A stretch of 64,000 nucleotides of DNA from Flavihumibacter profundi. GTDB lineage: Bacteria > Bacteroidota > Bacteroidia > Chitinophagales > Chitinophagaceae. The notes beneath the pieces were generated by a model. It was not told the DNA's origin. It saw only the letters and a program-made list of their open reading frames with translations, and searched no databases. Where the stretch lies: assembly GCF_020076305.1 (NCBI RefSeq), contig NZ_JAIQXE010000004.1, forward strand, positions 248,001 through 312,000, given 5' to 3'. A program made the position numbers and the translations under genes. Within the stretch, counting starts at the first letter, position 1. Each line of letters begins with the position of its first letter. Of this stretch, positions 1-64,000 are shown piece by piece.

Positions 1-1262
1 GAAGAAGCCGCGGCATTTGAACCCCTTACCAAACCATAGGTGCGCGTGTTTTTGCTGTGGTATAAATCAAGCGTCATTTTCTGCATCATCATGGCATAGG
101 TCTGGCGTATTTGTTCAGCCGGGTTGCCAGAAGGAAAGATGGCTACATCTGGCCACAGCCATTCATCAAATCCATCATTCTCATCCATTTTAAAACCACT
201 AACGCCTTTATCCAGCAGGAACCTGGAGAAGTGACCCGATATCAGCTGTTTCACTTCCGGCATGGAATAATCGGGTACAATTCCGGTCCAAACCGTATGT
301 GAAGCGGAGTAAGGCAATACTTTTTTATACAATTCCCCATCCGGTGATATATAAGGATTCATCCAAAGATTGGCATATACGCCTTTCTTTTTTAAACTAT
401 CCAGCAATCGTTCGGGGTTGGGAAAACGGTTACTGTCCCATTCGTAAGTGCAGGGATAAGACCGGGTTTGCCATCCTGGTTCCAGGCCGATTACAGTTAA
501 TGGGAATTTGTGTTCAGCATATTGCTTGACTTCATTTAACACTTCCTGTTCACCGTACAATGTGGGTGTGCGGTGCCAGAAACCTAATCCCCATTTGGGA
601 GGAAGGCAACCGCCACCATTATATAAGTTATATCGGCGAACGGCGTCGAGAATAGTAGGGCCGCCGAAAACGATGATCTCTGCACCATCCGCCGGTACTA
701 CCATTTCAATATTATCAGAATAAGGATTGGCTTCCCAGTTTTTATCGGTATTGCGGTCGCGGATCTGTGGCGGGTGTTTGCTGTCTTTCCTGACAGCAGT
801 ACCCACCCAAACATCAATATAGCGGGCTGCATTGATCAATACACCATAACCATTGGAAGAAAGATAAAAAGGAACCGGGGCATGCGTCCTGCCATTATCT
901 TGTCCACCATAATGATCCATATGCAGGCGCATGATACGACCCCTTTGTTCAACTGTTTTAAAATTGAGTCCGAGCCCGAAAATCCGCTCGGCTTTATCCA
1001 ATGGAAAATGCAAGTAGGTTTTATGATCAACCACCTGGGCAGTGATCTCATTTTGTTCCAAAGGAAAAGCAACATCCGGCATCGACTTTAGGGCATCCAA
1101 TTTGGGGGACACGCCTGCAACGGTATAAAAATTGAGTTTATCGGGCTGACCTACCTTAACACTCCAAACACCAGGTGCTATGGGATTCCAGGAAAGGTTT
1201 GTTTGGGCCATTGCTGAAACTCCGAAAACCATAACCACGATATACAGCAGATATTTCATCAT
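1..1262 (-). CDS. GH31 family glycosidase, exported (3' end beyond window)
   Basis: Reading the minus strand from ATG at 1262 (a second ATG is at 1259) gives an open frame of about 420 residues that runs off the left edge of the window. It starts with a signal peptide (MKYLLYIVVMVFGVSAMAQ). The body reads like glycoside hydrolase family 31 (alpha-glucosidase/alpha-xylosidase type): an N-terminal beta domain with FPLDKAERIFGLG, then PPKWGLGFWH, then GVSGFKMDEND. In GH31 the Asp of the GFKxD segment is the catalytic nucleophile. The acid/base region and the C-terminal domains lie outside the window. It probably acts in the periplasm or at the cell surface on alpha-linked oligosaccharides. The substrate cannot be told from this part. 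Family assignment is firm; specificity is not. Confidence 0.85.
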   Translation of the reverse strand, partial: MMKYLLYIVVMVFGVSAMAQTNLSWNPIAPGVWSVKVGQPDKLNFYTVAGVSPKLDALKSMPDVAFPLEQNEITAQVVDHKTYLHFPLDKAERIFGLGLNFKTVEQRGRIMRLHMDHYGGQDNGRTHAPVPFYLSSNGYGVLINAARYIDVWVGTAVRKDSKHPPQIRDRNTDKNWEANPYSDNIEMVVPADGAEIIVFGGPTILDAVRRYNLYNGGGCLPPKWGLGFWHRTPTLYGEQEVLNEVKQYAEHKFPLTVIGLEPGWQTRSYPCTYEWDSNRFPNPERLLDSLKKKGVYANLWMNPYISPDGELYKKVLPYSASHTVWTGIVPDYSMPEVKQLISGHFSRFLLDKGVSGFKMDENDGFDEWLWPDVAIFPSGNPAEQIRQTYAMMMQKMTLDLYHSKNTRTYGLVRGSNAAAS

Positions 1263-1313
1263 CTATTTTGCTTTAACTCATTAAAAATCGACCCTACAAG
1301 AAACAACAATCCC

Positions 1314-1346
1314 GCAGACGTGGATATCTTTATTATATCCATTCTG
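1314..1346. repeat. Inverted repeat between GH31 gene and hydroxylase gene
   Basis: TGGATAT (1321-1327) and ATATCCA (1335-1341) form a perfect 7-bp inverted repeat with a 7-nt loop. Outside it, GCAGA (1314-1318) can pair with TCTGC (1342-1346). No T-run follows on the minus strand, so a classical terminator for the hydroxylase gene is not clear. It lies about 50-85 bases upstream of the GH31 start and could equally be an operator for that gene. Confidence 0.4.
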
Positions 1347-1383
1347 CAGAAAAAATTACCCGTTTAGAAAAATATAAGGAACG

Positions 1384-2643
1384 CTAGCTATTCTGGATTT
1401 CGGCTGCGGGCTCATTGATGGCGGAGCGGCCAAAAATCTGATCCCTGCTTGTTCTTGCAAGGTATTCCTTCCCTTTCAGGAAGTTTTGCCTGACTACTTT
1501 GGCTGTATGCACATTGCTATCAGGTCGCCAGCCGGGAGGGAAGAACAGTAATTTTATCTTATTTACAAATCCCGGGGTTGCTTTAAGGTCTTTAAACAAA
1601 CAGATACACTCCCCAAAATACATGTCAATAAAATTCGTCACTTCTGTTTCCCTGGTAATACCATATTCAATTTTGACTTCCTGTTTTTCATTTTGCAATG
1701 TTCCAAATAGCCAGTCCCAAAAAGGGAGCAATACGCAAAAATTAGTGTCGATATACAAAGGATTCTTTGCATGGTGCACACGGTGATGGGAAGGTGTGAT
1801 CAGTATTTTTTCGAGAAATCCCAACCGGCCATTTTTAAAGGCATCTTCACCAGCATGAATAAAAGTGCCCCATGTGCCGTCAATAACCAGGATGATCGCC
1901 ACCATTTCAGGTGTAACGCCAAATAGCATTAGCAGGGGAACCTGGATAATGGCAGTATAATAACCTTCTGCAAAAAAATGAACCCATGCTACAGTCAGGT
2001 TCATTTCTGCTGGCGCATGGTGCGGCGAATGCAGGCACCAGAATAACCTGACCCTGTGGCCAAGATAATGCCATATCCAATAAGTCAGCTCCCACATCAG
2101 GTAAGCATACAACCAGCCGTACCAGGTATTTGGAATAGTAAATAAAGCAAACTTGTGGAAATAGGGCATCATTTCGATGTATACGAAAATGATAAAGAGT
2201 TTTGAAATATATTCATTGAATACTTTAGCCAGAAAATTGGTTTTATACCTTCTGAAAAGTTCCTTCATGAACATGGAATTGCCAGCTCTTTTTGTGAGAT
2301 ATCTAATTTTCGGGAATAGCCCAAGCAAATGCAACTCCTTCCTTAAATCCTGTCTTTTTGCTGAAAACTGTTTAAACGGATTAAAATGCAGAAAGAGTTT
2401 TACCATTTCGAAAAGCAGGAAAAAAGTAGTAAGAATAGAAATGATGGCTAAAGCTGCTTTGTAGTAGATTTTCTTGTTAACGGGATCTGTAATGTCTTGA
2501 AGGAACCCCATTCCACTGATACTTTTCCAGGTGCCGTCAAAAAAACCATTTACAGTAATCCAGAGAATCGAGATAGCAAAACCTAAAAAAAAGATATTTT
2601 CCACTCTATTCCATATCCTGGCAATTTTTGCATTATTAAACAT
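1384..2643 (-). CDS. Fatty acid hydroxylase / sterol desaturase family membrane protein
   Basis: This is a 419-residue integral membrane di-iron oxygenase of the fatty acid hydroxylase superfamily. The histidine clusters are visible: WHYLGHR, HSPHHA and SHHRVHH, followed by DTNFCVLLPFWDWLFGT. The arrangement resembles alkylglycerol monooxygenase-like members more than plain C-4 sterol oxidases. Several hydrophobic segments precede the His boxes. I start it at ATG 2643 (MFNNAKIARIW). The longer frame from 2730 would run back into the upstream PhyH gene, whose stop is at 2661-2663, and its extra 29 residues are not hydrophobic or conserved-looking. It follows the PhyH gene by 17 bases and is probably co-transcribed, so the two may modify the same lipid. 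The substrate is unknown. Confidence 0.85.
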   Translation of the reverse strand: MFNNAKIARIWNRVENIFFLGFAISILWITVNGFFDGTWKSISGMGFLQDITDPVNKKIYYKAALAIISILTTFFLLFEMVKLFLHFNPFKQFSAKRQDLRKELHLLGLFPKIRYLTKRAGNSMFMKELFRRYKTNFLAKVFNEYISKLFIIFVYIEMMPYFHKFALFTIPNTWYGWLYAYLMWELTYWIWHYLGHRVRLFWCLHSPHHAPAEMNLTVAWVHFFAEGYYTAIIQVPLLMLFGVTPEMVAIILVIDGTWGTFIHAGEDAFKNGRLGFLEKILITPSHHRVHHAKNPLYIDTNFCVLLPFWDWLFGTLQNEKQEVKIEYGITRETEVTNFIDMYFGECICLFKDLKATPGFVNKIKLLFFPPGWRPDSNVHTAKVVRQNFLKGKEYLARTSRDQIFGRSAINEPAAEIQNS

Positions 2644-2660
2644 CCGAAATTCTTTTTTTG

Positions 2661-3488
2661 TTAATTGTACTCGTACAAAACCGGATTTAACGGCGAATTG
2701 ATTACTTCCCCTATTATTGCACCCGGGCACCAGGTATTCCAGTCGTTCACCTGGTTCTTATTTTCAGGCGCCTTCAGTTTCATGTCTTTATCCATGTAAA
2801 TAATGGTCATTACCTTCCGCATCTTATCGGTGGTATTAGCCCCGGCCCTATGAAACACCCAGCCAGAATGAAAACTGATCTCACCCGCATCAAACGGTTC
2901 TATGATGTGCTTGAAATCGGTTACCCGTAAGCGTTGTTGTATCAGCGTCTCGGATTCATCGCCGATTTCCAGTTCCCGGCCTTCCAAAATTTCGTGACTT
3001 CCGGCACTGAACTCCAGCGGGCCTAATTTAAGTGGAGTAGCCTGCAAAGGCATCCAGGCCGTAATTGTTTTATCAGTTTCAAGGGGCCAGTAATATTGAT
3101 CGGCGTGCCAGGGTGTAATTCCACCTCCCCCTTCCTTGAACAAAGCCTGATCGTGGTACATCCGAACCCCCTTAGTTTGCAGGAGGTCTGTGGCAATTTT
3201 CGCCAGGCGCTTACTGAATATCAATTCCCGAACAACTTCATCTTCACGCCAAAGGTTGAAAAGTTGCAAAAAAGCCTTGCCATAAGTGTTTCTTTCGTCG
3301 AGGCTGGCAGTTACCGTATTCATAGTATCGACCCGTTCAGAAATGGCGGTATTGAAAAACTGAAGAGTCTCTTCGTTCAACACCTGTTTTAATTTTATAT
3401 ACCTGTTTTCCTGGTAGTAGTCAATTTGCCCTGGTGTTAAACTATATGGCTGCTGCAAGAATTGCAGGATGGAAGCGGGTATTGGCAT
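2661..3488 (-). CDS. Phytanoyl-CoA dioxygenase (PhyH) family protein
   Basis: A 275-residue Fe(II)/2-oxoglutarate dioxygenase of the PhyH family. The HxD iron motif is seen in PWHADQYYW. The distal His and the Arg that would bind 2-oxoglutarate fit HSGWVFHRAGANTTDKMRK in the C-terminal third. There is no signal peptide, so it is cytoplasmic. The family hydroxylates small molecules and lipid-like acids with very varied substrates. It is the first gene of a probable two-gene operon with the membrane hydroxylase downstream, so an oxidative lipid modification is plausible. The start at 3488 (MPIPASILQFLQQP) fits because no other Met lies before the conserved YYQENRYIKLKQVL segment, which is typical of the family N-terminus. 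Confidence 0.85.
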   Translation of the reverse strand: MPIPASILQFLQQPYSLTPGQIDYYQENRYIKLKQVLNEETLQFFNTAISERVDTMNTVTASLDERNTYGKAFLQLFNLWREDEVVRELIFSKRLAKIATDLLQTKGVRMYHDQALFKEGGGGITPWHADQYYWPLETDKTITAWMPLQATPLKLGPLEFSAGSHEILEGRELEIGDESETLIQQRLRVTDFKHIIEPFDAGEISFHSGWVFHRAGANTTDKMRKVMTIIYMDKDMKLKAPENKNQVNDWNTWCPGAIIGEVINSPLNPVLYEYN

Positions 3489-3590
3489 TACTTAATTTTA
3501 AATAAATTTAAGCAATACTCTTCAACAAGGGGAATTTCCCTGTAGACTCAACCCTTATAAGGATACCTGCTATTTATGGCAACTTTTAGA

Positions 3591-5468
3591 CTAGCGGTAT
3601 TTCCCTTTCAAATGCTTTAATGTTGACACTAACCTGTCTACATCTGTGCAGGTATTATAGAAAGCCAATGATGGTCTTACGGTGCTTTCCAGCCCGAATC
3701 TCCTCAAAATAGGTTGGGCGCAATGATGCCCTGTCCTAACGGCAATACCTTCATTATTGAGTGCCTGCCCTACCTGGTCGTTTGAATATCCATTCAGTAC
3801 AAAGGAGAGAACGCTTGTTTTCTCTTTCGCCGTACCAATTAGTTTTAGTCCGGGTACTTCATTCAGCAATCCTGTTGCATATTGCAGCAGGTAGTGTTCA
3901 TATAGTTGAATATTTTCAATGCCCAGCCTGGTAACATAATCAATGGCCGCACCTAACCCTACTGCATCTGCTATATTTCCAGTACCGGCTTCAAAGCGGC
4001 CAGGTGCTTTTTGAAATTCCGTATGTTCAAAAGTTACATCCCTGATCATATTACCACCGCCTTGCCAGGGTTCAGTCTGGTTCAGCAAATCTTCTTTTCC
4101 ATAGAGTACTCCAATGCCTGTTGGCCCGAAAACCTTGTGACCTGAAAATACAAACCAATCTGCATCCAGGGCCTGTACATCCGCACGCATATGGGATACA
4201 GATTGTGCACCATCCAGCAATACTTTGGCCCCTGCCTGGTGAGCCATCTCAATCATTTTTCGGGCAGGTGTAACTGTACCAAGTGCATTTGAAACCTGGG
4301 TAAAGGATACCAATCTGGTTTTCGGGTTCAGTAAGCGGGCATATTCATCCAGCAATACCTGCCCATCGTCATCAACCGGTATCACACGAAGCTTTACTCC
4401 TTTTTTACCTGCCAATTGCTGCCAGGGAACAATATTCGCATGATGCTCGAGGTGAGTAACAATTATTTCATCGCCAGGTTGAAGGTACTGCTCGCCCCAG
4501 CTTTTAGCTACCAGGTTAATAGCTTCAGTTGTACCCCGGACAAAAACAATTTCATTTGGGGATGCAGCATTCAAAAAAAGCTGAACTTTTTTCCTCGCCT
4601 CTTCATAAGCATCTGTTGCCCTTGCAGCCAGCTCGTGGGCAGCACGATGTATATTGGAATTTTCATGTTCATAGAAAAAACTCAGTCGCTCAATAACCTG
4701 CCTTGGTTTCTGCGTCGTCGCTGCATTATCCAGCCAAACTATTGGCTTTCCATTTACCACTTCCTGAAGGATCGGGAAATCCTTTTTTATCAGGTTGGCA
4801 TCAAAACCCCAGGGCAAAACTGAAGCTGTGGAAAAACCAGGTTTCACTGCGGATATAGAATCCGTAGGCAATTGCGCAATGTTACCGCTAATTGCAAATG
4901 GATTATCCTGCAAGAAATAATAAGCAGGAAAATCTTGCGTGTCCAGTCCCTTTGAAGTTAATTCAGGAAACTGCGGAGCCGATGATGAAGTCATCAGGGA
5001 TGATAATACAGTCTGCAAGTCAGTAAGAAAGGATTTATCTCCTTCAAAGGGAAAATATTCTTTTGAACCATTAGCTGGTGAATCTGTAAAAGCTCCAGCA
5101 GCGTTATGGTCACCATTTTTCAAATTCTGGTCCGGGAAACCAGTTTGTGGGTTTTTGATATTGATATTATTACCGTGTTGTACTACAGATGGAGAGGCAC
5201 CACTTCCGGCTACAGACACCGGGATCCTGCCACCGCCATCACTGTAATGCTTCGGGAGGTCATTTTCAGTATCCTTAATATCAACGGTATTGCCGTATTG
5301 GACAACAGACGGTGAAACACCCAAACCTGAAACAGAGGAGGGTACAGTAGCTGGTATTGGACCTTGTCCTGGTAACTCATCTGCAGGATTTGCTTTGAAA
5401 TACTGATTTGCCAATTTCTCCAAAAAGGCAGCATCCGGTATTCCGCCGGTATCAATATTTGTATTCAT
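3591..5468 (-). CDS. Encapsulin-associated cysteine desulfurase (SufS-like) with long disordered N-terminus
   Basis: A 625-residue protein in two parts. Residues about 229-625 are a class II (SufS-like) PLP cysteine desulfurase: WLDNAATTQKP near the start, HLEHHANIVPWQQ, the PLP lysine in FSGHKVFGPTG (K445), and the persulfide-forming Cys in RTGHHCAQP (C583). It would release sulfur from L-cysteine as enzyme-bound persulfide. Residues 1-228 are low-complexity, rich in Gly, Pro, Ser, Asn and Asp, and are absent from ordinary SufS. Within them a block occurs twice, 40 residues apart (SPSVVQYGN at 52-60, SPSVVQHGN at 92-100). In known family 2A encapsulin systems such N-terminal extensions carry the cargo into the shell. 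The start overlaps the shell gene end by 17 bases, so the two are translationally coupled. There is no sufBCD nearby, which argues against a general Fe-S role. Confidence 0.92.
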   Translation of the reverse strand: MNTNIDTGGIPDAAFLEKLANQYFKANPADELPGQGPIPATVPSSVSGLGVSPSVVQYGNTVDIKDTENDLPKHYSDGGGRIPVSVAGSGASPSVVQHGNNINIKNPQTGFPDQNLKNGDHNAAGAFTDSPANGSKEYFPFEGDKSFLTDLQTVLSSLMTSSSAPQFPELTSKGLDTQDFPAYYFLQDNPFAISGNIAQLPTDSISAVKPGFSTASVLPWGFDANLIKKDFPILQEVVNGKPIVWLDNAATTQKPRQVIERLSFFYEHENSNIHRAAHELAARATDAYEEARKKVQLFLNAASPNEIVFVRGTTEAINLVAKSWGEQYLQPGDEIIVTHLEHHANIVPWQQLAGKKGVKLRVIPVDDDGQVLLDEYARLLNPKTRLVSFTQVSNALGTVTPARKMIEMAHQAGAKVLLDGAQSVSHMRADVQALDADWFVFSGHKVFGPTGIGVLYGKEDLLNQTEPWQGGGNMIRDVTFEHTEFQKAPGRFEAGTGNIADAVGLGAAIDYVTRLGIENIQLYEHYLLQYATGLLNEVPGLKLIGTAKEKTSVLSFVLNGYSNDQVGQALNNEGIAVRTGHHCAQPILRRFGLESTVRPSLAFYNTCTDVDRLVSTLKHLKGKYR

Positions 5469-6378
5469 GGTATTTGCCTATTTCAACATCCTCAAGTACA
5501 GCAATAGCGTCATCCACCAATACTGCTAATGAACAGTACAATGAAACCAGGTAAGAGGCAATTGCCTTATCATTTATTCCCATAAAACGTACAGACAAAC
5601 CAGGTGTTTGTTCTCCCTGCAAGCCAGGCTGGAAAAGGCCTACGACTCCCTGCCTGCTTTCGCCTGTGCGCAACAAAATAATCTTAGACTTGCCATTTTC
5701 AATCGGCAATTTATCAGAAGGAATTAATGGGATACCCCTCCAGGTAAGGAACTGTGAACCAAATAAAGAGGCCGTTGGCGGTGGGACACCCCTGCGGGTG
5801 CATTCACGGCCAAAGGCAGCAATAGTTAGCGGGTGTAATAAAAAGAAGCCTGGTTCCTTCCAAACTTTTGTGATCAGTTCGTCGAGGTCATCGGGTGTTG
5901 GCGCACCTATCCTTGTCTTGATTTTTTGTGCTGGCGCTATGCTGTTCAATAAGCCATAATCCTTGTTATTGATCAGTTCACTTTCCTGGCGCTCCTTTAT
6001 GGTTTCAATAGCCAGACGAAGCTGTTCACTGATCTGGTTATAAGGCTTACTGTACAAATCGGAGACCCGCGTATGCACATCAACGATAGTTTGAACAGCA
6101 GCAAGGTTGTATTCACGTGGTTTTTCAATATAATCAACGAAAGTTTGCGGAAGCGTCCGCTCATCACGGGCGGAACAATCCACCTCAATAGCTGTCGCAT
6201 CCTTCACTTTATTCAGCCGGTATACACCCGATTCAACCGGCACCCAACTCATGAGTTTGGTAAGCCAGCGCGGACTGATAGTGACCATTTGAGGTACAGT
6301 CCTGGTAGCGATGGCCAGTTGCCTGGCGGCCACATCACCCAGTGCTGTCTGTTCGTAGTTTTTTTTCGTTTCTGCCAT
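5452..6378 (-). CDS. Family 2A encapsulin nanocompartment shell protein (SrpI-like)
   Basis: A 308-residue HK97-fold shell protein of encapsulin family 2. Recognisable segments are the N-terminal arm (ALGDVAARQLAIATRTVP), the ISPRWLTKLMSWVPVE stretch, the E-loop region, FFLLHPLTIAAFGRECTRRG, and the C-terminal GLFQPGLQGEQTPGLSVRFMGIN with a helix AIASYLVSLYCSLAVLVDDA. The length matches SrpI-type shells without a cyclic-nucleotide-binding insertion, so I assign subtype 2A rather than 2B. It would self-assemble into an icosahedral protein compartment in the cytoplasm and enclose the desulfurase encoded immediately downstream. Work on related systems links them to sulfur starvation and to storage of elemental sulfur. 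That role is inferred here from family and neighbour, not seen directly. Confidence 0.93.
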   Translation of the reverse strand: MAETKKNYEQTALGDVAARQLAIATRTVPQMVTISPRWLTKLMSWVPVESGVYRLNKVKDATAIEVDCSARDERTLPQTFVDYIEKPREYNLAAVQTIVDVHTRVSDLYSKPYNQISEQLRLAIETIKERQESELINNKDYGLLNSIAPAQKIKTRIGAPTPDDLDELITKVWKEPGFFLLHPLTIAAFGRECTRRGVPPPTASLFGSQFLTWRGIPLIPSDKLPIENGKSKIILLRTGESRQGVVGLFQPGLQGEQTPGLSVRFMGINDKAIASYLVSLYCSLAVLVDDAIAVLEDVEIGKYHEYKY

Positions 6379-6620
6379 GGAATTGGTTATTATAAATAGA
6401 TAAATAAAAATTCAGCCTGTCTTGGAAAGGTACATATAAGAACATTAATAAATATCACTATCCCTGCGGTAATGCAGTTTGGGGGGTAAATTCATAATCC
6501 CTGTGGATAATTCAATTAAGACCAAATCCTTGTCCAAAATGGACTGCTCAAACAAATATATAGGGAAGATATTATTCTACCAAAATAGTAGACTGTAATT
6601 TAATTTCTGTCTCTGACTTT
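6379..6620. other. Intergenic region upstream of encapsulin operon with two small palindromes
   Basis: This 242-base AT-rich region separates the glycoside-hydrolase-like gene from the encapsulin operon; both are on the minus strand. A minus-strand TACCTTTC, which fits the Bacteroidota -7 box TAnnTTTG with one change, lies near 6427-6434 and could start the encapsulin transcript. Two short perfect inverted repeats are present: GTCCA-aaa-TGGAC (6532-6544) and TCTAC-N7-GTAGA (6576-6592). They might be operators or a weak transcription end for the upstream gene. No coding sequence is seen. Confidence 0.3.
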
Positions 6621-8615
6621 TTAAAAATTAACCTGCACTATGGAACTTATGGAAACAGACGGTACTATAACTTTAATTGCCCCTTGTTGTGCGCTAAAGT
6701 GCAATGCCTTTCCTTCTGGCTGCAGGATTATGGATTTTACTGGCTTTGTAACTTTAATTTCCAATGCCAATTCCCCGGTTCCGGGAATATTATCGTATTC
6801 ATACACTTTCCGGTTAAAATGTGCGCCGGCGGTATTAATCAGGTGAATGAACCAATGACCATTTTTCTGCATAAGTGCAGTTTGCACATAATCTGACCCG
6901 CTCAACTTTACAATAGGCCGGGGAAATAAATCATCAATAACAGTATTCAGAATTTTCACATATCCTCTCGCCTGGTAGGTATAATATACATCGCTTAAAT
7001 CGGCATAAATACCAGCAATTTTCCCTTTTCCATATGCAGTAATAGTTGCTATTGGTTTTCCTGTTGGAAACCTTAAATCATCGGTTTCGTAAAATTCGCC
7101 GATCGACCGGGTGCCTTTTTTCACACTTACCTGCTGAACCATAGTTTTTGCAGCAGCAATCTGTTTGTCGATTCCGAAGTAAGCGATTTTTGTTATTGGT
7201 TCTCCCTCAAATCCAACTCCTAATAAAGGTTCAAACTCCTTTACTGCACTTGCACCTATCACTACAATGTTTCCCCCGCGCTGCACATAGTCCAATGCCT
7301 GTTTTTTTAATGCCGGATCAAGGCCTGTCCATTCGGGAATAATGATCAGTGGGTATTGATCTATTTTGAGTTTTAACTGGTGATCCATTAGAATGTCTAC
7401 ATTGTTCTGGCCATCTAATAACATTGATAATGTCCCTTCCACATTCGGCACATTCCATCCATACACCTGGTTTGTTTGTCTACGTTTACTGTATGTTGAG
7501 TACCAAAGACCGATTTGCGGAATAGGTGTTGCGCCTTTACAAAATGGCTGGCGGTCGCGGCAAAATTTGCCCAGTCCGGCCATTGTCGGGAAATACCATG
7601 GTTTGATAGATCCATCTCCATTCTGCGTAAAATAACATTGGTAACCGCCACCCATGGCAATTACCTGGGCAGCTTCCTGCTCCAGTTGCACAACAGACTT
7701 TGGCCCTTTGATACCTCCTTCAGGTCCGAAATCATAGGCGAATCCCCATGACATCAAATCCCATGGTTTACCCTGCAAGGCCATACAGCGCGCCTGGAAA
7801 GCTGCGTTATACACACCATTCTGCCCCGCAACATCACCGGATAAATAATCCACATTAACATCAACAGGTTCAGGCATCATAGAGGAATAAGCCCAGTTAC
7901 TGGTAATTTGAAAAGCGGGATTATAAGCATGTATGGCATCTATATATTTGCGGAGGTAACTGCGGAATACTTTTCGGTTGAATTCAACAAACAGACCATA
8001 ATCCGGATCAGATGCAGAATTCGGAATGGCTGTAATTCCGGTTTCTTTTGAAAATTTTTCCACCAAAGCGGGTGAGTAATCCGGTTGGGTAGCCCAGCAT
8101 TCCCCATCTACCCAGGCACCATTTACACCGTAATCAGCAATTTCCTTTAACTGCGGAATCAGCAGCTGATCTGAATATCCACCCAGGTAGGCATTCCTTT
8201 CTTTATCGGCGCTGCCATCAGGCAGGCGCCTTGCCCAATCCGGATGGTCAGCTACAGCCTTATAATCCAGGATCCCGGAATAATGAACATATAAAGCCAC
8301 ATTATGCCTGGCGGTCACGTCTCGCCAAATTTGCAGGATATCTTTTGTAAATCCGCCTGCCTTGTTGCCCACTTTTGTCGGATAACTGGAATAACCCGGA
8401 TGGCCTTTACAATCAACCTGTACAAAATCAGGTTTAACAATAGTCAAAAAGGAGTCGATCATTCCGGGCGTAAATGTCTTACCGATTTCGGTGTTGTTTT
8501 GCGTTGCATGGAAATCAAAATGAATTCCGAAAAAACTATCAGATCTTGTTTTTGGCTGGGCTGTCGAATTAGTTGCAATGCCGAATACAGCAATGAATAC
8601 AAGATAAATTTTCAT
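6621..8615 (-). CDS. Exported glycoside-hydrolase-like protein (fucosidase/GHL6-like barrel plus trimerisation-type domain)
   Basis: A 664-residue secreted protein with a signal peptide (MKIYLVFIAVFGIATNSTAQ). Residues about 25-400 look like a TIM-barrel hydrolase. FFGIHFDFHA at the start is reminiscent of alpha-L-fucosidase and hypothetical GHL6-type barrels. YGVNGAWVDGECWA carries the acidic residues expected at strand ends. The part after about residue 400 (NVDILMDHQLKLKIDQYPLIIIPEWTG, then YVQRGGNIVVIGAS) resembles the glutaminase-like trimerisation domain of beta-galactosidases. A C-terminal beta region ends the protein. I cannot name the substrate. It is a single gene with its own upstream region and is divergent from the TauE gene. 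The exact GH family is uncertain. Confidence 0.65.
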   Translation of the reverse strand: MKIYLVFIAVFGIATNSTAQPKTRSDSFFGIHFDFHATQNNTEIGKTFTPGMIDSFLTIVKPDFVQVDCKGHPGYSSYPTKVGNKAGGFTKDILQIWRDVTARHNVALYVHYSGILDYKAVADHPDWARRLPDGSADKERNAYLGGYSDQLLIPQLKEIADYGVNGAWVDGECWATQPDYSPALVEKFSKETGITAIPNSASDPDYGLFVEFNRKVFRSYLRKYIDAIHAYNPAFQITSNWAYSSMMPEPVDVNVDYLSGDVAGQNGVYNAAFQARCMALQGKPWDLMSWGFAYDFGPEGGIKGPKSVVQLEQEAAQVIAMGGGYQCYFTQNGDGSIKPWYFPTMAGLGKFCRDRQPFCKGATPIPQIGLWYSTYSKRRQTNQVYGWNVPNVEGTLSMLLDGQNNVDILMDHQLKLKIDQYPLIIIPEWTGLDPALKKQALDYVQRGGNIVVIGASAVKEFEPLLGVGFEGEPITKIAYFGIDKQIAAAKTMVQQVSVKKGTRSIGEFYETDDLRFPTGKPIATITAYGKGKIAGIYADLSDVYYTYQARGYVKILNTVIDDLFPRPIVKLSGSDYVQTALMQKNGHWFIHLINTAGAHFNRKVYEYDNIPGTGELALEIKVTKPVKSIILQPEGKALHFSAQQGAIKVIVPSVSISSIVQVNF

Positions 8616-8732
8616 GACTTTATAGTACTCCTTATTTCAGGGAATAGCCGAATTTAACCAAAACAGGTTACATCTTTGTAAGAAAGGAAATCTGGCAAAG
8701 GCAGTATTTTGTATGTTTACCTTTTTTACAAT

Positions 8733-9482
8733 ATGGATGCTTTATTTGACCAGTCTGTCGCTAATTGGTTGCTGATTATTTTATCCGCTTTTATTATCGG
8801 CCTTTCTAAAGCCGGATTAAAAGGCTTCGAAATGATGAATGTTACCATCATGGCCATCGTCTTTGGCGGCAAAGCTTCAACCGGCGTTGTTTTGCCCCTG
8901 CTATGCTTTGCAGATATACTTGCAGTTAAATATTACCATCGCCATGCACAGTGGAACTTTGTCTGGAAATTGATACCATGGATGGTAGCAGGAATTTTAG
9001 TAGGAGTTTATGTGGGTAAAGACCTTGATGAAGCTTTGTTCCGGAAAGTTATGGCAGTTATCATCGGACTTACTGTAATCATCATGGTATTGATGGAAAC
9101 AAGGCGAAACATAGTGATACCGGATAACAAATTATTTACAGCTACCATGGGCCTGGCTTCCGGCTTTACTACCATGCTGGGTAATCTTGCCGGTGCTTTT
9201 TCCAATCTTTATTTCCTGGCAATGCGTATGGTTAAAAATGATTTTATTGGGACGGCAGCATGGGTTTTCCTGGTAATTAATTTATTCAAACTTCCTTTCC
9301 AGGTTATTTACTGGAAAAATATTTCAGGGGCTTCATTAAAGACAGATTTCTTGCTGCTACCGGCACTGGTTGCCGGCTTCTGGTTAGGCCTGAAACTGGT
9401 GGCAAAAATCAGGGATGATAGTTATCGGAAAGTAGTTTTGATACTTACGCTTATCGGGGCCGGTTTCATTTTTTTCAGGTAA
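8733..9482 (+). CDS. TauE/SafE family permease
   Basis: A 249-residue polytopic membrane protein of the TauE/SafE (PF01925) family, which exports or imports sulfite, sulfoacetate and other small organic anions. About seven or eight hydrophobic helices are visible. The N-terminal repeat has LLIILSAFIIGLSKAGLKG, a typical TauE start, and the second repeat begins near TMGLASGFTTMLGNLAGAF. An in-frame ATG exists at 8709, but I prefer 8733 (MDALFDQSV), which leaves the usual short N-terminus. It stands alone between a divergent and a convergent gene (the alpha-galactosidase ends 10 bases away), so its neighbours do not reveal the substrate. A link to the encapsulin/desulfurase sulfur locus 2.4 kb away is only speculative. 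Confidence 0.88.
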   Translation: MDALFDQSVANWLLIILSAFIIGLSKAGLKGFEMMNVTIMAIVFGGKASTGVVLPLLCFADILAVKYYHRHAQWNFVWKLIPWMVAGILVGVYVGKDLDEALFRKVMAVIIGLTVIIMVLMETRRNIVIPDNKLFTATMGLASGFTTMLGNLAGAFSNLYFLAMRMVKNDFIGTAAWVFLVINLFKLPFQVIYWKNISGASLKTDFLLLPALVAGFWLGLKLVAKIRDDSYRKVVLILTLIGAGFIFFR

Positions 9483-9491
9483 GTAGTCCTC

Positions 9492-11714
9492 CTATTTTAC
9501 TTCATCAATTTGTAACACTACACTTGTCCTTAATAAAGTTACATCCGGATTAATTCCCACCTTCATCAAAAAGTCTCCTGTATATTCCTTGTTGCCATCA
9601 ATTGTTGATGCTATTCCAGGGTAAGTATTGATTTCCTTAACCCTGTACTTTTTCTGCGGATCTAAACCGTTCAGCACAACCGGCCTGTCAGTAGCCGTAA
9701 TTTTATAACGGGTATTCACCAGGTAATTAAACATAACGGCCCTGGTTTTATCGCGACTAACATAGAGCAGTGCGGAGATGTCGGCTTCATGTGGATTAAC
9801 CAGCCTGTATTGATCTCCATGCCAGACAATATCCTTAAAAGAATGATAGTTTTTAATCGCCTGCTGTGCGAAACTGCGGTCCATTGCATTCAGGTGACTA
9901 GTCACAATATCAAAACCCAGTTTGCCCATGCTGGCAACATCAATCCTGAACTTGAGGGGTTGCCTTCCCCAATCGGTTACATGGTTGTCGGTTACAATTG
10001 CCGGGAAGAAATAGGAATAGTCCCATTGCTGGAATATCCGCTCAACAGGCTCTGTATCATCACTGGGCCAGAATTCAGTATAGTATTTCAGTAATTCATA
10101 ATCGCCCCGCCCGCCTCCGCCAGAACATAACATCATTGGCACTTTCGGATATTTTGCCCGGATTCTTTCCAATACAGCGTATAATCCTTTTACATATTCC
10201 ACATATAAATGTGACTGAGGTAATCCCCTTTTTTGCAGGTAAGGTGAATAGGCATTATATATGACCGCATTACAATCCCATTTGATAAATGCCAGCTCCG
10301 GGTTTTTAGTAAAGAGATTATCCACTACACCAAAAACGAAATCCTGCACATCAGGGTTTGCAAGGTCTAGCACTAACTGATTACGGAAATATTTTTCAGG
10401 CCTTTGTGGCTGCCGTATAACCCAATCCAAATGTTTTTCATATAATTCACTTTTCGGGTTTACCATTTCAGGCTCCAACCAGATACCAAATTTTAATCCC
10501 TCCTGCCTGGCTTCTTGTACAAGGTACCCCAATCCGCTTGGCAGTTTTTTTACATTCTCCTGCCAGTCGCCAAGTCCGGCTGTATCACCATCCCTTGGAT
10601 GCTTATTACCAAACCAGCCATCGTCCAGTAAGAACATATCAACCCCTAATTCTTTTGCACCTTTAAACAAACCTTTCAATTTGTTCTCATCAAAATTGAA
10701 ATAAGTGGCTTCCCAATTATTCAGGAGGGTTAAACGTTCACCCTCACCATCCAGTACCCGGTATTTCCGTGCCCAGTTGTGGAGGCCACGGCTGGCTTCC
10801 CCTGTACCGGAATTCGATAAGGCATAGACCAGTGATGGTGTTTTGAAAGATTGGTTGGGTTGCAGTGTGTATTCTGATTCATACGGATTAATACCTGCGA
10901 TAAAACGGAGATTCCTGTATGAATCCACTTCAAAATCAAGCTTGAAATTGCCGCACCAGGCCAGCTGTCCAAGCATTACTGTACCTTCATTTTCAGAAGC
11001 AGGCTTACCAAATGAGAGTATAAAATTTGGCGATTGCAGGAGCATGGCCCTGGTCCCCAATTTAGAATCCACGGATCTTAAACCAGGCAATAATTTTGTT
11101 TCCCCGGGCTGCATTTCCCTTGCCCAGCCGCTATTGTAAGTGGTCAGGTAAAAATCCTTATTCGAGAAATACATATTTGCGGAAGCATATTTCCTAAGGA
11201 TTACCGGGCCTTTTTCACTATGCCGGATTTCAGTCCACTGTTCAATCACATTTTCCTTTTTCCAGACTTTATAATATAAACTGACCTGGAAAGCATACAA
11301 TGGATCCTTTAATACAATGGTAGTAAGGTAACTATTAGCATCGATCGGTTTCACTTCATGCCGCAGGTATTTGAGGTCAAGGGATTTATTACCATCAGCA
11401 TGCGTTACCTGGATGGCAGGTTCTGATAAATTCCACGTTCCTGCTGGCGTATAGGCCGCATCATAAATGCCTGCATTATCGTCATTGTAATTGTATCCGC
11501 CTGAAACAGCAGCATACTCATTAGGGTATGCCAGCGGTTTACCAAAATACACGGTATGCAAACCGTTACTTATATCGGTTTGCAAAACAATAACATGATT
11601 TTCTGTTTCAATTGGAATAGTTACGGGTTGGGCAACCAGGGAGGCAGAACCAACAATTAAACCAAATGCCACAATGGCTTTTTTAGGCCAACTAAGAAAA
11701 ATAAGCCTGCTCAT
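9492..11714 (-). CDS. Alpha-galactosidase, GH36 (melibiase)
   Basis: A 740-residue exported enzyme that hydrolyses terminal alpha-1,6-galactose from raffinose-type sugars or galactomannan. The N-terminal 30 residues are a signal peptide ending AQPV. Then come a beta-sandwich domain (to about residue 330), the (beta/alpha)8 domain with FLLDDGWFG (about 361-369), GIWLEPEMVNP, the nucleophile Asp in FIKWDCN (about 475-481), the acid/base Asp in WPSDDTEP (about 550), and a C-terminal beta domain. Length and motif order match bacterial GH36. It is the last gene of a probable minus-strand operon (isomerase-like, ThuA, serine hydrolase, GH36); the gap to the upstream gene is 26 bases. Periplasmic action is inferred from the signal peptide. 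Confidence 0.93.
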   Translation of the reverse strand: MSRLIFLSWPKKAIVAFGLIVGSASLVAQPVTIPIETENHVIVLQTDISNGLHTVYFGKPLAYPNEYAAVSGGYNYNDDNAGIYDAAYTPAGTWNLSEPAIQVTHADGNKSLDLKYLRHEVKPIDANSYLTTIVLKDPLYAFQVSLYYKVWKKENVIEQWTEIRHSEKGPVILRKYASANMYFSNKDFYLTTYNSGWAREMQPGETKLLPGLRSVDSKLGTRAMLLQSPNFILSFGKPASENEGTVMLGQLAWCGNFKLDFEVDSYRNLRFIAGINPYESEYTLQPNQSFKTPSLVYALSNSGTGEASRGLHNWARKYRVLDGEGERLTLLNNWEATYFNFDENKLKGLFKGAKELGVDMFLLDDGWFGNKHPRDGDTAGLGDWQENVKKLPSGLGYLVQEARQEGLKFGIWLEPEMVNPKSELYEKHLDWVIRQPQRPEKYFRNQLVLDLANPDVQDFVFGVVDNLFTKNPELAFIKWDCNAVIYNAYSPYLQKRGLPQSHLYVEYVKGLYAVLERIRAKYPKVPMMLCSGGGGRGDYELLKYYTEFWPSDDTEPVERIFQQWDYSYFFPAIVTDNHVTDWGRQPLKFRIDVASMGKLGFDIVTSHLNAMDRSFAQQAIKNYHSFKDIVWHGDQYRLVNPHEADISALLYVSRDKTRAVMFNYLVNTRYKITATDRPVVLNGLDPQKKYRVKEINTYPGIASTIDGNKEYTGDFLMKVGINPDVTLLRTSVVLQIDEVK

Positions 11715-11740
11715 CTTTTGTTACCTTATTGTATTGTTAA

Positions 11741-13039
11741 TTAGTCATCCAGAGACTGATATATCATTTGCCTGAAAAGGTTATTGAGGTTATCACCTTT
11801 TGTATCCTGGGTTTGCTTCATAATAACTCCAATGATTTTCTCCTTGGGATCGGCGAAATAATTTGTGTTGAAATAACCACCCCAGGTGAATGTACCTGCA
11901 CTGCCCGCTCCTCCCCTGCCTTCACCATTTGCAGTGAGGACGCTATAAGCCAGTCCGAAAAAACTGTCGCCTTTTTCGCCGCCAAAAAGGGTATCTACCT
12001 GGTTTGATAAAATGGTCTTCACAGTAGAGCGGCTTAATATCCTTTTTCCGCCAAGCTCACCTCCGTTCAGATACATTTGCAGGAATGTTGCGTAATCTTT
12101 TGCTGTGCTCGACAACCCGGCACCACCGCTAAAAAAGGATTTAGCCCCTTTTACCGGGTATTCAGGATCGTAGAAAGTAACGGGAAATCTTTCCCATTGC
12201 CCGTCTTTACCAGGCCGCTGCACCGCAACCATACGCTGGTATTTATTTTCAGGCAGGTAAAAATAAGAATCTGACATACCTAATGGTTCGAAGATTTTTT
12301 TACGCAAAAATTCATCGAAGCCCATTCCGGAAACCACTTCAATAAAATAGCCCAGTACATCCAGGCCTTCGGAATAAGTAAATTTCTCACCGGGATTATG
12401 GTGAAGTGGCAGCCTGGCCAGTTTTTTTACGCTTTCACCAATTTTAACCGGCTCTGTAGTGAACAGGTCTGTGATACCAGCTTTCTTATAGATCGCCTTA
12501 AATCTTTCGTCACCATCAATTTCACCATAACCCAAACCAGATGTGTGGCTCAACAATTGCCTGATGGTGATTTCGCTTTTAGCTGGTTCAGTGGTATAAC
12601 TGGTATCCTTAAAGGAAAAAGACTTAATCAGTGTGGGGTTTTTGAACTCGGGAATATATTTTGAAATGGGATCATCCAGCTGGAATTTTCCTTCTTCCCA
12701 AAGCATCATTACTGCTGTTGATGTGATGGCCTTGCTCATAGACGCAATCCTGAAAATATCGTCTTTTTTCAGGGTTTTATTACCAGGGTTATCGGCCATC
12801 CCGAATGCTTTATAATAGACGATTTTTCCATTCCGTACAACAATAGCCGCCACTCCGGGCACTTCCTTGTTGTTGATGGACTGCTGGAAAATATTGTCCA
12901 TCCGCGCGAGTCGTTCGCCCGACATACCAACACTTTCGGGCGATGCTTCACCAAGTGCGGGGGAATTTTTTGCTGATTTTGTCTGCGTAAATCCAGCCGT
13001 GCAAACGCAGAGCAGGAGCAGGGCAAGTATATTTTTCAT
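11741..13039 (-). CDS. Serine hydrolase, class C beta-lactamase/esterase family
   Basis: A 432-residue exported serine hydrolase of the beta-lactamase-related (PF00144) fold. It has a signal peptide (MKNILALLLLCVCTAGFTQ). The SxxK catalytic motif is SMSK. The Tyr motif reads YSEG rather than the YxN of true AmpC, and GTFTWGG stands in the position of the KTG-like strand. These features point to an esterase or D-aminopeptidase-like enzyme rather than an antibiotic resistance beta-lactamase. Such genes are often found in Bacteroidota sugar-degradation loci, where they may deacylate glycans. Here it lies between ThuA and alpha-galactosidase genes in the same orientation (57- and 26-base gaps). 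Substrate unknown. Confidence 0.85.
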   Translation of the reverse strand: MKNILALLLLCVCTAGFTQTKSAKNSPALGEASPESVGMSGERLARMDNIFQQSINNKEVPGVAAIVVRNGKIVYYKAFGMADNPGNKTLKKDDIFRIASMSKAITSTAVMMLWEEGKFQLDDPISKYIPEFKNPTLIKSFSFKDTSYTTEPAKSEITIRQLLSHTSGLGYGEIDGDERFKAIYKKAGITDLFTTEPVKIGESVKKLARLPLHHNPGEKFTYSEGLDVLGYFIEVVSGMGFDEFLRKKIFEPLGMSDSYFYLPENKYQRMVAVQRPGKDGQWERFPVTFYDPEYPVKGAKSFFSGGAGLSSTAKDYATFLQMYLNGGELGGKRILSRSTVKTILSNQVDTLFGGEKGDSFFGLAYSVLTANGEGRGGAGSAGTFTWGGYFNTNYFADPKEKIIGVIMKQTQDTKGDNLNNLFRQMIYQSLDD

Positions 13040-13096
13040 GATGTTAGCTTTGATAGCTACAAATTGCTGGTAATTATTAAATTATCCAAATACATT

Positions 13097-13927
13097 TTAC
13101 CTGCCACGCTTTCCCGCCAACCATAACAAACCATCTATGACCAGCTTATCCTGGATGACATTACCAAACTGGAAAGAAAGTACGGCATTTGTACCATGTT
13201 CATAATCTATATCATTATGACCCATATTCAGGTAAAGCATCCTGTATTTTTTGTTGGTCCAAACAACCGGGTAATAGCCACTATGCCATATTTCATATGG
13301 TTTTGGGCCTGTTCCCAATGGGAAACTTGAACCATCAATCGACAGCAATATATCTATATCATGATTTTTGGTAAGGTCCTTTTCCCAACTGTACCATTCA
13401 TTTGGAGATGACTTAAAGGTTTTGGGCAGGTTACGGGTTGCAGGATGTTTCCTGTTCTCCACCCGAAGGATTGCCGCAGTGGGCCGCCAGGTATTTCCTT
13501 TGTATTGACCCGCTCCAATAAACACATTATGGTACCAATCCCAGTCCTGGTTAAATGCTGATGGGGTTAGTGCGAACCCTGCAAAGTGAAATCCCATCCA
13601 GGCACCACCCTGCTCCATATATTGCCGGAATGCTGCCCTTTGCGCAGGAATTTCTGGTCGGGTATCTAAAAAAAGAACGACCTGGTATCCCTTTAAAAAT
13701 TGTTCATTCAGGTTATTCCAGTCGCTGGTTGAATCATATTGAAAATGATACCTGTTCGCCATTTCAGGAAACCAGCAATTGGCTTCATGTACAAAACTAA
13801 TATGAGCCGCGTCTTCTTTGGCAGTGTAAAATGCAATGACCTTAAATAATGGCTTGTTGCTTTGTGCCCTGGCCTGCAAAACAATAGCAAAACAAAACAA
13901 CAATACAACAAAGCTCCTGGTGATCAT
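13097..13927 (-). CDS. ThuA-like domain protein, exported
   Basis: A 276-residue protein with signal peptide (MITRSFVVLLFCFAIVLQARAQ) and a ThuA-like (PF06283) fold. Segments seen are FKVIAFYTAKEDAAHISFVHEA, YQVVLFLDTRPEIPAQRAAFRQYMEQGGAWMGFHFAG split by a short linker, and a C-terminal NMGHNDIDYE. ThuA proteins have a class-I glutamine-amidotransferase-like fold and take part in sugar (trehalose and related disaccharide) utilisation in rhizobia; in Bacteroidota they are commonly secreted and placed beside sugar isomerases and dehydrogenases. It follows the isomerase gene by 13 bases, so the two are surely in one operon. The enzymatic reaction is not established for this family. Confidence 0.85.
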   Translation of the reverse strand: MITRSFVVLLFCFAIVLQARAQSNKPLFKVIAFYTAKEDAAHISFVHEANCWFPEMANRYHFQYDSTSDWNNLNEQFLKGYQVVLFLDTRPEIPAQRAAFRQYMEQGGAWMGFHFAGFALTPSAFNQDWDWYHNVFIGAGQYKGNTWRPTAAILRVENRKHPATRNLPKTFKSSPNEWYSWEKDLTKNHDIDILLSIDGSSFPLGTGPKPYEIWHSGYYPVVWTNKKYRMLYLNMGHNDIDYEHGTNAVLSFQFGNVIQDKLVIDGLLWLAGKRGR

Positions 13928-13940
13928 CTTGAGTAGACAG

Positions 13941-14903
13941 CTATTTTTTTAATGCAGCGAGGTAATCAAAACTTTTCTTTAGGGCAATTTCAGGTTCTGC
14001 CACCATATCCTGTTCAACGAAAAAGTGTTTCACCCCTGTCGCCTTTGCCTTTGCCAATATGGTTTTCAGGTCGATCACGCCATTTCCTGCAGTAGTCATG
14101 TAAGGGAATAATTCAATCCACTGTTTGGCATTTCCTCCATCGCCCGAAAAATGCACTTCCTTGGCCATATCTTTTACATGCATCAAATGATAGCGGTTTC
14201 GGTATTTATCGAGGTAATCCAGGGGGTTAGCACCACCTGCTATGGTCCAGTACAGGTCCATTTCCAGGTAAACCAGCGACGGGTCTGTGCCGTCTAAAAT
14301 AATTTTCAGCGGAACCTGGCCATCTACTTCCTTAATGCCATAACCATGGTTATGGTAAGTAAATTTAATGCCCTCCTGCTTTGCAGCAGCGCCAATTTTA
14401 TTAAACGCATCAGCGATTTTTTTATAGTCGTCCAGTGTTTGCCTTTTTTCATCAGGAATGGCCGGCAGAACAACATATTCTGTCCCAAGGTCTCGGGCGG
14501 CCTCACCCAGTTTTTGCATGCCATTCTGCAAAGTATCCAGGTCGGTATGCATTGAAGGCGCCTTAAGTCCATTGTCTTTCAGCATCTTTTTTATTTCGCC
14601 TGCGGAATGTCCGAAGAAACCACTTCCCTTAAATCCGAGGGCAGGTGTAACCGCTTCCCATCTTTGCCTTGCGGCTTCAGTGCTGAAAGGGTAAGGGCCA
14701 TAGAGTTCCACTTCTTTATAGCCCATATTGGATAGCATTGATAATGATCCGGGAAGGTCTTTTTCCAGCAATTTAGGCAGGGAGAAAAACTGGATACCAA
14801 TATTTTTCAGCAAGGGGGAAGCCGCAAATATTGCTTCGGGAAATAAAAGCGAGGTTGCAGATATTGCCGCAGTATTGCGGATGAAATTTCGCCTGTTTAA
14901 CAT
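13941..14903 (-). CDS. Sugar phosphate isomerase/epimerase-like TIM barrel protein, Tat-exported
   Basis: A 320-residue xylose-isomerase-like TIM barrel (PF01261). The start MLNRRNFIRNTAAISATSLLF is a twin-arginine signal (RRNFIR), so the folded protein would be exported with its metal. KFTYHNHGYG and LYLEMDLYWT hold the His and Glu/Asp residues that bind the divalent metal in this family, and HLMHVKDMAKEVHF provides the later His/Asp. It likely isomerises, epimerises or dehydrates a free sugar or 3-keto sugar outside the cytoplasm. It is the first gene after the strong terminator at 14942-14984 and is followed closely by ThuA. Substrate unknown. Confidence 0.85.
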   Translation of the reverse strand: MLNRRNFIRNTAAISATSLLFPEAIFAASPLLKNIGIQFFSLPKLLEKDLPGSLSMLSNMGYKEVELYGPYPFSTEAARQRWEAVTPALGFKGSGFFGHSAGEIKKMLKDNGLKAPSMHTDLDTLQNGMQKLGEAARDLGTEYVVLPAIPDEKRQTLDDYKKIADAFNKIGAAAKQEGIKFTYHNHGYGIKEVDGQVPLKIILDGTDPSLVYLEMDLYWTIAGGANPLDYLDKYRNRYHLMHVKDMAKEVHFSGDGGNAKQWIELFPYMTTAGNGVIDLKTILAKAKATGVKHFFVEQDMVAEPEIALKKSFDYLAALKK

Positions 14904-14941
14904 GGCAAGTCGTTTTTAAAATGACAATGTAATTTAGGCAT

Positions 14942-14984
14942 AAAAAAACATTGGGCAGATATAGGATTACCTAACTGCCCAATG
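14942..14984 (-). terminator. Rho-independent terminator after isomerase-like lipoprotein gene
   Basis: A perfect 10-bp stem, CATTGGGCAG (14949-14958) with CTGCCCAATG (14975-14984), encloses a 16-nt loop and on the minus strand is followed by seven T (14942-14948). It sits 31 bases after the stop of the gene ending at 15015 and separates that gene from the isomerase/ThuA operon. This is the clearest intrinsic terminator in the window. Confidence 0.85.
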
Positions 14985-15014
14985 ATTCAACTTTATGGAA
15001 AAATTTCCTGTTTA

Positions 15015-15917
15015 TTATTTTAGTTTACCCACCTCGTCGTGATAAAATTTTACAATCTCAATAACATCCGGCAAATTATGCTCCCAGTTTGATTCATGTT
15101 CAATAGACAGCATTCCGCTGAATTTCTGGCGTTTTAACTCCTGCAAAACATCACCAATCTTAATGACACCCTTGCCCACAATGGTATCTGCAGCATCTAC
15201 CTGGCCAAATTTAACCACATCTTTAAAATGCAATCCATACACATGGCCTTCCAGTTTTTTAAGGCATTCAACAGGATCGAGGCCATTTCTTGTCCAATGG
15301 CCGATATCCGCCAAAGCGCCGATATTCGGGTGCCCGTTGGTAGCTTCCAAAACGGAATCAGGACTCCAGTAATGACTGGGTTTAGGGTGATCATGTATTG
15401 CAACTTTAATATTATAAACCCCGGCAAGGCTATCTACATAATTCCATTGGTCTTTGCGTGGCTCTGCAGTTATATAGCTCAGGCCGAAATCCTTGCCCAG
15501 TTCGAATGCCTTCAGCCATTCTGCATTGGTCGCTGGTGAAATTACCCCCATAGCAGTAATGCTGATACCTTTTGATTGCAGCAATTGCTTCAACTGAGCA
15601 CGGGTTTCAGGCTTCATGGAAACACCGAATTCACCCTTCATGTTGCCACCCAGTTTCTGGCCCCAGAAGGCCTCTATATTTTTAACCCCGGCACTATCAA
15701 CCTTATCCAGCGCCTCTGTAAATGTAAATAACCTGAATGTCCACATCTGTACGCCAATTTTCCAGTTATCAGTAATAGCAGTGGAACTGGCGGCAGTGGC
15801 GGTGGCAGTTGTATCTACTGGTGCCTCAGCCTCCGGCTTTTTCTCCGGTCCGTTATTACATTGTGTGAGGCCGGCTGCCAAAACGCAGCATACTCCCAAA
15901 AAAGCCAATCGTTTCAT
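15015..15917 (-). CDS. Sugar phosphate isomerase/epimerase-like lipoprotein
   Basis: A 300-residue xylose-isomerase-like TIM barrel with a lipoprotein signal peptide (MKRLAFLGVCCVLAAGLTQC), followed by a Pro/Glu/Ala/Thr-rich linker of about 35 residues and then WKIGVQMWTFRLF, where the barrel begins. Metal-site segments VAIHDHPKPSHYW, GALADIGHWTRNG and HVYGLHFKDV are present. I start at 15917. The in-frame ATG at 16127 would add 70 residues that overlap the divergent ridA start, and it would place the signal peptide inside the protein. It is a single-gene transcript ended by the terminator at 14942-14984. It may act on the same sugar as the Tat-exported paralogue downstream; the two share only the fold. 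Confidence 0.85.
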   Translation of the reverse strand: MKRLAFLGVCCVLAAGLTQCNNGPEKKPEAEAPVDTTATATAASSTAITDNWKIGVQMWTFRLFTFTEALDKVDSAGVKNIEAFWGQKLGGNMKGEFGVSMKPETRAQLKQLLQSKGISITAMGVISPATNAEWLKAFELGKDFGLSYITAEPRKDQWNYVDSLAGVYNIKVAIHDHPKPSHYWSPDSVLEATNGHPNIGALADIGHWTRNGLDPVECLKKLEGHVYGLHFKDVVKFGQVDAADTIVGKGVIKIGDVLQELKRQKFSGMLSIEHESNWEHNLPDVIEIVKFYHDEVGKLK

Positions 15918-16084
15918 AATGCAGTATTTATTATTTGAGGAAGAAAGATAAATAATTTCTGTACACGGGCTGCAAAGCCCATTTGTAAATGCCTGGCTAA
16001 ACGCACAATCGTTTGCGTTCAATGGTTTCCCATATTTCACGGTAAATAACGTAAATTCCAGTACTACTAAATTAATATAGAACC
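15918..16084. promoter_or_regulatory. Divergent promoter region between isomerase lipoprotein and the 14-gene operon
   Basis: This 167-base region must hold promoters for both directions. On the minus strand, TATCTTTC near 15944-15951 fits the Bacteroidota -7 box (TAnnTTTG with one change), with a TTTG about 22 bases upstream. A GGGCTTTGCAGCCC palindrome sits in the middle and could be an operator. For the plus strand I do not see a convincing box. Confidence 0.35.
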
Positions 16085-16546
16085 ATGCAAACACAACGCA
16101 GATCACTCTTAAAAAATCTAATGGCATTAGTAGCAGGGGTAGCCGGTGTTGGTTTAAGCGCCAAAGCCATGGGTAATCCCACTGCTGAAAAAGAATCGGG
16201 TAATATAGCCTACGACCAGGAAATACCCTTGTTTTCGGGGCACACCAAACTCGGGAATATGGTATTTATCGCAGGCAAAGGCGCCCATTTTGCTGGTGAT
16301 ATTGTGGCGCATACCGATCACGTTTTAAAGGAACTGGAGAAAGAACTTTTACTGGCAGGGTCTTCCATGGAAAAAGTATTAAAAGTAACCGTCTACCTGA
16401 ATGACATTGCTGATTATAAAGCTATGAATGATACCTACAAAGGTCGTTTTGGAAAAAATCCACCAGTTCGTTCTACCATTGCCGTTGCAAAAGGTGGTGT
16501 TCCCGGCGATTCACTGGTAGAAATGGATTGCATTGCTTACATCTAA
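16085..16546 (+). CDS. RidA family enamine/imine deaminase with export signal
   Basis: A 153-residue protein. Residues 1-30 (MQTQRRSLLKNLMALVAGVAG...) have a twin-arginine-like motif and hydrophobic core. Residues from about 40 are a RidA/YjgF/UK114 domain: ARG-containing PPVRSTIAV holds the conserved catalytic Arg and VEMDCIAYI the C-terminal Glu. RidA hydrolyses reactive 2-enamines and imines released by PLP-dependent lyases to 2-keto acids and ammonia. Cytoplasmic RidA has no signal peptide, so an exported form is unusual. It heads a tightly spaced operon with three exported SelA-like PLP enzymes, which would be the source of such intermediates. The first ATG (16085) is chosen because it includes the RR motif. 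Confidence 0.88.
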   Translation: MQTQRRSLLKNLMALVAGVAGVGLSAKAMGNPTAEKESGNIAYDQEIPLFSGHTKLGNMVFIAGKGAHFAGDIVAHTDHVLKELEKELLLAGSSMEKVLKVTVYLNDIADYKAMNDTYKGRFGKNPPVRSTIAVAKGGVPGDSLVEMDCIAYI

Positions 16547-16584
16547 GCAAGGTGGTTGGGTCTTTTCACCAATAAAATTTTTAC

Positions 16585-17808
16585 ATGAAACGCAGAGAAA
16601 TACTAAAAGGGATATCATTGCTACCATTCGGAACTGGAATCGTGGCTGCAGTAGCTCCCTTAACCACGGCAAAAGCTGCCGGCAAAGCCAACGGCCGTAA
16701 CCTCTTCAGCGAATTGGGTGTGCGCACATTTATCAATGCAGCAGGCACTTATACAGCCATGACCGGTTCCCTGATGCGGGATGAAGTTATAGAAGCCATT
16801 CAAAGCGCATCCAGGGACTTTTGCATGCTTGATGAACTGCAGGATAAAGTGGGCGAAAAAATTGCCAGCCTTGTCCATTCAGAATCTGCAGTGGTTACCG
16901 CAGGCTGTTTTTCTGCAATGACACTCGGACTGGCCGGGGTTCTTACAGGAATGGACCAAAAGAAAGTTGAAATGTTGCCTAACCTTGATGGCAGTGGCAT
17001 GAAATCAGAAGTGATCATCCAGAATGGACATAATATTGGTTATTCCCATGCGCTTACCAACACCGGCTGCAAAATTATTTTTGTTGAAACCATTGCCGAT
17101 GTGGAAAAGGCTATCAATGAAAAAACTGCCCTGCTATGGTTCCTGAATGTACAATCAGATAAAGGCAGTATAACACATGAACAATGGGTTGCACTTGGAA
17201 AAAAATTCCATATCCCAACCATGATTGACATTGCGGCCGATGTGCCACCGGTGAGTAACCTGTGGAAATTTCACGACATGGGATTTGACCTGGTTTGTAT
17301 TTCTGGCGGTAAAGCCATGCGTGGTCCGCAAAGTGCAGGATTACTTATGGGCAGGAAAGACCTGATAGCTGCTGCCCGATTGAGTATGCCGCCCAGGGGA
17401 TCTACTATTGGCCGCGGCATGAAAGTAAATAAGGAAGAAATACTGGGCATGTATGTGGCGCTCGAACATTTTATTCACAATGATCATGAGAAAGAATGGA
17501 AGGAATGGGAGAGCCGCATTAGTACTATTGAGCGCGCAGTTAAACCTTTTAAAGGCCTGACCACAGAAGTAAAAGTACCAACCCTTGGAAATGTAACACC
17601 TACCCTGCATATTACCTGGGATAGTACAGCCATTAAACACACCACCAAAACCCTGCAGGAAAATCTGCGGAATGGCAACCCCTCAATTGAAGTGATCGGA
17701 AATGGCGATAACCACATCACTATTACTGCCTGGGTAATGAAAGCTGGCGATGAAAAAATTGTTGCATCCCGGTTAAAAGAAGAGTTCACTAAAGCAATAT
17801 CTGTTTAG
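16585..17808 (+). CDS. SelA-like PLP enzyme (DgaE/EF_0838 type), Tat-exported, paralogue 1
   Basis: A 407-residue fold-type I PLP enzyme of the SelA-related group that includes D-glucosaminate-6-phosphate ammonia-lyase DgaE. The start MKRREILKGISLLPFG is a Tat signal. FINAAGTYTAMTGSLM, AVVTAGCFSAMTLGL, MIDIAADVPPV and the PLP lysine segment SGGKAMRGPQSAG (K243) are seen. It is not a selenocysteine synthase: there is no selB or tRNA-Sec nearby and it is exported. The likely reaction is beta-elimination of water and ammonia from a 2-amino-3-hydroxy acid to a 2-keto-3-deoxy acid. It most resembles paralogue 3 at 25513-26724 (same length and same motif variants). It lies 38 bases after ridA and 21 before the next gene. 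Confidence 0.85.
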   Translation: MKRREILKGISLLPFGTGIVAAVAPLTTAKAAGKANGRNLFSELGVRTFINAAGTYTAMTGSLMRDEVIEAIQSASRDFCMLDELQDKVGEKIASLVHSESAVVTAGCFSAMTLGLAGVLTGMDQKKVEMLPNLDGSGMKSEVIIQNGHNIGYSHALTNTGCKIIFVETIADVEKAINEKTALLWFLNVQSDKGSITHEQWVALGKKFHIPTMIDIAADVPPVSNLWKFHDMGFDLVCISGGKAMRGPQSAGLLMGRKDLIAAARLSMPPRGSTIGRGMKVNKEEILGMYVALEHFIHNDHEKEWKEWESRISTIERAVKPFKGLTTEVKVPTLGNVTPTLHITWDSTAIKHTTKTLQENLRNGNPSIEVIGNGDNHITITAWVMKAGDEKIVASRLKEEFTKAISV

Positions 17809-17829
17809 TCTAAAAATCCTGTATTTATT

Positions 17830-19569
17830 ATGCAATACATTCTTCGGTTAAGGCTATTGTTGGCTGTTGTTATTTTGTTTTCCCAATGTACCGGGCGCAA
17901 GGGTTTACCACCTGGTGATCCCAATAATGGCGGCCTCTTTTTGCCTGGCAACTTTGAAGCAGTAATAGTGGCTGACAGTATTGGATCTGCCAGGCACCTG
18001 GCAGTTACGGATAACGGGGATATTTATGTAAAACTCAGAAGTACTTATCCTGAAGGGGGTAATGTTGCCCTTCGGGATGAAGACAATGATGGCAAGGCCG
18101 ATATCATCAAAAAATTTGGCAAATACGTTGATGAAGAGAGTTATGGAACCGCCATGCGCATTTATAATGGTTACATATATTTTAGTTCTGCAAGTACTGT
18201 TTACAGGACTAAACTTACGCCCGGCCAACTGGTTCCTGATGACAATATTGAAGTTGTCCTTACCGATGATTTCCGCCATGACCCGCATGGATACCAGCAT
18301 ATTGCCAAGCCGGTAACCTTCGACGAAAATGGCAATATGTATGTACCCTTCGGAGCACCCTCAGATGTTTGCCAGGTGATGGACAGGATCCCTGAGTCAC
18401 CCGGACAAATGCCTTGTCCTGAGCTGGAAGAACACGGCGGAATCTGGAAATTTGATGCCAATAAACTGAACCAGACCATTAAAGATGGCAAACGATATGC
18501 AACTGGTATAAGGAGTGCTGTTGCCATTCACTGGAACCACAAAGAAAACTGTTTATATATAGTGCAGCATGGCAGGGATGATTTGCACAGGACATGGCCT
18601 GCGAAATATACCCGCTGGCAAAGTGCATTATTGCCTTCGGAAGAATTCCTGCAAATCAGGGAAGGCGCAGATGCCGGATGGCCATATTATTATTATGACC
18701 AGATTCAGCAGAAGAAACTACTAAACCCCGAATATGGCGGCGATGGTAAAACAGAAGCCGACAGCAGCAAATACCTGCTGCCTATGATTGGGTTCCCTGC
18801 CCACTGGGCACCAAATGACTTGTTTTTTTATACAGGCGATCAGTTTCCCGAGCGATATAAAAATGGGGCTTTCATTGCATTCCATGGCTCCACAATTCGC
18901 GGTCCTTATTCCCAGTCCGGTTATTTTGTCGGGTTTGTACCCTTTAAAGACGGGAAGCCTTCGGGACCTTGGGAAGTATTTGCAGATGGGTTTTCAGGTA
19001 TGGATACCATTGTAAATACCAGCGATGCCGCTGGCCGCCCAATGGGGATAGCCATGGGCCCGGATGGATCATTGTATATCAGTGATTCAAAAAGAGGCCG
19101 GATATGGCGCATCATGTATAAAGGCGATAAACAAACATTCGGCGCGGCAGAACTAGCGGCCATGGAAAAACGAAAAATGGTGGCGCATATCAGGACTCCC
19201 GATGAAGTTGCAGACAATCTCGAAAAAGGGGAAATGGCCGGTGGTGAAAAAATATATTCCATGTATTGTATTGCATGCCACCAAAAGGACGGGAAAGGCG
19301 ACAATAGCCGATTCCCGGCATTGGATAGTTCTGATTGGGTAAATGGAGATCCGAAAAGGCTGATCAATGTTTTGCTGAATGGCCTAAATGAACCCATTAA
19401 AGTCAGTGGCCGGACCTTCACCGGGCTTATGCCGAAGCACAGCTTTTTATCAGATACAGACATTGCCCTGGTATTGACTTACATCAGGCAAAACATGAAT
19501 AACAAATCAGGCCCGATTACCGCCGAGGAAGTTGCCAGGGAAAGAAATAAAACATCAGCAAAAAAATAA
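17830..19569 (+). CDS. Sugar-dehydrogenase-like beta-propeller lipoprotein with C-terminal cytochrome c, copy 1
   Basis: A 579-residue lipoprotein. The signal peptide ends in FSQC, so it is probably lipid-anchored. Residues about 40-450 form a six-bladed propeller of the PQQ-dependent sugar/sorbosone dehydrogenase (GDH-B like) type, with repeats such as NGDIYVKLRS, FDENGNMYVPFGAPS, AIHWNHKENCLYIVQHGRDDLH, and PMGIAMGPDGSLYISDSKRGRIWRIMYKG. The last ~110 residues are a cytochrome c domain with CIACH (C480-H484) and a distal Met in LMPKHSF. It would oxidise a sugar or hydroxy compound outside the cytoplasm and pass electrons to its own heme. A close paralogue lies at 23735-25501. PQQ use is not proven. 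Confidence 0.85.
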   Translation: MQYILRLRLLLAVVILFSQCTGRKGLPPGDPNNGGLFLPGNFEAVIVADSIGSARHLAVTDNGDIYVKLRSTYPEGGNVALRDEDNDGKADIIKKFGKYVDEESYGTAMRIYNGYIYFSSASTVYRTKLTPGQLVPDDNIEVVLTDDFRHDPHGYQHIAKPVTFDENGNMYVPFGAPSDVCQVMDRIPESPGQMPCPELEEHGGIWKFDANKLNQTIKDGKRYATGIRSAVAIHWNHKENCLYIVQHGRDDLHRTWPAKYTRWQSALLPSEEFLQIREGADAGWPYYYYDQIQQKKLLNPEYGGDGKTEADSSKYLLPMIGFPAHWAPNDLFFYTGDQFPERYKNGAFIAFHGSTIRGPYSQSGYFVGFVPFKDGKPSGPWEVFADGFSGMDTIVNTSDAAGRPMGIAMGPDGSLYISDSKRGRIWRIMYKGDKQTFGAAELAAMEKRKMVAHIRTPDEVADNLEKGEMAGGEKIYSMYCIACHQKDGKGDNSRFPALDSSDWVNGDPKRLINVLLNGLNEPIKVSGRTFTGLMPKHSFLSDTDIALVLTYIRQNMNNKSGPITAEEVARERNKTSAKK

Positions 19570-19579
19570 AACCGTTCAT

Positions 19580-21181
19580 ATGAAACGTAGAAACTTAATG
19601 AAGGGATTGGGCTTGCTGCCATTAGCAGGTGTAATGGCTCCATTTAAATCAGTTTTTGCAGCACCGGAAACAGGACTCGCTGCAGAACAGAATATTTTTC
19701 AATCCATTGGCGTAGAACCAATAATTAATTGCCGGGGTACATTCACTATTATAGGCGGTTCAATTGAGCGGGTCGAAGTACGTGCAGCAATGGAAGCCGC
19801 CTCAAAGAATTTTGTACAATACGATGAAATGGCAGATGCCATCCATAAAAGGCTCGCGGAAATAACAGGCGCTGAATGGGCCCTGGTTTCTGCGGGATGT
19901 GCTGCCGGATTAAAACATGTAACCGCAGCCTGCGTAACAGGGGGGAACCCGGAAAAACTTATCCGGATCCCTGACCTAACCGGTTTTGATAAAACAGAAG
20001 TAATCATCCCTTCTTCTTCCCGTAACGTATATGATCACGCGATAAGGAATATCGGAGTTCGGGTCATCACAGTAGATAACCTTGATGAAATGGAAAAAGC
20101 GATTAATTCTCATACAGCAATGATCTACCTGATGGCTTTCGACGAAGCCCAAACCGGTAATGAATTTACACTTGCCAATGTATCTAAGATTGCAAAACTC
20201 AAAAATATCCCCGTATTGATTGATGCTGCTGCAGAAGTGCTGACCATTCCAAATGTACACCTGCAGCGTGGCGCTGATATTGTGGCCTATAGCGGCGGTA
20301 AAGCAATCTGCGGTCCACAGTGTGCGGGATTAATAATAGGCAAAAAAGATATATTAATGTCGGCCTGGCAGGCAAGTTCTCCGCACCATGGCCCAGGTCG
20401 CGATAATAAGGTTGGCCGGGAAGAAATGATGGGGATGCTGGCTGCAGTAGAAGCCTGGACCAAACGTGATCATGCTGCTGAATGGAAAACCTGGCTCTCC
20501 TACCTGGCCAACATTTCAAAAAAATTAACCAGTATTCCGGGGGTTACAACTTCAGTATTTGAACCAACGGAATTGTCTAACCGCTCACCTGTATTGAATG
20601 TATTCTGGGATCCGGCAAAATTTAATATTACCGGTGCTGAAATGGCCGAAGTATTGGGAAGAACAAAACCCCGTATTGCAGTTGGCAGTAACGACAAAGA
20701 CGGACAGTCTGCAATTGATATAACAACAGGCCAAATGCAACCAGGTAATGATACCATTGTGGCTAACCGGGTTTATGAAGTACTGCTGCAAAAACGAACA
20801 CCAAAGCCAGCTATGCAGGGTGCATCTTTTAACCTTACGGGCCGCTGGGATGCTACTATCCAATTCTTCAGCAGTACCAGCAGGCACAGTTTATTCCTGG
20901 AACAGGATGGCAATTGGCTGCAGGGTATTCACCAGGGAGATTTTTCAACACGCGAAATAAAAGGCAGCCTTGAAGGTGATGCCATCAAATTGAAAAGTGT
21001 GGTGCGTCAACCAGCTGATTTTGTAACCTTCATTTTTACCGGCAAAGCATCTGCTGATAAGATTACCGGTGATATTTATATGGGAGAATACCGGACTGCG
21101 ACTTTCACAGCAGTAAGGATAAATAAAAAACCACCTCACGAACAGATCATGGTTCCGGGTGGACCACCATTGGCTACATAA
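19580..21181 (+). CDS. SelA-like PLP enzyme, Tat-exported, with extra C-terminal beta domain (paralogue 2)
   Basis: A 533-residue protein. I start at ATG 19580 (MKRRNLMKGLGLLPLAG), a Tat signal, rather than 19532, which would overlap the upstream gene. Residues about 40-410 are the SelA-like PLP fold, with INCRGTFTIIGGS, ALVSAGCAAGLKH, LIDAAAEVLTIP and the PLP lysine in SGGKAICGPQCAG (K241). It differs clearly from paralogues 1 and 3: CRGTF instead of AAGTY/AAGNY, DEMADAIHKRLAEITG instead of ..QDKVG. After about residue 425 follows a roughly 100-residue beta-rich domain (FNLTGRWDATIQFF, LEQDGNWLQGIHQGDF, SADKITGDIYMGEY) that the other two lack. Such domains recur at the end of secreted Bacteroidota proteins and may bind ligand. 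The reaction is probably a lyase step on a related substrate. Confidence 0.85.
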   Translation: MKRRNLMKGLGLLPLAGVMAPFKSVFAAPETGLAAEQNIFQSIGVEPIINCRGTFTIIGGSIERVEVRAAMEAASKNFVQYDEMADAIHKRLAEITGAEWALVSAGCAAGLKHVTAACVTGGNPEKLIRIPDLTGFDKTEVIIPSSSRNVYDHAIRNIGVRVITVDNLDEMEKAINSHTAMIYLMAFDEAQTGNEFTLANVSKIAKLKNIPVLIDAAAEVLTIPNVHLQRGADIVAYSGGKAICGPQCAGLIIGKKDILMSAWQASSPHHGPGRDNKVGREEMMGMLAAVEAWTKRDHAAEWKTWLSYLANISKKLTSIPGVTTSVFEPTELSNRSPVLNVFWDPAKFNITGAEMAEVLGRTKPRIAVGSNDKDGQSAIDITTGQMQPGNDTIVANRVYEVLLQKRTPKPAMQGASFNLTGRWDATIQFFSSTSRHSLFLEQDGNWLQGIHQGDFSTREIKGSLEGDAIKLKSVVRQPADFVTFIFTGKASADKITGDIYMGEYRTATFTAVRINKKPPHEQIMVPGGPPLAT

Positions 21182-21190
21182 ATAAATATT

Positions 21191-22468
21191 ATGAAACTGC
21201 TGAATACGATTGGGCATTTGCTGCTCATCTGTTTTGTTTGGGTGTTGGGTACTGAACCTGTTCATGCGCAGCAATTTGATCTGCTGCTAAAGGGCGGCCA
21301 TGTCATCAGCGCCAAGAATAAGCTTGATACAAAAATGGATGTTGCGGTTACCGGCGGCAAAATCGCATTGGTTGAAAAAGACATTGACGTTAAAAAAGCA
21401 AAGCAGGTAATTGATGTTTCAGGCATGTATGTTACGCCGGGTATTATTGACATGCACGTGCATGTGTTCAACGGAACCGATGTAGACTCGTATATAGCAA
21501 ATGGATTGACCAGTTTACCGCCGGATGGTTTTACTTTTCGTGCCGGCGTAACAACTGTTGTGGATGCTGGATCATCTGGCTGGAGAAATTTCAGGCAGTT
21601 TAAAAAACAGACCATCGATAAAGCCGAAACCCGTGTGCTGGCCTTTCTGAATATTGTCGGAACAGGCATGTATGGCAGGTTTGAAGAACAGGATACCAGT
21701 GATATGAACCCGCAGCAAGCGGCTTATATGATCAAAAAACTTTACCCTAAAATCATCGTTGGAATTAAAGCTGCTCACTATTGGGGCGGTTTTACGCAGG
21801 TTGATAAGGCTGTAGAGGCCGGCAACCTGGCAAATGTTCCGGTGATGGTTGATTTTGGTGAACATGATCCTCCTAATTCAATTGAATCACTCTTCATGCA
21901 ACACCTGAGACCAGGTGATATATTCACACATACATTTTCTTATGGCCCTAAAGGGCGGGAAACCGTTGTTGATGAAAACGGGAAAGTAAAGCCCTTTATT
22001 TTTAAAGCACAGGAAAGAGGGATCATTTTTGATGTTGGCCATGGCGGCGGTGCATTTTCCTGGAGACAGGCTGTACCGGCTGCCCGGCAAGGATTCTGGC
22101 CTAACGTGATCAGTACCGACCTTCATGCAGAAAGTATGAATGGAGGCATGAAAGACCTCAGTAACGTGATGTCAAAATTTTTAGCCTTGGGTATGCCGCT
22201 GAAGGATGTTATACTCAGGACCACCTGGAACCCGGCACAGGTAATAAAGCGGGAGGATTTGGGTAATCTCGATACTGGTTCAGATGCAGACATTGCCGTA
22301 TTCAGCCTAAGGCAAGGAAATTTCGGATTTCTCGATATCCGCAAAACTACATTCAAAGGAACCCAAAAACTGGAAGCAGAATTAACCATCCGTGCAGGTA
22401 AAATAGTCTGGGACCTAAATGGCATCAGCGCACCTGGCTGGGAAGAGGAACTGAAGAATAATAAATGA
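21191..22468 (+). CDS. Amidohydrolase of the cog3964 deacetylase group, exported, copy 1
   Basis: A 425-residue amidohydrolase-superfamily enzyme with a signal peptide ending VHAQQ. Related to EF_0837/Atu3266, which are encoded next to SelA-like genes in other bacteria and are mis-annotated as dihydroorotases; the tested member removes acetyl groups from small hydroxy acids. Metal-site segments: DMHVHVF (HxH), IVGIKAAHY (bridging carbamylated Lys), DIFTHTF, and STDLHAES (Asp). At the strand-5 position, where relatives have MVH, this protein reads MVDFGEHDPP. It lies 9 bases after SelA-like paralogue 2 and overlaps copy 2 by 4 bases (ATGA). A role in removing an N-acyl group before the PLP step is an inference. 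Confidence 0.85.
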   Translation: MKLLNTIGHLLLICFVWVLGTEPVHAQQFDLLLKGGHVISAKNKLDTKMDVAVTGGKIALVEKDIDVKKAKQVIDVSGMYVTPGIIDMHVHVFNGTDVDSYIANGLTSLPPDGFTFRAGVTTVVDAGSSGWRNFRQFKKQTIDKAETRVLAFLNIVGTGMYGRFEEQDTSDMNPQQAAYMIKKLYPKIIVGIKAAHYWGGFTQVDKAVEAGNLANVPVMVDFGEHDPPNSIESLFMQHLRPGDIFTHTFSYGPKGRETVVDENGKVKPFIFKAQERGIIFDVGHGGGAFSWRQAVPAARQGFWPNVISTDLHAESMNGGMKDLSNVMSKFLALGMPLKDVILRTTWNPAQVIKREDLGNLDTGSDADIAVFSLRQGNFGFLDIRKTTFKGTQKLEAELTIRAGKIVWDLNGISAPGWEEELKNNK

Positions 22469-23745
22469 TAAAAAGGCAAGCATATTATCCCCCTGGTACC
22501 GTCCTGAAATGGATACCCCGCGAACTTTTTTTGTTGCTTGTGGGGGCATTGATGAACATGTTGTGTTTCGCACAACCTTATGACCTGCTGATTAAAAATG
22601 CCCATATGATTGATCCGAAAAATCATATCAATGGCAAAATGGACCTGGCTGTCACAAATGGAATGATTTCAAAAGTAGCGAAGGAAATACCGGCTATGCA
22701 ATCAAAAAAGACTATCGATGCAGGTGGCCTCTATATTGTACCAGGATTGATTGACATGCACACCCATGTATTCGTTGGCCCGGAACCTGAAAAATTTGCC
22801 GATGGCCAGTACAGTGTTTCGCCTGATGATTTCAGTTTCCGAAGTGGCGTAACTACTGTGGTTGATGCCGGTACCTCTGGCTGGCATAATTTCCCCCAGT
22901 TCAAAGGCCAGGTGATCGATCATATGAAAACAAGGGTACTGGCTTTCCTGAACATCAACGCGAACGGACTCAGCGGAAAGCCTGATGAAGAAGATGTAAC
23001 CAAAATGATTGTTGATTCTGCAGTACAGATGCAGAAAAAATTTCCAGGCATCATTGTAGGAATAAAAATCGGTCACTATGAAGGCAGCGATTGGACACCG
23101 TTTGACCGTGCCCTGGAAGCAGCTGCTATTACACATACACCGCTTTTTGTTGAGTGTCATTTACCAAAATATAGTTTACAGGACCAGTTGCATAAAATGC
23201 GGCCAGGTGATATTATCACGCATAGCTATGAACAAATCCCGGAAAGGATGGCCGTGGTTGATGAAGCCGGAAAGCTGCGACCCTTTGTACTTGAGGCTAA
23301 ACAAAAAGGTATTCTTTTCGACCTCGGGCATGGCGGCGCGGGTTTCTGGTTCAGCCAGGCAATACCTGCTTTTAAACAGGGACTGGCACCCAATTCCTTT
23401 GGAAGTGACCTGCACCGTTTTAGTATGAATGCCGGCATGAAAAGCATGACCAACATCATGTCAAAATATATGGCCATTGGTATGCCACTGGAAGATGCTA
23501 TTGTAAGGGCAACCTGGAATCCGGCATTATCTATCCATAGGCCAGACCTTGGAAACCTTAGCGAAGGTACTGTGGCAGACATCACCCTATTACGTGTTTT
23601 GAATGGCAGATTCGGTTACATGGACGCTGGTGGTTATAAACTGGAAGGCAATCAAAAACTGGAAGCTGAATTAACCATTCGCGCAGGAAAAATAGAATGG
23701 GACCTGAATGGGTTAGCTGCCCGGGAAATATACCATGAAAAATAA
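22465..23745 (+). CDS. Amidohydrolase of the cog3964 deacetylase group, exported, copy 2
   Basis: A 426-residue paralogue of the preceding gene. The N-terminus is longer, with MIKRQAYYPP before the hydrophobic core LFLLLVGALMNMLCFAQP; an internal Met before the core could be the true start, but the ATGA overlap at 22465 favours coupling. Segments: DMHTHVF, IVGIKIGHYEG (Lys), DIITHSYEQ, GSDLHRFS, and DLGHGGAGFWF. At strand 5 it reads LFVECHLPKYS, different from the two other copies, so its pocket probably fits a different acyl compound. It ends 11 bases inside the next gene, the second dehydrogenase-cytochrome. Confidence 0.83.
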   Translation: MIKRQAYYPPGTVLKWIPRELFLLLVGALMNMLCFAQPYDLLIKNAHMIDPKNHINGKMDLAVTNGMISKVAKEIPAMQSKKTIDAGGLYIVPGLIDMHTHVFVGPEPEKFADGQYSVSPDDFSFRSGVTTVVDAGTSGWHNFPQFKGQVIDHMKTRVLAFLNINANGLSGKPDEEDVTKMIVDSAVQMQKKFPGIIVGIKIGHYEGSDWTPFDRALEAAAITHTPLFVECHLPKYSLQDQLHKMRPGDIITHSYEQIPERMAVVDEAGKLRPFVLEAKQKGILFDLGHGGAGFWFSQAIPAFKQGLAPNSFGSDLHRFSMNAGMKSMTNIMSKYMAIGMPLEDAIVRATWNPALSIHRPDLGNLSEGTVADITLLRVLNGRFGYMDAGGYKLEGNQKLEAELTIRAGKIEWDLNGLAAREIYHEK

Positions 23746-25501
23746 AAGGCAAATAACAACTTTCAATCTGTGCAGTTTTGCATTGTTCCTGCTTTCAATG
23801 GCATTTACACAATGCAAGCAGGAAAGCGGTTTACCAAAAGGGGACCCGGATAATGGAGGACTGTCTTTACCCGGACACTTTGAAGCTGTTGTTGTTGTTG
23901 ACAGCATTGGCCCGGCACGCCATATTGCGGTAAATAGTAACGGCGATATTTATGTTAAACTTCGTTCCGTAAAGCTGGGCAACGGCGGCAACGTTGCACT
24001 CAGGGATATTGACCATGATGGAAAAGCTGATTCCATAGTGAATTTTGGCATTTATGATACTGATGGCAGCCTGGCTAATTGCATGCGCATTCATAATGGC
24101 TATTTATATTTTGGTTCTGAACTGGTGATCTACAGGCAAAAATTAAAGTCCGGGCAACTTGTTCCGGATAGTAAGATGGAAGTGGTTTTCACCGACGACC
24201 ATAAACATGGCGTTCATTGGCATATTACCAAACCCATTGCCTTTGACGATAAAGGCCACCTGTATATCCCTTTCGGTGCGCCATCAAACGCATGCCAGGA
24301 CCTGATCAGGACGCCGGGTGGTACGCCGGGCATTGCCGGCCTGGACCCTTGCCCGGAGTTGGAACAACATGGTGGCATCTGGCAGTTTGATGCGAACAAA
24401 ACAGGACTAACACAGAAGGACGGCCGAAAATTTGCCACCGGCTTAAGAAGCATCGTTGCGATGGATTGGAACAGGGATGATAAAAACTTATATACCGTAA
24501 TGCATGGAAGAGACGACCTGCATCTGCTATGGCCAGATAAATACACGCCATGGCAAAGTGCTGTACTTCCTTCAGAGGAATTCTTACGCGTAAAAGATGG
24601 TGATAATTTTGGATGGCCTTATAGCTATTACGACCAGATGCAGGAAAAAAACATACTGGCGCCTGAATATGGCGGAGACGGAAAAATCCCTGCAAGAGAT
24701 AGCAGCGTACAAAAACCCCTTATTGGATTTCCAGCGCATTGGGCACCTAACGACCTTTTATTTTATGAAGGGGACCAGTTCCCTGAACGGTACAAACATG
24801 GTGCTTTCATCGCGTTCCATGGCTCTACAAACAGAACACCTTACCCACAGGCCGGCTATTTTATTTGTTTTGTGCCTTTTAATAATGGGGCGCCTTCAGG
24901 CCCATGGGAAGTATTTGCAGATGGATTTGCCGGTATCGATACCATCGTAAATGTAAGTGATGCGAAATTCAGGCCAATGGGACTAGCCATGGGGCCTGAT
25001 GGCTCCTTGTATGTAACGGATTCAAGAGTTGGTAAAATCTGGCGTATTATGTACAAGGGCGATAAAAAAGATTTCGGCCCCGGGCAACTGGTGGCGATGG
25101 AAAAACGAAAAGAAAATCCGAATATCCGCACACCTGATGAAATAAAAGATAACCTTTTTAAAGAAAAGGGATTGCCCGGATCCCAGGTATATAATTTTTA
25201 TTGCCAATCCTGTCACCAGCATAACGGGAAAGGTGATGGAAGCCGTTTTCCACCGCTCGAAAATTCAGATTGGGTAACCGGTAATAAAGGCAGGCTCATC
25301 AGCGTGCTACTAAATGGATTGAACCAACCAATCGTTGTAAATGGCAAAACCTATAATAGCCTGATGCCACAGCATAGTTTTCTGAAAGACAATGAAATTG
25401 CTCAGGTGCTGACTTATATAAAAAAACATTTTAACCAGTCAAAAGATTCGGTTTCTGCAGAGGAAGTAAAAACGGTTAGAATAAAAACAAGTAAACAATA
25501 A
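23735..25501 (+). CDS. Sugar-dehydrogenase-like beta-propeller lipoprotein with C-terminal cytochrome c, copy 2
   Basis: A 588-residue close paralogue of the gene at 17830. The signal peptide ends in the lipobox-like AFTQC. The propeller part contains NGDIYVKLRSV, FDDKGHLYIPFGAPS, AMDWNRDDKNLYTVMHGRDDLH and MGLAMGPDGSLYVTDSRVGKIWRIMYKG. The C-terminal cytochrome c domain has CQSCH (C490-H494) and LMPQHSF. Start at 23735 overlaps the amidohydrolase end by 11 bases. Two copies in one operon suggest either two substrates or two electron partners. The order dehydrogenase, SelA-like, amidohydrolase occurs in both halves of the operon, which points to a block duplication. Confidence 0.85.
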   Translation: MKNKRQITTFNLCSFALFLLSMAFTQCKQESGLPKGDPDNGGLSLPGHFEAVVVVDSIGPARHIAVNSNGDIYVKLRSVKLGNGGNVALRDIDHDGKADSIVNFGIYDTDGSLANCMRIHNGYLYFGSELVIYRQKLKSGQLVPDSKMEVVFTDDHKHGVHWHITKPIAFDDKGHLYIPFGAPSNACQDLIRTPGGTPGIAGLDPCPELEQHGGIWQFDANKTGLTQKDGRKFATGLRSIVAMDWNRDDKNLYTVMHGRDDLHLLWPDKYTPWQSAVLPSEEFLRVKDGDNFGWPYSYYDQMQEKNILAPEYGGDGKIPARDSSVQKPLIGFPAHWAPNDLLFYEGDQFPERYKHGAFIAFHGSTNRTPYPQAGYFICFVPFNNGAPSGPWEVFADGFAGIDTIVNVSDAKFRPMGLAMGPDGSLYVTDSRVGKIWRIMYKGDKKDFGPGQLVAMEKRKENPNIRTPDEIKDNLFKEKGLPGSQVYNFYCQSCHQHNGKGDGSRFPPLENSDWVTGNKGRLISVLLNGLNQPIVVNGKTYNSLMPQHSFLKDNEIAQVLTYIKKHFNQSKDSVSAEEVKTVRIKTSKQ

Positions 25502-25512
25502 ATTACAACAAT

Positions 25513-26724
25513 ATGAAGCGTAGAGATATCCTTAAAACAATTTCGATGCTGCCACTGGCAGGAAGCCTTGCTCCCATTTCCAGCGTCTTTGCTGCACCAA
25601 AACCGAAAAGAAATGTATTTACTGAACTTGGCTTACGCACATTCATCAACGCAGCCGGCAACTATACGGCCATGTCGGCTTCATTAATGCCGCCTGAAGT
25701 GATGGAAGCCATTAACCAAAGTGCAACAGAATATGTAATGCTGGAAGAGGTGCAGGATAAAGTAGGTGCAAAAATTGCGGCCATGTGCCACGCGGAGGCT
25801 GCTATGGTTACAGCTGGTTGCTGGTCGGCCATTGTATTGGGAACTGCCGGTGTGATTACTGGTAAAGACCCTGATAAAATAAAAAAACTGCCAAATCTTT
25901 CAGGCTCCGGAATGAAGTCAGAAGTGATCATCCAGAAAGCACATATGGTAGGTTATGAACATTCTGTTACGAATACAGGCGCAACAATAATTGCCGTGGA
26001 AACAGCAGCAGAAGCGGAAAATGCCATTACCGAAAATACGGCTATGATGTGGTTCCTGAACAGGGAAGCGCCATCTGGTAAAATAACCCACGAAGCATGG
26101 TTGCAAATTGCCAGGAAACATAATATTCCCACTATGATTGACCTGGCTGCAGATGTGCCTCCTGTCGAAAATTTATGGAAGTATAATGATATGGGCTTCG
26201 ACCTCGTGGCCATTTCCGGCGGTAAAGCCATGTGCGGCCCTCAGAGTACGGGTATCCTGATGGGCAAAAAAGAACTGATCGCTGCCGCCAGGCTAAATGG
26301 TCCGCCAAACGGCGGAAATATTGGCCGCGGTATGAAAGTTAATAAAGAGGAAATTATTGGGATGTATGTGGCCATGGATGCTTACATCAAAAGGGATCAC
26401 CAGAAAGAATGGAAAATGTGGGAAGACAAAATTGCCTATATAGACAATTCCATCAAAAAAATACCTGGCGTTACCACAGAAATTGTTATTCCGCCTGTTG
26501 CCAACCATAACCCTTCGCTGATGATCGCCTGGGATAGCCAAAAAATCAGGCTGACAAAGGAAAGCCTTGGTGAAAAACTGCGTAAGGGCACACCTTCCAT
26601 CGAAACTATATCCTGGGAAAAAGACAATAGCATCAGGATCACTGTATTTATGCTGAAACCCGGACAGGAGAAAATTGTTGCCAGCAGGATTAAAGAAGAA
26701 TTATTAAAAAATTCAGCCTCATGA
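25513..26724 (+). CDS. SelA-like PLP enzyme, Tat-exported, paralogue 3
   Basis: A 403-residue PLP enzyme with the Tat signal MKRRDILKTISMLPLAG. The sequence follows paralogue 1 nearly throughout: FINAAGNYTAMSASLM, EEVQDKVGAKIAAM, MKSEVIIQKAHMVGYEHSVTN, MIDLAADVPPVENLWKYNDMGFDL split around the turn, PLP lysine in SGGKAMCGPQSTG (K238), and NIGRGMKVNKEEIIGMYVAMD. It lacks the C-terminal beta domain of paralogue 2. It overlaps the next amidohydrolase by 4 bases. As with paralogue 1, a dehydratase/deaminase reaction on a 2-amino-aldonic acid is the best guess from family members such as DgaE. Confidence 0.85.
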   Translation: MKRRDILKTISMLPLAGSLAPISSVFAAPKPKRNVFTELGLRTFINAAGNYTAMSASLMPPEVMEAINQSATEYVMLEEVQDKVGAKIAAMCHAEAAMVTAGCWSAIVLGTAGVITGKDPDKIKKLPNLSGSGMKSEVIIQKAHMVGYEHSVTNTGATIIAVETAAEAENAITENTAMMWFLNREAPSGKITHEAWLQIARKHNIPTMIDLAADVPPVENLWKYNDMGFDLVAISGGKAMCGPQSTGILMGKKELIAAARLNGPPNGGNIGRGMKVNKEEIIGMYVAMDAYIKRDHQKEWKMWEDKIAYIDNSIKKIPGVTTEIVIPPVANHNPSLMIAWDSQKIRLTKESLGEKLRKGTPSIETISWEKDNSIRITVFMLKPGQEKIVASRIKEELLKNSAS

Positions 26725-27980
26725 AAAAAATAAATGTTTTACTACTTCTACTGATTAGCTTTTTCGGAACATCAACCCTTGCCCAGCAATATGATATTGT
26801 CATCAAAAGTGGACATGTAATTGACCCCAAAAACAATGTCGATGCAGTGATGGATATCGCCATTAAGGATGGGAAAATCGAAAAGATCGCTGATAATATT
26901 GATGGGAAACAGGCCGCTCAAACGGTTGATGCAAAAGGATTGTATGTAACCCCTGGCATCATTGATATCCACGCCCATGTGTTTTTCGGGACTGAGCCTG
27001 ACCATTACCTTAGTAACGGACTTGTAGCTGTGGTTCCCGATGGTTTTACATTTCGGGTTGGCGTTACAACTGTTGTTGATTGTGGCGGTGCCGGATGGAA
27101 ATCTTTCCCGGTTTTTAAAAAAAATATTATTGACAATTCACAAACCAGGGTCCTGTCATTCCTGAACATTGTTGGGGAAGGCATGCGTGGCGGCGCCTAC
27201 GAGCAGGATATCAATGACATGGATCCAAAGCTCACAGCAATGGTTGCCAAACAATACAAGGATATTATCGTTGGTTTTAAAGTGGCCCATTTCTCAGGCC
27301 CTGAATGGATCCCCGTTGACCGTGCCGTTGAAGCTGGCAAACTGGCCAATATGCCTGTAATTGTTGACTTTGGTGGCAACACCCCGCCCCTTTCCATTGA
27401 GGAATTGTTTATGAAGCATCTTCGTCCGGGTGATATTTATACACATACCTACACCTTACTGGAAGGAAATGTCCGGGAAACTGTGGTAGATACAGCTACC
27501 AATAAAGTGAAGCCATTTATCTGGGATGCAAAGAAGCGTGGAATTATTTTCGATGTTGGTTATGGTGGTGCCAGTTTTAATTTTACACAGGCCATACCTT
27601 CACTCAAAGCGGGTTTCTATCCGAACACCATCAGCACCGACCTTCATACCGGCAGTATGAATGCATCAATGAAAGACCAGTTGGCCGTAATGTCTAAATT
27701 CTTATTAATGGGCATGCCTTTAAATGAGGTGATCAAAGCCAGTACCTGGACACCAGCACAAGTCATCCACCATGAAGAATTAGGGAACCTGTCAATTGGT
27801 GGCATTGCAGATATAGCCATCCTGAATTTAAGGCAGGGAGATTTTGGCTTTTATGACAAGACCGGCTACAAAGTGCAGGGCAAACAAAAATTCGAATGTG
27901 AGGTAACCATAAAGGGTGGTAAAATTGTATACGACCTGAATGGTAAAGCAGATCCCATTTACCCAAAAGCAAAAAAATAA
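26721..27980 (+). CDS. Amidohydrolase of the cog3964 deacetylase group, exported, copy 3
   Basis: A 419-residue paralogue of the amidohydrolases at 21191 and 22465, with signal peptide MKKINVLLLLLISFFGTSTLAQ. Metal-site segments: DIHAHVFFG, IVGFKVAHFSG, DIYTHTYTLL, STDLHTGS. Strand 5 reads VIVDFGGNTPP, so like copy 1 it has Asp where relatives have His. It seems closer to copy 1 than to copy 2 (GMYVTPGIID/GLYVTPGIID, DGFTFR.GVTTVVD). It is coupled to SelA-like paralogue 3 by the ATGA overlap and followed after one base by the SMP-30 gene. Confidence 0.84.
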   Translation: MKKINVLLLLLISFFGTSTLAQQYDIVIKSGHVIDPKNNVDAVMDIAIKDGKIEKIADNIDGKQAAQTVDAKGLYVTPGIIDIHAHVFFGTEPDHYLSNGLVAVVPDGFTFRVGVTTVVDCGGAGWKSFPVFKKNIIDNSQTRVLSFLNIVGEGMRGGAYEQDINDMDPKLTAMVAKQYKDIIVGFKVAHFSGPEWIPVDRAVEAGKLANMPVIVDFGGNTPPLSIEELFMKHLRPGDIYTHTYTLLEGNVRETVVDTATNKVKPFIWDAKKRGIIFDVGYGGASFNFTQAIPSLKAGFYPNTISTDLHTGSMNASMKDQLAVMSKFLLMGMPLNEVIKASTWTPAQVIHHEELGNLSIGGIADIAILNLRQGDFGFYDKTGYKVQGKQKFECEVTIKGGKIVYDLNGKADPIYPKAKK

Positions 27981-27981
27981 G

Positions 27982-28896
27982 ATGAGACAAAGATATATTA
28001 CCGGTGCATTGATGATAGCCATCACCATGATAGCATGCAAAAACGCCAGGCAAAAAGGAACTGAACAAGAGGTATACAGGACATCTGACTTAACAGCAGA
28101 CAGTAGTTTTACTAAGGGAGCAGAAGGACCGGCAGTAGATAAGGATGGAAATATTTATGCGGTCAACTTTGCCAGGGAAGGTACGGTTGGCATCATAACA
28201 CCTGAAGGTGCTGGTCGCATCTTTAAGGAATTACCAAATGGAAGTGTTGGTAATGGCATTCGTTTCAACAGTAAAGGCGAGATGCTGATTGCAGATTATA
28301 CCAACCACAATATCTTAAAAGTAGCGATGACCGATACTAACCAGGTATCAGTTTACGCACACGACTCTACCATGAGCCAGCCAAATGATATTGCCATTGA
28401 CAGTAAAGACCGGCTCTATGCAAGTGACCCAAATTGGAAAGCCGGAACGGGCCGCATTTGGCGCATTGATACCAACGGCACCGTTAATTTGCTGGAAGAT
28501 AGTATGGGAACCACGAATGGCATTGAAGTGAGTCCGGATGAAAAAATATTATACGTTAATGAATCGGTACAACGAAAAGTGTGGGCCTATGACCTTTCAG
28601 CAAATGGTGAGATCTCCAACAAGCGATTACTGATTAGTTTTCCGGACTTTGGTATGGACGGCATGCGTTGTGACATACAGGGCAATTTGTACATTACAAG
28701 ACACGGAAAAGGAGTTGTGGCAAAAGTTTCGCCCGAAGGGAAGTTATTAATGGAAATTAGTTTAAAAGGAAAACTGCCCAGCAATATAGCCTTTGGCGGT
28801 CCCGATGGCAAAACAGCCTATGTTACTTTACAGGACCGCGGTAATATAGAACAATTTTCTGTTGAAGCACCAGGCCGGGAATGGAAGAAGAAATAG
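27982..28896 (+). CDS. SMP-30/gluconolactonase-like lipoprotein
   Basis: A 304-residue beta-propeller of the SMP-30/gluconolactonase/LRE family. Start at ATG 27982 gives a lipoprotein signal (MRQRYITGALMIAITMIAC). Family segments: FTKGAEGPAVDKDGNIYAVNF split by turns, LIADYTNHNILKV, SQPNDIAIDSKDRLYASDPNW, GTTNGIEVSPDEKILYVNES, and GMDGMRCDIQGNLYITRHGKG, which hold the Glu, Asn and Asp residues that bind the metal in SMP-30 proteins. It would open sugar lactones to aldonic acids, the step after a sugar dehydrogenase, which fits the two dehydrogenase-cytochromes upstream. Confidence 0.87.
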   Translation: MRQRYITGALMIAITMIACKNARQKGTEQEVYRTSDLTADSSFTKGAEGPAVDKDGNIYAVNFAREGTVGIITPEGAGRIFKELPNGSVGNGIRFNSKGEMLIADYTNHNILKVAMTDTNQVSVYAHDSTMSQPNDIAIDSKDRLYASDPNWKAGTGRIWRIDTNGTVNLLEDSMGTTNGIEVSPDEKILYVNESVQRKVWAYDLSANGEISNKRLLISFPDFGMDGMRCDIQGNLYITRHGKGVVAKVSPEGKLLMEISLKGKLPSNIAFGGPDGKTAYVTLQDRGNIEQFSVEAPGREWKKK

Positions 28897-28923
28897 GTGA
28901 TATACATTTCAAATCAAAATTTC

Positions 28924-29847
28924 ATGAGATATACTGTATTGCTTGCACTCATTTTTCTTTTAGGGTCAGGTGTGAAATTAAGGGCCCAGACCATGTCGAA
29001 AGATGAGCTTATATTTTTGACCGGCGAATGGAAAGGGGAACGATTTGCCGATGGAAGGCCAAAAATACCAGCGGACCTTATAGAACGCGCAAAGAAAATC
29101 GGCATTGAAGAAGCATGGACTGTTTTAAAAAATGAAGGATACAAGAACCAGTTTGAAGGCAACTGGAAAATGGTGAATGATTCCGTAAAAGTAGTAGGCC
29201 GGGTGGTCACTGCACAATTTATGCCCAGCAGGCCCGATGTGGAAATGAAGATCAGGGAACGCGGAAAAAAAGAAGGGCGGAAAGGCAATACCAACGCCTG
29301 GCCAATTGAAGTGTTGACAAAAGGCGATGTATATGTAGCCGATTGCTTTGGAAAGATTGCACAGGGAACACTGATCGGTGATAACCTGGGAAATTCCATA
29401 TTCGCCAAAACCGGTAATGGGGTAATATTTGATGGCGCGGCACGGGATTTATCCGGCCTTGCTGAAATTAAAGGTTTCAACGCTTTTGTGCGTGATTTTG
29501 ATCCTTCCTACCTTGAAGACGTAGTGTTGATGGGATTAAACACTCCCATCCGGATCGGAGGCGCTATTGTGTTGCCTGGCGACCTGGTGATCTCAGAAAG
29601 GGAAGGCGTACTTTTTATCCCGGCACACCTTGCAGAAAAAGTAATCGGCATTTCAGAATTCATTACCGTAAAGGACAAGTTTGGGCATGCAATGCTTAAA
29701 TCAGGCAAATATTCACCCGGACAAATAGACAACCAATGGACTGATGAAATAAAAACAGCGTTCCTGCAATGGTTGCAACAGAACCCCGGGGAAACCCAAT
29801 TAACAAGAGCCCAGCTCGATGAATTCCTGAACAAAAGAACCTGGTAA
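28924..29847 (+). CDS. RraA-like aldolase family protein, exported
   Basis: A 307-residue protein with a signal peptide (MRYTVLLALIFLLGSGVKLRAQ). A GTG at 28897 is in frame, but ATG 28924 gives the cleaner signal. Residues from about 140 on form the RraA/HMG-CHA aldolase fold: LIGDNLGNSIFAKTGNGVIFDGAARD contains, in separate blocks, the GDNLGNSI loop and the DGAARD motif whose Arg and Asp bind the keto acid and metal in 4-hydroxy-4-methyl-2-oxoglutarate aldolases. IVLPGDLVISEREGVLFIP follows as the family C-terminal signature. An N-terminal extension of about 100 residues is extra. Retention of the RD pair argues for a real metal-dependent retro-aldolase making pyruvate, not just an RNase E regulator. 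Export is unusual for the family. Confidence 0.85.
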   Translation: MRYTVLLALIFLLGSGVKLRAQTMSKDELIFLTGEWKGERFADGRPKIPADLIERAKKIGIEEAWTVLKNEGYKNQFEGNWKMVNDSVKVVGRVVTAQFMPSRPDVEMKIRERGKKEGRKGNTNAWPIEVLTKGDVYVADCFGKIAQGTLIGDNLGNSIFAKTGNGVIFDGAARDLSGLAEIKGFNAFVRDFDPSYLEDVVLMGLNTPIRIGGAIVLPGDLVISEREGVLFIPAHLAEKVIGISEFITVKDKFGHAMLKSGKYSPGQIDNQWTDEIKTAFLQWLQQNPGETQLTRAQLDEFLNKRTW

Positions 29848-29850
29848 ATT

Positions 29851-30960
29851 ATGCAATTGCACAAAATATTATTAATCATTGCGGCCATTTGCGGCGCCAC
29901 CGGATTGGCTATGATATTAGGTGGACAAATCGTTAATGCAGGCCCCTTATTTATTTTATTCTTCATCCTGCTGGCCTTTGCCTTTCGGGGTTACCCACAC
30001 CTGAAAGGATTTTCCTTTACTGTTTCCATTTTTGCTGCCGTAACAACTGCCTTATTTTATCCCGGGCCCTTCGTTGAAATGAATGGATTTGTGTTTGCTA
30101 CTCTCCTCACGCCACTTATACAACTCATCATGTTCGGCATGGGAACCTCCATGAGTTTCGATGATTTTGCCGGGGTGTTAAAAATGCCGAAAGGTGTCCT
30201 TATCGGAGTTGTCAGTCATTTTATAATCATGCCTTTACTCGGATTCACAATAGCCAATTTAAGTGGCCTTCCACCTGAAATTGCGGCTGGAATTATTTTA
30301 ATAGGCTGTTCCCCAAATGGTACTGCTTCCAATGTAATCTCCTATCTCGCCAAAGCCAACCTGGCCTTATCAATCACTATTACGGCAATCTCAACTATGC
30401 TCGCCCCTTTTATTACACCATTCCTCATGAAATTCCTGGCTGGTGCATTTATAAAAATAAATGTATGGGCTATGATGTTTGATATTTTCAAGATTGTAAT
30501 TGTTCCAATAGTAGCAGGATTATTGTTTAATAAATTCCTGAGTGGTAAAGTGAAATGGCTCGATAAAGCCATGCCATTGGTTTCTATGTTTTCCATCACT
30601 TTTATCATTGTGATTATAACTGCCGCCGGCAGGGATAATTTACTGAGTATTGGTCCGGTTCTGCTACTCGCCGTCCTTATCCATAATTTAACAGGCTATA
30701 CGCTAGGTTATTGGAGCGGCCGTTTGTTCAGGATGAGTGAACGCGATTGCCGGACTATTGCCATTGAGGTGGGCATGCAGAATGCCGGACTTGCATCCGG
30801 ATTAGCCAAGGGTATGGGTAAGATGGCTACCGTAGGCCTGGCGCCAGCGATCTTTGGACCATTGATGAATGTTACCGGATCAATTCTTGCTTCTTACTGG
30901 CACCGTAAGCCACCCATCGATCGGGAAGCAACAATACAGGAACCAATCTTATCTCAATAA
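29851..30960 (+). CDS. Bile acid:sodium symporter (BASS) family transporter
   Basis: A 369-residue membrane protein with about ten hydrophobic helices. The BASS family signs are the MFGMGTSMSFDDFAGVLKMP stretch after helix 3 (read in two blocks), IILIGCSPNGTASNVISYLAKAN, a sodium-site motif, and IAIEVGMQNAGLASGLA in the second half. Family members move organic anions with Na+, including bile acids, pantoate and pyruvate. Placed 3 bases after the exported RraA-like aldolase and upstream of ppdK, it may bring the keto-acid product of the periplasmic steps into the cell. That substrate is inferred only. Confidence 0.9.
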   Translation: MQLHKILLIIAAICGATGLAMILGGQIVNAGPLFILFFILLAFAFRGYPHLKGFSFTVSIFAAVTTALFYPGPFVEMNGFVFATLLTPLIQLIMFGMGTSMSFDDFAGVLKMPKGVLIGVVSHFIIMPLLGFTIANLSGLPPEIAAGIILIGCSPNGTASNVISYLAKANLALSITITAISTMLAPFITPFLMKFLAGAFIKINVWAMMFDIFKIVIVPIVAGLLFNKFLSGKVKWLDKAMPLVSMFSITFIIVIITAAGRDNLLSIGPVLLLAVLIHNLTGYTLGYWSGRLFRMSERDCRTIAIEVGMQNAGLASGLAKGMGKMATVGLAPAIFGPLMNVTGSILASYWHRKPPIDREATIQEPILSQ

Positions 30961-30983
30961 CATATCAAGAAAATACTACAATA

Positions 30984-31412
30984 ATGAAATCATTTGTACT
31001 TTCCTTATGCTGCTTACTCTTAATAACAGTTGATGCATCATCCCAATCCAAAGAAGAGACGGATTTAGCTGATGTATGTAAGGCCTTCAATAAAGCCATG
31101 ATTGATGCAGATAAAAGCAAACTGGAAAAACTCACGCTAAAAACATTAAGCTATGGGCATTCCAGTGGGCTGGTTGAAAACCAAACCCAGTTTATTACTG
31201 CACTTGTTAACGGCACCATTGATTTTACAAATATTGATATTACTGACCAGACCATCCAGGTTTCCGGAAAGGATGCGATCGTGAGAAATACATTCAAGGG
31301 CACATTACTAAAAGATGGTAGCCCCTTCGAATTAAAGATCGGGCTGTTAATGGTTTGGAAAAATGTCAAAGGAAACTGGCAGTTATTTGCCAGGCAAGGA
31401 TATAAATTATGA
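30984..31412 (+). CDS. NTF2-like/DUF4440 domain protein, exported
   Basis: A 142-residue secreted protein with signal peptide MKSFVLSLCCLLLITVDASSQ and a SnoaL/DUF4440 cone fold: VCKAFNKAMIDADKSKLEKL, then LSYGHSSGLVENQTQFITAL and WKNVKGNWQLFARQGYKL. Such proteins bind small molecules in a pocket; some are isomerases, many have no known reaction. Its stop overlaps the start of the next gene by 4 bases. It may assist the pathway of this operon. Confidence 0.8.
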   Translation: MKSFVLSLCCLLLITVDASSQSKEETDLADVCKAFNKAMIDADKSKLEKLTLKTLSYGHSSGLVENQTQFITALVNGTIDFTNIDITDQTIQVSGKDAIVRNTFKGTLLKDGSPFELKIGLLMVWKNVKGNWQLFARQGYKL

Positions 31413-32179
31413 ATATGAAATGCTACAGGTTGCTTATTTGCTGCACAGTTATTGTGTTGCAGCAAACCTTATTGTATGCCCAAACAGCTAACCCTTCATT
31501 ATCAGTAAAAAAAACAGGCGACTTCGCTATAACAGGAAAAGGAACTGCACATAATTGGGCCAATACAGAATGGGTCAGTTTACAACAACGCGACAGTAAG
31601 ACACTGAGAAATAACCAGTGGAACATTCCATTGGAACGTGATAATATTACAGATATCCAATACAAAACAAGTTTCAAAATCCTTTACTCAGACAAAGGAG
31701 TTTATTGTTTGTTCAGCTGTGAAGACAGTTTGATAACAGCCACTTTAAAGGAGGACTATTCCAATATCTATGATGAAGATGTTGTGGAAGCATTTTTCTG
31801 GCCCGACCAGGCAATGCCGCTCTATTTTGAATATGAACTATCGCCTTTAAATGTTGAGTTGCCGATACTGATTGTCAACAATTCAGGCAAAATAATGGGC
31901 TGGAAACCCTGGATGTACACCGGTGAAAGAAAGACAATTCATGCCATCCATATTGACGAAAATAAGACAGCTGGTAACCGGATCAGCTGGACCGCAGAAA
32001 TCTTTATTCCTTTCTCTTTATTAACACCATTGGGAAATGTGCCCCCGGTAAAAGGAACTAAATGGCGCGCAAATTTTTACCGGATAGATTACGATCGCAA
32101 ACCAGCATATACAAGCTGGCAATTAACACGCCAGAGTTACCATGATTATGTAAAATTTGGCACCATTGTGTTTGAGTAG
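31409..32179 (+). CDS. Carbohydrate-binding family 9-like protein, exported
   Basis: A 256-residue secreted protein with signal peptide MNMKCYRLLICCTVIVLQQTLLYAQ. The body is CBM9-like: TSFKILYSDKGVYCLFSCED, DEDVVEAFFWPD, YFEYELSPLNVELPI and the closing WRANFYRIDY...WQLT pattern. CBM9-like stand-alone proteins in Bacteroidota often lie with sugar-acid or uronate genes. It is the last gene of the tightly spaced run begun by ridA. A role as a surface or periplasmic sugar-binding protein is likely. Confidence 0.82.
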   Translation: MNMKCYRLLICCTVIVLQQTLLYAQTANPSLSVKKTGDFAITGKGTAHNWANTEWVSLQQRDSKTLRNNQWNIPLERDNITDIQYKTSFKILYSDKGVYCLFSCEDSLITATLKEDYSNIYDEDVVEAFFWPDQAMPLYFEYELSPLNVELPILIVNNSGKIMGWKPWMYTGERKTIHAIHIDENKTAGNRISWTAEIFIPFSLLTPLGNVPPVKGTKWRANFYRIDYDRKPAYTSWQLTRQSYHDYVKFGTIVFE

Positions 32180-32295
32180 GTAATTCAACAGGTATCGTAT
32201 GCTCCGGAAAATGACTAAAATCATCCTTCCCCCTAACCTATGTAATACATTAATTATATATTAAGCCATAACTCTGTATTCTATAAAAATAGTTT

Positions 32296-35049
32296 ATGGC
32301 AAAAATTAATAAAGCCGAAAAGTATGTATACTTCTTCGGTGGCGGGAAAGCGGACGGGAACGAATCAATGAAAAACCTTTTAGGTGGTAAAGGCGCGAAC
32401 CTTGCTGAAATGGCAGGGCACCCTAAACTAAGGTTACCCGTACCCCCGGGTTTTACCATTACTACTGAAGTGTGCACCTACTATTACGATAACAAAAAAA
32501 TATATCCCGGGGTATTGAAGGCACAGGTAGGCGAAGCCTTCGCCAAAATGGAAAAACTTACCGGTAAAAAATTCGGGGATGAAAAAAACCCATTATTGGT
32601 TTCTGTCAGGTCAGGCGCCCGCCGGTCTATGCCCGGTATGATGGAAACCATTTTAAATGTAGGCCTTAATGAAAAAACGATTCAAGGTATAATAGCAAAA
32701 AGCGGGGATGAGCGTTTTGCCTATGATGCTTACAGGAGACTGATTATGATGTATGCAGATGTAGTTATGGAAAAGGCAAATGGCGTGGAAATTAAGAATG
32801 GTAAAGGAATCCGGAAAATATTAGATGAAAAACTCGAGCATATAAAACACAAACAGGGATATGCAAGCGATACTGATCTTACAGTTGCCGAACTCAAGGA
32901 CCTGGTAAAAGATTATAAGAAAACAGTCAGGCAGGTACTGGGCATGGAATTTCCCGACGACCCCCTGGAACAACTTTGGGGCGGTATTGGCGCTGTTTTC
33001 AGCAGCTGGAATGGTAAAAGAGCCGTTGAATATCGCCGGATTGAAAAAATTCCCGACGAATGGGGAACCGCAGTGAACGTCCAGGCTATGGTTTTCGGAA
33101 ATATGGGAAATGATAGTTGCACTGGTGTTGCCTTTACCAGGAATCCCGGTAATGGTGAGAATGAATTTTATGGCGAATACCTGGTAAATGCCCAGGGGGA
33201 AGATGTAGTATCCGGTACCAGGACACCGGCACCGGTTAATGAATACTCAAAGAATGAACAGAGTAAGCATTTTACCACACTTGAAAAAATGATGCCCAAA
33301 TTATACAAAGAATTATTCAAATACCAGGAACAGTTAGAAAAGCACTACAAAGACATGCAGGACATAGAGTTTACTATTGAAAAGGGAACGCTCTTTATGT
33401 TGCAGTGCCGTGTTGGTAAACGCAATGGTATAGCAGCAGTCCGGATGGCCACGGAAATGCACAAACAAAAACTGATCGATGCCAAAACCGCCATTCAACG
33501 GGTGGGGCCGAATCAATTGGTAGAATTATTGTTACCCATGCTTGATCCTAAAGCAGAACAGGTTAATTCGGTAATTGCAAAAGGATTGCCAGCAGGGCCG
33601 GGTGGTGCCAGGGGCCGTGTTGTATTCACCTCCAATGATGCGGTGGAATGGGCACATAAAGGTGAAAAAGTGATTTTGGTCCGTGAAGAAACATCGCCGG
33701 AAGATGTAGATGGTATGCATAAATCTCAGGCTATCCTAACCACAAAAGGGGGCATGACATCCCATGCCGCATTAGTAGCAAGAGGCTGGGGTAAATGTTG
33801 CATTGTTGGTTGCGGTGAAATTGAAATACATAGTGAAACAAAATCTTTCAGGGCGAAAAATGGTGCAACTATAAAAGAAGGAGATTGGATTACGTTGAAT
33901 GGTACAAGAGGATTGGTATATCAGGGTAGTTTACCCCTGGTGGCTATTGAGTTGGATAAAAACCAGTCCTACAATGACCTGATGAAACTGGTCAATAAAA
34001 CCAAGGTGATGGGCGTACGCGCCAATGCTGAAACACCGGGTGATGCCAGGCAAGGCTTGAAATTCGGTGCTGAAGGAATTGGTTTATTCCGCACTGAGCA
34101 TATGTTTTATGGCGAAGGGAGTGAAGAACCTTTGTTCATGCTGCGCAAAATGATTTTAAGCAAAACCCAGAAAGAAAGAACACTCGCACTGAACCAATTG
34201 TATAAATATGTAAAAAAAGATGTAAAAGACACTTTGATCGTTATGAATGGCCTTCCTGTAACCATTCGCTTACTGGATCCTCCATTGCATGAGTTTGTTC
34301 CGCATGATGCTGAAAAATTACACCAGCTTGGCAAAGAACTCGGCATCAGCATGAGCATATTAAGGAGAAGGGTACTGGCATTGCATGAAAATAATCCAAT
34401 GCTTGGTCACCGCGGCGTTAGGTTAGGTGTTAGTTATCCGGAAATAACTGAGATGCAGGTCCGTGCCATAATGGAAGCAACAGCTGAACTTTTGAAAGCA
34501 GGAAAGAAAGCATTTCCAGAAATCATGGTACCGGTCACCTGTTCCGTTAATGAATTAATTCACCAGAAAGCAATTGTTGAAAAGGTATACAAAGAGGTTT
34601 GCGAAAAAACAAAAATGAAAAAAATCCCCTACCTCTATGGAACTATGATCGAAACACCAAGGGCTGCACTTAAAGCTGACCGTATGGCGGAAGTCGCCGA
34701 CTTTTTTAGTTTTGGTACAAATGACCTCACCCAAATGAGTTTTGGTTTTAGCAGGGATGATATAGGTGGTTTCCTTCCCAATTATCTTGACCTGAAAATA
34801 CTGAAGGACGACCCATTCCAAACAATCGACCAGGATGGTGTGGGTGAACTGATAAAACTGGGAACAGAAAGAGGCCGTAAAACAAAGCCAAATCTGAAAA
34901 TAGGTATCTGCGGTGAACATGGCGGTGATGCGGAAAGTGTAAAATTCTGTCACCGCCTGGGGATGAATTATGTGAGTTGTTCACCGTTCCGTGTTCCAAT
35001 TGCCCGGCTGGCAGCTGCCCAGGCTGCAATAGAATCTCCGCGGAAATAA
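32296..35049 (+). CDS. ppdK: Pyruvate, phosphate dikinase
   Basis: A 917-residue cytoplasmic enzyme that interconverts pyruvate, ATP and Pi with PEP, AMP and PPi. N-terminal ATP-grasp part: YVYFFGGGKADGNESMKNLLGGKGANLAEM (read across blocks), SVRSGARRSMPGMMETILNVG, TGVAFTRNPGNGENEFYGEYLVNAQGEDVVSG. Central swivelling domain with the phosphorylated His in GGMTSHAALVARGWGK. C-terminal PEP/pyruvate barrel with GEGIGLFRTEHMF-like GAEGIGLFRTEHMF, SFGTNDLTQMSFGFSRDD and the catalytic Cys in GICGEHGGD. Length is normal for bacterial PPDK. It follows the 14-gene operon after 116 bases, so it may have its own promoter, and it would turn imported pyruvate into PEP for gluconeogenesis. Confidence 0.97.
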   Translation: MAKINKAEKYVYFFGGGKADGNESMKNLLGGKGANLAEMAGHPKLRLPVPPGFTITTEVCTYYYDNKKIYPGVLKAQVGEAFAKMEKLTGKKFGDEKNPLLVSVRSGARRSMPGMMETILNVGLNEKTIQGIIAKSGDERFAYDAYRRLIMMYADVVMEKANGVEIKNGKGIRKILDEKLEHIKHKQGYASDTDLTVAELKDLVKDYKKTVRQVLGMEFPDDPLEQLWGGIGAVFSSWNGKRAVEYRRIEKIPDEWGTAVNVQAMVFGNMGNDSCTGVAFTRNPGNGENEFYGEYLVNAQGEDVVSGTRTPAPVNEYSKNEQSKHFTTLEKMMPKLYKELFKYQEQLEKHYKDMQDIEFTIEKGTLFMLQCRVGKRNGIAAVRMATEMHKQKLIDAKTAIQRVGPNQLVELLLPMLDPKAEQVNSVIAKGLPAGPGGARGRVVFTSNDAVEWAHKGEKVILVREETSPEDVDGMHKSQAILTTKGGMTSHAALVARGWGKCCIVGCGEIEIHSETKSFRAKNGATIKEGDWITLNGTRGLVYQGSLPLVAIELDKNQSYNDLMKLVNKTKVMGVRANAETPGDARQGLKFGAEGIGLFRTEHMFYGEGSEEPLFMLRKMILSKTQKERTLALNQLYKYVKKDVKDTLIVMNGLPVTIRLLDPPLHEFVPHDAEKLHQLGKELGISMSILRRRVLALHENNPMLGHRGVRLGVSYPEITEMQVRAIMEATAELLKAGKKAFPEIMVPVTCSVNELIHQKAIVEKVYKEVCEKTKMKKIPYLYGTMIETPRAALKADRMAEVADFFSFGTNDLTQMSFGFSRDDIGGFLPNYLDLKILKDDPFQTIDQDGVGELIKLGTERGRKTKPNLKIGICGEHGGDAESVKFCHRLGMNYVSCSPFRVPIARLAAAQAAIESPRK

Positions 35050-35066
35050 TCTTCACTAAAAATAAT

Positions 35067-35097
35067 AATGCCCGGGATTAACAATGTTCCGGGCATT
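35067..35097. terminator. Bidirectional hairpin between ppdK and fhs
   Basis: AATGCCCGG (35067-35075) pairs perfectly with CCGGGCATT (35089-35097) around a 13-nt loop. It lies between two convergent genes, and its right arm includes the first base pairs of the fhs stop codon. A-rich (left) and T/A-rich (right) flanks fit a terminator serving both directions, though neither T-run is pure. Confidence 0.65.
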
Positions 35098-36761
35098 TAA
35101 CTTATTCCAACAATTTTACCATCCACCACATCAATAAAATTAGCTTGTGGAATCTTTGGCAATCCAGGCATTCGCATCATCTCTCCGCAAACAACTACAA
35201 TAAAACCGGCACCACGGTTAATCACGATATCCTCAATATCAATATTGAAATCACCATCCAAACCACTTACCGATGCATCGTCTGTAAAAGAATATTGCGT
35301 TTTGGCCATACATACCGGAAGATGTTCCAGGCCCAGGCTTTTGATTTTCCCTATCATTTCCTGTGCCTTTTTATACAACACCACATCTTTACCCCCATAA
35401 ATAACTGTAACGATCTTCCTGATTTTTGTCTCAATATCATCAGAGAGTTCATATGTAAATTGCAAGGGTGGAGATGGGTCCTTACAAATATTAATAACAG
35501 CACGGGCCACTTCAATTGCTCCTTCGCCGCCCATTTTAAAAGCATCATTAACCGCAAACGCTGATTCCTTTTCATGACACCAGTTTCGCATAAAATCAAT
35601 TTCTTCGGCTGTATCAAAATTATACCTGTTCAATACCACCAGCACTTTCTGGTTAAATGTTTTCAGTATGGCAATATGTTTTTCCAGGTTTCGCAATCCT
35701 TTTTTCAGTGAATTGATATCCGGTAACATCATTTTATCTTCAGATATTCCCGCGCTTAATTTTAATGCCTGTGAAGTAGCTACAAGCACACTCATGGCTG
35801 GATGTAAACCTGCTTTACGGCATTTGATATTAAAGAATTTCTCAGCCCCCAGGTCACTGGCAAAACCTGCCTCAGTAACTACATAGTCGCCAAACTGCAA
35901 AGCGGTTTTAGTAGCCATAATGGAATTACAACCGTGGGCAATATTGCCAAATGGCCCGCCATGAATTATAGCCGGGCAACCTTCCAGCGTTTGAACAAGG
36001 TTGGGCAATATCGCATCTTTTAGTAAGGCGGTAATGGCTCCGGATACACCCAGGTCTTTGGTGGTAAAAGGCTTTCCGGCAAAAGTGAATCCCAGTAGCA
36101 TAGCCTCTATCTTTTCACGAAGCTCCCCTAATCCTTCAGCAAGGCAAAGGACTGCCATCAGTTCACTTGCCGGCGTAATTACAAATCCTGTTTCAGAAGG
36201 TATGCCGTTATTTGGTCCGTCAAGGGCGGTGACAATTTTTCGCAGCACCCGGTCATTGACATCCAGGCAACGTTTCATCAGAACGGTTTTTAATCCTTCC
36301 GGCTTGCCCCTGTTATAAAAACGGAAATTATCTATTAAGGCAGACAGTGTATTATTAGCTGCAGTTATTGCATGAAAATCACCGGTAAAATGCAGGTTTA
36401 TATCTTCCATGGGTATTACCTGTGAGTACCCGCCTCCGGCCGCGCCGCCCTTCATACCAAAGCATGGGCCCAGTGAAGGTTCCCGCAGTGCCAATACAAC
36501 TTTTTTATTCAGTTTTTTTAACCCGTCTGCCAAACCGATAGAAGTGGTTGTTTTTCCTATTCCCGCTTTGGTTGGTGTTATTGCCGTAACTAAAATCAAT
36601 TTGGATGCGGCAATTTTTTCATCATCAAAACTGTTGATATTTATTTTAGCCTTATAATGCCCATAAGGAATCAATAATTCTCCGGGAAGTCCCATTTCGG
36701 CAGCGATTGCAGCTATCGGCCTGGGTAGGTTCTCCTGGGCAATTTCAAAATCTGATTTCAA
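35097..36761 (-). CDS. fhs: Formate-tetrahydrofolate ligase
   Basis: A 554-residue enzyme that makes 10-formyl-THF from formate, THF and ATP. The nucleotide loop TPTKAGIGKTTTSIGLADGL (residues about 62-81), REPSLGPCFGMKGGAAGGGYSQVIPMEDINLHFTGD (read in blocks) and HGGPFGNIAHGCNS are diagnostic. Length is typical. It is the last gene of the minus-strand nifJ operon, 41 bases after the dihydroorotate-dehydrogenase-like gene. In that setting it could assimilate formate made by other fermentative or anaerobic steps, or act in reverse to conserve ATP. Confidence 0.97.
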   Translation of the reverse strand: MKSDFEIAQENLPRPIAAIAAEMGLPGELLIPYGHYKAKININSFDDEKIAASKLILVTAITPTKAGIGKTTTSIGLADGLKKLNKKVVLALREPSLGPCFGMKGGAAGGGYSQVIPMEDINLHFTGDFHAITAANNTLSALIDNFRFYNRGKPEGLKTVLMKRCLDVNDRVLRKIVTALDGPNNGIPSETGFVITPASELMAVLCLAEGLGELREKIEAMLLGFTFAGKPFTTKDLGVSGAITALLKDAILPNLVQTLEGCPAIIHGGPFGNIAHGCNSIMATKTALQFGDYVVTEAGFASDLGAEKFFNIKCRKAGLHPAMSVLVATSQALKLSAGISEDKMMLPDINSLKKGLRNLEKHIAILKTFNQKVLVVLNRYNFDTAEEIDFMRNWCHEKESAFAVNDAFKMGGEGAIEVARAVINICKDPSPPLQFTYELSDDIETKIRKIVTVIYGGKDVVLYKKAQEMIGKIKSLGLEHLPVCMAKTQYSFTDDASVSGLDGDFNIDIEDIVINRGAGFIVVVCGEMMRMPGLPKIPQANFIDVVDGKIVGIS

Positions 36762-36802
36762 TAAATAATTTTAATAGTTAATAGCAGAAGGATTTATCGT
36801 TA

Positions 36803-37792
36803 TTATTTCACTCTTTCCAGTATCCTTATATAATTCGCCCTTTCGTAAGCAGTGGGGTCTGAAATGTGCCGCTGGCTCATGCTGCCTTTAAAGGATTCTA
36901 TGGTATCAAATCCCATCATAAACATCCAATCCTGAAGTTCCTTATTCATTGTTTTTAAATAAGGAATGCCATTTTTATATAATGAAGAGGCAGTCATTAC
37001 CACATCTGCACCGGCAAGAATATATTTAATTACTTCGACAGCACTTTGAACCCCCGTGGTAGCTGCAAGTGACAGGTCTACTTTTCCATATAATAAGGCA
37101 ATCCATAATAAGGGCAACCTGATTTCACTGGATTCACTGTAATTCAGGTCTGTTTTTATTACCAGTTCATTAATGTCAAAATCGGGTTGGTAAAAACGAT
37201 TGAATAAAACCAACGCATCGGCACCTGCACTTTTCATCCTGAGCGACATATTTCCCATAGCACTGAAATATGGATTCAATTTTACAGCAACCGGAATTTT
37301 TACAGTCCGCTTGATCGATTCTATAATATTAAGGTAGCGGTGCTCCACTTCCGAAGAAGACATGGAAATATCACCAGGAATAAAAAATATATTTACCTCT
37401 ATTCCATCTGCCCCCGCCTGCTCCATCATTCTTGAATAGTCAATCCAGCCTTCATTGGTAATGCCATTCAGACTACCGATAATGGGAATATCCACTCTTT
37501 CTTTTGCCTTACGGATATTCTCCAGGTAATCATCAGTGCCAACATTGAAATCATCGAGATCGGGAAAATAATCCAGCGCTTCAGCAAAAGCATAGGAAGT
37601 TTCGGACATAACACCCTTAAACATTGCTTCTTCCTTTCGTATTTGCTCTTCAAATAATGAAAACATTACCACAGCCCCTGCTCCATTATCTTCCATCTTT
37701 ACAATATTCTCTGTCTGCTCCGATAAAGTGCAGGCAGAAACCACAATAGGAGAATTCAATTTTAACCCCATGTAAGAAGTATGAACTTTCAT
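36803..37792 (-). CDS. Dihydroorotate-dehydrogenase-like flavoprotein
   Basis: A 329-residue FMN-binding TIM barrel related to PyrD and to the PreA subunit of dihydropyrimidine dehydrogenase. MGLKLNSPIVVSACTLSEQTENIVKMEDNGAGAVVMFSLFEEQI (read in blocks) is the family start, PVAVKLNPYFSAMGNMS matches the FMN/substrate strand, and TTGVQSAVEVIKYILAGADVVMTASSLY is the phosphate-binding end. It carries no Fe-S motif. It is set between nifJ (17-base gap) and fhs, a conserved placement in anaerobes where the GltD-like partner could feed electrons. True pyrimidine synthesis is less likely because pyr genes are absent here. Confidence 0.82.
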   Translation of the reverse strand: MKVHTSYMGLKLNSPIVVSACTLSEQTENIVKMEDNGAGAVVMFSLFEEQIRKEEAMFKGVMSETSYAFAEALDYFPDLDDFNVGTDDYLENIRKAKERVDIPIIGSLNGITNEGWIDYSRMMEQAGADGIEVNIFFIPGDISMSSSEVEHRYLNIIESIKRTVKIPVAVKLNPYFSAMGNMSLRMKSAGADALVLFNRFYQPDFDINELVIKTDLNYSESSEIRLPLLWIALLYGKVDLSLAATTGVQSAVEVIKYILAGADVVMTASSLYKNGIPYLKTMNKELQDWMFMMGFDTIESFKGSMSQRHISDPTAYERANYIRILERVK

Positions 37793-37809
37793 TATTATGA
37801 ATTTATCTA

Positions 37810-40800
37810 TTAAGCAATTGGCACAAAATCACTGGCTTTCTTTGTTGCCAGTTCTTCATAGGTTTTCCATTTCAGGTTCACCAGGTCCTGCGCATATTTC
37901 ATCAACTCTTCTGCTGTTTTAGGATTCGTAAGGGTCAACACTTTATATCGCAACTCGTTATAAGCATAATCCTTTAGCGTAATAGTTGGCCTTGGGGAAT
38001 CCAGCACAAATGGGTTTTGATTTTTCTTCCTAAGTACGGGATTGTAGCGCAATAATGGCCAGTGCCCGCTGGAAACGGCCTTATTTTGCTGATCCAACCC
38101 TTTTTTCAAATCGTACCCATGGGCAATGCAATGGCTATACGCTAAAATAAGGGATGGCCCATCATAAGCTTCAGCTTCCCGCATAGCTAATAAGGTCTGC
38201 TGTGGATTTGAGCCAAAAGCTACCCTGGCAACGTATACATTGCCATAAGAAATAGCTTGCATGGCCAAATCCTTTTTACCAACAGCTTTACCTCCTGCAG
38301 CAAATTTAGCCGTAGCAGCAGCAGGGGTTGATTTTGACATTTGCCCGCCTGTATTTGAATACACTTCCGTATCTAAAACCAGGATATTAATATTTCTGCC
38401 ACTGGCCAGCGCATGATCTAAACCACCATAACCAATATCATAAGCCCATCCATCACCGCCTACCAGCCAAACACTCCGGCGTACCAACTGGTCAACTACA
38501 GATAATAAGCGTAATGCCGTTGGTGAATTCAATGCAATTAAAACTTCTTTTAATTGTTCAATCCTTACCCGCTGCCCGGCTATTTCAGATTCGAGAACCT
38601 GTTTTGCGCCCAATATATCATCTACAAATTGCTCACCCAATTCATCTTTTAATTCCACTAACAATTGTTTGGCAATTTCCAATTGCTTATCCGAAGTAAT
38701 ACGCATGCCCAATCCAAATTCAGCATTATCCTCGAACAAAGAATTTGACCATGCCGGGCCTCTTCCATCTTTATTTACAGCCCATGGCGTAGTTGGAAGG
38801 TTACCACCATAAATTGAAGAACATCCTGTTGCATTGGCTACTAATAACCTGTCTCCAAACAACTGGGATAACAATTTCAAATACGGTGTTTCACCACAGC
38901 CTGCACATGCACCCGAAAATTCAAACAAGGGCTCCAGGAATTGGGCACCATGTACAGTTGAGAAATCAATTTTTGAACGGTCGTTCCATGGAATATTCTC
39001 AAAAAAATCAATGCTTTTCCGTTCTGCCTCCAAAATGGGTTCTTTCTCTCCTATGTTGATGGCTTTACGCGAACGATTGGCCGGGTCTGTTGCCGGGCAA
39101 ACTTCAACACACAAATTACAGCCTGTACAGTCTTCCAGGTATACCTGCAAAGAGTATTGGGTCTCGGGAAATCCCCTTGCATTAATGGGTGCTGACTTAA
39201 AATCTTCAGGTGCATTCTTCAAATAGCCTTTATGGTAGAATTTTGCCCGAATCACACTATGCGGACATACATAAGCGCAGTTACCACATTGTATGCAGGC
39301 ATCAGGTTCCCATATGGCTACCAGGTCCGATACATTTCTTTTTTCCCATTTTGTAGTGCCACTGGGATAAGTGCCATCAACAGGCATTTTGCTGACCGGC
39401 AGTTCATTCCCATGATCAGCCATCATCACCGCTGTAACTCCCTTTACGAAATCAGGGGCCTTTTCAGAAACAACTAATAACTCATATTCTCCTTTTGAAA
39501 TTTCCCCGGAATAATCAACCTCGTATAAATGTGCCAGTGTAGCATCAACAGCTTCAAAATTCTGTTTGATTACTTTCTGTCCCTTCTTAAAATATGTTTT
39601 CTCAATTGATTTCTTGATCTGCTCAATGGCTTCATCTTTTGGCAATACACCAGACAGGGCAAAATAACAGGTCTGCATAATGGTATTGATCCGTCCGGGC
39701 ATGCCATTATCCCTGGCCACAGTTGTCGCATCAATTACGTAAACTTTTATTTTCTTATTGATGATGATTTTTTGCACATGCCCAGGCAATTTATCCCAAA
39801 CTTCTTCTTTGCCATATGGGCTGTTTAATAAGAAGGTGGCTCTTTCTTTGGCAAATTCCAGCATCTCCACTTTTTCTGTAAAGTTGAACTGGTGGCATGC
39901 AATAAAGTCGGCCTTTGAAATCAGGTAAGGCGCCCTGATGGGTTCAGGTCCAAAACGGAGATGCGAAACTGTCCTGGCACCAGATTTTTTTGAGTCATAT
40001 ACAAAATAGCCCTGGGCATACAAATTTGTATTCTCCCCGATAATTTTAATGGTATTTTTATTTGCTCCAACTGTTCCGTCGGCACCCAACCCAAAGAACA
40101 GGCCCTGTCGCCATGCTGATTCATCCAATGTAAATGAAGGATCATATTCCAGGCTGGTGAAAGTAACATCATCATTAATGCCAACGGTAAAGTTATTCTT
40201 CGGATGTTTCTCTTTTAATGCATCAAATACCGCTTTAACCATTGCAGGAGTAAATTCCTTGGAAGAAAGACCATAACGGCCACCAACCAGTTTTGGCAAG
40301 TGCTTAAGCTTACCTGCCTGCAATGCTTCCACCAATGTAGCCAGCACATCCTGGTACATCGGTTCACCAGCTGCACCCGATTCCTTAGTCCTGTCTAAAA
40401 TCGCAATTGATTTTACAGATGCAGGTAATGCTTTTAAAAAATGTTCCAAAGAAAATGGCCTGTATAAACGAACCTGGATTACCCCGGTTTTTGCTCCTGC
40501 TGCATTCAATGCTTTAACGGTTTCTGCAACGGTTTCACCACCAGAGCCCATAATAACGATCACCTGTTCCGCATCCGAATCCCCTGAGTATTGAAAGAGT
40601 TCATATTTCCTGCCGGTCATCTTTTCAAATTCATTCATTACTTCTTCTACAATACCCGGCATATTGTTATAAAAAACATTCACCGTTTCCCTTCCCTGGA
40701 AATAAACATCCGGGTTTTGCGCAGTTCCCCTGATGAATGGATGCTCAGGGTTTAACGCACGTTTACGGTGTGCAATAACCAACTCGTCGGGTACCATTGA

Positions 40801-41388
40801 TTTTATCTGCTCATCTGATAACAACTCCAGCTTATTCACTTCGTGTGAGGTACGGAATCCATCAAAGAAATGCAACATCGGTATCCTGGATTTCAATGAA
40901 GCTACCTGGGCTATCAATGCAAAATCATGTGCCTCCTGCACGCTGGCTGAACTTAGCATGGCAAAACCTGTGGTTCTTGCTGCCATTACATCCTGGTGGT
41001 CGCCAAAAATAGAAAGCCCCTGCGCAGCTAATGAACGTGCTGCCACATGAAATACAGCGGGCGTCAACTCACCGGCAATCTTATACATATTGGGTAACAT
41101 CAGCATAAGGCCTTGCGATGCGGTAAATGTTGTGGTGAGAGACCCCGTCTGTAAGGCACCGTGTACCGTACCTGCTGCGCCGCCTTCGCTTTGCATTTCT
41201 ATTACATCCGGTACATTTCCCCAGATATTTTTAATTTCTTTGGAAGCCCATTCATCGGCCAGTTCAGCCATTGTTGACGATGGGGTAATAGGATAGATGG
41301 CACATACTTCATTAACACGATAGGCCACGTATGCGGCCGCTTCATTTCCATCTATTGTGGCAATTGATTTCTTATTTTTTGACATCAT
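37810..41388 (-). CDS. nifJ: Pyruvate:ferredoxin (flavodoxin) oxidoreductase, single chain
   Basis: A 1192-residue PFOR that oxidises pyruvate with CoA to acetyl-CoA and CO2 and reduces ferredoxin or flavodoxin. Domain order: alpha domain (AAAYVAYRVNEVCAIYPITPSS near the start, with EMQSEGGAAGTVHGAL), the gamma domain, a two-cluster ferredoxin domain (CIQCGNCAYVCPHSVIR and CTGCNLCVEVCP), and the TPP-binding beta domain (GACAGCGETPYLKLL, VGGDGWAYDIGYGGLDHAL, and VYSNTGGQMSKSTP). Full length for the fused type. It overlaps the FAD oxidoreductase gene upstream by 17 bases, so the two are made together. This oxygen-sensitive enzyme suggests microoxic or anaerobic life stages. Confidence 0.97.
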   Translation of the reverse strand: MMSKNKKSIATIDGNEAAAYVAYRVNEVCAIYPITPSSTMAELADEWASKEIKNIWGNVPDVIEMQSEGGAAGTVHGALQTGSLTTTFTASQGLMLMLPNMYKIAGELTPAVFHVAARSLAAQGLSIFGDHQDVMAARTTGFAMLSSASVQEAHDFALIAQVASLKSRIPMLHFFDGFRTSHEVNKLELLSDEQIKSMVPDELVIAHRKRALNPEHPFIRGTAQNPDVYFQGRETVNVFYNNMPGIVEEVMNEFEKMTGRKYELFQYSGDSDAEQVIVIMGSGGETVAETVKALNAAGAKTGVIQVRLYRPFSLEHFLKALPASVKSIAILDRTKESGAAGEPMYQDVLATLVEALQAGKLKHLPKLVGGRYGLSSKEFTPAMVKAVFDALKEKHPKNNFTVGINDDVTFTSLEYDPSFTLDESAWRQGLFFGLGADGTVGANKNTIKIIGENTNLYAQGYFVYDSKKSGARTVSHLRFGPEPIRAPYLISKADFIACHQFNFTEKVEMLEFAKERATFLLNSPYGKEEVWDKLPGHVQKIIINKKIKVYVIDATTVARDNGMPGRINTIMQTCYFALSGVLPKDEAIEQIKKSIEKTYFKKGQKVIKQNFEAVDATLAHLYEVDYSGEISKGEYELLVVSEKAPDFVKGVTAVMMADHGNELPVSKMPVDGTYPSGTTKWEKRNVSDLVAIWEPDACIQCGNCAYVCPHSVIRAKFYHKGYLKNAPEDFKSAPINARGFPETQYSLQVYLEDCTGCNLCVEVCPATDPANRSRKAINIGEKEPILEAERKSIDFFENIPWNDRSKIDFSTVHGAQFLEPLFEFSGACAGCGETPYLKLLSQLFGDRLLVANATGCSSIYGGNLPTTPWAVNKDGRGPAWSNSLFEDNAEFGLGMRITSDKQLEIAKQLLVELKDELGEQFVDDILGAKQVLESEIAGQRVRIEQLKEVLIALNSPTALRLLSVVDQLVRRSVWLVGGDGWAYDIGYGGLDHALASGRNINILVLDTEVYSNTGGQMSKSTPAAATAKFAAGGKAVGKKDLAMQAISYGNVYVARVAFGSNPQQTLLAMREAEAYDGPSLILAYSHCIAHGYDLKKGLDQQNKAVSSGHWPLLRYNPVLRKKNQNPFVLDSPRPTITLKDYAYNELRYKVLTLTNPKTAEELMKYAQDLVNLKWKTYEELATKKASDFVPIA

Positions 41389-43021
41389 CGGTTGAATTAA
41401 CAGGTTCGGGTACCATTTCTATTGCATGACAAGGACATTGCTCATAACAAACTGCACAGCCGGTGCAGGCATTATAATTGAACTTATAACGATTGCCCTT
41501 CCCTAATTTTATAATGGCATCTTCAGGGCAGGCGCCGAAGCAACCATCACATTCAAAACAGTTTCCACAACTCAGGCAACGCTGCGCTTCAAATCTCACT
41601 TCGGGTTCGGCTAAACCTGCCACTATTTCATCAAAATTCTGCACAGCCACTGCAGGTAATATTTTATCCTGCTCTTTTTGCGGGGCATCTGTCTGGTACC
41701 ACATATGGAGTTTACGGTAGCCAGCAGTAGGATGCTTTTCCGGCTTAATATACGCTTGTCCCATTAAGTAACTATTGATATACCGGGCTGCTTTTTTGCC
41801 ATGGCCAATTGCGATGGTTGAACTCCTGTTTTCACCAGGCAGCATATCACCGCCGGCAAAAATACCTTCGTGTCCTGCCATCCTTTGTACATCAATATTG
41901 ATTGTTCCATCTTCATTAATAACAAGCCCCGGTATTGAACGCAAAAAACCGGAATCGGCTTCCTGCCTGTTGGCTATAATCAACACATCTGCATCAATTG
42001 TTTCAAATTCATTGGTACCAACAGCTTTCCCTTTTTCCACCTTCATCTTCTCCAGTGTAATTTTCTTATTACTGATACTGCTGATACTTCTTAAAAGCTG
42101 AACATCTACACCTTCTGCCAGTGCATCCTCGGTTTCATAATCATATGCAGGCATCAGCTTTTTATCACCGGCGAAATAAACGGTAGTTTCGGAACCGAAC
42201 CTCATGACCATCCTGGCAAGGTATAAAGCCAGTTTACCGCCTCCATACACAACCACTTTCTTTCTTATAAAAGGAGAAGTATTTGATTTCACACTACTAA
42301 AAAAAGAGAACGCATCTGTAATAAGTACAGAATCATCCTGCTCAAATTCCTCCGTGCGAATAATTTGTGCGCCAATAGCCAGGTACACTGCATCAAATTT
42401 GCCTGCTTCTTTTTCAGTGATTACATCCTGCACTTTATAATTCAGGCGAATCGTCACCCCCATCCTTACTATGCGATCAACCTCTGCATCAAGTATATCT
42501 TTTGGCAACCGGTAATCAGGCACCCCTGTCCACAGCAAGCCACCGGCATGGCCACCGGCTTCGAAAATTTCAACTTTATGCCCCATACGGACAAGATGGT
42601 AAGCTGCTGACAATCCACTGGGGCCGGCACCAACAACCAGTACTTTCTTCCCACTTGGTGATGCGTTGAATTGAACAGGCCAACTTTGCCTGATTGCTTC
42701 ATCACCGATATATCTTTCTACCGCATGAATATTTACTGTAGTATCAATATGGTTCCGGTTGCAGCCCGTTTCACATGGCTTAACACATACCCGCCCCATT
42801 AAAGCCGGGAATGGATTATCGGCCATTAGTACCTGGAAAGCTTCAAAATACTTACCCTCCTGTGCATGGGCCATCCATGCCTGGATATTTTCTCCGGCAG
42901 GACAGGCGCTGTTGCAGGGCGGCATAAAATCAACGTATTCAGGTCGCCGGGATCGCTTGGGACCGGTTCCTTCTGCATGCAGCAATAAGTCAACGGCTTT
43001 AGTAATGTCGTTAGCAGACAT
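41372..43021 (-). CDS. GltD-like FAD/NAD(P) oxidoreductase with C-terminal 2[4Fe-4S] domain
   Basis: A 549-residue flavoprotein. N-terminal Fe-S domain of the glutamate-synthase-small-subunit type (CNSACPAGENIQAWMAH, MGRVCVKPCETGCNR), then FAD binding (VLVVGAGPSGLSAAYHLVRMGH), an NAD(P)-binding domain (VVYGGGKLALYLARM), the FAD-closing GIFAGGDMLPGENRSS, and a C-terminal ferredoxin region (CLSCGNCFECDGCFGACPEDAI and CTGCAVCYEQCPCHAIEM). There is no large GltB subunit nearby, so it is not glutamate synthase. The most likely job is electron transfer between NAD(P)H and ferredoxin for the PFOR it overlaps. It heads the operon; a predicted promoter and operator lie at 43049-43116. Confidence 0.88.
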   Translation of the reverse strand: MSANDITKAVDLLLHAEGTGPKRSRRPEYVDFMPPCNSACPAGENIQAWMAHAQEGKYFEAFQVLMADNPFPALMGRVCVKPCETGCNRNHIDTTVNIHAVERYIGDEAIRQSWPVQFNASPSGKKVLVVGAGPSGLSAAYHLVRMGHKVEIFEAGGHAGGLLWTGVPDYRLPKDILDAEVDRIVRMGVTIRLNYKVQDVITEKEAGKFDAVYLAIGAQIIRTEEFEQDDSVLITDAFSFFSSVKSNTSPFIRKKVVVYGGGKLALYLARMVMRFGSETTVYFAGDKKLMPAYDYETEDALAEGVDVQLLRSISSISNKKITLEKMKVEKGKAVGTNEFETIDADVLIIANRQEADSGFLRSIPGLVINEDGTINIDVQRMAGHEGIFAGGDMLPGENRSSTIAIGHGKKAARYINSYLMGQAYIKPEKHPTAGYRKLHMWYQTDAPQKEQDKILPAVAVQNFDEIVAGLAEPEVRFEAQRCLSCGNCFECDGCFGACPEDAIIKLGKGNRYKFNYNACTGCAVCYEQCPCHAIEMVPEPVNSTDDVKK

Positions 43022-43048
43022 GGTGATGGTTTTGTTTTATAAACTCAA

Positions 43049-43056
43049 GAAAGGTA
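43049..43056 (-). promoter_or_regulatory. Predicted -7 promoter box of the nifJ operon
   Basis: Minus-strand TACCTTTC fits the Bacteroidota -7 element TAnnTTTG with one change. A TTTG lies 18 bases upstream, near the usual -33 spacing. It lies 28-35 bases before the start codon at 43021. Its centre is exactly 55 bp from the centre of the palindrome at 43099-43116, as at the hydrogenase promoter. Confidence 0.5.
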
Positions 43057-43098
43057 GAATCTGAACCCCATCACCAAAATGACTTACTTCAACCAGGA

Positions 43099-43116
43099 AA
43101 ATGATTCTTGTCATAT
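43099..43116. promoter_or_regulatory. Operator-like near-palindrome, copy 1 (nifJ operon)
   Basis: AAATGATTCTTGTCATAT. The core ATGA-N6-TCAT is a perfect inverted repeat with the half-site spacing of Crp/Fnr-type regulators. Fifteen of 18 positions match the site at 47380-47397 in front of the hydrogenase operon. Confidence 0.6.
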
Positions 43117-43165
43117 GTATACTGCCGGACTGGAAGAACCTGGGGGGGTGGGCAAAAATAAATCA

Positions 43166-43178
43166 CTGGAATCTCCAG
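43166..43178 (-). terminator. Possible terminator after the hydrogenase structural operon
   Basis: Directly after the stop of the protease gene, CTGGA-ATC-TCCAG forms a 5-bp stem with a 3-nt loop, followed on the minus strand by a T-rich stretch (TGATTTATTTTTG). It is short, so confidence is limited. Confidence 0.4.
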
Positions 43179-43658
43179 CTATGCCAATACTGAAGATTGA
43201 TCCGGTAATACAAGATCCCTGATTTTATGAATAAGTTCTGGCACCACAACTTCAATTTCGCCAGTCAGTTCAATACCCTGTTGCTGTATAGTGGCAATAC
43301 TAACAACAAACAAATCGATTTCAGGCATTTTTCCCAATAACTGCAAGGCGCAAACGAGGTCTTTTAATCCAATGTCATGGGTACTCATTGCAGGAGGAAA
43401 ATCCTTTGCAAAGCGTGGCTTTATTAACCGGATGGTTCCGGGCGGATTCCCGTCTAATGTGGCATCAACTAATACAATATGACCAAAGTTTTCAAAATAT
43501 TCCAGCAAGTGAAAACCACCTGTTCCTCCATCAAGGATGGTAATATGTCCAGGCAATCCCTCTTCCATCATCCTGTTGGCAATATGCACACCAATTCCTT
43601 CATCTCCCATAAGATAATTTCCTATCCCCAGTATCAGTGTCTTTCCATTAACATCCAT
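43179..43658 (-). CDS. hyaD: [NiFe]-hydrogenase maturation endopeptidase (HyaD/HybD family)
   Basis: A 159-residue protease that trims the C-terminus of the hydrogenase large subunit once nickel is in place. LILGIGNYLMGDEGIGVHIANRM is the family start, read in two blocks, with the metal-sensing Glu in GDEGIGVH; the Asp in VLVDATLDG and the His in STHDIGLKDL complete the nickel-binding triad. Last gene of the structural operon, 17 bases after the cytochrome b gene. Its substrate is the 17-residue tail of the large subunit encoded at 44430-46154. I use the E. coli-style symbol by analogy. Confidence 0.93.
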   Translation of the reverse strand: MDVNGKTLILGIGNYLMGDEGIGVHIANRMMEEGLPGHITILDGGTGGFHLLEYFENFGHIVLVDATLDGNPPGTIRLIKPRFAKDFPPAMSTHDIGLKDLVCALQLLGKMPEIDLFVVSIATIQQQGIELTGEIEVVVPELIHKIRDLVLPDQSSVLA

Positions 43659-43675
43659 GGTTACATAATTAGCGA

Positions 43676-44413
43676 TTAGTGCTCCGGGTTAGGCGTATGG
43701 TGCCTCTTTTGTTCAAATACCTCTTCTTCAATGAATTTCCAGCCACCGCCCATGCTGCTGATTTCCCCGCGTCCTTCAACATAATCGTGATAAAAAACCA
43801 GGTAAACATGGATCACTGTAAATAATATAAAAAACCACATTGCCCAGTGATGGATCTGACGGGTAACAATATCACCACCAAAAAAAGCAGGCACCCAGGC
43901 AAATAACTGGGGAAGCCACCATCCTGACATCGCAGCGTATAAACCAAAACCCGTAAAACATTGTACCAAAAATGCAATAAAGGTTAGAAAGTATATAAAA
44001 CCAGCCATGGCATTGTGTCCAACACTAAGGTGTTCCTGTTGCTGTCCGTTCTTCCTTAGCATAAGGATATCGATCTTAAAGACCGTCCACATTTCTTTAA
44101 TGAATCGTTTTGAAGTTGGGATAAACTGCTTCCAGTTGGCAAATTTGTTTCCAACAAATCCCCAATAAAGCCGAAATATAAAATTGAAGAAGAATAAATA
44201 GGCCGCAACAAAATGAACGTACCGGAACCAACCCATGGTATATTTAAAACTGGCTTCCTGTTTACTCAGCAATGCCAATGGATTGGAGATATAGAAACCG
44301 GTTACAATTAAAGTAAGAATAATCAACGCATTTAACCAATGGTAAAACCTAACCGGCAACTCCCACACATACACGCGGCGAAGGCGATGAATATGCAAAT
44401 ATTTCTTGGCCAT
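43676..44413 (-). CDS. hyaC: Ni/Fe-hydrogenase b-type cytochrome subunit
   Basis: A 245-residue membrane protein with four hydrophobic helices. VYVWELPVRFYHWLNALIIL starts the first helix with a heme-ligand His, the second has YVHFVAAYLFFF, and the fourth MWFFILFTVIHVYLVFYHDYVEGRGE. This is the HyaC/HupC signature. It anchors the small and large subunits and passes electrons from H2 to the quinone pool. The 16-base spacing from the large subunit gene shows co-transcription. An uptake function in respiration follows from this subunit. Confidence 0.93.
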   Translation of the reverse strand: MAKKYLHIHRLRRVYVWELPVRFYHWLNALIILTLIVTGFYISNPLALLSKQEASFKYTMGWFRYVHFVAAYLFFFNFIFRLYWGFVGNKFANWKQFIPTSKRFIKEMWTVFKIDILMLRKNGQQQEHLSVGHNAMAGFIYFLTFIAFLVQCFTGFGLYAAMSGWWLPQLFAWVPAFFGGDIVTRQIHHWAMWFFILFTVIHVYLVFYHDYVEGRGEISSMGGGWKFIEEEVFEQKRHHTPNPEH

Positions 44414-44429
44414 AAAATCTTTTTTACGG

Positions 44430-46154
44430 TTAATCTCCCATTACACTGATCCTGTTGATGGTATTGCCATGTTCGTCATACAAGTGGACACTACAGGCCA
44501 TACATGGATCAAAACTATGTATCGTCCTTAAAATTTCCAGTGGCTGGTCTTCATGTGCAACCGGCGTATCTATAAGGGCTGCTTCATAGGCCGACATCTG
44601 CCCTTTGTGGTCCCTTGGCGAAGCATTCCAGGTGGTTGGAACCACTAGTTGGTAGTTGGCGATTTTTTCATCTTCAATATTGATCCAGTGGGCCAATGCA
44701 CCACGAGGGGCTTCGGAGTGTCCTACGCCAATTGCGGTTTTAGGCCAGGTAGCCGGATCAAACCTTGCCATTTCAGCCATCCGCGTATCGCCGTTTTTTA
44801 TATTAGCTAACAACTGATCAAAAAAATCCAGTCCCCATTGGGCAGTCAACACGCTTTCCAATCCGCGTGCTGCAGTTCTTCCGAGGGTTGAGAACAGGGC
44901 AGTTACCGGAACATTTAAATCAGTGAGTGCCTTATCGACCACTGCCTTAAAATCTTCCCGGCCACGTGCATATCCCACCAGCATCCTGCCCAGGGGGCCA
45001 ACTTCCATGGCATTACCCTTCCACCTTGGGGTTTTCAGGTAACTATATTTTTGGGTGGTGTCTAAATGTTCGAAAGGCGGTTTCGGTCCCGAGTACTTCA
45101 CTTTGCTTTCTCCTTTCCAGGGATGTAATCCTATATTATCCCCTTCTTTATATTCATACCAGGAATGGGTAATGAATTCCTGCACTTCATCTTCCTTCTT
45201 AAGGTCAACATCATACACTTTGCTTATATCCTTATTCAGGATGGCACCTGGTGGAAATTTATAACTTGATACATCCCGATACCCGTTAGTAGGCAAATCG
45301 CCATAAACCAGGAAATTCCCTAATCCACCACCAATTGCCCCCCAGTCTTTATAGAAGGACGCAATAGCCATTAAATCGGGAATATAAACTTGTTCAATAA
45401 ATTCTTTACCGTCTTTTAACAGCTGGCCAACATATGCCAGTCGCTCTGCATTGATACCGCTTACATCATCGATGCCGATGGCACAGGCCATACCACCCAC
45501 GAGGTAATTGGGGTGCGGGTTCTTACCACCAAATATTGCATGGACCTTCACGATTTCTTTCTGCCACTCGAGCGCTTCGAGGTAATGTGCCAATCCGATA
45601 AGGTTTACCTCTGCGGGCAACTTATAAGCAGGGTGCCCCCAATAGCCATTTGCAAAAATGCCGAGTTGGCCAGATGCCACGAATTTCTTGATCCTGTTTT
45701 GCAGGTCACTGAAATAACCAGGTGAACTCTTCGGCCATCTGGAAATGCTCTGGGCCAATTCGGAAGTTTTTTTAGGATCTGCCTTTAATGCGTCTACAAC
45801 ATCCACCCAATCCATGGCATGCAAATGATAAAAGTGCACCACATGGTCATGCATGTATTGCGTACAGAACATAATATTACGCACCAGCTCGGCATTAGGT
45901 GGAATTACAATATCGAGCGCATCTTCCACACAACGCACAGAGGTCAGGGAATGGATGGATGTGCATACACCGCAAACACGACCAACAAATGCCCAGGCAT
46001 CACGCGGATCACGTCCGCGTAATATCTCTTCCAGCAATCGTACCATTGTACCACTGCTAAAGGCATCTTTGATTTTTCCATTTTCAATATCTGCTTCTAT
46101 TCGTAAATGACCCTCAATGCGGGTAACAGGGTCAACGACAATTCTCTTACTCAT
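44430..46154 (-). CDS. hyaB: [NiFe]-hydrogenase large subunit, group 1
   Basis: A 574-residue catalytic subunit carrying the NiFe(CN)2CO site. The four nickel cysteines are visible: RVCGVCTSIHS (C61, C64) and DPCMACSVH (C551, C554). The C-terminal extension after H557 is 17 residues (LYDEHGNTINRISVMGD) and would be removed by the protease encoded downstream. VTRIEGHLRIE opens the protein and GNAMEVGPLGRMLVGYARG is the central family block. It oxidises H2 on the outer face of the cytoplasmic membrane after being carried through the Tat system with the small subunit. It lies 25 bases after the small subunit gene. Confidence 0.97.
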   Translation of the reverse strand: MSKRIVVDPVTRIEGHLRIEADIENGKIKDAFSSGTMVRLLEEILRGRDPRDAWAFVGRVCGVCTSIHSLTSVRCVEDALDIVIPPNAELVRNIMFCTQYMHDHVVHFYHLHAMDWVDVVDALKADPKKTSELAQSISRWPKSSPGYFSDLQNRIKKFVASGQLGIFANGYWGHPAYKLPAEVNLIGLAHYLEALEWQKEIVKVHAIFGGKNPHPNYLVGGMACAIGIDDVSGINAERLAYVGQLLKDGKEFIEQVYIPDLMAIASFYKDWGAIGGGLGNFLVYGDLPTNGYRDVSSYKFPPGAILNKDISKVYDVDLKKEDEVQEFITHSWYEYKEGDNIGLHPWKGESKVKYSGPKPPFEHLDTTQKYSYLKTPRWKGNAMEVGPLGRMLVGYARGREDFKAVVDKALTDLNVPVTALFSTLGRTAARGLESVLTAQWGLDFFDQLLANIKNGDTRMAEMARFDPATWPKTAIGVGHSEAPRGALAHWINIEDEKIANYQLVVPTTWNASPRDHKGQMSAYEAALIDTPVAHEDQPLEILRTIHSFDPCMACSVHLYDEHGNTINRISVMGD

Positions 46155-46179
46155 ATGGCTGATTAATAAGTGGTATTAA

Positions 46180-47307
46180 TTAAGCTTCTAATTCATGTTC
46201 GCTTTCCCTTCCTTCTTCCTCGTGTTCACGGATCAGTTTTGATTTGCCAATATTTGTTGCAATTGCATGGACTGCCAAAGCTGCGGCAGTAACACCCAAC
46301 GCTACCTTTCCTACCGTATCTGCATTTGCCTCAATACCAAATCCGGCAAAGGAGGAAGCCCTCTCATATAACCTGCCATTGTCCCAATAATTTTCTTCAC
46401 TGCAACCGATACAAGGGTGACCGGCCTGGATAGGGAAACTGGTTCCATTATTCCATTTCATAACACCACAGGCATTATAGGTAGATGGCCCTTTACAGCC
46501 CATTTTATATAAACAGTATCCTTTTTTGGCATTTTCATCATCGAAGGTTTCCACAAATAAGCCCGCATCATAAAATGGCCTGCGATAACAACTATCATGT
46601 ACACGTTTACTGTAAAAAGCCTTTGGCCTTCCCAGCCTGTCGAGTTCCGGAATCCTGCCAAAAGTGAGGTAGTGAACAATCACCCCAGCCATTACTTCAC
46701 CAATCGGCGGACAGCCAGGCACTTTGATTATTGGTTTTCCTTTGATTAATTTGTGAATGGGCGTGGCTCCTGTGGGATTTGGTTTGGCCGATTGCACACA
46801 ACCATTGCTTGCGCAACTTCCCCACGCTATAACTGCTGCTGCACCTTCGGCCGCTTCTTCCAGGATCTGCAGGGAAGTTTTTCCGCCAATCATACAATAC
46901 ACGCCGTCGGCCCCCATTGGCACACTGCCTTCCACACAGAGCAGGTATTGCCCTTTGTATTTGGCCATTGTATTTTTAAGTGCAGCTTCTGCCTGGGTGC
47001 CAGATGCAGCCATCAGGGTTTCGGTATAATCGAGCGATATCTTGTCAAGCAATATATCTGCAACTATGGGATGGGAGGAGCGAATAAAACTTTCGCTGCA
47101 ACAGGTACATTCCTGGAAATGCAACCAGATAACCGGCATACGGGGCTTTGTTTCTAACGCTTGGATTACCTGGGCAATGGCTGTTTGTTCGAGGCCAATA
47201 AAGGCAGCCATCATACTGGCAAACTTTAAAAAATCACGGCGGGGATAGCCTTTTCTTAATACCTCTTCATAGTAAGTAGGCTGCTTGGGGAAAGCATCGT
47301 TATTCAT
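46180..47307 (-). CDS. hyaA: [NiFe]-hydrogenase small subunit, oxygen-tolerant (group 1d-type) cluster ligands
   Basis: A 375-residue Fe-S subunit. [16 protein letters not shown] is a Tat signal (residues 21-36). ECTCCSES gives C67, C69 and C70; GSCASNGC gives C165 and C170; VPGCPP gives C199. Distances of 98, 103 and 132 residues from C67 equal those between Cys17 and Cys115, Cys120 and Cys149 of E. coli HyaA. The two extra cysteines (C69, C170) mark the proximal [4Fe-3S] cluster that protects the enzyme from oxygen. Further cluster ligands follow ([35 protein letters not shown]). A transmembrane helix near the C-terminus ([17 protein letters not shown]) anchors it. It is the first structural gene; promoter and operator are at 47330-47397. 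Confidence 0.97.
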
Positions 47308-47329
47308 GCTTGAAGTTTTAAGGATTACC

Positions 47330-47337
47330 CAAACTTA
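47330..47337 (-). promoter_or_regulatory. Predicted -7 promoter box of the hydrogenase operon
   Basis: Minus-strand TAAGTTTG matches the Bacteroidota -7 consensus TAnnTTTG perfectly. It lies 23-30 bases before the hyaA start codon. No good -33 element is seen, which would fit dependence on an activator bound at the palindrome 55 bp upstream (centre to centre). Confidence 0.55.
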
Positions 47338-47379
47338 ATCCCTGGAAGCGAAAAGAATCCTGCATTCTGTCAACAGTTG

Positions 47380-47397
47380 ATATGATATTTGTCATAT
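47380..47397. promoter_or_regulatory. Operator-like palindrome, copy 2 (hydrogenase locus)
   Basis: ATATGATATTTGTCATAT contains the perfect inverted repeat ATATGA-N6-TCATAT. It lies between hyaA and the divergent small membrane protein/hyp genes, 56 bp (centre to start codon) from the latter, so it could serve both. Fifteen of 18 positions match the site at 43099-43116. Confidence 0.65.
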
Positions 47398-47444
47398 ATA
47401 TATCATTCGGTTTTTACAAAATTGTGTTCACTAAATTTTTCACC

Positions 47445-47651
47445 ATGAAAATGATTTCTATTGCTGCAGGCCTCATTTCAACAATGCTGCTACCTATAGC
47501 CACATTTGCCCACCCCGGTCATGGCGAAACAGACGGCTACACCATCATCCATTATTTTACGGAGCCGGTGCACGTTATTGCTACGCTTTTGTCGGTCGGG
47601 GTAATTGGATTATCATTCCGGGTATTCAGGAAAAAAAGGGAACAAGCTTAA
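47445..47651 (+). CDS. Small membrane protein with HPGHG motif, hydrogenase-linked
   Basis: A 68-residue protein starting at ATG 47445; an in-frame ATG at 47382 would begin inside the palindrome and is rejected. It has a signal peptide (MKMISIAAGLISTMLLPIATFA), then HPGHGETDGY, then one transmembrane helix (VHVIATLLSVGVIGLSF) and a basic tail. Mature HupE/UreJ nickel permeases also begin with an HPGH-type sequence, but the rest of such a permease is missing here. A role in handling nickel for the hydrogenase is possible. It is the first gene of the hyp transcript, 8 bases before hypA. Confidence 0.65.
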   Translation: MKMISIAAGLISTMLLPIATFAHPGHGETDGYTIIHYFTEPVHVIATLLSVGVIGLSFRVFRKKREQA

Positions 47652-47659
47652 CCTGCATT

Positions 47660-48001
47660 ATGCACGAATTATCCATTGTAATGAGCATTGTGGAGATCGC
47701 CAGCCAGCAGGCATTACAGGCCAATGCATCTGTAGTGGAAGAAATTGAATTGGAAATCGGCACACTTAGTGGCATTGAGATCAATGCGCTGGAATTTGCC
47801 TGGGCAGAAGCCGTGCGTAATACGATACTGGAAAATACCCTGAGAGTAATAAATCGTCCTGAAGGAAGGGCCAGGTGCCTTGATTGTAATACTGATTTTG
47901 CCATTCAGCAATATTTCGATCCATGCCCGGCCTGCGGATCCCATTTTATCAACATTACCAGGGGTAAAGAATTAAAAGTGAAATCACTGGTGATTGCTTA
48001 A
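47660..48001 (+). CDS. hypA: Hydrogenase nickel chaperone HypA
   Basis: A 113-residue nickel-insertion protein. The nickel site is the N-terminal MHEL (His2). The zinc site is formed by CLDCNTD and CPACGSHF. VEEIELEIGTLSGIE is the family core. It works with HypB to load nickel into the large subunit precursor. Start at the first Met, as required because His2 binds nickel. Confidence 0.96.
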   Translation: MHELSIVMSIVEIASQQALQANASVVEEIELEIGTLSGIEINALEFAWAEAVRNTILENTLRVINRPEGRARCLDCNTDFAIQQYFDPCPACGSHFINITRGKELKVKSLVIA

Positions 48002-48035
48002 ATAATAATTTACAAGTACTGATAAATTCGTTTTT

Positions 48036-48758
48036 ATGTGTGCAACATGCGGCTGCGATGACCACCAACACTCCCACCATTCACACAAAACAGTAGTGGA
48101 TGTTGAGCAGGATATTTTACACCAGAATAATTTACTGGCAGAACGAAACAGGGGTTATTTTGAAGCCAAACAAATATTTGCAGTAAACCTGGTTAGTTCA
48201 CCAGGTTCCGGCAAAACAAGCCTGCTGGTAAAAACCTTAACGGACTTAAAGGATTTCCTTGAATTTTCTGTGATTGAGGGTGACCAGCAAACTACCTGCG
48301 ACGCCGACAGGATCCATGCTACCGGCACGAAGGTTACGCAGATCAACACAGGCAAAGGATGCCATTTGGATGCACATATGGTTTTGCACGCTTTACAAGG
48401 CATGAAACCAAAAGATAATTCCACCCTTTTTATTGAAAATGTAGGCAACCTGGTTTGCCCTGCCATGTTTGACCTTGGTGAAAAAGAACGTGTGGTAATC
48501 ATCAGTGTAACAGAAGGTGATGATAAACCTTTGAAATATCCTGATATGTTTCATAGCTCAACCCTTTGTATCATCAACAAAATCGACCTGCTTCCCTATG
48601 TTGATTTTAATGTTGAGAAAGTTAAAGCAAATGCCTTAAAAGTAAATCACCAACTGGAAATTATAGAACTCAGTTGCACCAGTGGTGAAGGCATGGACAA
48701 ATGGTACAACTGGTTAAAAACTAAAGTGCATGTATCAGACCTTTCATATTCATATTAA
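48036..48758 (+). CDS. hypB: Hydrogenase nickel GTPase HypB
   Basis: A 240-residue GTPase. MCATCGCDDHQHSHHSHK gives the CxxCGC high-affinity metal motif and a short His-rich store. The P-loop is SSPGSGKTSLL, the nucleotide and metal site VIEGDQQTTCDADRI holds the conserved Cys, and NKIDLLPY gives base specificity. It supplies nickel to HypA with GTP hydrolysis. The 3' end overlaps the start of hypF by 29 bases. Confidence 0.96.
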   Translation: MCATCGCDDHQHSHHSHKTVVDVEQDILHQNNLLAERNRGYFEAKQIFAVNLVSSPGSGKTSLLVKTLTDLKDFLEFSVIEGDQQTTCDADRIHATGTKVTQINTGKGCHLDAHMVLHALQGMKPKDNSTLFIENVGNLVCPAMFDLGEKERVVIISVTEGDDKPLKYPDMFHSSTLCIINKIDLLPYVDFNVEKVKANALKVNHQLEIIELSCTSGEGMDKWYNWLKTKVHVSDLSYSY

Positions 48759-51054
48759 TGGACTGGTACAGGGTGTAGGTTTCAGGCCTGCTGTATACCA
48801 ACTGGCCCAAAAAATGCATATTAAAGGCTGGGTCTGTAATGCCAACGACGGACTGAATATTGTTATCAGTGCAGGTAAAGAGCAGGCGCATGATTTTTAC
48901 CGGCAACTTATCCTGCATCCACCTCCCAATGCCTGCATCACCAGCCATAAAATATCCTTGACGAAAACTGAATACTTCACTGATTTTTCAATCCGAAAAA
49001 GCAATGAAGACAATTTACCTGGCACTTTATTAACCCCCGATATAGCAATTTGTCCCGACTGCCTGCGGGATATCCATGACCAGAAAAACCGAAGGTACGG
49101 GTATGCTTTTACAACTTGTTTGCAGTGCGGCCCCAGGTATTCTATTACTCAAGCCCTGCCCTATGACAGGGAGAATACCACCATGCATTCATTGCCGATG
49201 TGTCCGGTCTGTACTGCAGAATACAATGATCCGATACAACGCAGGCACTATAGCCAAACCAATTCCTGTCCCGAATGCGCAATTCACATGTGCTTATATT
49301 CTTCCCGGGAAATCGCCATACCCGTTCCTGAAAATGAATTAATAAGACTAACTGCTTCCCATATACGTGATGGAAAAATTATTGCTGTCAAGGGTACCGG
49401 AGGCTACCTGTTCATCTGCGACGCCACAAATAATGCAACCATACTAAACCTGCGGAAACGCAAACACAGGCCGGCAAAACCATTTGCCCTGATGTACCCC
49501 ACCATTGAAATGGCCAGGGAAGATGTTGTCATCAGCATCCATGAACAGGACGCCCTGCAAAGCAAAGCAGCACCTATAATTTTGTGCAGATTGGTGGAAG
49601 GTATAGAATGTCGCCTGCCTGCTGCAAGTATCGCTCCGGGCCTGGATAAACTTGGTGTTTTATTGCCGCATACCCCATTGTTACAACTGCTGGCTGACCA
49701 TACCCGTTTCCCATTAATAGCTACCAGTGCCAATATCAGCGGATCGCCAATCGTATACAAAGATGAAGAAGCGCTGGATCATCTCTTTGATGTGGCAGAT
49801 TATGTGCTGACCTATAACAGGGAAATTGTTGTTCCCCAGGATGATAGTGTTGTACAATTTAATGATAGTGGCCAAAAAATATTGCTAAGAAGAAGCCGGG
49901 GCCTGGCTCCCGATTATTTACCAAATCCATTTAATAATATTGGTGAGAATATTCTTGCCACCGGAAGTGAATTAAAAAGCGCTTTTGCTTTTTTACATAA
50001 AAACAACCTGTATATAAGCCAATTCCTGGGTAACCTGGGAACCCTTGAATCGCAGGATGCTTATGACAAAACCCTTCATCACCTGCTCCGGTTACTACAG
50101 GCAACACCACAGAAAATATTGACAGATACGCACCCCGGATACATGGCTGCTCAAATGGGCAGGGAACTGGCAGACAGGCTGGCAATTGGACCAGCAATTG
50201 AAATCCAGCACCATAAGGCACATTTTGGTGCAGTGCTGGCGGAAAATAATTTACTGGATACGAAACAACCGGTCCTGGGCTTTACCTGGGATGGAACCGG
50301 ATACGGTGACGACCACCAGGTTTGGGGAAGTGAAATATTCCTGTACCAGCATTATCATATGGAAAGATTGGCACACCTGGCTTATTTCCCCCAGTTACTG
50401 GGCGATAAAATGAGCAGGGAGCCACGGCTATCTTCACTGAGTTTACTGCATGGCTTTCCTGGAAAACAGCATCTGATCCAACATCATTTCACCCCGGGCG
50501 AATGGGCTTATTACCAGAAAAAACTGGTTACAGATACTTCGCTATTCACTTCTTCGATGGGAAGGTTCCTGGATGGATTGGCCTGCCTGCTGGGTATCTG
50601 TAGTTTTAACTCATATGAAGGGGAAGCCGCCATGAAACTGGAAGCAATGGCAAGGAAATTTACCGGGACATCCAAAAAAATATATGGCTTGCCATTAGCA
50701 AATCGTAAACTTGACTGGCATGAATTTATAAAGCCTTTTATAAAGGACATCGAGAATAAAAAACCAATAACCGAAATCGCCTACACCGTATTTCTTTCCC
50801 TTGCTGCATCTATAAAAAAAATCAGCGATGATCTACGTATTGATCAACTGGCTTTCAGTGGAGGCATTTTCCAGAATACCTTACTGACTGATATGATTAT
50901 CCGTGAAATGGGCAACCAGAAAACATTATTCTTTCACCGGCAATTGAGCCCGAACGACGAAAGCATCGGGTTCGGCCAATTAGCCTGTTATTATATCAGT
51001 AAACAAAAAACATCACCTGAAATAAAATCCTATGTGCTTAGCCATACCGGGTAA
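48730..51054 (+). CDS. hypF: Carbamoyltransferase HypF
   Basis: A 774-residue enzyme that makes the CN ligands of the active site from carbamoyl phosphate with HypE. Domains in order: acylphosphatase-like (GLVQGVGFRPAVYQLA, residues about 11-26), zinc fingers (CPDCLRDI, CLQCGPRYSI, CPVCTAEY, CPECAIHM), the YrdC-like domain (KGTGGYLFICDA, KRKHRPAKPFALM, LIATSANISG), and the Kae1-like carbamoyltransferase (HHKAHFGAVLAE, GFTWDGTGYGDD, LAFSGGIFQN). Full length. It overlaps hypB and hypC (23 bases), which supports coupled translation. Confidence 0.96.
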   Translation: MYQTFHIHINGLVQGVGFRPAVYQLAQKMHIKGWVCNANDGLNIVISAGKEQAHDFYRQLILHPPPNACITSHKISLTKTEYFTDFSIRKSNEDNLPGTLLTPDIAICPDCLRDIHDQKNRRYGYAFTTCLQCGPRYSITQALPYDRENTTMHSLPMCPVCTAEYNDPIQRRHYSQTNSCPECAIHMCLYSSREIAIPVPENELIRLTASHIRDGKIIAVKGTGGYLFICDATNNATILNLRKRKHRPAKPFALMYPTIEMAREDVVISIHEQDALQSKAAPIILCRLVEGIECRLPAASIAPGLDKLGVLLPHTPLLQLLADHTRFPLIATSANISGSPIVYKDEEALDHLFDVADYVLTYNREIVVPQDDSVVQFNDSGQKILLRRSRGLAPDYLPNPFNNIGENILATGSELKSAFAFLHKNNLYISQFLGNLGTLESQDAYDKTLHHLLRLLQATPQKILTDTHPGYMAAQMGRELADRLAIGPAIEIQHHKAHFGAVLAENNLLDTKQPVLGFTWDGTGYGDDHQVWGSEIFLYQHYHMERLAHLAYFPQLLGDKMSREPRLSSLSLLHGFPGKQHLIQHHFTPGEWAYYQKKLVTDTSLFTSSMGRFLDGLACLLGICSFNSYEGEAAMKLEAMARKFTGTSKKIYGLPLANRKLDWHEFIKPFIKDIENKKPITEIAYTVFLSLAASIKKISDDLRIDQLAFSGGIFQNTLLTDMIIREMGNQKTLFFHRQLSPNDESIGFGQLACYYISKQKTSPEIKSYVLSHTG

Positions 51055-51271
51055 AATAATAGAGGTTAATGACCAACTGGATGCCACTTTCAGGACGGCC
51101 AAAGTGTCTTTTGGCGGTATTATGAAAGTGATCAACCTATGCATGGTGCCTGATGCCGTTATTGGCGATTTTGTAATGGTTCATGTTGGCTGTGCGATCA
51201 GTAAGGTTGATGAAGAGGAAGCCAACAAAGTATTTAGTTATTTGCAAAACATGGGGGAAGTTGAACTATGA
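51032..51271 (+). CDS. hypC: Hydrogenase assembly chaperone HypC
   Basis: A 79-residue chaperone of the HypC/HybG family, beginning MCLAIPGKI; Cys2 becomes the N-terminal ligand that carries the Fe(CN)2CO unit between HypD and the large subunit. The start at 51032 inside the hypF end is fixed by this motif. It overlaps hypD by 4 bases (ATGA). Confidence 0.96.
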   Translation: MCLAIPGKIIEVNDQLDATFRTAKVSFGGIMKVINLCMVPDAVIGDFVMVHVGCAISKVDEEEANKVFSYLQNMGEVEL

Positions 51272-52368
51272 AATACTTAACAGAATACCGGAATCCTGAA
51301 CTGGTGCAGGAATTGGCCAGGGAGATCAGGCGCATCACCACCAAACCATGGACTCTAATGGAAATTTGCGGAGGCCAAACCCATAGCCTGGTTAAAAATG
51401 GCCTGCTGGATATTTTACCTGGTAATATATCCATGGTCCACGGTCCCGGTTGCCCGGTTTGCGTAACCAGCGTAAGCATTATTGATGAAGCGGTTTTCCT
51501 GGCAGGATTACCGGGTGTTATACTTTGTTCATATGGAGACATGCTGCGGGTACCCGGCAGTAGTAAATCGCTACTGGATGCTAAATCTACCGGTGCCGAT
51601 GTAAGGATTTTATACTCCCCCCTGGAGGCCGTTCAACTGGCAAAGGAAAATCCCGGTAAGCAAGTGGTTTTTTTTGCTGTAGGATTTGAAACAACCGCTC
51701 CTGCTAATGCCTTGAGTGTGGTACAGGCTGATCAATTGCAACTGGACAACTATAGTATATTATCCTCACACGTGCTTGTACCTCCGGCAATGGAAGCCAT
51801 ATTAAGCGATGAAAACAACACAATTGATGCATTTTTAGCAGCCGGCCATGTATGCACCATCATGGGCATCGAAGAATATTATCCCATAGCCGAAAAATAT
51901 AAATGCCCGGTTGTTATTACCGGGTTTGAACCTGTCGATTTATTACAAGGCATTTTGATGGCAGTAACACAATTGGAAAACGGGCAATACAGGGTCGATA
52001 ATCAATATGCGCGTTCTGTTCAACCTGAAGGCAATATAAGGGCGCAGCATACCATCAAAACCGTCTTTGATAAAAGCGACAGGATATGGAGGGGAATCGG
52101 CAATATTCCGCAAAGCGGATATGAAGTGAAGGATCGTTTTAAAAAATTCAATGCAAGGCAGAAGTTTACTATTAATATCCCGGTTGCACAGGAAAATGCC
52201 GCCTGCATCAGCGGTGATATCATGAAAGGATTGAAAAAACCAAAACAGTGTCCGAATTTCGGAACACTTTGCAAACCCGAACATCCCCTGGGTGCGCCAA
52301 TGGTTAGCAGTGAGGGTGCTTGCGCTGCCTATTACCACTACCAAAACGCAGATAACAGTCTTGCTTAA
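51268..52368 (+). CDS. hypD: Hydrogenase formation protein HypD
   Basis: A 366-residue Fe-S scaffold on which the Fe(CN)2CO unit is built with HypC and HypE. Signature segments: MEICGGQTHSLVKNGL, VHGPGCPVCVTS, FFAVGFETTAPANAL, CTIMGIEEYYPIAEKYKCPVVITGFEP (in blocks), and the C-terminal cysteine cluster with ACISGDIMKG, KPKQCPNFGTLC and PLGAPMVSSEGACAAYY. Full length. Confidence 0.96.
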   Translation: MKYLTEYRNPELVQELAREIRRITTKPWTLMEICGGQTHSLVKNGLLDILPGNISMVHGPGCPVCVTSVSIIDEAVFLAGLPGVILCSYGDMLRVPGSSKSLLDAKSTGADVRILYSPLEAVQLAKENPGKQVVFFAVGFETTAPANALSVVQADQLQLDNYSILSSHVLVPPAMEAILSDENNTIDAFLAAGHVCTIMGIEEYYPIAEKYKCPVVITGFEPVDLLQGILMAVTQLENGQYRVDNQYARSVQPEGNIRAQHTIKTVFDKSDRIWRGIGNIPQSGYEVKDRFKKFNARQKFTINIPVAQENAACISGDIMKGLKKPKQCPNFGTLCKPEHPLGAPMVSSEGACAAYYHYQNADNSLA

Positions 52369-52385
52369 CCTACTATCCTACACTA

Positions 52386-53429
52386 ATGAATATGCAATTG
52401 CAATGCCCCATGCCTAAATTTGATTTTGACCTGATCACCATGGGACATGGAAGCGGTGGATTACTTACCCATAAATTATTACAGTCCGGCGTCTTTGAGA
52501 TTTTTAATAACGACTTGCTCAACCAGCAACATGATGGTGCAAGTTTTGAACTTCCGGGGAAACTGGCCTTTAGTACAGACAGCTATGTAATTTCACCCAT
52601 ATTTTTTCCCGGGGGAAATATTGGTGAACTGGCCATAAACGGAACAGTGAATGATTTAGCTATGTGTGGTGCGCAAGCCAAACACATGTCTTTAGCCCTG
52701 ATTATTGAAGAAGGGCTTCCAATGGCGGACTTCTGGAAAATACTGCAAAGCATCAAGGCTGCTGCTGATTCGGCTAAAGTGAAAATTGTTACCGGAGATA
52801 CCAAAGTAGTAGAGAAGGGCAAAGGCGACCAGATTTTCATCAACACTTCCGGCATAGGCATCATTCATCCTAAGGCAAATATTCACCACAACAATATCAA
52901 AACCGGCGACCTGATTGTTATCAGTGGAAAAATAGCAACACATGGCATTGCAATTATGAGTGTTCGGAAAGGATTGGAATTTGAAACAACCATCGAAAGT
53001 GACACCATCAACCTCAACCATACCGTTGCTACCTTGATTCATAAATTTGAGGACGGGATCAGGTTTTTACGTGACCCGACACGGGGCGGCGTGGCTTCAG
53101 TACTGAATGAAGTGACTGAAATGACAAGGTTGGGCGCTTACCTCAACCAATCTTCACTACCCATTGATGAGCAGGTGGAAGGTGCTTGTGAAATGCTGGG
53201 ACTTGATCCACTTTATGTTGCCAATGAAGGTATATTCATTGCAATTGTAGACCCGGCCATTGCAACTGATTTCCTGCAGGTTTTGCAAACGGACCAAAAT
53301 GGTAAATATGCTGCAATTATAGGGGAAATCACCAACGAATATGCCGGTAAGGTTGTGCTTAAAACCCGTATTGGCAGTAAACATATTGTTCACTACCTAA
53401 CCGGTGAGCAATTGCCCAGGATTTGCTGA
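52386..53429 (+). CDS. hypE: Hydrogenase maturation protein HypE
   Basis: A 347-residue PurM-like enzyme that dehydrates the carbamoyl group on its C-terminal Cys to a thiocyanate, the source of the cyanide ligands. GHGSGGLLTHKLLQ near the start, STDSYVISPIFFPGGNIGELAINGTVNDLAMCGA (in blocks), and DPTRGGVASVLNEV are family signs, and the protein ends in PRIC with the required terminal cysteine. Last gene of the hyp run. Convergent with the gene ending at 53448, with only 18 bases between and no clear terminator. Confidence 0.96.
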   Translation: MNMQLQCPMPKFDFDLITMGHGSGGLLTHKLLQSGVFEIFNNDLLNQQHDGASFELPGKLAFSTDSYVISPIFFPGGNIGELAINGTVNDLAMCGAQAKHMSLALIIEEGLPMADFWKILQSIKAAADSAKVKIVTGDTKVVEKGKGDQIFINTSGIGIIHPKANIHHNNIKTGDLIVISGKIATHGIAIMSVRKGLEFETTIESDTINLNHTVATLIHKFEDGIRFLRDPTRGGVASVLNEVTEMTRLGAYLNQSSLPIDEQVEGACEMLGLDPLYVANEGIFIAIVDPAIATDFLQVLQTDQNGKYAAIIGEITNEYAGKVVLKTRIGSKHIVHYLTGEQLPRIC

Positions 53430-53447
53430 TGGCCCACTGATATCCTG

Positions 53448-56339
53448 CTATTCCCTGTTTTGCTTTTTTACCGCAGACAAAAAAGCGACAATATCTGCAA
53501 GGTTTTTTTCTGTTAACGCTAATGTTGCAGGATCAGGCATCAGGCTTTTTTCCTGCTTCTCTTTTGAACTTATTTTATCCTTTGTAAATACATGTTTATT
53601 GCCGGCAATATCCTTAATCACCAGGTTCTGCTTATTCTCTGAAATCAGGAAACCAAAAACTGATTCCCCGTCTTTTGTATTCACCAGCCAGGGTTCATAA
53701 CCGAAAACAATGGCTGCGCTTGGGTTGATGATGGCGTCCAGCAAGGCCACTTTATCAAATTTCTTTGCGATGCCGGTAAGTTCCGGACCAATACTATTTC
53801 CAGTTACACCAACACGGTGACAAGTACTGCACTTGTTTACAAATACCATCCGTCCACCTGCTGTATCCCCGGGCATCTTCGTTATGCTATCAATAGAAAA
53901 AATTTTGTCTGCACCAGATCGCTTTAAATACTTACCGGCCTGGACCCTAATGGATAAATCGGGGTTTTTAAATATCCGTTCCTGTACTGCAGGCAATAAA
54001 AGTGCGGGGAATTTGTTTTCTGCCATCAGGCCAATCAATAATTGCGCACCAATGGAATCACCTGCCATTTCCCCGGCACGCCAGCTTCGTTCATCTTTTG
54101 ACTGGTTTTCATCCAGGATGATCCGCCGGTTTACTTTCATAGCAGCGAGTTTTCTTTCATAAGCAGTGTTGAGATGCACTGCTGACCAGTTAATCAAAGG
54201 GAACCAGTCATTGCTTTGCCTGAAGGCAACCCAATACAAAGCCTGCTCTTTGTCTTCTGTCCTGGTTGATTTAGCCAGGTTAATCATTTCCCCGACAGCC
54301 TTTTTATCATTGATAAATGCCAGCGCCGTAATCATCTTTTTCCTTTCGGCAGAAGGTAAAGCAGTATCCCTTGCCCTTTCCACGATATCGGGTATACTAT
54401 TTACAGGATGAAGCCGCCAGGCAAAATCGGCCATGGCTTTATTCCATTGCAGCGGAGAAGTATTTTCGCCGGTGATTCTTTTCAATTCAGTATACCAGGT
54501 GGCCGCATCTGCATCCATTGCGCTCCCCAGGGCTTCCAGGTACCACCTGTCATTGCCGTCATACTGTTCAGCCAGTGATAGTAGTATCTCTTTTTTTTCA
54601 GCCAGCGGCAAATCCCTTAAGGCAATAGCCACTTCCCTCCTAACAAAAGCTGACGTATCTTTTGACAGTTGTTTTGCATATAACATCATGCTATCACTAA
54701 CCTGCCGTAAGGCCCTGAACGCGGTCGCACGAAGTAATTCATCCGGACTATTTAAGACCTGTACAACTTCATTTCTTCCGGGTGCGCCCATTTGCGACAA
54801 CAACCAAACTGCCCTTGCCTGAACAAAGGGATTTTTATCCTGCAGTAATTTTTTCACTGGTGCAATGGCAGCCGGCCCTTGTTTTTTCACTTGCTCAAAA
54901 GCTATATTGCGTACATTAACCGCTGGATTTTTGAGTGCTGAAACCTGTCCTTCAATAGTCTTAAAATCAATTATGGGATTAGAAAGTTTTTTATTTTTAG
55001 GGGTGATCCGGTATATCCTGCCATAACCAATACTATCTTTCATCTGGTGCCCACCAACCACAGGGTCGTACCAGTCTGCTATATACATTGCACCATCCGT
55101 TCCAATGGTGACATCAGACGGGCGGAACCATTTTTCCTTACGTGCATTTTCGGTTGTATCATTCCACACATAACCAACATTATCATCGGTAAGTGAGGTA
55201 ACAAAATTCTCCCGCTTTCCTAAATCATAGCCAGACCATTTCAAAGTCGGGTGATAGCCAAAAACAACGTTCCTGCCTGCATCAGCGCTAAACAAAATTC
55301 CCAGGTATTTATCACCCAGGGCATCGCTTTCATACCGCACAATTCCTGTAGGTGCGCCAGCGCCGGACCGGTCGCCGGCTGGCATAATCCCTGGGTCATC
55401 CTGGTGCCAGTGCGCGGTAAAAATATCCTGGTCGGGCCGCTGGTCTGCCTGCCAGTACCTGGTACCATCAGAGCTGAAATAACCTGCATTACCTCCTTCC
55501 ATTAACCAGGTTGTGCGGCAGGTTACAACCTGGTCATCATTATCGTTTTGCCAAAGGTTTCCATAAGAATCTGTAACCACTTCATACGAATTCCTGAAAT
55601 TGTGGCCCAATACTTTCAATGCGCTTCCATCGGGATTAATGCGCAGGGCCAGTCCACCGACCCAAACCCGCCCGTCATCACTTTTACGGTTACCTTCATT
55701 CACTGTATTGTAAGGAGACCCGCCTGTATACAAACTGCCCGACCTTAAGGTCCAGCCGCTTTTATCGGTAACCGTATGCGGACCTGCATTACCTACATTA
55801 AAATACCATTTACCGTCCGGGCCCGCAGTTACTGAATGCAGGGAATGATCATGGTCTTTGCCACCAAAACCTGTTAATATAATTTCTTTTTTGTCAGGTT
55901 TATCATCACCATCTTCATCAGTATAAATGATAAGGTTGGGTGAACAGGAAACAATGACTTTATTACCGATAACCGCAATGCCAACCGGGGAAACCAAATC
56001 CCTGTCCTGTACAAAAACCTTTGCGGTATCTGCTTTCCCGTCGTTGTTGGTGTCTTCCAGGATCATTACCCTGTCGCCAGGGATATGATGCAGGAACTTT
56101 GTTGAGTCATTGTTGAAGTTGCGGTAATTAACCGCTTCAGTAACCCAAATCCTGCCCTTACTGTCTGCATCCATATTTGTCGGATTATACAACATGGGGG
56201 ATTCGGCCCATAGGGTCGCCTCAAGATCATCGGGAAGGTATAGCTGGGGTTTTTCAATGGCAACTGATGGAGAACTGCACTGTGACAATACAGCACAGAA
56301 AATTACCAATACTGCTATGGATACCCATTTAATCTTCAT
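53448..56339 (-). CDS. PVC-type heme-binding (propeller, HEAT-like repeats, cytochrome c) lipoprotein
   Basis: A 963-residue exported protein. Start at ATG 56339 gives a lipoprotein-like signal (MKIKWVSIAVLVIFCAVLSQC); the longer frame to 56537 runs into the upstream gene and is not used. Order: a membrane-bound-dehydrogenase propeller (DDLEATLWAESP, DADSKGRIWVTEAVNYR, DRSGAGAPTGIVRYES, MYIADWYDPVVGGHQ), a region of short helical HEAT-like repeats (about 490-780: VRNIAFEQVKKQGPAAIAPV and similar), then a cytochrome c domain with CSTCHRVG (C837-H841) and a Met in the C-terminal part. Such proteins are common in Planctomycetes and Bacteroidota beside sugar isomerases and probably oxidise sugars. 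It follows the isomerase gene by 13 bases. Confidence 0.85.
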   Translation of the reverse strand: MKIKWVSIAVLVIFCAVLSQCSSPSVAIEKPQLYLPDDLEATLWAESPMLYNPTNMDADSKGRIWVTEAVNYRNFNNDSTKFLHHIPGDRVMILEDTNNDGKADTAKVFVQDRDLVSPVGIAVIGNKVIVSCSPNLIIYTDEDGDDKPDKKEIILTGFGGKDHDHSLHSVTAGPDGKWYFNVGNAGPHTVTDKSGWTLRSGSLYTGGSPYNTVNEGNRKSDDGRVWVGGLALRINPDGSALKVLGHNFRNSYEVVTDSYGNLWQNDNDDQVVTCRTTWLMEGGNAGYFSSDGTRYWQADQRPDQDIFTAHWHQDDPGIMPAGDRSGAGAPTGIVRYESDALGDKYLGILFSADAGRNVVFGYHPTLKWSGYDLGKRENFVTSLTDDNVGYVWNDTTENARKEKWFRPSDVTIGTDGAMYIADWYDPVVGGHQMKDSIGYGRIYRITPKNKKLSNPIIDFKTIEGQVSALKNPAVNVRNIAFEQVKKQGPAAIAPVKKLLQDKNPFVQARAVWLLSQMGAPGRNEVVQVLNSPDELLRATAFRALRQVSDSMMLYAKQLSKDTSAFVRREVAIALRDLPLAEKKEILLSLAEQYDGNDRWYLEALGSAMDADAATWYTELKRITGENTSPLQWNKAMADFAWRLHPVNSIPDIVERARDTALPSAERKKMITALAFINDKKAVGEMINLAKSTRTEDKEQALYWVAFRQSNDWFPLINWSAVHLNTAYERKLAAMKVNRRIILDENQSKDERSWRAGEMAGDSIGAQLLIGLMAENKFPALLLPAVQERIFKNPDLSIRVQAGKYLKRSGADKIFSIDSITKMPGDTAGGRMVFVNKCSTCHRVGVTGNSIGPELTGIAKKFDKVALLDAIINPSAAIVFGYEPWLVNTKDGESVFGFLISENKQNLVIKDIAGNKHVFTKDKISSKEKQEKSLMPDPATLALTEKNLADIVAFLSAVKKQNRE

Positions 56340-56352
56340 GTAGTTGAAATTA

Positions 56353-57231
56353 TCAAACCGTTTTTGCGAAAATATTTTGTAAAAACCGGAGGTTGTGTTG
56401 GTAGCTTTCAATTGTGCCAGCCCCGTCCGGCATAGCCCATTCAATCTGCATCCATCCATCCCCGTAATATCCTTTTTCATAAACAGCATTGCCAATTGCC
56501 TGCCAGTCGAGAGTTCCCTGTCCGAGCAGGAAGCCATTCTCTTTCATATGCAGTTCGCAAACGATATCCTTACTGAGCTTCTTAAATTCGGCTACCGTGT
56601 CGAAACCAGCATCTGCCGTATTACGGAAATCATAATACACTTTTATATTTTTTGACCCGACACGGTCTATAATTTCCATATGCTCATCAGCATTAAGGTA
56701 AGACTCGATACCGAGTATTATACCATTTTTTTCGGCATGGGGTGCCACTTTTTTCAAGCGGCTGATGACTTCCTTTTTACCAGCGGTGTCGTTGCGCAGG
56801 TCGTTATTGCCAAAAAAAGCCAGTAGTACCACAGGTGCTTTAAGGTTCCTGGCTACATCCACACTATCCCATACCCATTGTTCTGTTCTGGGATCTGATT
56901 TGTAAGGTATATTATTCAGCTCACCAATAGCAATACTCGAAATTTTTATACCGGTTTCTCCGGAAGCAGCAATGTATTGCTCCTGGATGTTGGTTTGCCG
57001 AAGGTGCAGGTTATCACTTTCGGAACCCATGTTCACCATTATCCCATCAAGCCCGATTTTCCTGGCCACTTCAAAAGCGGCGGGGTCACTGCTTTTACCC
57101 AGGCTCCAGTCGCAGGCGCCGATATGGAATTTCCCTTTCCCGTTTGAAGTAGCCCAGCTCGTTGGAAAACCACTCGCGGCATAAGCTGCCAGCAAGGCCG
57201 ATTGTTTAATTAATGAACGCCGTGAAAGCAT
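56353..57231 (-). CDS. Sugar phosphate isomerase/epimerase-like TIM barrel protein, Tat-exported
   Basis: A 292-residue xylose-isomerase-like barrel with the Tat signal MLSRRSLIKQSALLAAY. FHIGACDWSLGKSSDP opens the barrel; ILGIESYLNADEH, VYYDFRNTADAG, and CELHMKENGFLLGQGTLDW contain the metal-binding and catalytic residues of the family (Glu, Asp, His). Partner of the PVC-type protein downstream. Substrate not known. It is the third member of this fold in the window, and not a close copy of the other two. Confidence 0.85.
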   Translation of the reverse strand: MLSRRSLIKQSALLAAYAASGFPTSWATSNGKGKFHIGACDWSLGKSSDPAAFEVARKIGLDGIMVNMGSESDNLHLRQTNIQEQYIAASGETGIKISSIAIGELNNIPYKSDPRTEQWVWDSVDVARNLKAPVVLLAFFGNNDLRNDTAGKKEVISRLKKVAPHAEKNGIILGIESYLNADEHMEIIDRVGSKNIKVYYDFRNTADAGFDTVAEFKKLSKDIVCELHMKENGFLLGQGTLDWQAIGNAVYEKGYYGDGWMQIEWAMPDGAGTIESYQHNLRFLQNIFAKTV

Positions 57232-57615
57232 AGATTTTTATTGAGCTTTTAATTTACAGATAATACGGTTGCTGGTATACTATATGATGAAGAAAATTCT
57301 TCCCGATAACCTAATGTTTTTTTAACTTATTAAAGGTTATGCAGATTATGCTCCATAAAACGGAATAGGGAAAATCACCTGCACTTAAAATCAATAAACT
57401 ATGGGGCAAGAAAATCATCCTGGGGTTATATCCCAAAGCCGTTCATCTGTGTGCTATTTTTCCTGATGGCTAAGTTGCTGCAAAAAAATCAGCCTTAATG
57501 ATCAGTTATTACATCAAACCGCTGAGAGGATTGCCGGTGGATGTTTTTTAACCGTTGCATGTTTTTTAATCTTCCTGAGCCTGAGACAGTTTTTGCAAAG
57601 CAGGAATACCTGGGA
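57232..57615. other. Intergenic stretch without recognised gene
   Basis: 384 bases between two minus-strand genes. It is AT-rich and broken by stops in all frames, apart from short frames with no recognisable motif. It should hold the promoter of the isomerase/PVC operon; I see no convincing -7 box, repeat or terminator. Confidence 0.5.
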
Positions 57616-58983
57616 TTACTTATTTTTTTCCTGGCCAGGAACTGCACCAACCTGTTTCATCACCTGCTCAATAGCTATTGTTATCCTGGCTTCCACATCA
57701 TCGGCAAAAGGACCCGGAAACCCATAATAAATCATGCTATCCTCGGGCTCATAACCACCCTCTTTCAGGATTCTCTTATTAGGAATATAACAATCCACCT
57801 TATTGCAATAGCCGGCGACAAAAAGGTTTTCCCTTGAAAATTTTGCTTTTGTTTGTAAAGCATAATCCACAACTACCTCATCACTCAGGGCCAGGATAGT
57901 AAAATCTTTATTAAATCTCACCGCCTGTATAGGATAGACATAAGTATCCACTTTCCAGCCCTTGTTATAGGATTGTAACATCAGTTTTGCCCTTCTTTGC
58001 AAGTATTTGTTATCTCCGACCATATCCTGCTGGTATTTTGCCAGGTCAAATGGCTTAAACGCCAGGGGAATTGTTGTGTTTGCTGTTTGGATTGGCGCCC
58101 GCACTTGTTTCATGTTTCCATTCAGCACTTCCTGAACAACCCCGGCTAGGGAGTTCCCATGATCCCTGGCATTTTGCAGTGTACTGCGGGGTTCCGGATT
58201 CTGGTCACCTGCACAACCCAGCATAAACAAGGCAATGGCACCCGGATTATTTTGCTCAATGGCTAATTGGGCAAATCCCGCATAATCGCCACTTATCAAT
58301 TGGTATTCGTCTACAATTGTTGTGTTATGGCAGGCATAGCCAAATAATACAGCCCTGGTCCTGCCTTCCGGGGAAACCACTTTCATTACTGGTACATCAT
58401 GGTCAACAGGGCCGTTCGGATGAATCTGGTTTCGCCTGTTGATGGCAAATCCGGCATCCCCATGACCGCTGTACAATAAGGCCGGCGATAAATTAGCCAT
58501 GGCAGAATCGATGACCTTAACTAAATTCAAAATGAGCTGATGGCCATAAGCTGACACCCTTTTTTGGTCGGCTGGTTCCAGTTCGTAAACAACATCAAGG
58601 CAAGGCCAGATAACCGGACCAGTATGTGTATGCGAAGAATTAAAGAGCAGCTGGGATTGGTTAACGGAGTATTTAGCCTGAACCTGCCGGGTAACTTCTT
58701 CAATTATTTCATGCGATAAACCAAGAACATCGACAGTCACAATAACAATTTTCTTTGCCGGGCTTTCTTCTATTACAAGAGCTTTAGCCCATAGTGCATG
58801 CACAATTCCTTCGGCTGGTTTTTCCCTGCTGGCATATCCTGATAACCAAATAGGCAATTCAGGAGTTATATCCACCTTCGCCATTCCAGCCCTGACAGCT
58901 TGTGCAGAAGCATCAAAAACAACCACCATTCCGAGGATATAGTAGCTTAAAAAAAGAATCATTTTACTTTTTGCAGATTGCAT
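57616..58983 (-). CDS. Neutral/alkaline ceramidase-like hydrolase, exported
   Basis: A 455-residue protein with an N-terminal signal (MILFLSYYILGMVVVFDASAQ after a short basic leader). VRAGMAKVDITPELPIWLSGYASRE (in blocks) and LLFNSSHTHTGPVIWP are typical for the neutral ceramidase N-terminal domain, where the His residues bind zinc; GHGDAGFAINRR and FGYACHNTTI follow. It lacks the long C-terminal domain of the true ceramidases. Related proteins are annotated as ceramidase-like in many Bacteroidota without a proven substrate. It would act on N-acyl lipids or sugars outside the cytoplasm. Sphingolipids occur in this phylum, so a ceramide substrate is possible. Confidence 0.83.
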   Translation of the reverse strand: MQSAKSKMILFLSYYILGMVVVFDASAQAVRAGMAKVDITPELPIWLSGYASREKPAEGIVHALWAKALVIEESPAKKIVIVTVDVLGLSHEIIEEVTRQVQAKYSVNQSQLLFNSSHTHTGPVIWPCLDVVYELEPADQKRVSAYGHQLILNLVKVIDSAMANLSPALLYSGHGDAGFAINRRNQIHPNGPVDHDVPVMKVVSPEGRTRAVLFGYACHNTTIVDEYQLISGDYAGFAQLAIEQNNPGAIALFMLGCAGDQNPEPRSTLQNARDHGNSLAGVVQEVLNGNMKQVRAPIQTANTTIPLAFKPFDLAKYQQDMVGDNKYLQRRAKLMLQSYNKGWKVDTYVYPIQAVRFNKDFTILALSDEVVVDYALQTKAKFSRENLFVAGYCNKVDCYIPNKRILKEGGYEPEDSMIYYGFPGPFADDVEARITIAIEQVMKQVGAVPGQEKNK

Positions 58984-59141
58984 ACACCTAAAATTTAATA
59001 GCCGGGTAACAAGAAAAAAGTCTACTTAAATATCAGAGAATTTACAGAAAAACTTTTATGCAATGCCGTTTTATTAAATCTGGCTACATTCCTAAACCTA
59101 AACTGCCAGAATTGCTTATATTACCTGTTAATAATCTTTGT

Positions 59142-59819
59142 ATGAAAAAAATTATTCTTCTGCTTTTTGTTTGCCTGCACTATATGTTTAGCTTCTCACA
59201 ATCTGCAGATATTGATAGCGCCCTTAATGCCATAAACTTTCAAAAAGATAGTGCTTTCCGTGCCAGTATGCATGCTGATTCAGTAAGGATTAATAAAGAG
59301 TATAAGAAAAAAGCCAACGAAGCAAAAATCAGGAGCCAGTTGCAATACCCTGCAATAAACGGTGGGGAAAATTCAGGGATTGTACCGGTAAAAGACCCGA
59401 CAGAAATTCCTGACCCAAACCTTGATTATAAATTACTGTTTGAATTAACCGCTAATAACCCTGATTCGGCCGTCAATGAAATTAATTATGGACTGGCAGA
59501 GGTTGCCAGGGTAATTAACCTTCATGTTGCATCTGGTATACCTTTGAAGAAAATTTTCCCCGTAATTGTTGTGCATGCAGGCGCCCTGAATGCAATTACC
59601 AATAACGCCTTTTACCAGGAACGATATAAAATGGATAATCCTAACCTGAAACTAATAGATGACCTAAGGAATATTGGCACTAAGTTTATTGCATGCGGAC
59701 AGGCTTTGGCATTTTTTGATATTAAACGGGAAGCCCTGCTGCCCACAGTGAAAGTATCACTGACTGCACAAACCGTTTTATCATCCTACCGGCTAAAGGG
59801 CTATTTAAAGTATTGGTAG
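59142..59819 (+). CDS. DsrE/DsrF-like family protein, exported
   Basis: A 225-residue protein with signal peptide MKKIILLLFVCLHYMFSFSQ; the ATG at 59058 is too far upstream of the signal. The last ~140 residues (YKLLFELTANNPDSAVNE, LAEVARVINLHVASGIPLKK, FPVIVVHAGALNAI, KFIACGQALAFFDIKREALLP) follow the DsrE-like fold found in sulfur-relay proteins. The Cys in FIACGQ is at the position that carries sulfur in DsrE-like members. It has a charged linker before the domain. Single gene, with convergent neighbour. Function unknown; a periplasmic sulfur or thiol role is a guess. Confidence 0.75.
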   Translation: MKKIILLLFVCLHYMFSFSQSADIDSALNAINFQKDSAFRASMHADSVRINKEYKKKANEAKIRSQLQYPAINGGENSGIVPVKDPTEIPDPNLDYKLLFELTANNPDSAVNEINYGLAEVARVINLHVASGIPLKKIFPVIVVHAGALNAITNNAFYQERYKMDNPNLKLIDDLRNIGTKFIACGQALAFFDIKREALLPTVKVSLTAQTVLSSYRLKGYLKYW

Positions 59820-59833
59820 TAGCCTGCTATTTT

Positions 59834-60322
59834 TTACAAATTTATTTTCAGGGTTACAGCAGGCTGTGATTTTACCAGAACGCCATCCTGCCTGGGAAAA
59901 AATAACTCCTGGTTTTTAAAACTTATTGCTGCAGCCTTCTTTGCATTATGGGAAGAACTGATAAAAAACGGGATACTGCCTAATGCAGTGCAGGCACCTG
60001 CTAAAAACATTATACCGCCTGTGTTAGTTTGACTGTCTCCTTCGTAAAGCCAAAGAGATTGGTTGAAGACAATTACACCCGCAATACCCACGGCTAACCC
60101 ACCACCCAGCATCACCCAGGCAACCGTTTTCTGGTTTTTGCTTTTCTTCAGGTACTAGTCTTTCAGTGTTGCCGAATCAATAAAATTCCCTGTATTCATT
60201 CCGGCATAAAAGGAAGTCCTTAACGAAGCTTTTGAAATAGTGTTATAATCAATTTGCTGCTGGGCATTAACGAAGTTACTTGCCAATAACAGGCCCATGA
60301 CAAACATTAAAATATCTTTCAT
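59834..60322 (-). pseudogene. Exported small membrane protein gene interrupted by an in-frame TAG
   Basis: From ATG 60322 the frame encodes a signal peptide (MKDILMFVMGLLLASN...AQ) and continues to LKD, where codon 56 (60155-60157) is TAG. The same frame goes on without shift: YLKKSKNQKTVAWVMLGGG, a hydrophobic helix, and a second one, ending at 59834 (163 codons in all). The YLKKSK.QKT..W stretch followed by a glycine-rich helix is common in small Bacteroidota membrane proteins, and there it is continuous with the signal peptide part. So this is one gene with a nonsense codon (mutation, sequencing error, or readthrough). Its function is unknown. Confidence 0.75.
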
Positions 60323-60491
60323 AGTCATTCATTATAATTAGACACTCCAAAAATAAATTGCAATAGCGATGGGGGCTGTGATGGCCGTCAAGCAATTCCC
60401 TGATACTTGTCACTTCAGGTTAATGCCTGCGAGCTATGCAACCTCTTCTCCATATCACTCCGGCCAACAGGCTGTATGTTAGCTAAATAAT

Positions 60492-60539
60492 TTATTGTAC
60501 GGGATTCCAGTTATAGGGAAGAAGTTCCTTGATTTTCCT
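60492..60539 (-). mobile_element. Possible IS66-family transposase C-terminal remnant
   Basis: On the minus strand this reads RKIKELLPYNWNPVQ and a stop. Proteins of the IS66 transposase family end in a similar sequence (ELLP-aromatic/His-N/R-W). Nothing upstream in this frame continues the transposase; it runs into the hairpin. The match is short, so this is a suggestion only. Confidence 0.35.
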
Positions 60540-60550
60540 GGAACAGTCCC

Positions 60551-60647
60551 CTTTGCTTCCTCAATACTACCTCTTTGGGTCCTCTTTGGATCCTCGGCCC
60601 CCGAGGTCTTTCCGAGGACCCAAAGAGGACCCAAAGAGGAGGCAAAG
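60551..60647. repeat. Long imperfect hairpin built from CCTCTTTGGGT-type units
   Basis: Left arm 60571-60597 pairs with right arm 60612-60638 in 26 of 27 positions around a 14-nt loop. Outside this, CTTTGCTTCCTC (60551-60562) pairs with GAGGAGGCAAAG (60636-60647) if a few left-arm bases bulge out. The arms consist of two or three direct repeats of CCTCTTTGG(G/A)TC. It has no T-run, so it is not a standard terminator. A mobile or amplified non-coding element is possible. Confidence 0.7.
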
Positions 60648-60675
60648 AGGTGTTTTCGAGGTAAAATAGACATTC

Positions 60676-60725
60676 ATCACAGGAATGAGTACAGCCCGTC
60701 ACAGGAATGAGTATAGACCGTCACA
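60676..60725. repeat. 22-bp tandem repeat, 2.3 copies
   Basis: Units 60682-60703 and 60704-60725 are 22 bp each and differ at 3 positions; a 6-base part unit precedes them. The shared core is GGAATGAGTA and CCGTCACA. Read on the minus strand each unit starts with TGTGACGG. IS21-type elements carry short terminal repeats beginning with TG, so this may be an old element end. Confidence 0.6.
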
Positions 60726-60961
60726 TAATTAAAGGAAAATAGTGCTTGTGGCTTGATTTTTGGTCGCGTGGCTACAGCCTGAAGCATGTTGGGTAGTATC
60801 CCACCAGCCAACCTGCTGTTGGGTAAAAATGAAATCTTGTGTTGGCAAATCACATGAATGGTGAGGGTTTTCGCAAAAGGGATTTAAAAACCATACGGTA
60901 TGGAAGGGGGCGGGATATTTTGCTATCAGGGAAATGTCGGGGAATTAAGAAAGTGATTTAA

Positions 60962-60986
60962 TTAAAAACGGAACTGAATGTCCGTT
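60962..60986 (-). terminator. Terminator downstream of MG2-domain gene
   Basis: AACGGA (60967-60972) and TCCGTT (60981-60986) form a stem with an 8-nt loop, followed on the minus strand by TTTTT. It is about 50 bases past the stop of the gene ending at 61039. Confidence 0.5.
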
Positions 60987-61038
60987 CTATTGAATACAGA
61001 TTTCACCGGTAATGTTGTTTTTGTAGTTTGGGAAGCAT

Positions 61039-63438
61039 TTAAGGTTTCTTAACATCAAAATAAACCACTTTACTTCCAGTCTTCCCATCTGCTGTCAGTC
61101 CCTGAATAACTACTGCATATTTTCCATGTATATCAGAACTATAAAAAACAATTTCCTGTTTACCATTTTTATTGGTTTTAACCTCAGGATTCCAATACAA
61201 TAAATTCCTGAAATCTGGCAACCTGCCATCGACCTGTTGTTGCGTTTCATAAACCGGCGAATAAAATTCCCTCTGCATTTGCAATCCTTCATAATCAATT
61301 ACAACAGCGTGTGGATCAATTTCATATCCCTCCAGGTTACCTGAGTAAGTCACAAAATTAACTATTCCCTCAAAAGCGGTATTGCCAAGGTAATACCTAT
61401 TCGAAACGACTTCCAGTTTTCGTATCTTTAAAGGGTCATAATTCAGGAATTTATTCATATCAAATACAGGTACCCCATCAATCAATACTAAAGGATCTGC
61501 TTCAAAATAAACTACTCCTGCCCCGTTTAAAACATGCAGGTGAAATTCACCATTTTTCTTCCTTACATTAACCTGCACTACATATTCCCGCAATACCTCT
61601 TCCATGGTTGTGAACCGAACATAATTATCCAATAGATAGGTTGCATCAGGTTTATAATAAAAAGCTGTTGTATCGACATTGGGATACGCAAATAATTTCT
61701 GTTTACTCCCATTGTACGCACCCTGCACCTGCAGGCCAATATTATGGTTAGCCAATGCGCCGGCAGGTAATTTTAACAATGAGAATCCAGGAAGACCAGA
61801 GCCTGAATATTTTTCAGAAAATGGCTTCACTATCTCAATATTATAAATACTGTCAAGCCGGCTATTTGTCTGAACAATAACCTCTCCTCTATTATAAAAA
61901 TCTGCCAGTTCAAACTTTATATGGCCCTCATTATCGCTTACAGATGAGCGGAATTGTGTTCTTGTACCGGGTACAGATAAATAGCAATTAACCAGTTTTG
62001 CCGGCAAACCAGTAACCGTATTTGTTATATTTCCCGTAACAATATGACCTGTATATTCGGGAATAAATTCAAACATGGATTTCTTTTGCTGAAGAATATC
62101 TTCCCAGCGGAACCTGCGCCAGCCAAGGGTCAGCATGAGGTTATCTATTGCTTCTCCTGTGCCAACGCCATTACTATTAAAATAAAATCCGGGAGATTCT
62201 ATTTTTCCTTCCAGGTCAGAACTTAACCACAGATAATTGTTTATATCAATATCACTTATTCCCTGCAGGGAATCAATTAGATAAACTGCCATGGACATAT
62301 TGGCCAGAACCGGTTTCCCATCATTGCCAACAGATGAAATATCTACTTTTATTTTTTTTCGTAAATCATAGCCCGGCGCATCTAAAGTCGCACCTGCCTG
62401 AAAAATTTGCTGAGGGTATTTAAAATATAACCGCTCGCATACGGGCCTTCTTTTCTCATCGAAAACCGTTAAATGATTAATACCATCCCCCAATTTGTTT
62501 TTATTGATCAAAAATATCGCAGCGCCATCCTGAATTCTGCCGCTTAACGACAACTTTACAATACTCCGGGTGTGCGCAAACAGGTATACTCCGGATGATA
62601 AGGAATTTCCGGATGGTTGCTGAACTGTAATTTTAATTTGGTTACTATCCGCTTCTTCGAGGTGCATGACATAGCCATTATTAAAGGCTGCCGGCAATTC
62701 CTGCACAATTTTCTTTCCATTTGAAAATGTCAAAACAGCTTTATAAGTCTGGCCCATTTCAGGTGTCAGCATAAAATTGCCGATACCGAATTTTAGCGGT
62801 TCACATTTTACAATAGTATCGGCTTTATTATTAAGGATAACGCCCTCACATTGTGCACCCTTGCCAGCCTGGTCTACTACCCTAAAAGCAATTTTGCTCT
62901 GGATACCATTAACAAGATTGCCCCCTTCAGGAAAGAATTTTACATCAAAGCTATCTTTTTGCACAGGCGGTTCATCAACATATATTTTTTGGGAATTAAC
63001 AATTGTAACTGGTTTTTCAAAGAAATAATCAGCTCCAAAGTTTTTCATCCAATTAGTGTAGGCACGTAGCTTATAATTGCCCGAAATCAAAGAGAAAGGC
63101 AAATACAAAGAACCGTTACCAAAACCTTCTGATATTGATATTTTAGCCTGCAATACAGGCTTGTTTTTAGTATCAAGTACTTCTACATAGGCCACTTTAC
63201 TTATTCCAAGCGGAGCATGAAAAAAGGCATCTACAGCATATATTTTAAACCAGCAAATTTCCCCGGCCAGGTAAAATTCCTTGTCAGTATGCAAATAAAT
63301 CTTTTCCTGTAACTGATTTTGCCGGTATGCGTCAAACTGACTTTGCAATGAATCCTGCATAGTTGTTTGTGCAAGCATATGCATTACAAATAAATTTGTA
63401 AAAATAAATACAGAAAACATTTTGGCAGCGTAGGTCAT
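61039..63438 (-). CDS. Large exported MG2/TonB-plug-like protein
   Basis: A 799-residue exported protein (signal peptide with MFSVFIFTNLFVMHMLAQ). The N-terminal half has macroglobulin-like (MG2) segments: EKIYLHTDKEFYLAGEICWFKIYAVDA (in blocks) and NGSLYLPFSLISGNYKLRAYTNWM. Further on, NVRKKNGEFHLHV and FEADPLVLIDGVPVFDMNKFLNYDPLKIRKLEVV (in blocks) match the plug part of Bacteroidota TonB-linked surface proteins. In this phylum such proteins are large, exported and lie beside DUF4249 genes. No beta-barrel follows, so it is not a full TonB receptor. It follows the DUF4249 gene by 15 bases. Confidence 0.8.
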   Translation of the reverse strand: MTYAAKMFSVFIFTNLFVMHMLAQTTMQDSLQSQFDAYRQNQLQEKIYLHTDKEFYLAGEICWFKIYAVDAFFHAPLGISKVAYVEVLDTKNKPVLQAKISISEGFGNGSLYLPFSLISGNYKLRAYTNWMKNFGADYFFEKPVTIVNSQKIYVDEPPVQKDSFDVKFFPEGGNLVNGIQSKIAFRVVDQAGKGAQCEGVILNNKADTIVKCEPLKFGIGNFMLTPEMGQTYKAVLTFSNGKKIVQELPAAFNNGYVMHLEEADSNQIKITVQQPSGNSLSSGVYLFAHTRSIVKLSLSGRIQDGAAIFLINKNKLGDGINHLTVFDEKRRPVCERLYFKYPQQIFQAGATLDAPGYDLRKKIKVDISSVGNDGKPVLANMSMAVYLIDSLQGISDIDINNYLWLSSDLEGKIESPGFYFNSNGVGTGEAIDNLMLTLGWRRFRWEDILQQKKSMFEFIPEYTGHIVTGNITNTVTGLPAKLVNCYLSVPGTRTQFRSSVSDNEGHIKFELADFYNRGEVIVQTNSRLDSIYNIEIVKPFSEKYSGSGLPGFSLLKLPAGALANHNIGLQVQGAYNGSKQKLFAYPNVDTTAFYYKPDATYLLDNYVRFTTMEEVLREYVVQVNVRKKNGEFHLHVLNGAGVVYFEADPLVLIDGVPVFDMNKFLNYDPLKIRKLEVVSNRYYLGNTAFEGIVNFVTYSGNLEGYEIDPHAVVIDYEGLQMQREFYSPVYETQQQVDGRLPDFRNLLYWNPEVKTNKNGKQEIVFYSSDIHGKYAVVIQGLTADGKTGSKVVYFDVKKP

Positions 63439-63453
63439 AAATAATTTTTATAC

Positions 63454-64000
63454 TTACCTGGGCCAGAAAGATGGCCTGGTAGTGGTACCACCATTCATTG
63501 TACAATCCACACACTTCGGATCAGCCGCCATAAAGGTTACAATCCCGGTTGGACAGGGGCCATTTACACAGGGAGGTACACTAGTAGGAATTAACCCTAT
63601 TCCACTTGCTTTGATTGCTGCACTTGTATTATCAAGAGTATCCTGTTTGCAAAATGGCTCTTCATAATTCCAATCGGGTACTTCTTTATTACTTATAAAG
63701 ATCCTCTTTTCCTGGAAAGGGCAAATAGTGACATATCCAATAACCAGCTCGCTGGAATTGCTGACACAATGGATATTACCAATAAGCTCAGAAGGCTGTG
63801 CATCAAAAACAGATCCTGTTTTCTCTGTATTTTTTTTCATTCTTTCCAGGAATTCGTAACCCTCCTTGCTCCAGCTGTATTGTTTTACATTAATGCTATA
63901 CAAAACACTCAATTTATCAGAACCAGGTGGAATAAATACAATTGGGTGGTGAACTACATCTTTACTAAGTTTAGCTGTAGAAGCGATTAAGATGCCGGAA
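63454..64000 (-). CDS. DUF4249 family protein (5' end beyond window)
   Basis: The C-terminal ~181 residues of a longer protein; the frame is open to the right edge (SGILIASTAKLSK at the edge, then PPGSDKLSVLYSINVKQYSWSK in blocks), so the apparent start at 63912 is not real. WSKEGYEFLERMKKNTEKTGS, FDAQPSELIGNIH, RIFISNKEVPDW and the ending KCVDCTMNGGTTTRPSFWP are typical of DUF4249, an exported lipoprotein-type family of Bacteroidota. DUF4249 genes are usually paired with TonB-linked surface proteins, as here. Function unknown. Confidence 0.85.
   Translation of the reverse strand, partial: SGILIASTAKLSKDVVHHPIVFIPPGSDKLSVLYSINVKQYSWSKEGYEFLERMKKNTEKTGSVFDAQPSELIGNIHCVSNSSELVIGYVTICPFQEKRIFISNKEVPDWNYEEPFCKQDTLDNTSAAIKASGIGLIPTSVPPCVNGPCPTGIVTFMAADPKCVDCTMNGGTTTRPSFWPR

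Follow-up and report, generated by a model that had tools for sequence, protein, structure and literature searches.

A conserved 14-gene operon of Flavihumibacter profundi proposed to encode an extracytoplasmic route for oxidised N-acyl hexosamines

A stretch of 64,000 nucleotides of Flavihumibacter profundi DNA (hereafter, the window) holds a packed operon of 14 genes, and we are inclined, with some reservation, to read this operon as a pathway that degrades oxidised N-acyl hexosamines outside the cytoplasm. This reading draws on the gene order, export-type N-termini, conservation, active-site residues and linked genes observed here, from which we infer the substrate, the order of the steps and every activity. 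Related steps are otherwise described from intracellular enzymes, and the breakdown of oxidised amino sugars seems in this case to be extracytoplasmic.

Results

The 14 plus-strand ORFs span positions 16085-32179 and are as tightly packed as originally predicted, the largest intergenic gap being 38 bases. From g1 to g14 the gaps are 38, 21, 10, 9, overlap, overlap, 11, overlap, overlap, 0, 3, 23 and overlap, with the g9/g10 junction being an overlap, or 4 bases if g10 starts at the Met at 27985. Pfam and NCBIfam agree with the families assigned in the original prediction: RidA, three SelA/DgaE-like PLP enzymes, two GSDH-cytochrome c proteins, three cog3964-type amidohydrolases, SMP-30, RraA-like, SBF/BASS, DUF4440 and CBM9_2, arranged as follows.

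g1, 16085..16546, + strand: Tat-type RidA family imine/enamine deaminase (PF01042), with RR signal
g2, 16585..17808, + strand: Tat-type SelA/DgaE-like PLP enzyme, proposed 2-amino-aldonate ammonia-lyase (TIGR01437, 177 bits)
g3, 17830..19569, + strand: export-type GSDH (PQQ family) sugar dehydrogenase fused to cytochrome c (PF07995 and PF00034)
g4, 19580..21181, + strand: Tat-type PLP enzyme with an extra C-terminal beta-strand-rich domain (TIGR01437, 145 bits)
g5, 21191..22468, + strand: export-type cog3964-type amidohydrolase, proposed N-acyl-hexosaminate deacylase (NF006689, 455 bits); beta-5 ligand Asp
g6, 22465..23745, + strand: export-type cog3964-type amidohydrolase (NF006689, 401 bits); beta-5 ligand Glu
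g7, 23735..25501, + strand: second GSDH-cytochrome c (PF07995, PF00034)
g8, 25513..26724, + strand: Tat-type SelA/DgaE-like PLP enzyme (TIGR01437, 183 bits); PLP Lys238
g9, 26721..27980, + strand: export-type cog3964-type amidohydrolase (NF006689, 451 bits)
g10, 27940..28896 (start probably 27985), + strand: lipoprotein SMP-30/gluconolactonase-like lactonase (PF08450, 149 bits)
g11, 28897..29847 (probable start 28924), + strand: export-type RraA-like aldolase (PF03737, 62.5 bits)
g12, 29851..30960, + strand: BASS/PanS-like importer, proposed 2-keto acid uptake (PF01758, 144 bits)
g13, 30984..31412, + strand: export-type DUF4440 protein (PF14534, 48 bits)
g14, 31409..32179, + strand: export-type CBM9-like protein (PF16011, 39 bits)

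A scan for promoters and terminators gave counts like those of shuffled DNA (40 vs. a mean of 39.1, and 21 vs. 19.4, respectively), and hence we claim no operon boundary from it.

All 14 genes occur in identical order in another genus (Limnovirga soli, G126; 44-83% identity) and, given this shared order, the arrangement is beyond chance. The gene set, coherent and of export type, is conserved in other Bacteroidota and recurs, in shuffled form, across Bacteroidota and Balneolota. Among related clusters, some have sulfatases or MlrC/gamma-glutamyltransferase instead. As named loci we took the best 80 of at least 507 confirmed matches and used the 60 of at least 20 kb among them for locus statistics; the order sample comprises 19 of 20 loci (those of at least 12 kb). 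The samples overlap (G591 is L074, G655 is L090 and G126 is L104), some named loci share a genome, and L029 and L106 are overlapping parts of a single contig. Relatives' ORFs were translated as found, and truncated or split copies (L020, L072 and L088) were kept as they are. The residue counts below refer to 117 distinct amidohydrolase rows (330-700 aa, from 129 labelled), 126 distinct PLP rows (370-650 aa, from 135 labelled; 119 PLP and 16 PLPext) and 55 of 58 GSDH rows (>480 aa), with L104 omitted from the former two because it is the same genome as G126.

Within the best 80 of at least 507 matches, 71 of 119 PLP/PLPext genes are followed by an amidohydrolase as the next gene on their strand. 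The 60 loci of at least 20 kb, drawn from the same best 80 of at least 507, include 54 with an amidohydrolase (missing in 6), 45 with a GSDH (none recognised in 15), 43 with a RidA (none recognised in 17) and 22 with SGL or Lactonase. GSDH was found in 21 of the 22 loci with a lactonase vs. 24 of the 38 without, the loci being related, so that no proper probability attaches to this difference.

At least twelve of the products had been predicted to be exported. Ten clear signals were found by a home-made rule, which is not SignalP and may choose among start codons: Tat-like N-termini in g1, g2, g4 and g8, which include all three PLP enzymes, Sec-like N-termini in g5, g9, g11, g13 and g14, and a lipoprotein signal in g10. 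As for the rest, g3, g6 and g7 have only a hydrophobic N-terminus, with no site accepted by the pattern (in g3 and g7 a Cys directly follows the hydrophobic stretch), and g12 is a membrane protein, the transporter. TatC is encoded in the genome. Applied to the 31 other window ORFs of at least 150 aa, the rule marks 13 as exported, so that export alone is common in this window, and among cytoplasmic controls it was positive for 0/9 DgoK, 3/9 KDPG aldolase, 2/22 ECF sigma and 1/6 MlrC proteins.

The PLP enzymes had originally been described as SelA/DgaE-like; membership of DgaE itself did not hold. The Schiff-base Lys (chain position 213 of DGL; Lys-217 in the paper's numbering) is kept in 126/126 rows, as predicted, and the column of the carboxylate residue R226 of DGL has K or R in 118 of them. 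However, the proton-donor His163 of DGL is matched in 0/126 rows (106 show a gap there), the His162 column has His in 2/126, an HH pair near the loop occurs in 3/126, and the phosphate-binding Arg triad is reduced to R301 in 1/126, R332 in 4/126 and R346 in 0/126. Together with scores of 177/139 (g2), 145/135 (g4) and 183/153 bits (g8), the first value of each being for TIGR01437 with a cut-off of 385, the missing His163 and Arg triad rule out DgaE membership for all three. The best sequence match of the family is DGL (186 bits), followed by Cap15 (147 bits), and 106/126 rows are closer to DGL than to Cap15; g2 and g4 are marginally closer to Cap15 and g8 to DGL, all at 24-28% identity. Since the three window enzymes are about equidistant from DGL and Cap15, which are themselves 43% identical, the reaction is not readable from homology. 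The operon holds three diverged PLP/amidohydrolase copies (37% identity between g2 and g4), and the tail of g4 forms the extra beta-strand-rich domain (about residues 421-513). The predicted model of g4 is poor (mean pLDDT 60.8; 63-87 in ten-residue blocks of the tail), and thus only the tail and the closest folds, 8t7j (Cap15, best) and 7lc0 (DGL), were used. DGL with the H163A change is reported to remain active and to release enamine (PMC9529869); lacking the proton-donor His, the PLP lyases of the operon should likewise release free enamine, which would explain an exported RidA.

The RidA of the operon, g1, scores 67.4 bits with PF01042 (cut-off 27.3), and g1-like RidA was found by tblastn in 66/110 related loci and RidA in 17/19 order-sample loci. 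Aligned with 2dyy, g1 keeps the conserved Arg and Glu of RidA, which are catalytic. The two GSDH-cytochrome c proteins, g3 and g7, share 62% identity, and CxxCH is kept in 55/55 aligned rows; PqqC gave no match in G000, in a search that had no positive control (no control genome matched either). The GD motif and the predicted RD motif of RraA are present in g11 when aligned with 3noj, and PF03737 is passed (62.5 bits vs. a cut-off of 24.5), with NF006093 at 105.5 bits, under its cut-off of 208. RraA is found in only 27/110 related loci (tblastn), and in E. coli it is also a regulator without an aldolase role. For g12, which is above the PF01758 cut-off, PanS, the ketopantoate importer, comes closest among NCBIfam models (NF047939, 258 bits, under the cut-off of 400). 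Given this nearest model, KDG itself or another 2-keto-4-hydroxy acid would be as likely a cargo as the predicted pyruvate.

The three amidohydrolases pass NF006689 (cut-off 371; g5 455, g6 401 and g9 451 bits), and the HxH, Lys, beta-6 His and beta-8 Asp columns, which we take to be metal ligands, are kept in 117, 117, 115, 117 and 117 of 117 rows. The AlphaFold model of g9 (pLDDT 85.5) has as its top folds 8je0, 2ics (presumably EF_0837), 8wzy and 2ogj (presumably Atu3266), members of cog3964 with which the exported set shares these features. The set differs from them in its signal peptide and in the beta-5 ligand, which is Asp in 111, Glu in 6 and His in 0 of 117 rows vs. His in 4/4 aligned chains of solved relatives, a change that makes amidohydrolase activity uncertain.

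The genes linked to the exported PLP enzyme in relatives suggest, as predicted, that the product is likely a 2-keto-3-deoxy sugar acid. DgoK (2-keto-3-deoxy-galactonate kinase) and a KDPG-type aldolase lie beside it in 9, and a D-galactonate-family MFS transporter occurs in 7, of the best 80 of at least 507 matches; the family-model scan labelled one DgoK, one aldolase and 3/7 MFS, and BLAST clustering the remainder. In 6 of these 9 DgoK loci, which represent only about two lineages, DgoK/aldolase directly follow the amidohydrolase. A DgoD-like dehydratase was not found within the locus DNA examined in 7/9 and is present in 2/9, and the nine loci include six with GSDH, one with a lactonase and one with RidA of either kind. 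A GH20 beta-N-acetylhexosaminidase lies between the amidohydrolase and SGL in L029 and L145. Such genomes are rich in GH20 (G000 gave 10 matches), which makes a single GH20 neighbour weaker as evidence. Of the N-acetylglucosamine-type substrate first proposed, the hexosamine source is backed by GH20 in the cluster of two relatives, and the acid may be either glucosaminate or galactosaminate. The ppdK gene, which had been given the last step, does lie next to the operon (32296-35049); with no homologue in 110 related loci (tblastn, E <= 1e-10), PpdK was rejected as part of the system.

Discussion

In the route that we favor, GSDH-cytochrome c would oxidise free N-acetylhexosamine at C1, with the electrons passing to the respiratory chain, the SMP-30 lipoprotein would open the lactone to yield N-acyl-hexosaminate, and the cog3964-type amidohydrolases would remove the acyl group to yield the free 2-amino acid. 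The PLP lyases, Tat-exported after folding and PLP loading in the cytoplasm, would eliminate the C3 hydroxyl of the 2-amino-aldonate and, having no DGL proton-donor His, release the enamine, which the exported RidA would convert to 2-keto-3-deoxy-aldonate and ammonia. The RraA-like aldolase may split this keto acid, and the BASS importer would take the 2-keto acid into the cell; in relatives, the D-galactonate-family MFS would import, with DgoK and the KDPG-type aldolase acting inside. The duplicate genes would handle epimers or alternative acyl forms. The outline first predicted (hexosamine, lactone, N-acyl-hexosaminate, free 2-amino acid, 2-keto-3-deoxy acid) is thus retained, without DgaE membership and PpdK. 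It is tempting to give RidA here a genuine place in the pathway instead of a repair function, completing the exported lyase's reaction on the free enamine, yet we regard this as rather doubtful, the more so because RidA occurs in only 1/9 DgoK loci; equally tentative is the attendant idea that toxic enamine is thereby kept away from cytoplasmic PLP enzymes.

Alternatively, the same logic of oxidation, deacylation and deamination outside the cell could serve a different derivative of amino sugars (sulfated or uronic forms, C1-oxidised oligomers, or bacterial 2-amino sugars), with the copies differing in substrate. Consistent with this are the SusC, SusD and sulfatase genes found in 27, 19 and 8, respectively, of the 60 loci of at least 20 kb (from the best 80 of at least 507 matches), the CBM9-like proteins, and the divergence of the three PLP/amidohydrolase copies. 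Nonetheless, GH20 and the DgoK-type product route suit plain hexosaminates, and a Pfam scan of 20 window proteins found no polysaccharide lyase or LPMO, which makes this alternative improbable.

It also appears unlikely that the operon degrades N-acyl-D-amino acids (e.g., acyl-D-serine or acyl-D-threonine, from envelope material or lipids) by deacylation, PLP-dependent deamination and RidA action on the enamine, leaving GSDH, lactonase and RraA for a separate substrate, since the linked DgoK, KDPG-type aldolase, D-galactonate-family MFS and GH20 indicate sugar acids, and lactonase and GSDH co-occur with the PLP-amidohydrolase pair. Such a role would accord with the characterised cog3964 enzymes, whose substrates are N-acetyl-D-amino acids, and with the 15/60 loci (from the best 80 of at least 507 matches) that have no recognised GSDH. 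Finally, Cap15-like PLP enzymes, performing the O2-dependent decarboxylation of a beta-hydroxy-alpha-amino acid (e.g., hexosaminate) to a one-carbon-shorter carboxamide, as reported for Cap15 (PMC7497351), followed by amidohydrolase cleavage to acid and ammonia, are very unlikely despite 8t7j being the top fold for the (poor) g4 model, the second-best family match and the about equal distances of the window enzymes, because RidA, DgoK and the KDPG-type aldolase would have no use, a dehydratase to make the 2-keto-3-deoxy acid was not found in 7/9 DgoK loci, 106/126 rows are closer to DGL, and the exported enzymes are missing three Args and a His163-column His, all of which Cap15 retains.

If the hexosaminate reading is true, an entire catabolic line has moved outside the cytoplasm, with PLP-dependent elimination and enamine hydrolysis among its steps, and represents a further enzyme solution for oxidised amino sugars besides DgaE and Ong. 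It would also predict a DgaE-like clade with an altered active site for unphosphorylated substrates, and provide a function for Bacteroidota genes whose names would otherwise probably come from distant relatives, such as selenocysteine synthase or dihydroorotase.

No periplasmic version of the gene set was known to the original prediction, and none exported was found in the open-licence literature among the matches listed, which does not establish absence from print; like chemistry does run in the cytoplasmic Ong pathway (PMC9537276). This oxidative chitin route of marine Pseudoalteromonas (OngB, OngC, OngD, KdgK; PMC9537276, PMC12017989) deacetylates N-acetylglucosaminate, then deaminates it to KDG, and its cluster includes a RidA, OngD, that is essential for growth and whose role the authors left open (PMC9537276). 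The window operon resembles it in the RidA and in the proposed deacetylation and deamination to KDG, and would be a compartment-shifted variant, since the Ong enzymes are cytoplasmic after SSS import while the window products carry export-type N-termini. Further, OngB is of subtype V (Cys/His/His) as opposed to the cog3964-type HxH/Lys/His/Asp, OngC carries a D-amino acid deaminase annotation, and the parts of the Ong account drawn on here name KdgK in the cluster and no GSDH, SMP-30 or RraA. RidA would gain a testable pathway role from the completion reading, which could also account for OngD.

With DGL/DgaE, the window PLP enzymes share the sequence superfamily, the Schiff-base Lys and the basic carboxylate residue, and would share water elimination with ammonia release; they differ in being 25-27% identical, in lacking His162/His163 and the phosphate-binding Arg triad, and in a Tat-type N-terminus, with an unphosphorylated substrate expected. 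A PLP enzyme outside the cytoplasm has a parallel in the Tat-exported PvdN, which serves siderophore making as opposed to a proposed nutrient pathway with RidA. The De Ley-Doudoroff galactonate route consists of DgoD, DgoK, KDPGal aldolase and DgoT, and in relatives DgoK, a KDPG-type aldolase and a D-galactonate-family MFS adjoin the exported PLP-amidohydrolase pair, with the PLP lyase occupying the place of the DgoD dehydratase in 7/9 loci. A clean exclusivity of the DgoK/MFS and RraA/BASS routes was not supported (Fisher p = 0.39; L066 has both). A D-galactonate-family MFS also follows RraA in L147 and L148.

Operon make-up and distribution

Fourteen consecutive plus-strand ORFs, separated by gaps of no more than 38 bases, occupy positions 16085-32179 of the window. 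The window is part of contig C4; the genome totals 4.87 Mb in 6 contigs and is listed as 100% complete. Pfam and NCBIfam returned the same family names for the 14 genes as the original prediction had given; overall, its observation was confirmed, and its interpretation holds in outline, with several parts corrected here. Two of the SelA/DgaE-like PLP enzymes (g2/g8) share 59% identity, the two GSDH-cytochrome c proteins (g3/g7) 62%, and the three cog3964-type amidohydrolases (g5/g6/g9) 46-56%, and, because these are paralogues, the operon looks assembled from repeated PLP-amidohydrolase-dehydrogenase modules. The divergent neighbours (9492-16127, minus strand) encode two AP_endonuc_2 TIM-barrel proteins as well as ThuA, a member of the beta-lactamase family and a GH36 alpha-galactosidase. 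The Larkinella loci L083, L094 and L099 likewise have ThuA homologues near their PLP genes.

The same exported set does occur in other Bacteroidota: Limnovirga soli, of the same family (Chitinophagaceae), carries 14/14 operon genes in identical order at 44-83% identity, with an additional exported RidA-type gene inserted between the counterparts of g3 and g4, and among the named loci (the best 80 of 507 matches; 77 Bacteroidota, 2 Balneolota of the genus Fodinibius, and 1 without assignment) the set is shuffled yet recurrent. The next same-strand gene is an amidohydrolase after 71 of the 119 PLP genes in these best 80 of 507 loci, and the 60 of them that span at least 20 kb contain amidohydrolases (54), GSDH (45) and RidA (43), the last two counted in either form, as well as SusC (27), CBM9 (25), BASS (22), SGL/Lactonase (22) and RraA (10). 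The corresponding counts for the 19 loci of the order sample are PLP 18, amidohydrolase 18, RidA 17, RraA 13, GSDH 13, BASS 11 and lactonase 10. PpdK, previously proposed as a pathway member, was found in 0/110 related loci and is best left out. Counting the own genome, a g8 homologue (E <= 1e-30) is present in 7/296 genomes of the phylum sample and a PLP homologue (E <= 1e-60; query, the PLP protein of a relative) in 25/396 of the order sample, including 4 of the 5 genomes shown from the genus; the system is a patchy, accessory trait. Truncated or split PLP and amidohydrolase ORFs in L020 (8059-8739), L072 (11227-12371) and L088 (2105-3364) may be copies in decay or artefacts of assembly.

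A second exported RidA-type family (PF14588/PF01042), often directly before the PLP gene, occurs in 23 of the best 80 of 507 loci, for example:
L028, 2722-3255, second exported RidA-type protein
L018, 16516-17049, second exported RidA-type protein
L023, 10191-10751, second exported RidA-type protein
None was seen among the window operon ORFs; the closest syntenic relative has one.

Export signals

Our home-made signal rule called Tat-type signals in 51/53 RidA and 108/119 PLP proteins, Sec-type signals in 108/129 amidohydrolases and 13/16 RraA proteins, and export in 0/9 DgoK (2-keto-3-deoxy-galactonate kinase) controls, although the rule produced some false positives among other cytoplasmic controls, and 13/31 other window ORFs score as exported too. 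RR occupies the columns of g8 Arg3-Arg4 in 124/126 PLP rows, and the window genome has TatC. Since the solved relative DGL (7lc0) aligns from residue 3 onward with profile position 40 of the exported PLP clade, the clade carries an extra N-terminus. Such a division, with a Tat signal on the cofactor enzyme and Sec or lipoprotein signals on most of the others, would be expected if PLP is loaded before export.

Likely product and substrate

In nine of the best 80 of 507 loci, DgoK and an aldolase of the KDPG/KHG type occur alongside the PLP gene (one member of each scanned, with PF05035 and with TIGR01182 above cut-off, respectively; the remainder grouped by BLAST). DgoK immediately follows the amidohydrolase in six (L048, L059, L062, L066, L072 and L076), with gaps of 26-53 bases in L048, L062 and L076. 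No DgoD-like (galactonate) dehydratase was seen in the available sequence of 7/9 DgoK loci; L069 and L075 have one. The PLP lyase therefore occupies the slot that the dehydratase would fill in galactonate breakdown, and the product is likely to be a 2-keto-3-deoxy sugar acid. Caution is due, since the DgoK-linked PLP proteins form about two lineages in the PLP tree (a clade of seven rows and a Daejeonella group), and their nine loci include GSDH in 6, RidA in only 1 and lactonase in only 1. An MFS protein accompanies the PLP gene in 7 of the best 80 of 507 loci (the three members scanned score best, though below cut-off, against the D-galactonate transporter family; others BLAST-grouped). Elsewhere in the window organism, one cluster (L113 7192-10035, contig C1) combines DgoK and a KDPG-type aldolase with an MR_MLE dehydratase, and the organism can thus probably handle 2-keto-3-deoxy-galactonate intracellularly.

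As for the substrate, two loci related to the window operon, L029 and L145, have a GH20 beta-N-acetylhexosaminidase between their amidohydrolase and SGL genes, and this position favours hexosamines despite GH20 being plentiful in such genomes (10 matches in the window genome).

Active site of the PLP enzymes

Residue roles were taken from the DGL report (PMC9529869) and compared across 126 PLP rows. The Schiff-base Lys is retained in 126/126 and a basic residue at DGL Arg226 in 118/126. The DGL phosphate triad positions are kept in only 1, 4 and 0 of 126, which fits an extracellular, unphosphorylated substrate. DGL His163 is found in 0/126 (a gap in most) and His162 in 2/126. Because DGL H163A is still active and releases free enamine, which its authors tie to RidA (PMC9529869), the exported RidA seen in many clusters is what the loss of His163 would predict, although the DgoK loci are mostly without one nearby.

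Alternatively, the PLP enzymes might be O2-dependent oxygenases similar to Cap15 (8t7j), which keeps the Arg triad and shares 43% identity with DGL. The window enzymes are about equidistant from Cap15 and DGL, yet 106/126 rows are closer to DGL; homology by itself is insufficient for choosing between elimination and oxygenation, and it is the gene context (RidA, DgoK, aldolase, absent dehydratase) that favours elimination.

The g4 type of PLP enzyme (window 19580-21181) has an additional C-terminal domain (residues about 421-513), beta-strand-rich with eight strands in the model, kept across 14 aligned members and without a Pfam match at E <= 0.001; a DUF4440 gene follows this type in four related loci among the best 80 of 507.

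Partner enzymes and comparison with the Ong pathway

The amidohydrolases g5/g6/g9 score above the curated cut-off of NF006689, the predicted fold of g9 matches 8je0, 2ics, 8wzy and 2ogj, and all three retain HxH, Lys, the beta-6 His and the beta-8 Asp. The beta-5 position is Asp (111) or Glu (6) in 117/117 exported amidohydrolases and His in 4/4 solved relatives; this acidic residue marks the exported clade of putative metal-dependent deacylases. Without exception, 55/55 GSDH proteins keep His163, Arg238, His257, Arg259, Asp260 and Trp294 (numbered as in g7) together with CxxCH, and the RraA-like g11 retains its GD and RD motifs. The BASS family of the importer g12 stands as originally assigned, and pyruvate, its proposed cargo, is not preferred: since the nearest model is the ketopantoate importer PanS (score below cut-off), KDG itself would be as good a candidate.

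In the cytoplasmic Ong pathway of a marine bacterium, N-acetylglucosaminate is deacetylated and the product deaminated to KDG, with a required RidA protein whose role is left open (PMC9537276); OngB is reported as a subtype V amidohydrolase (PMC12017989). The window system would be the same idea carried out by other enzymes in another compartment. We found no description of an exported version among the matches listed in the open-licence PMC literature.

Finally, variant clusters were observed. In L031, L041, L043, L050, L063 and L084, the exported PLP enzyme lies beside MlrC (M81), gamma-glutamyltransferase and a Tat-type protein (the one member scanned matched neither Pfam nor NCBIfam models), and L041 has another RraA-like protein as well. 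In L034, L037 and L040 (Cyclobacterium, Lunatimonas), the exported PLP genes adjoin sulfatases in loci without an amidohydrolase, and these clusters perhaps act on a sulfated substrate.
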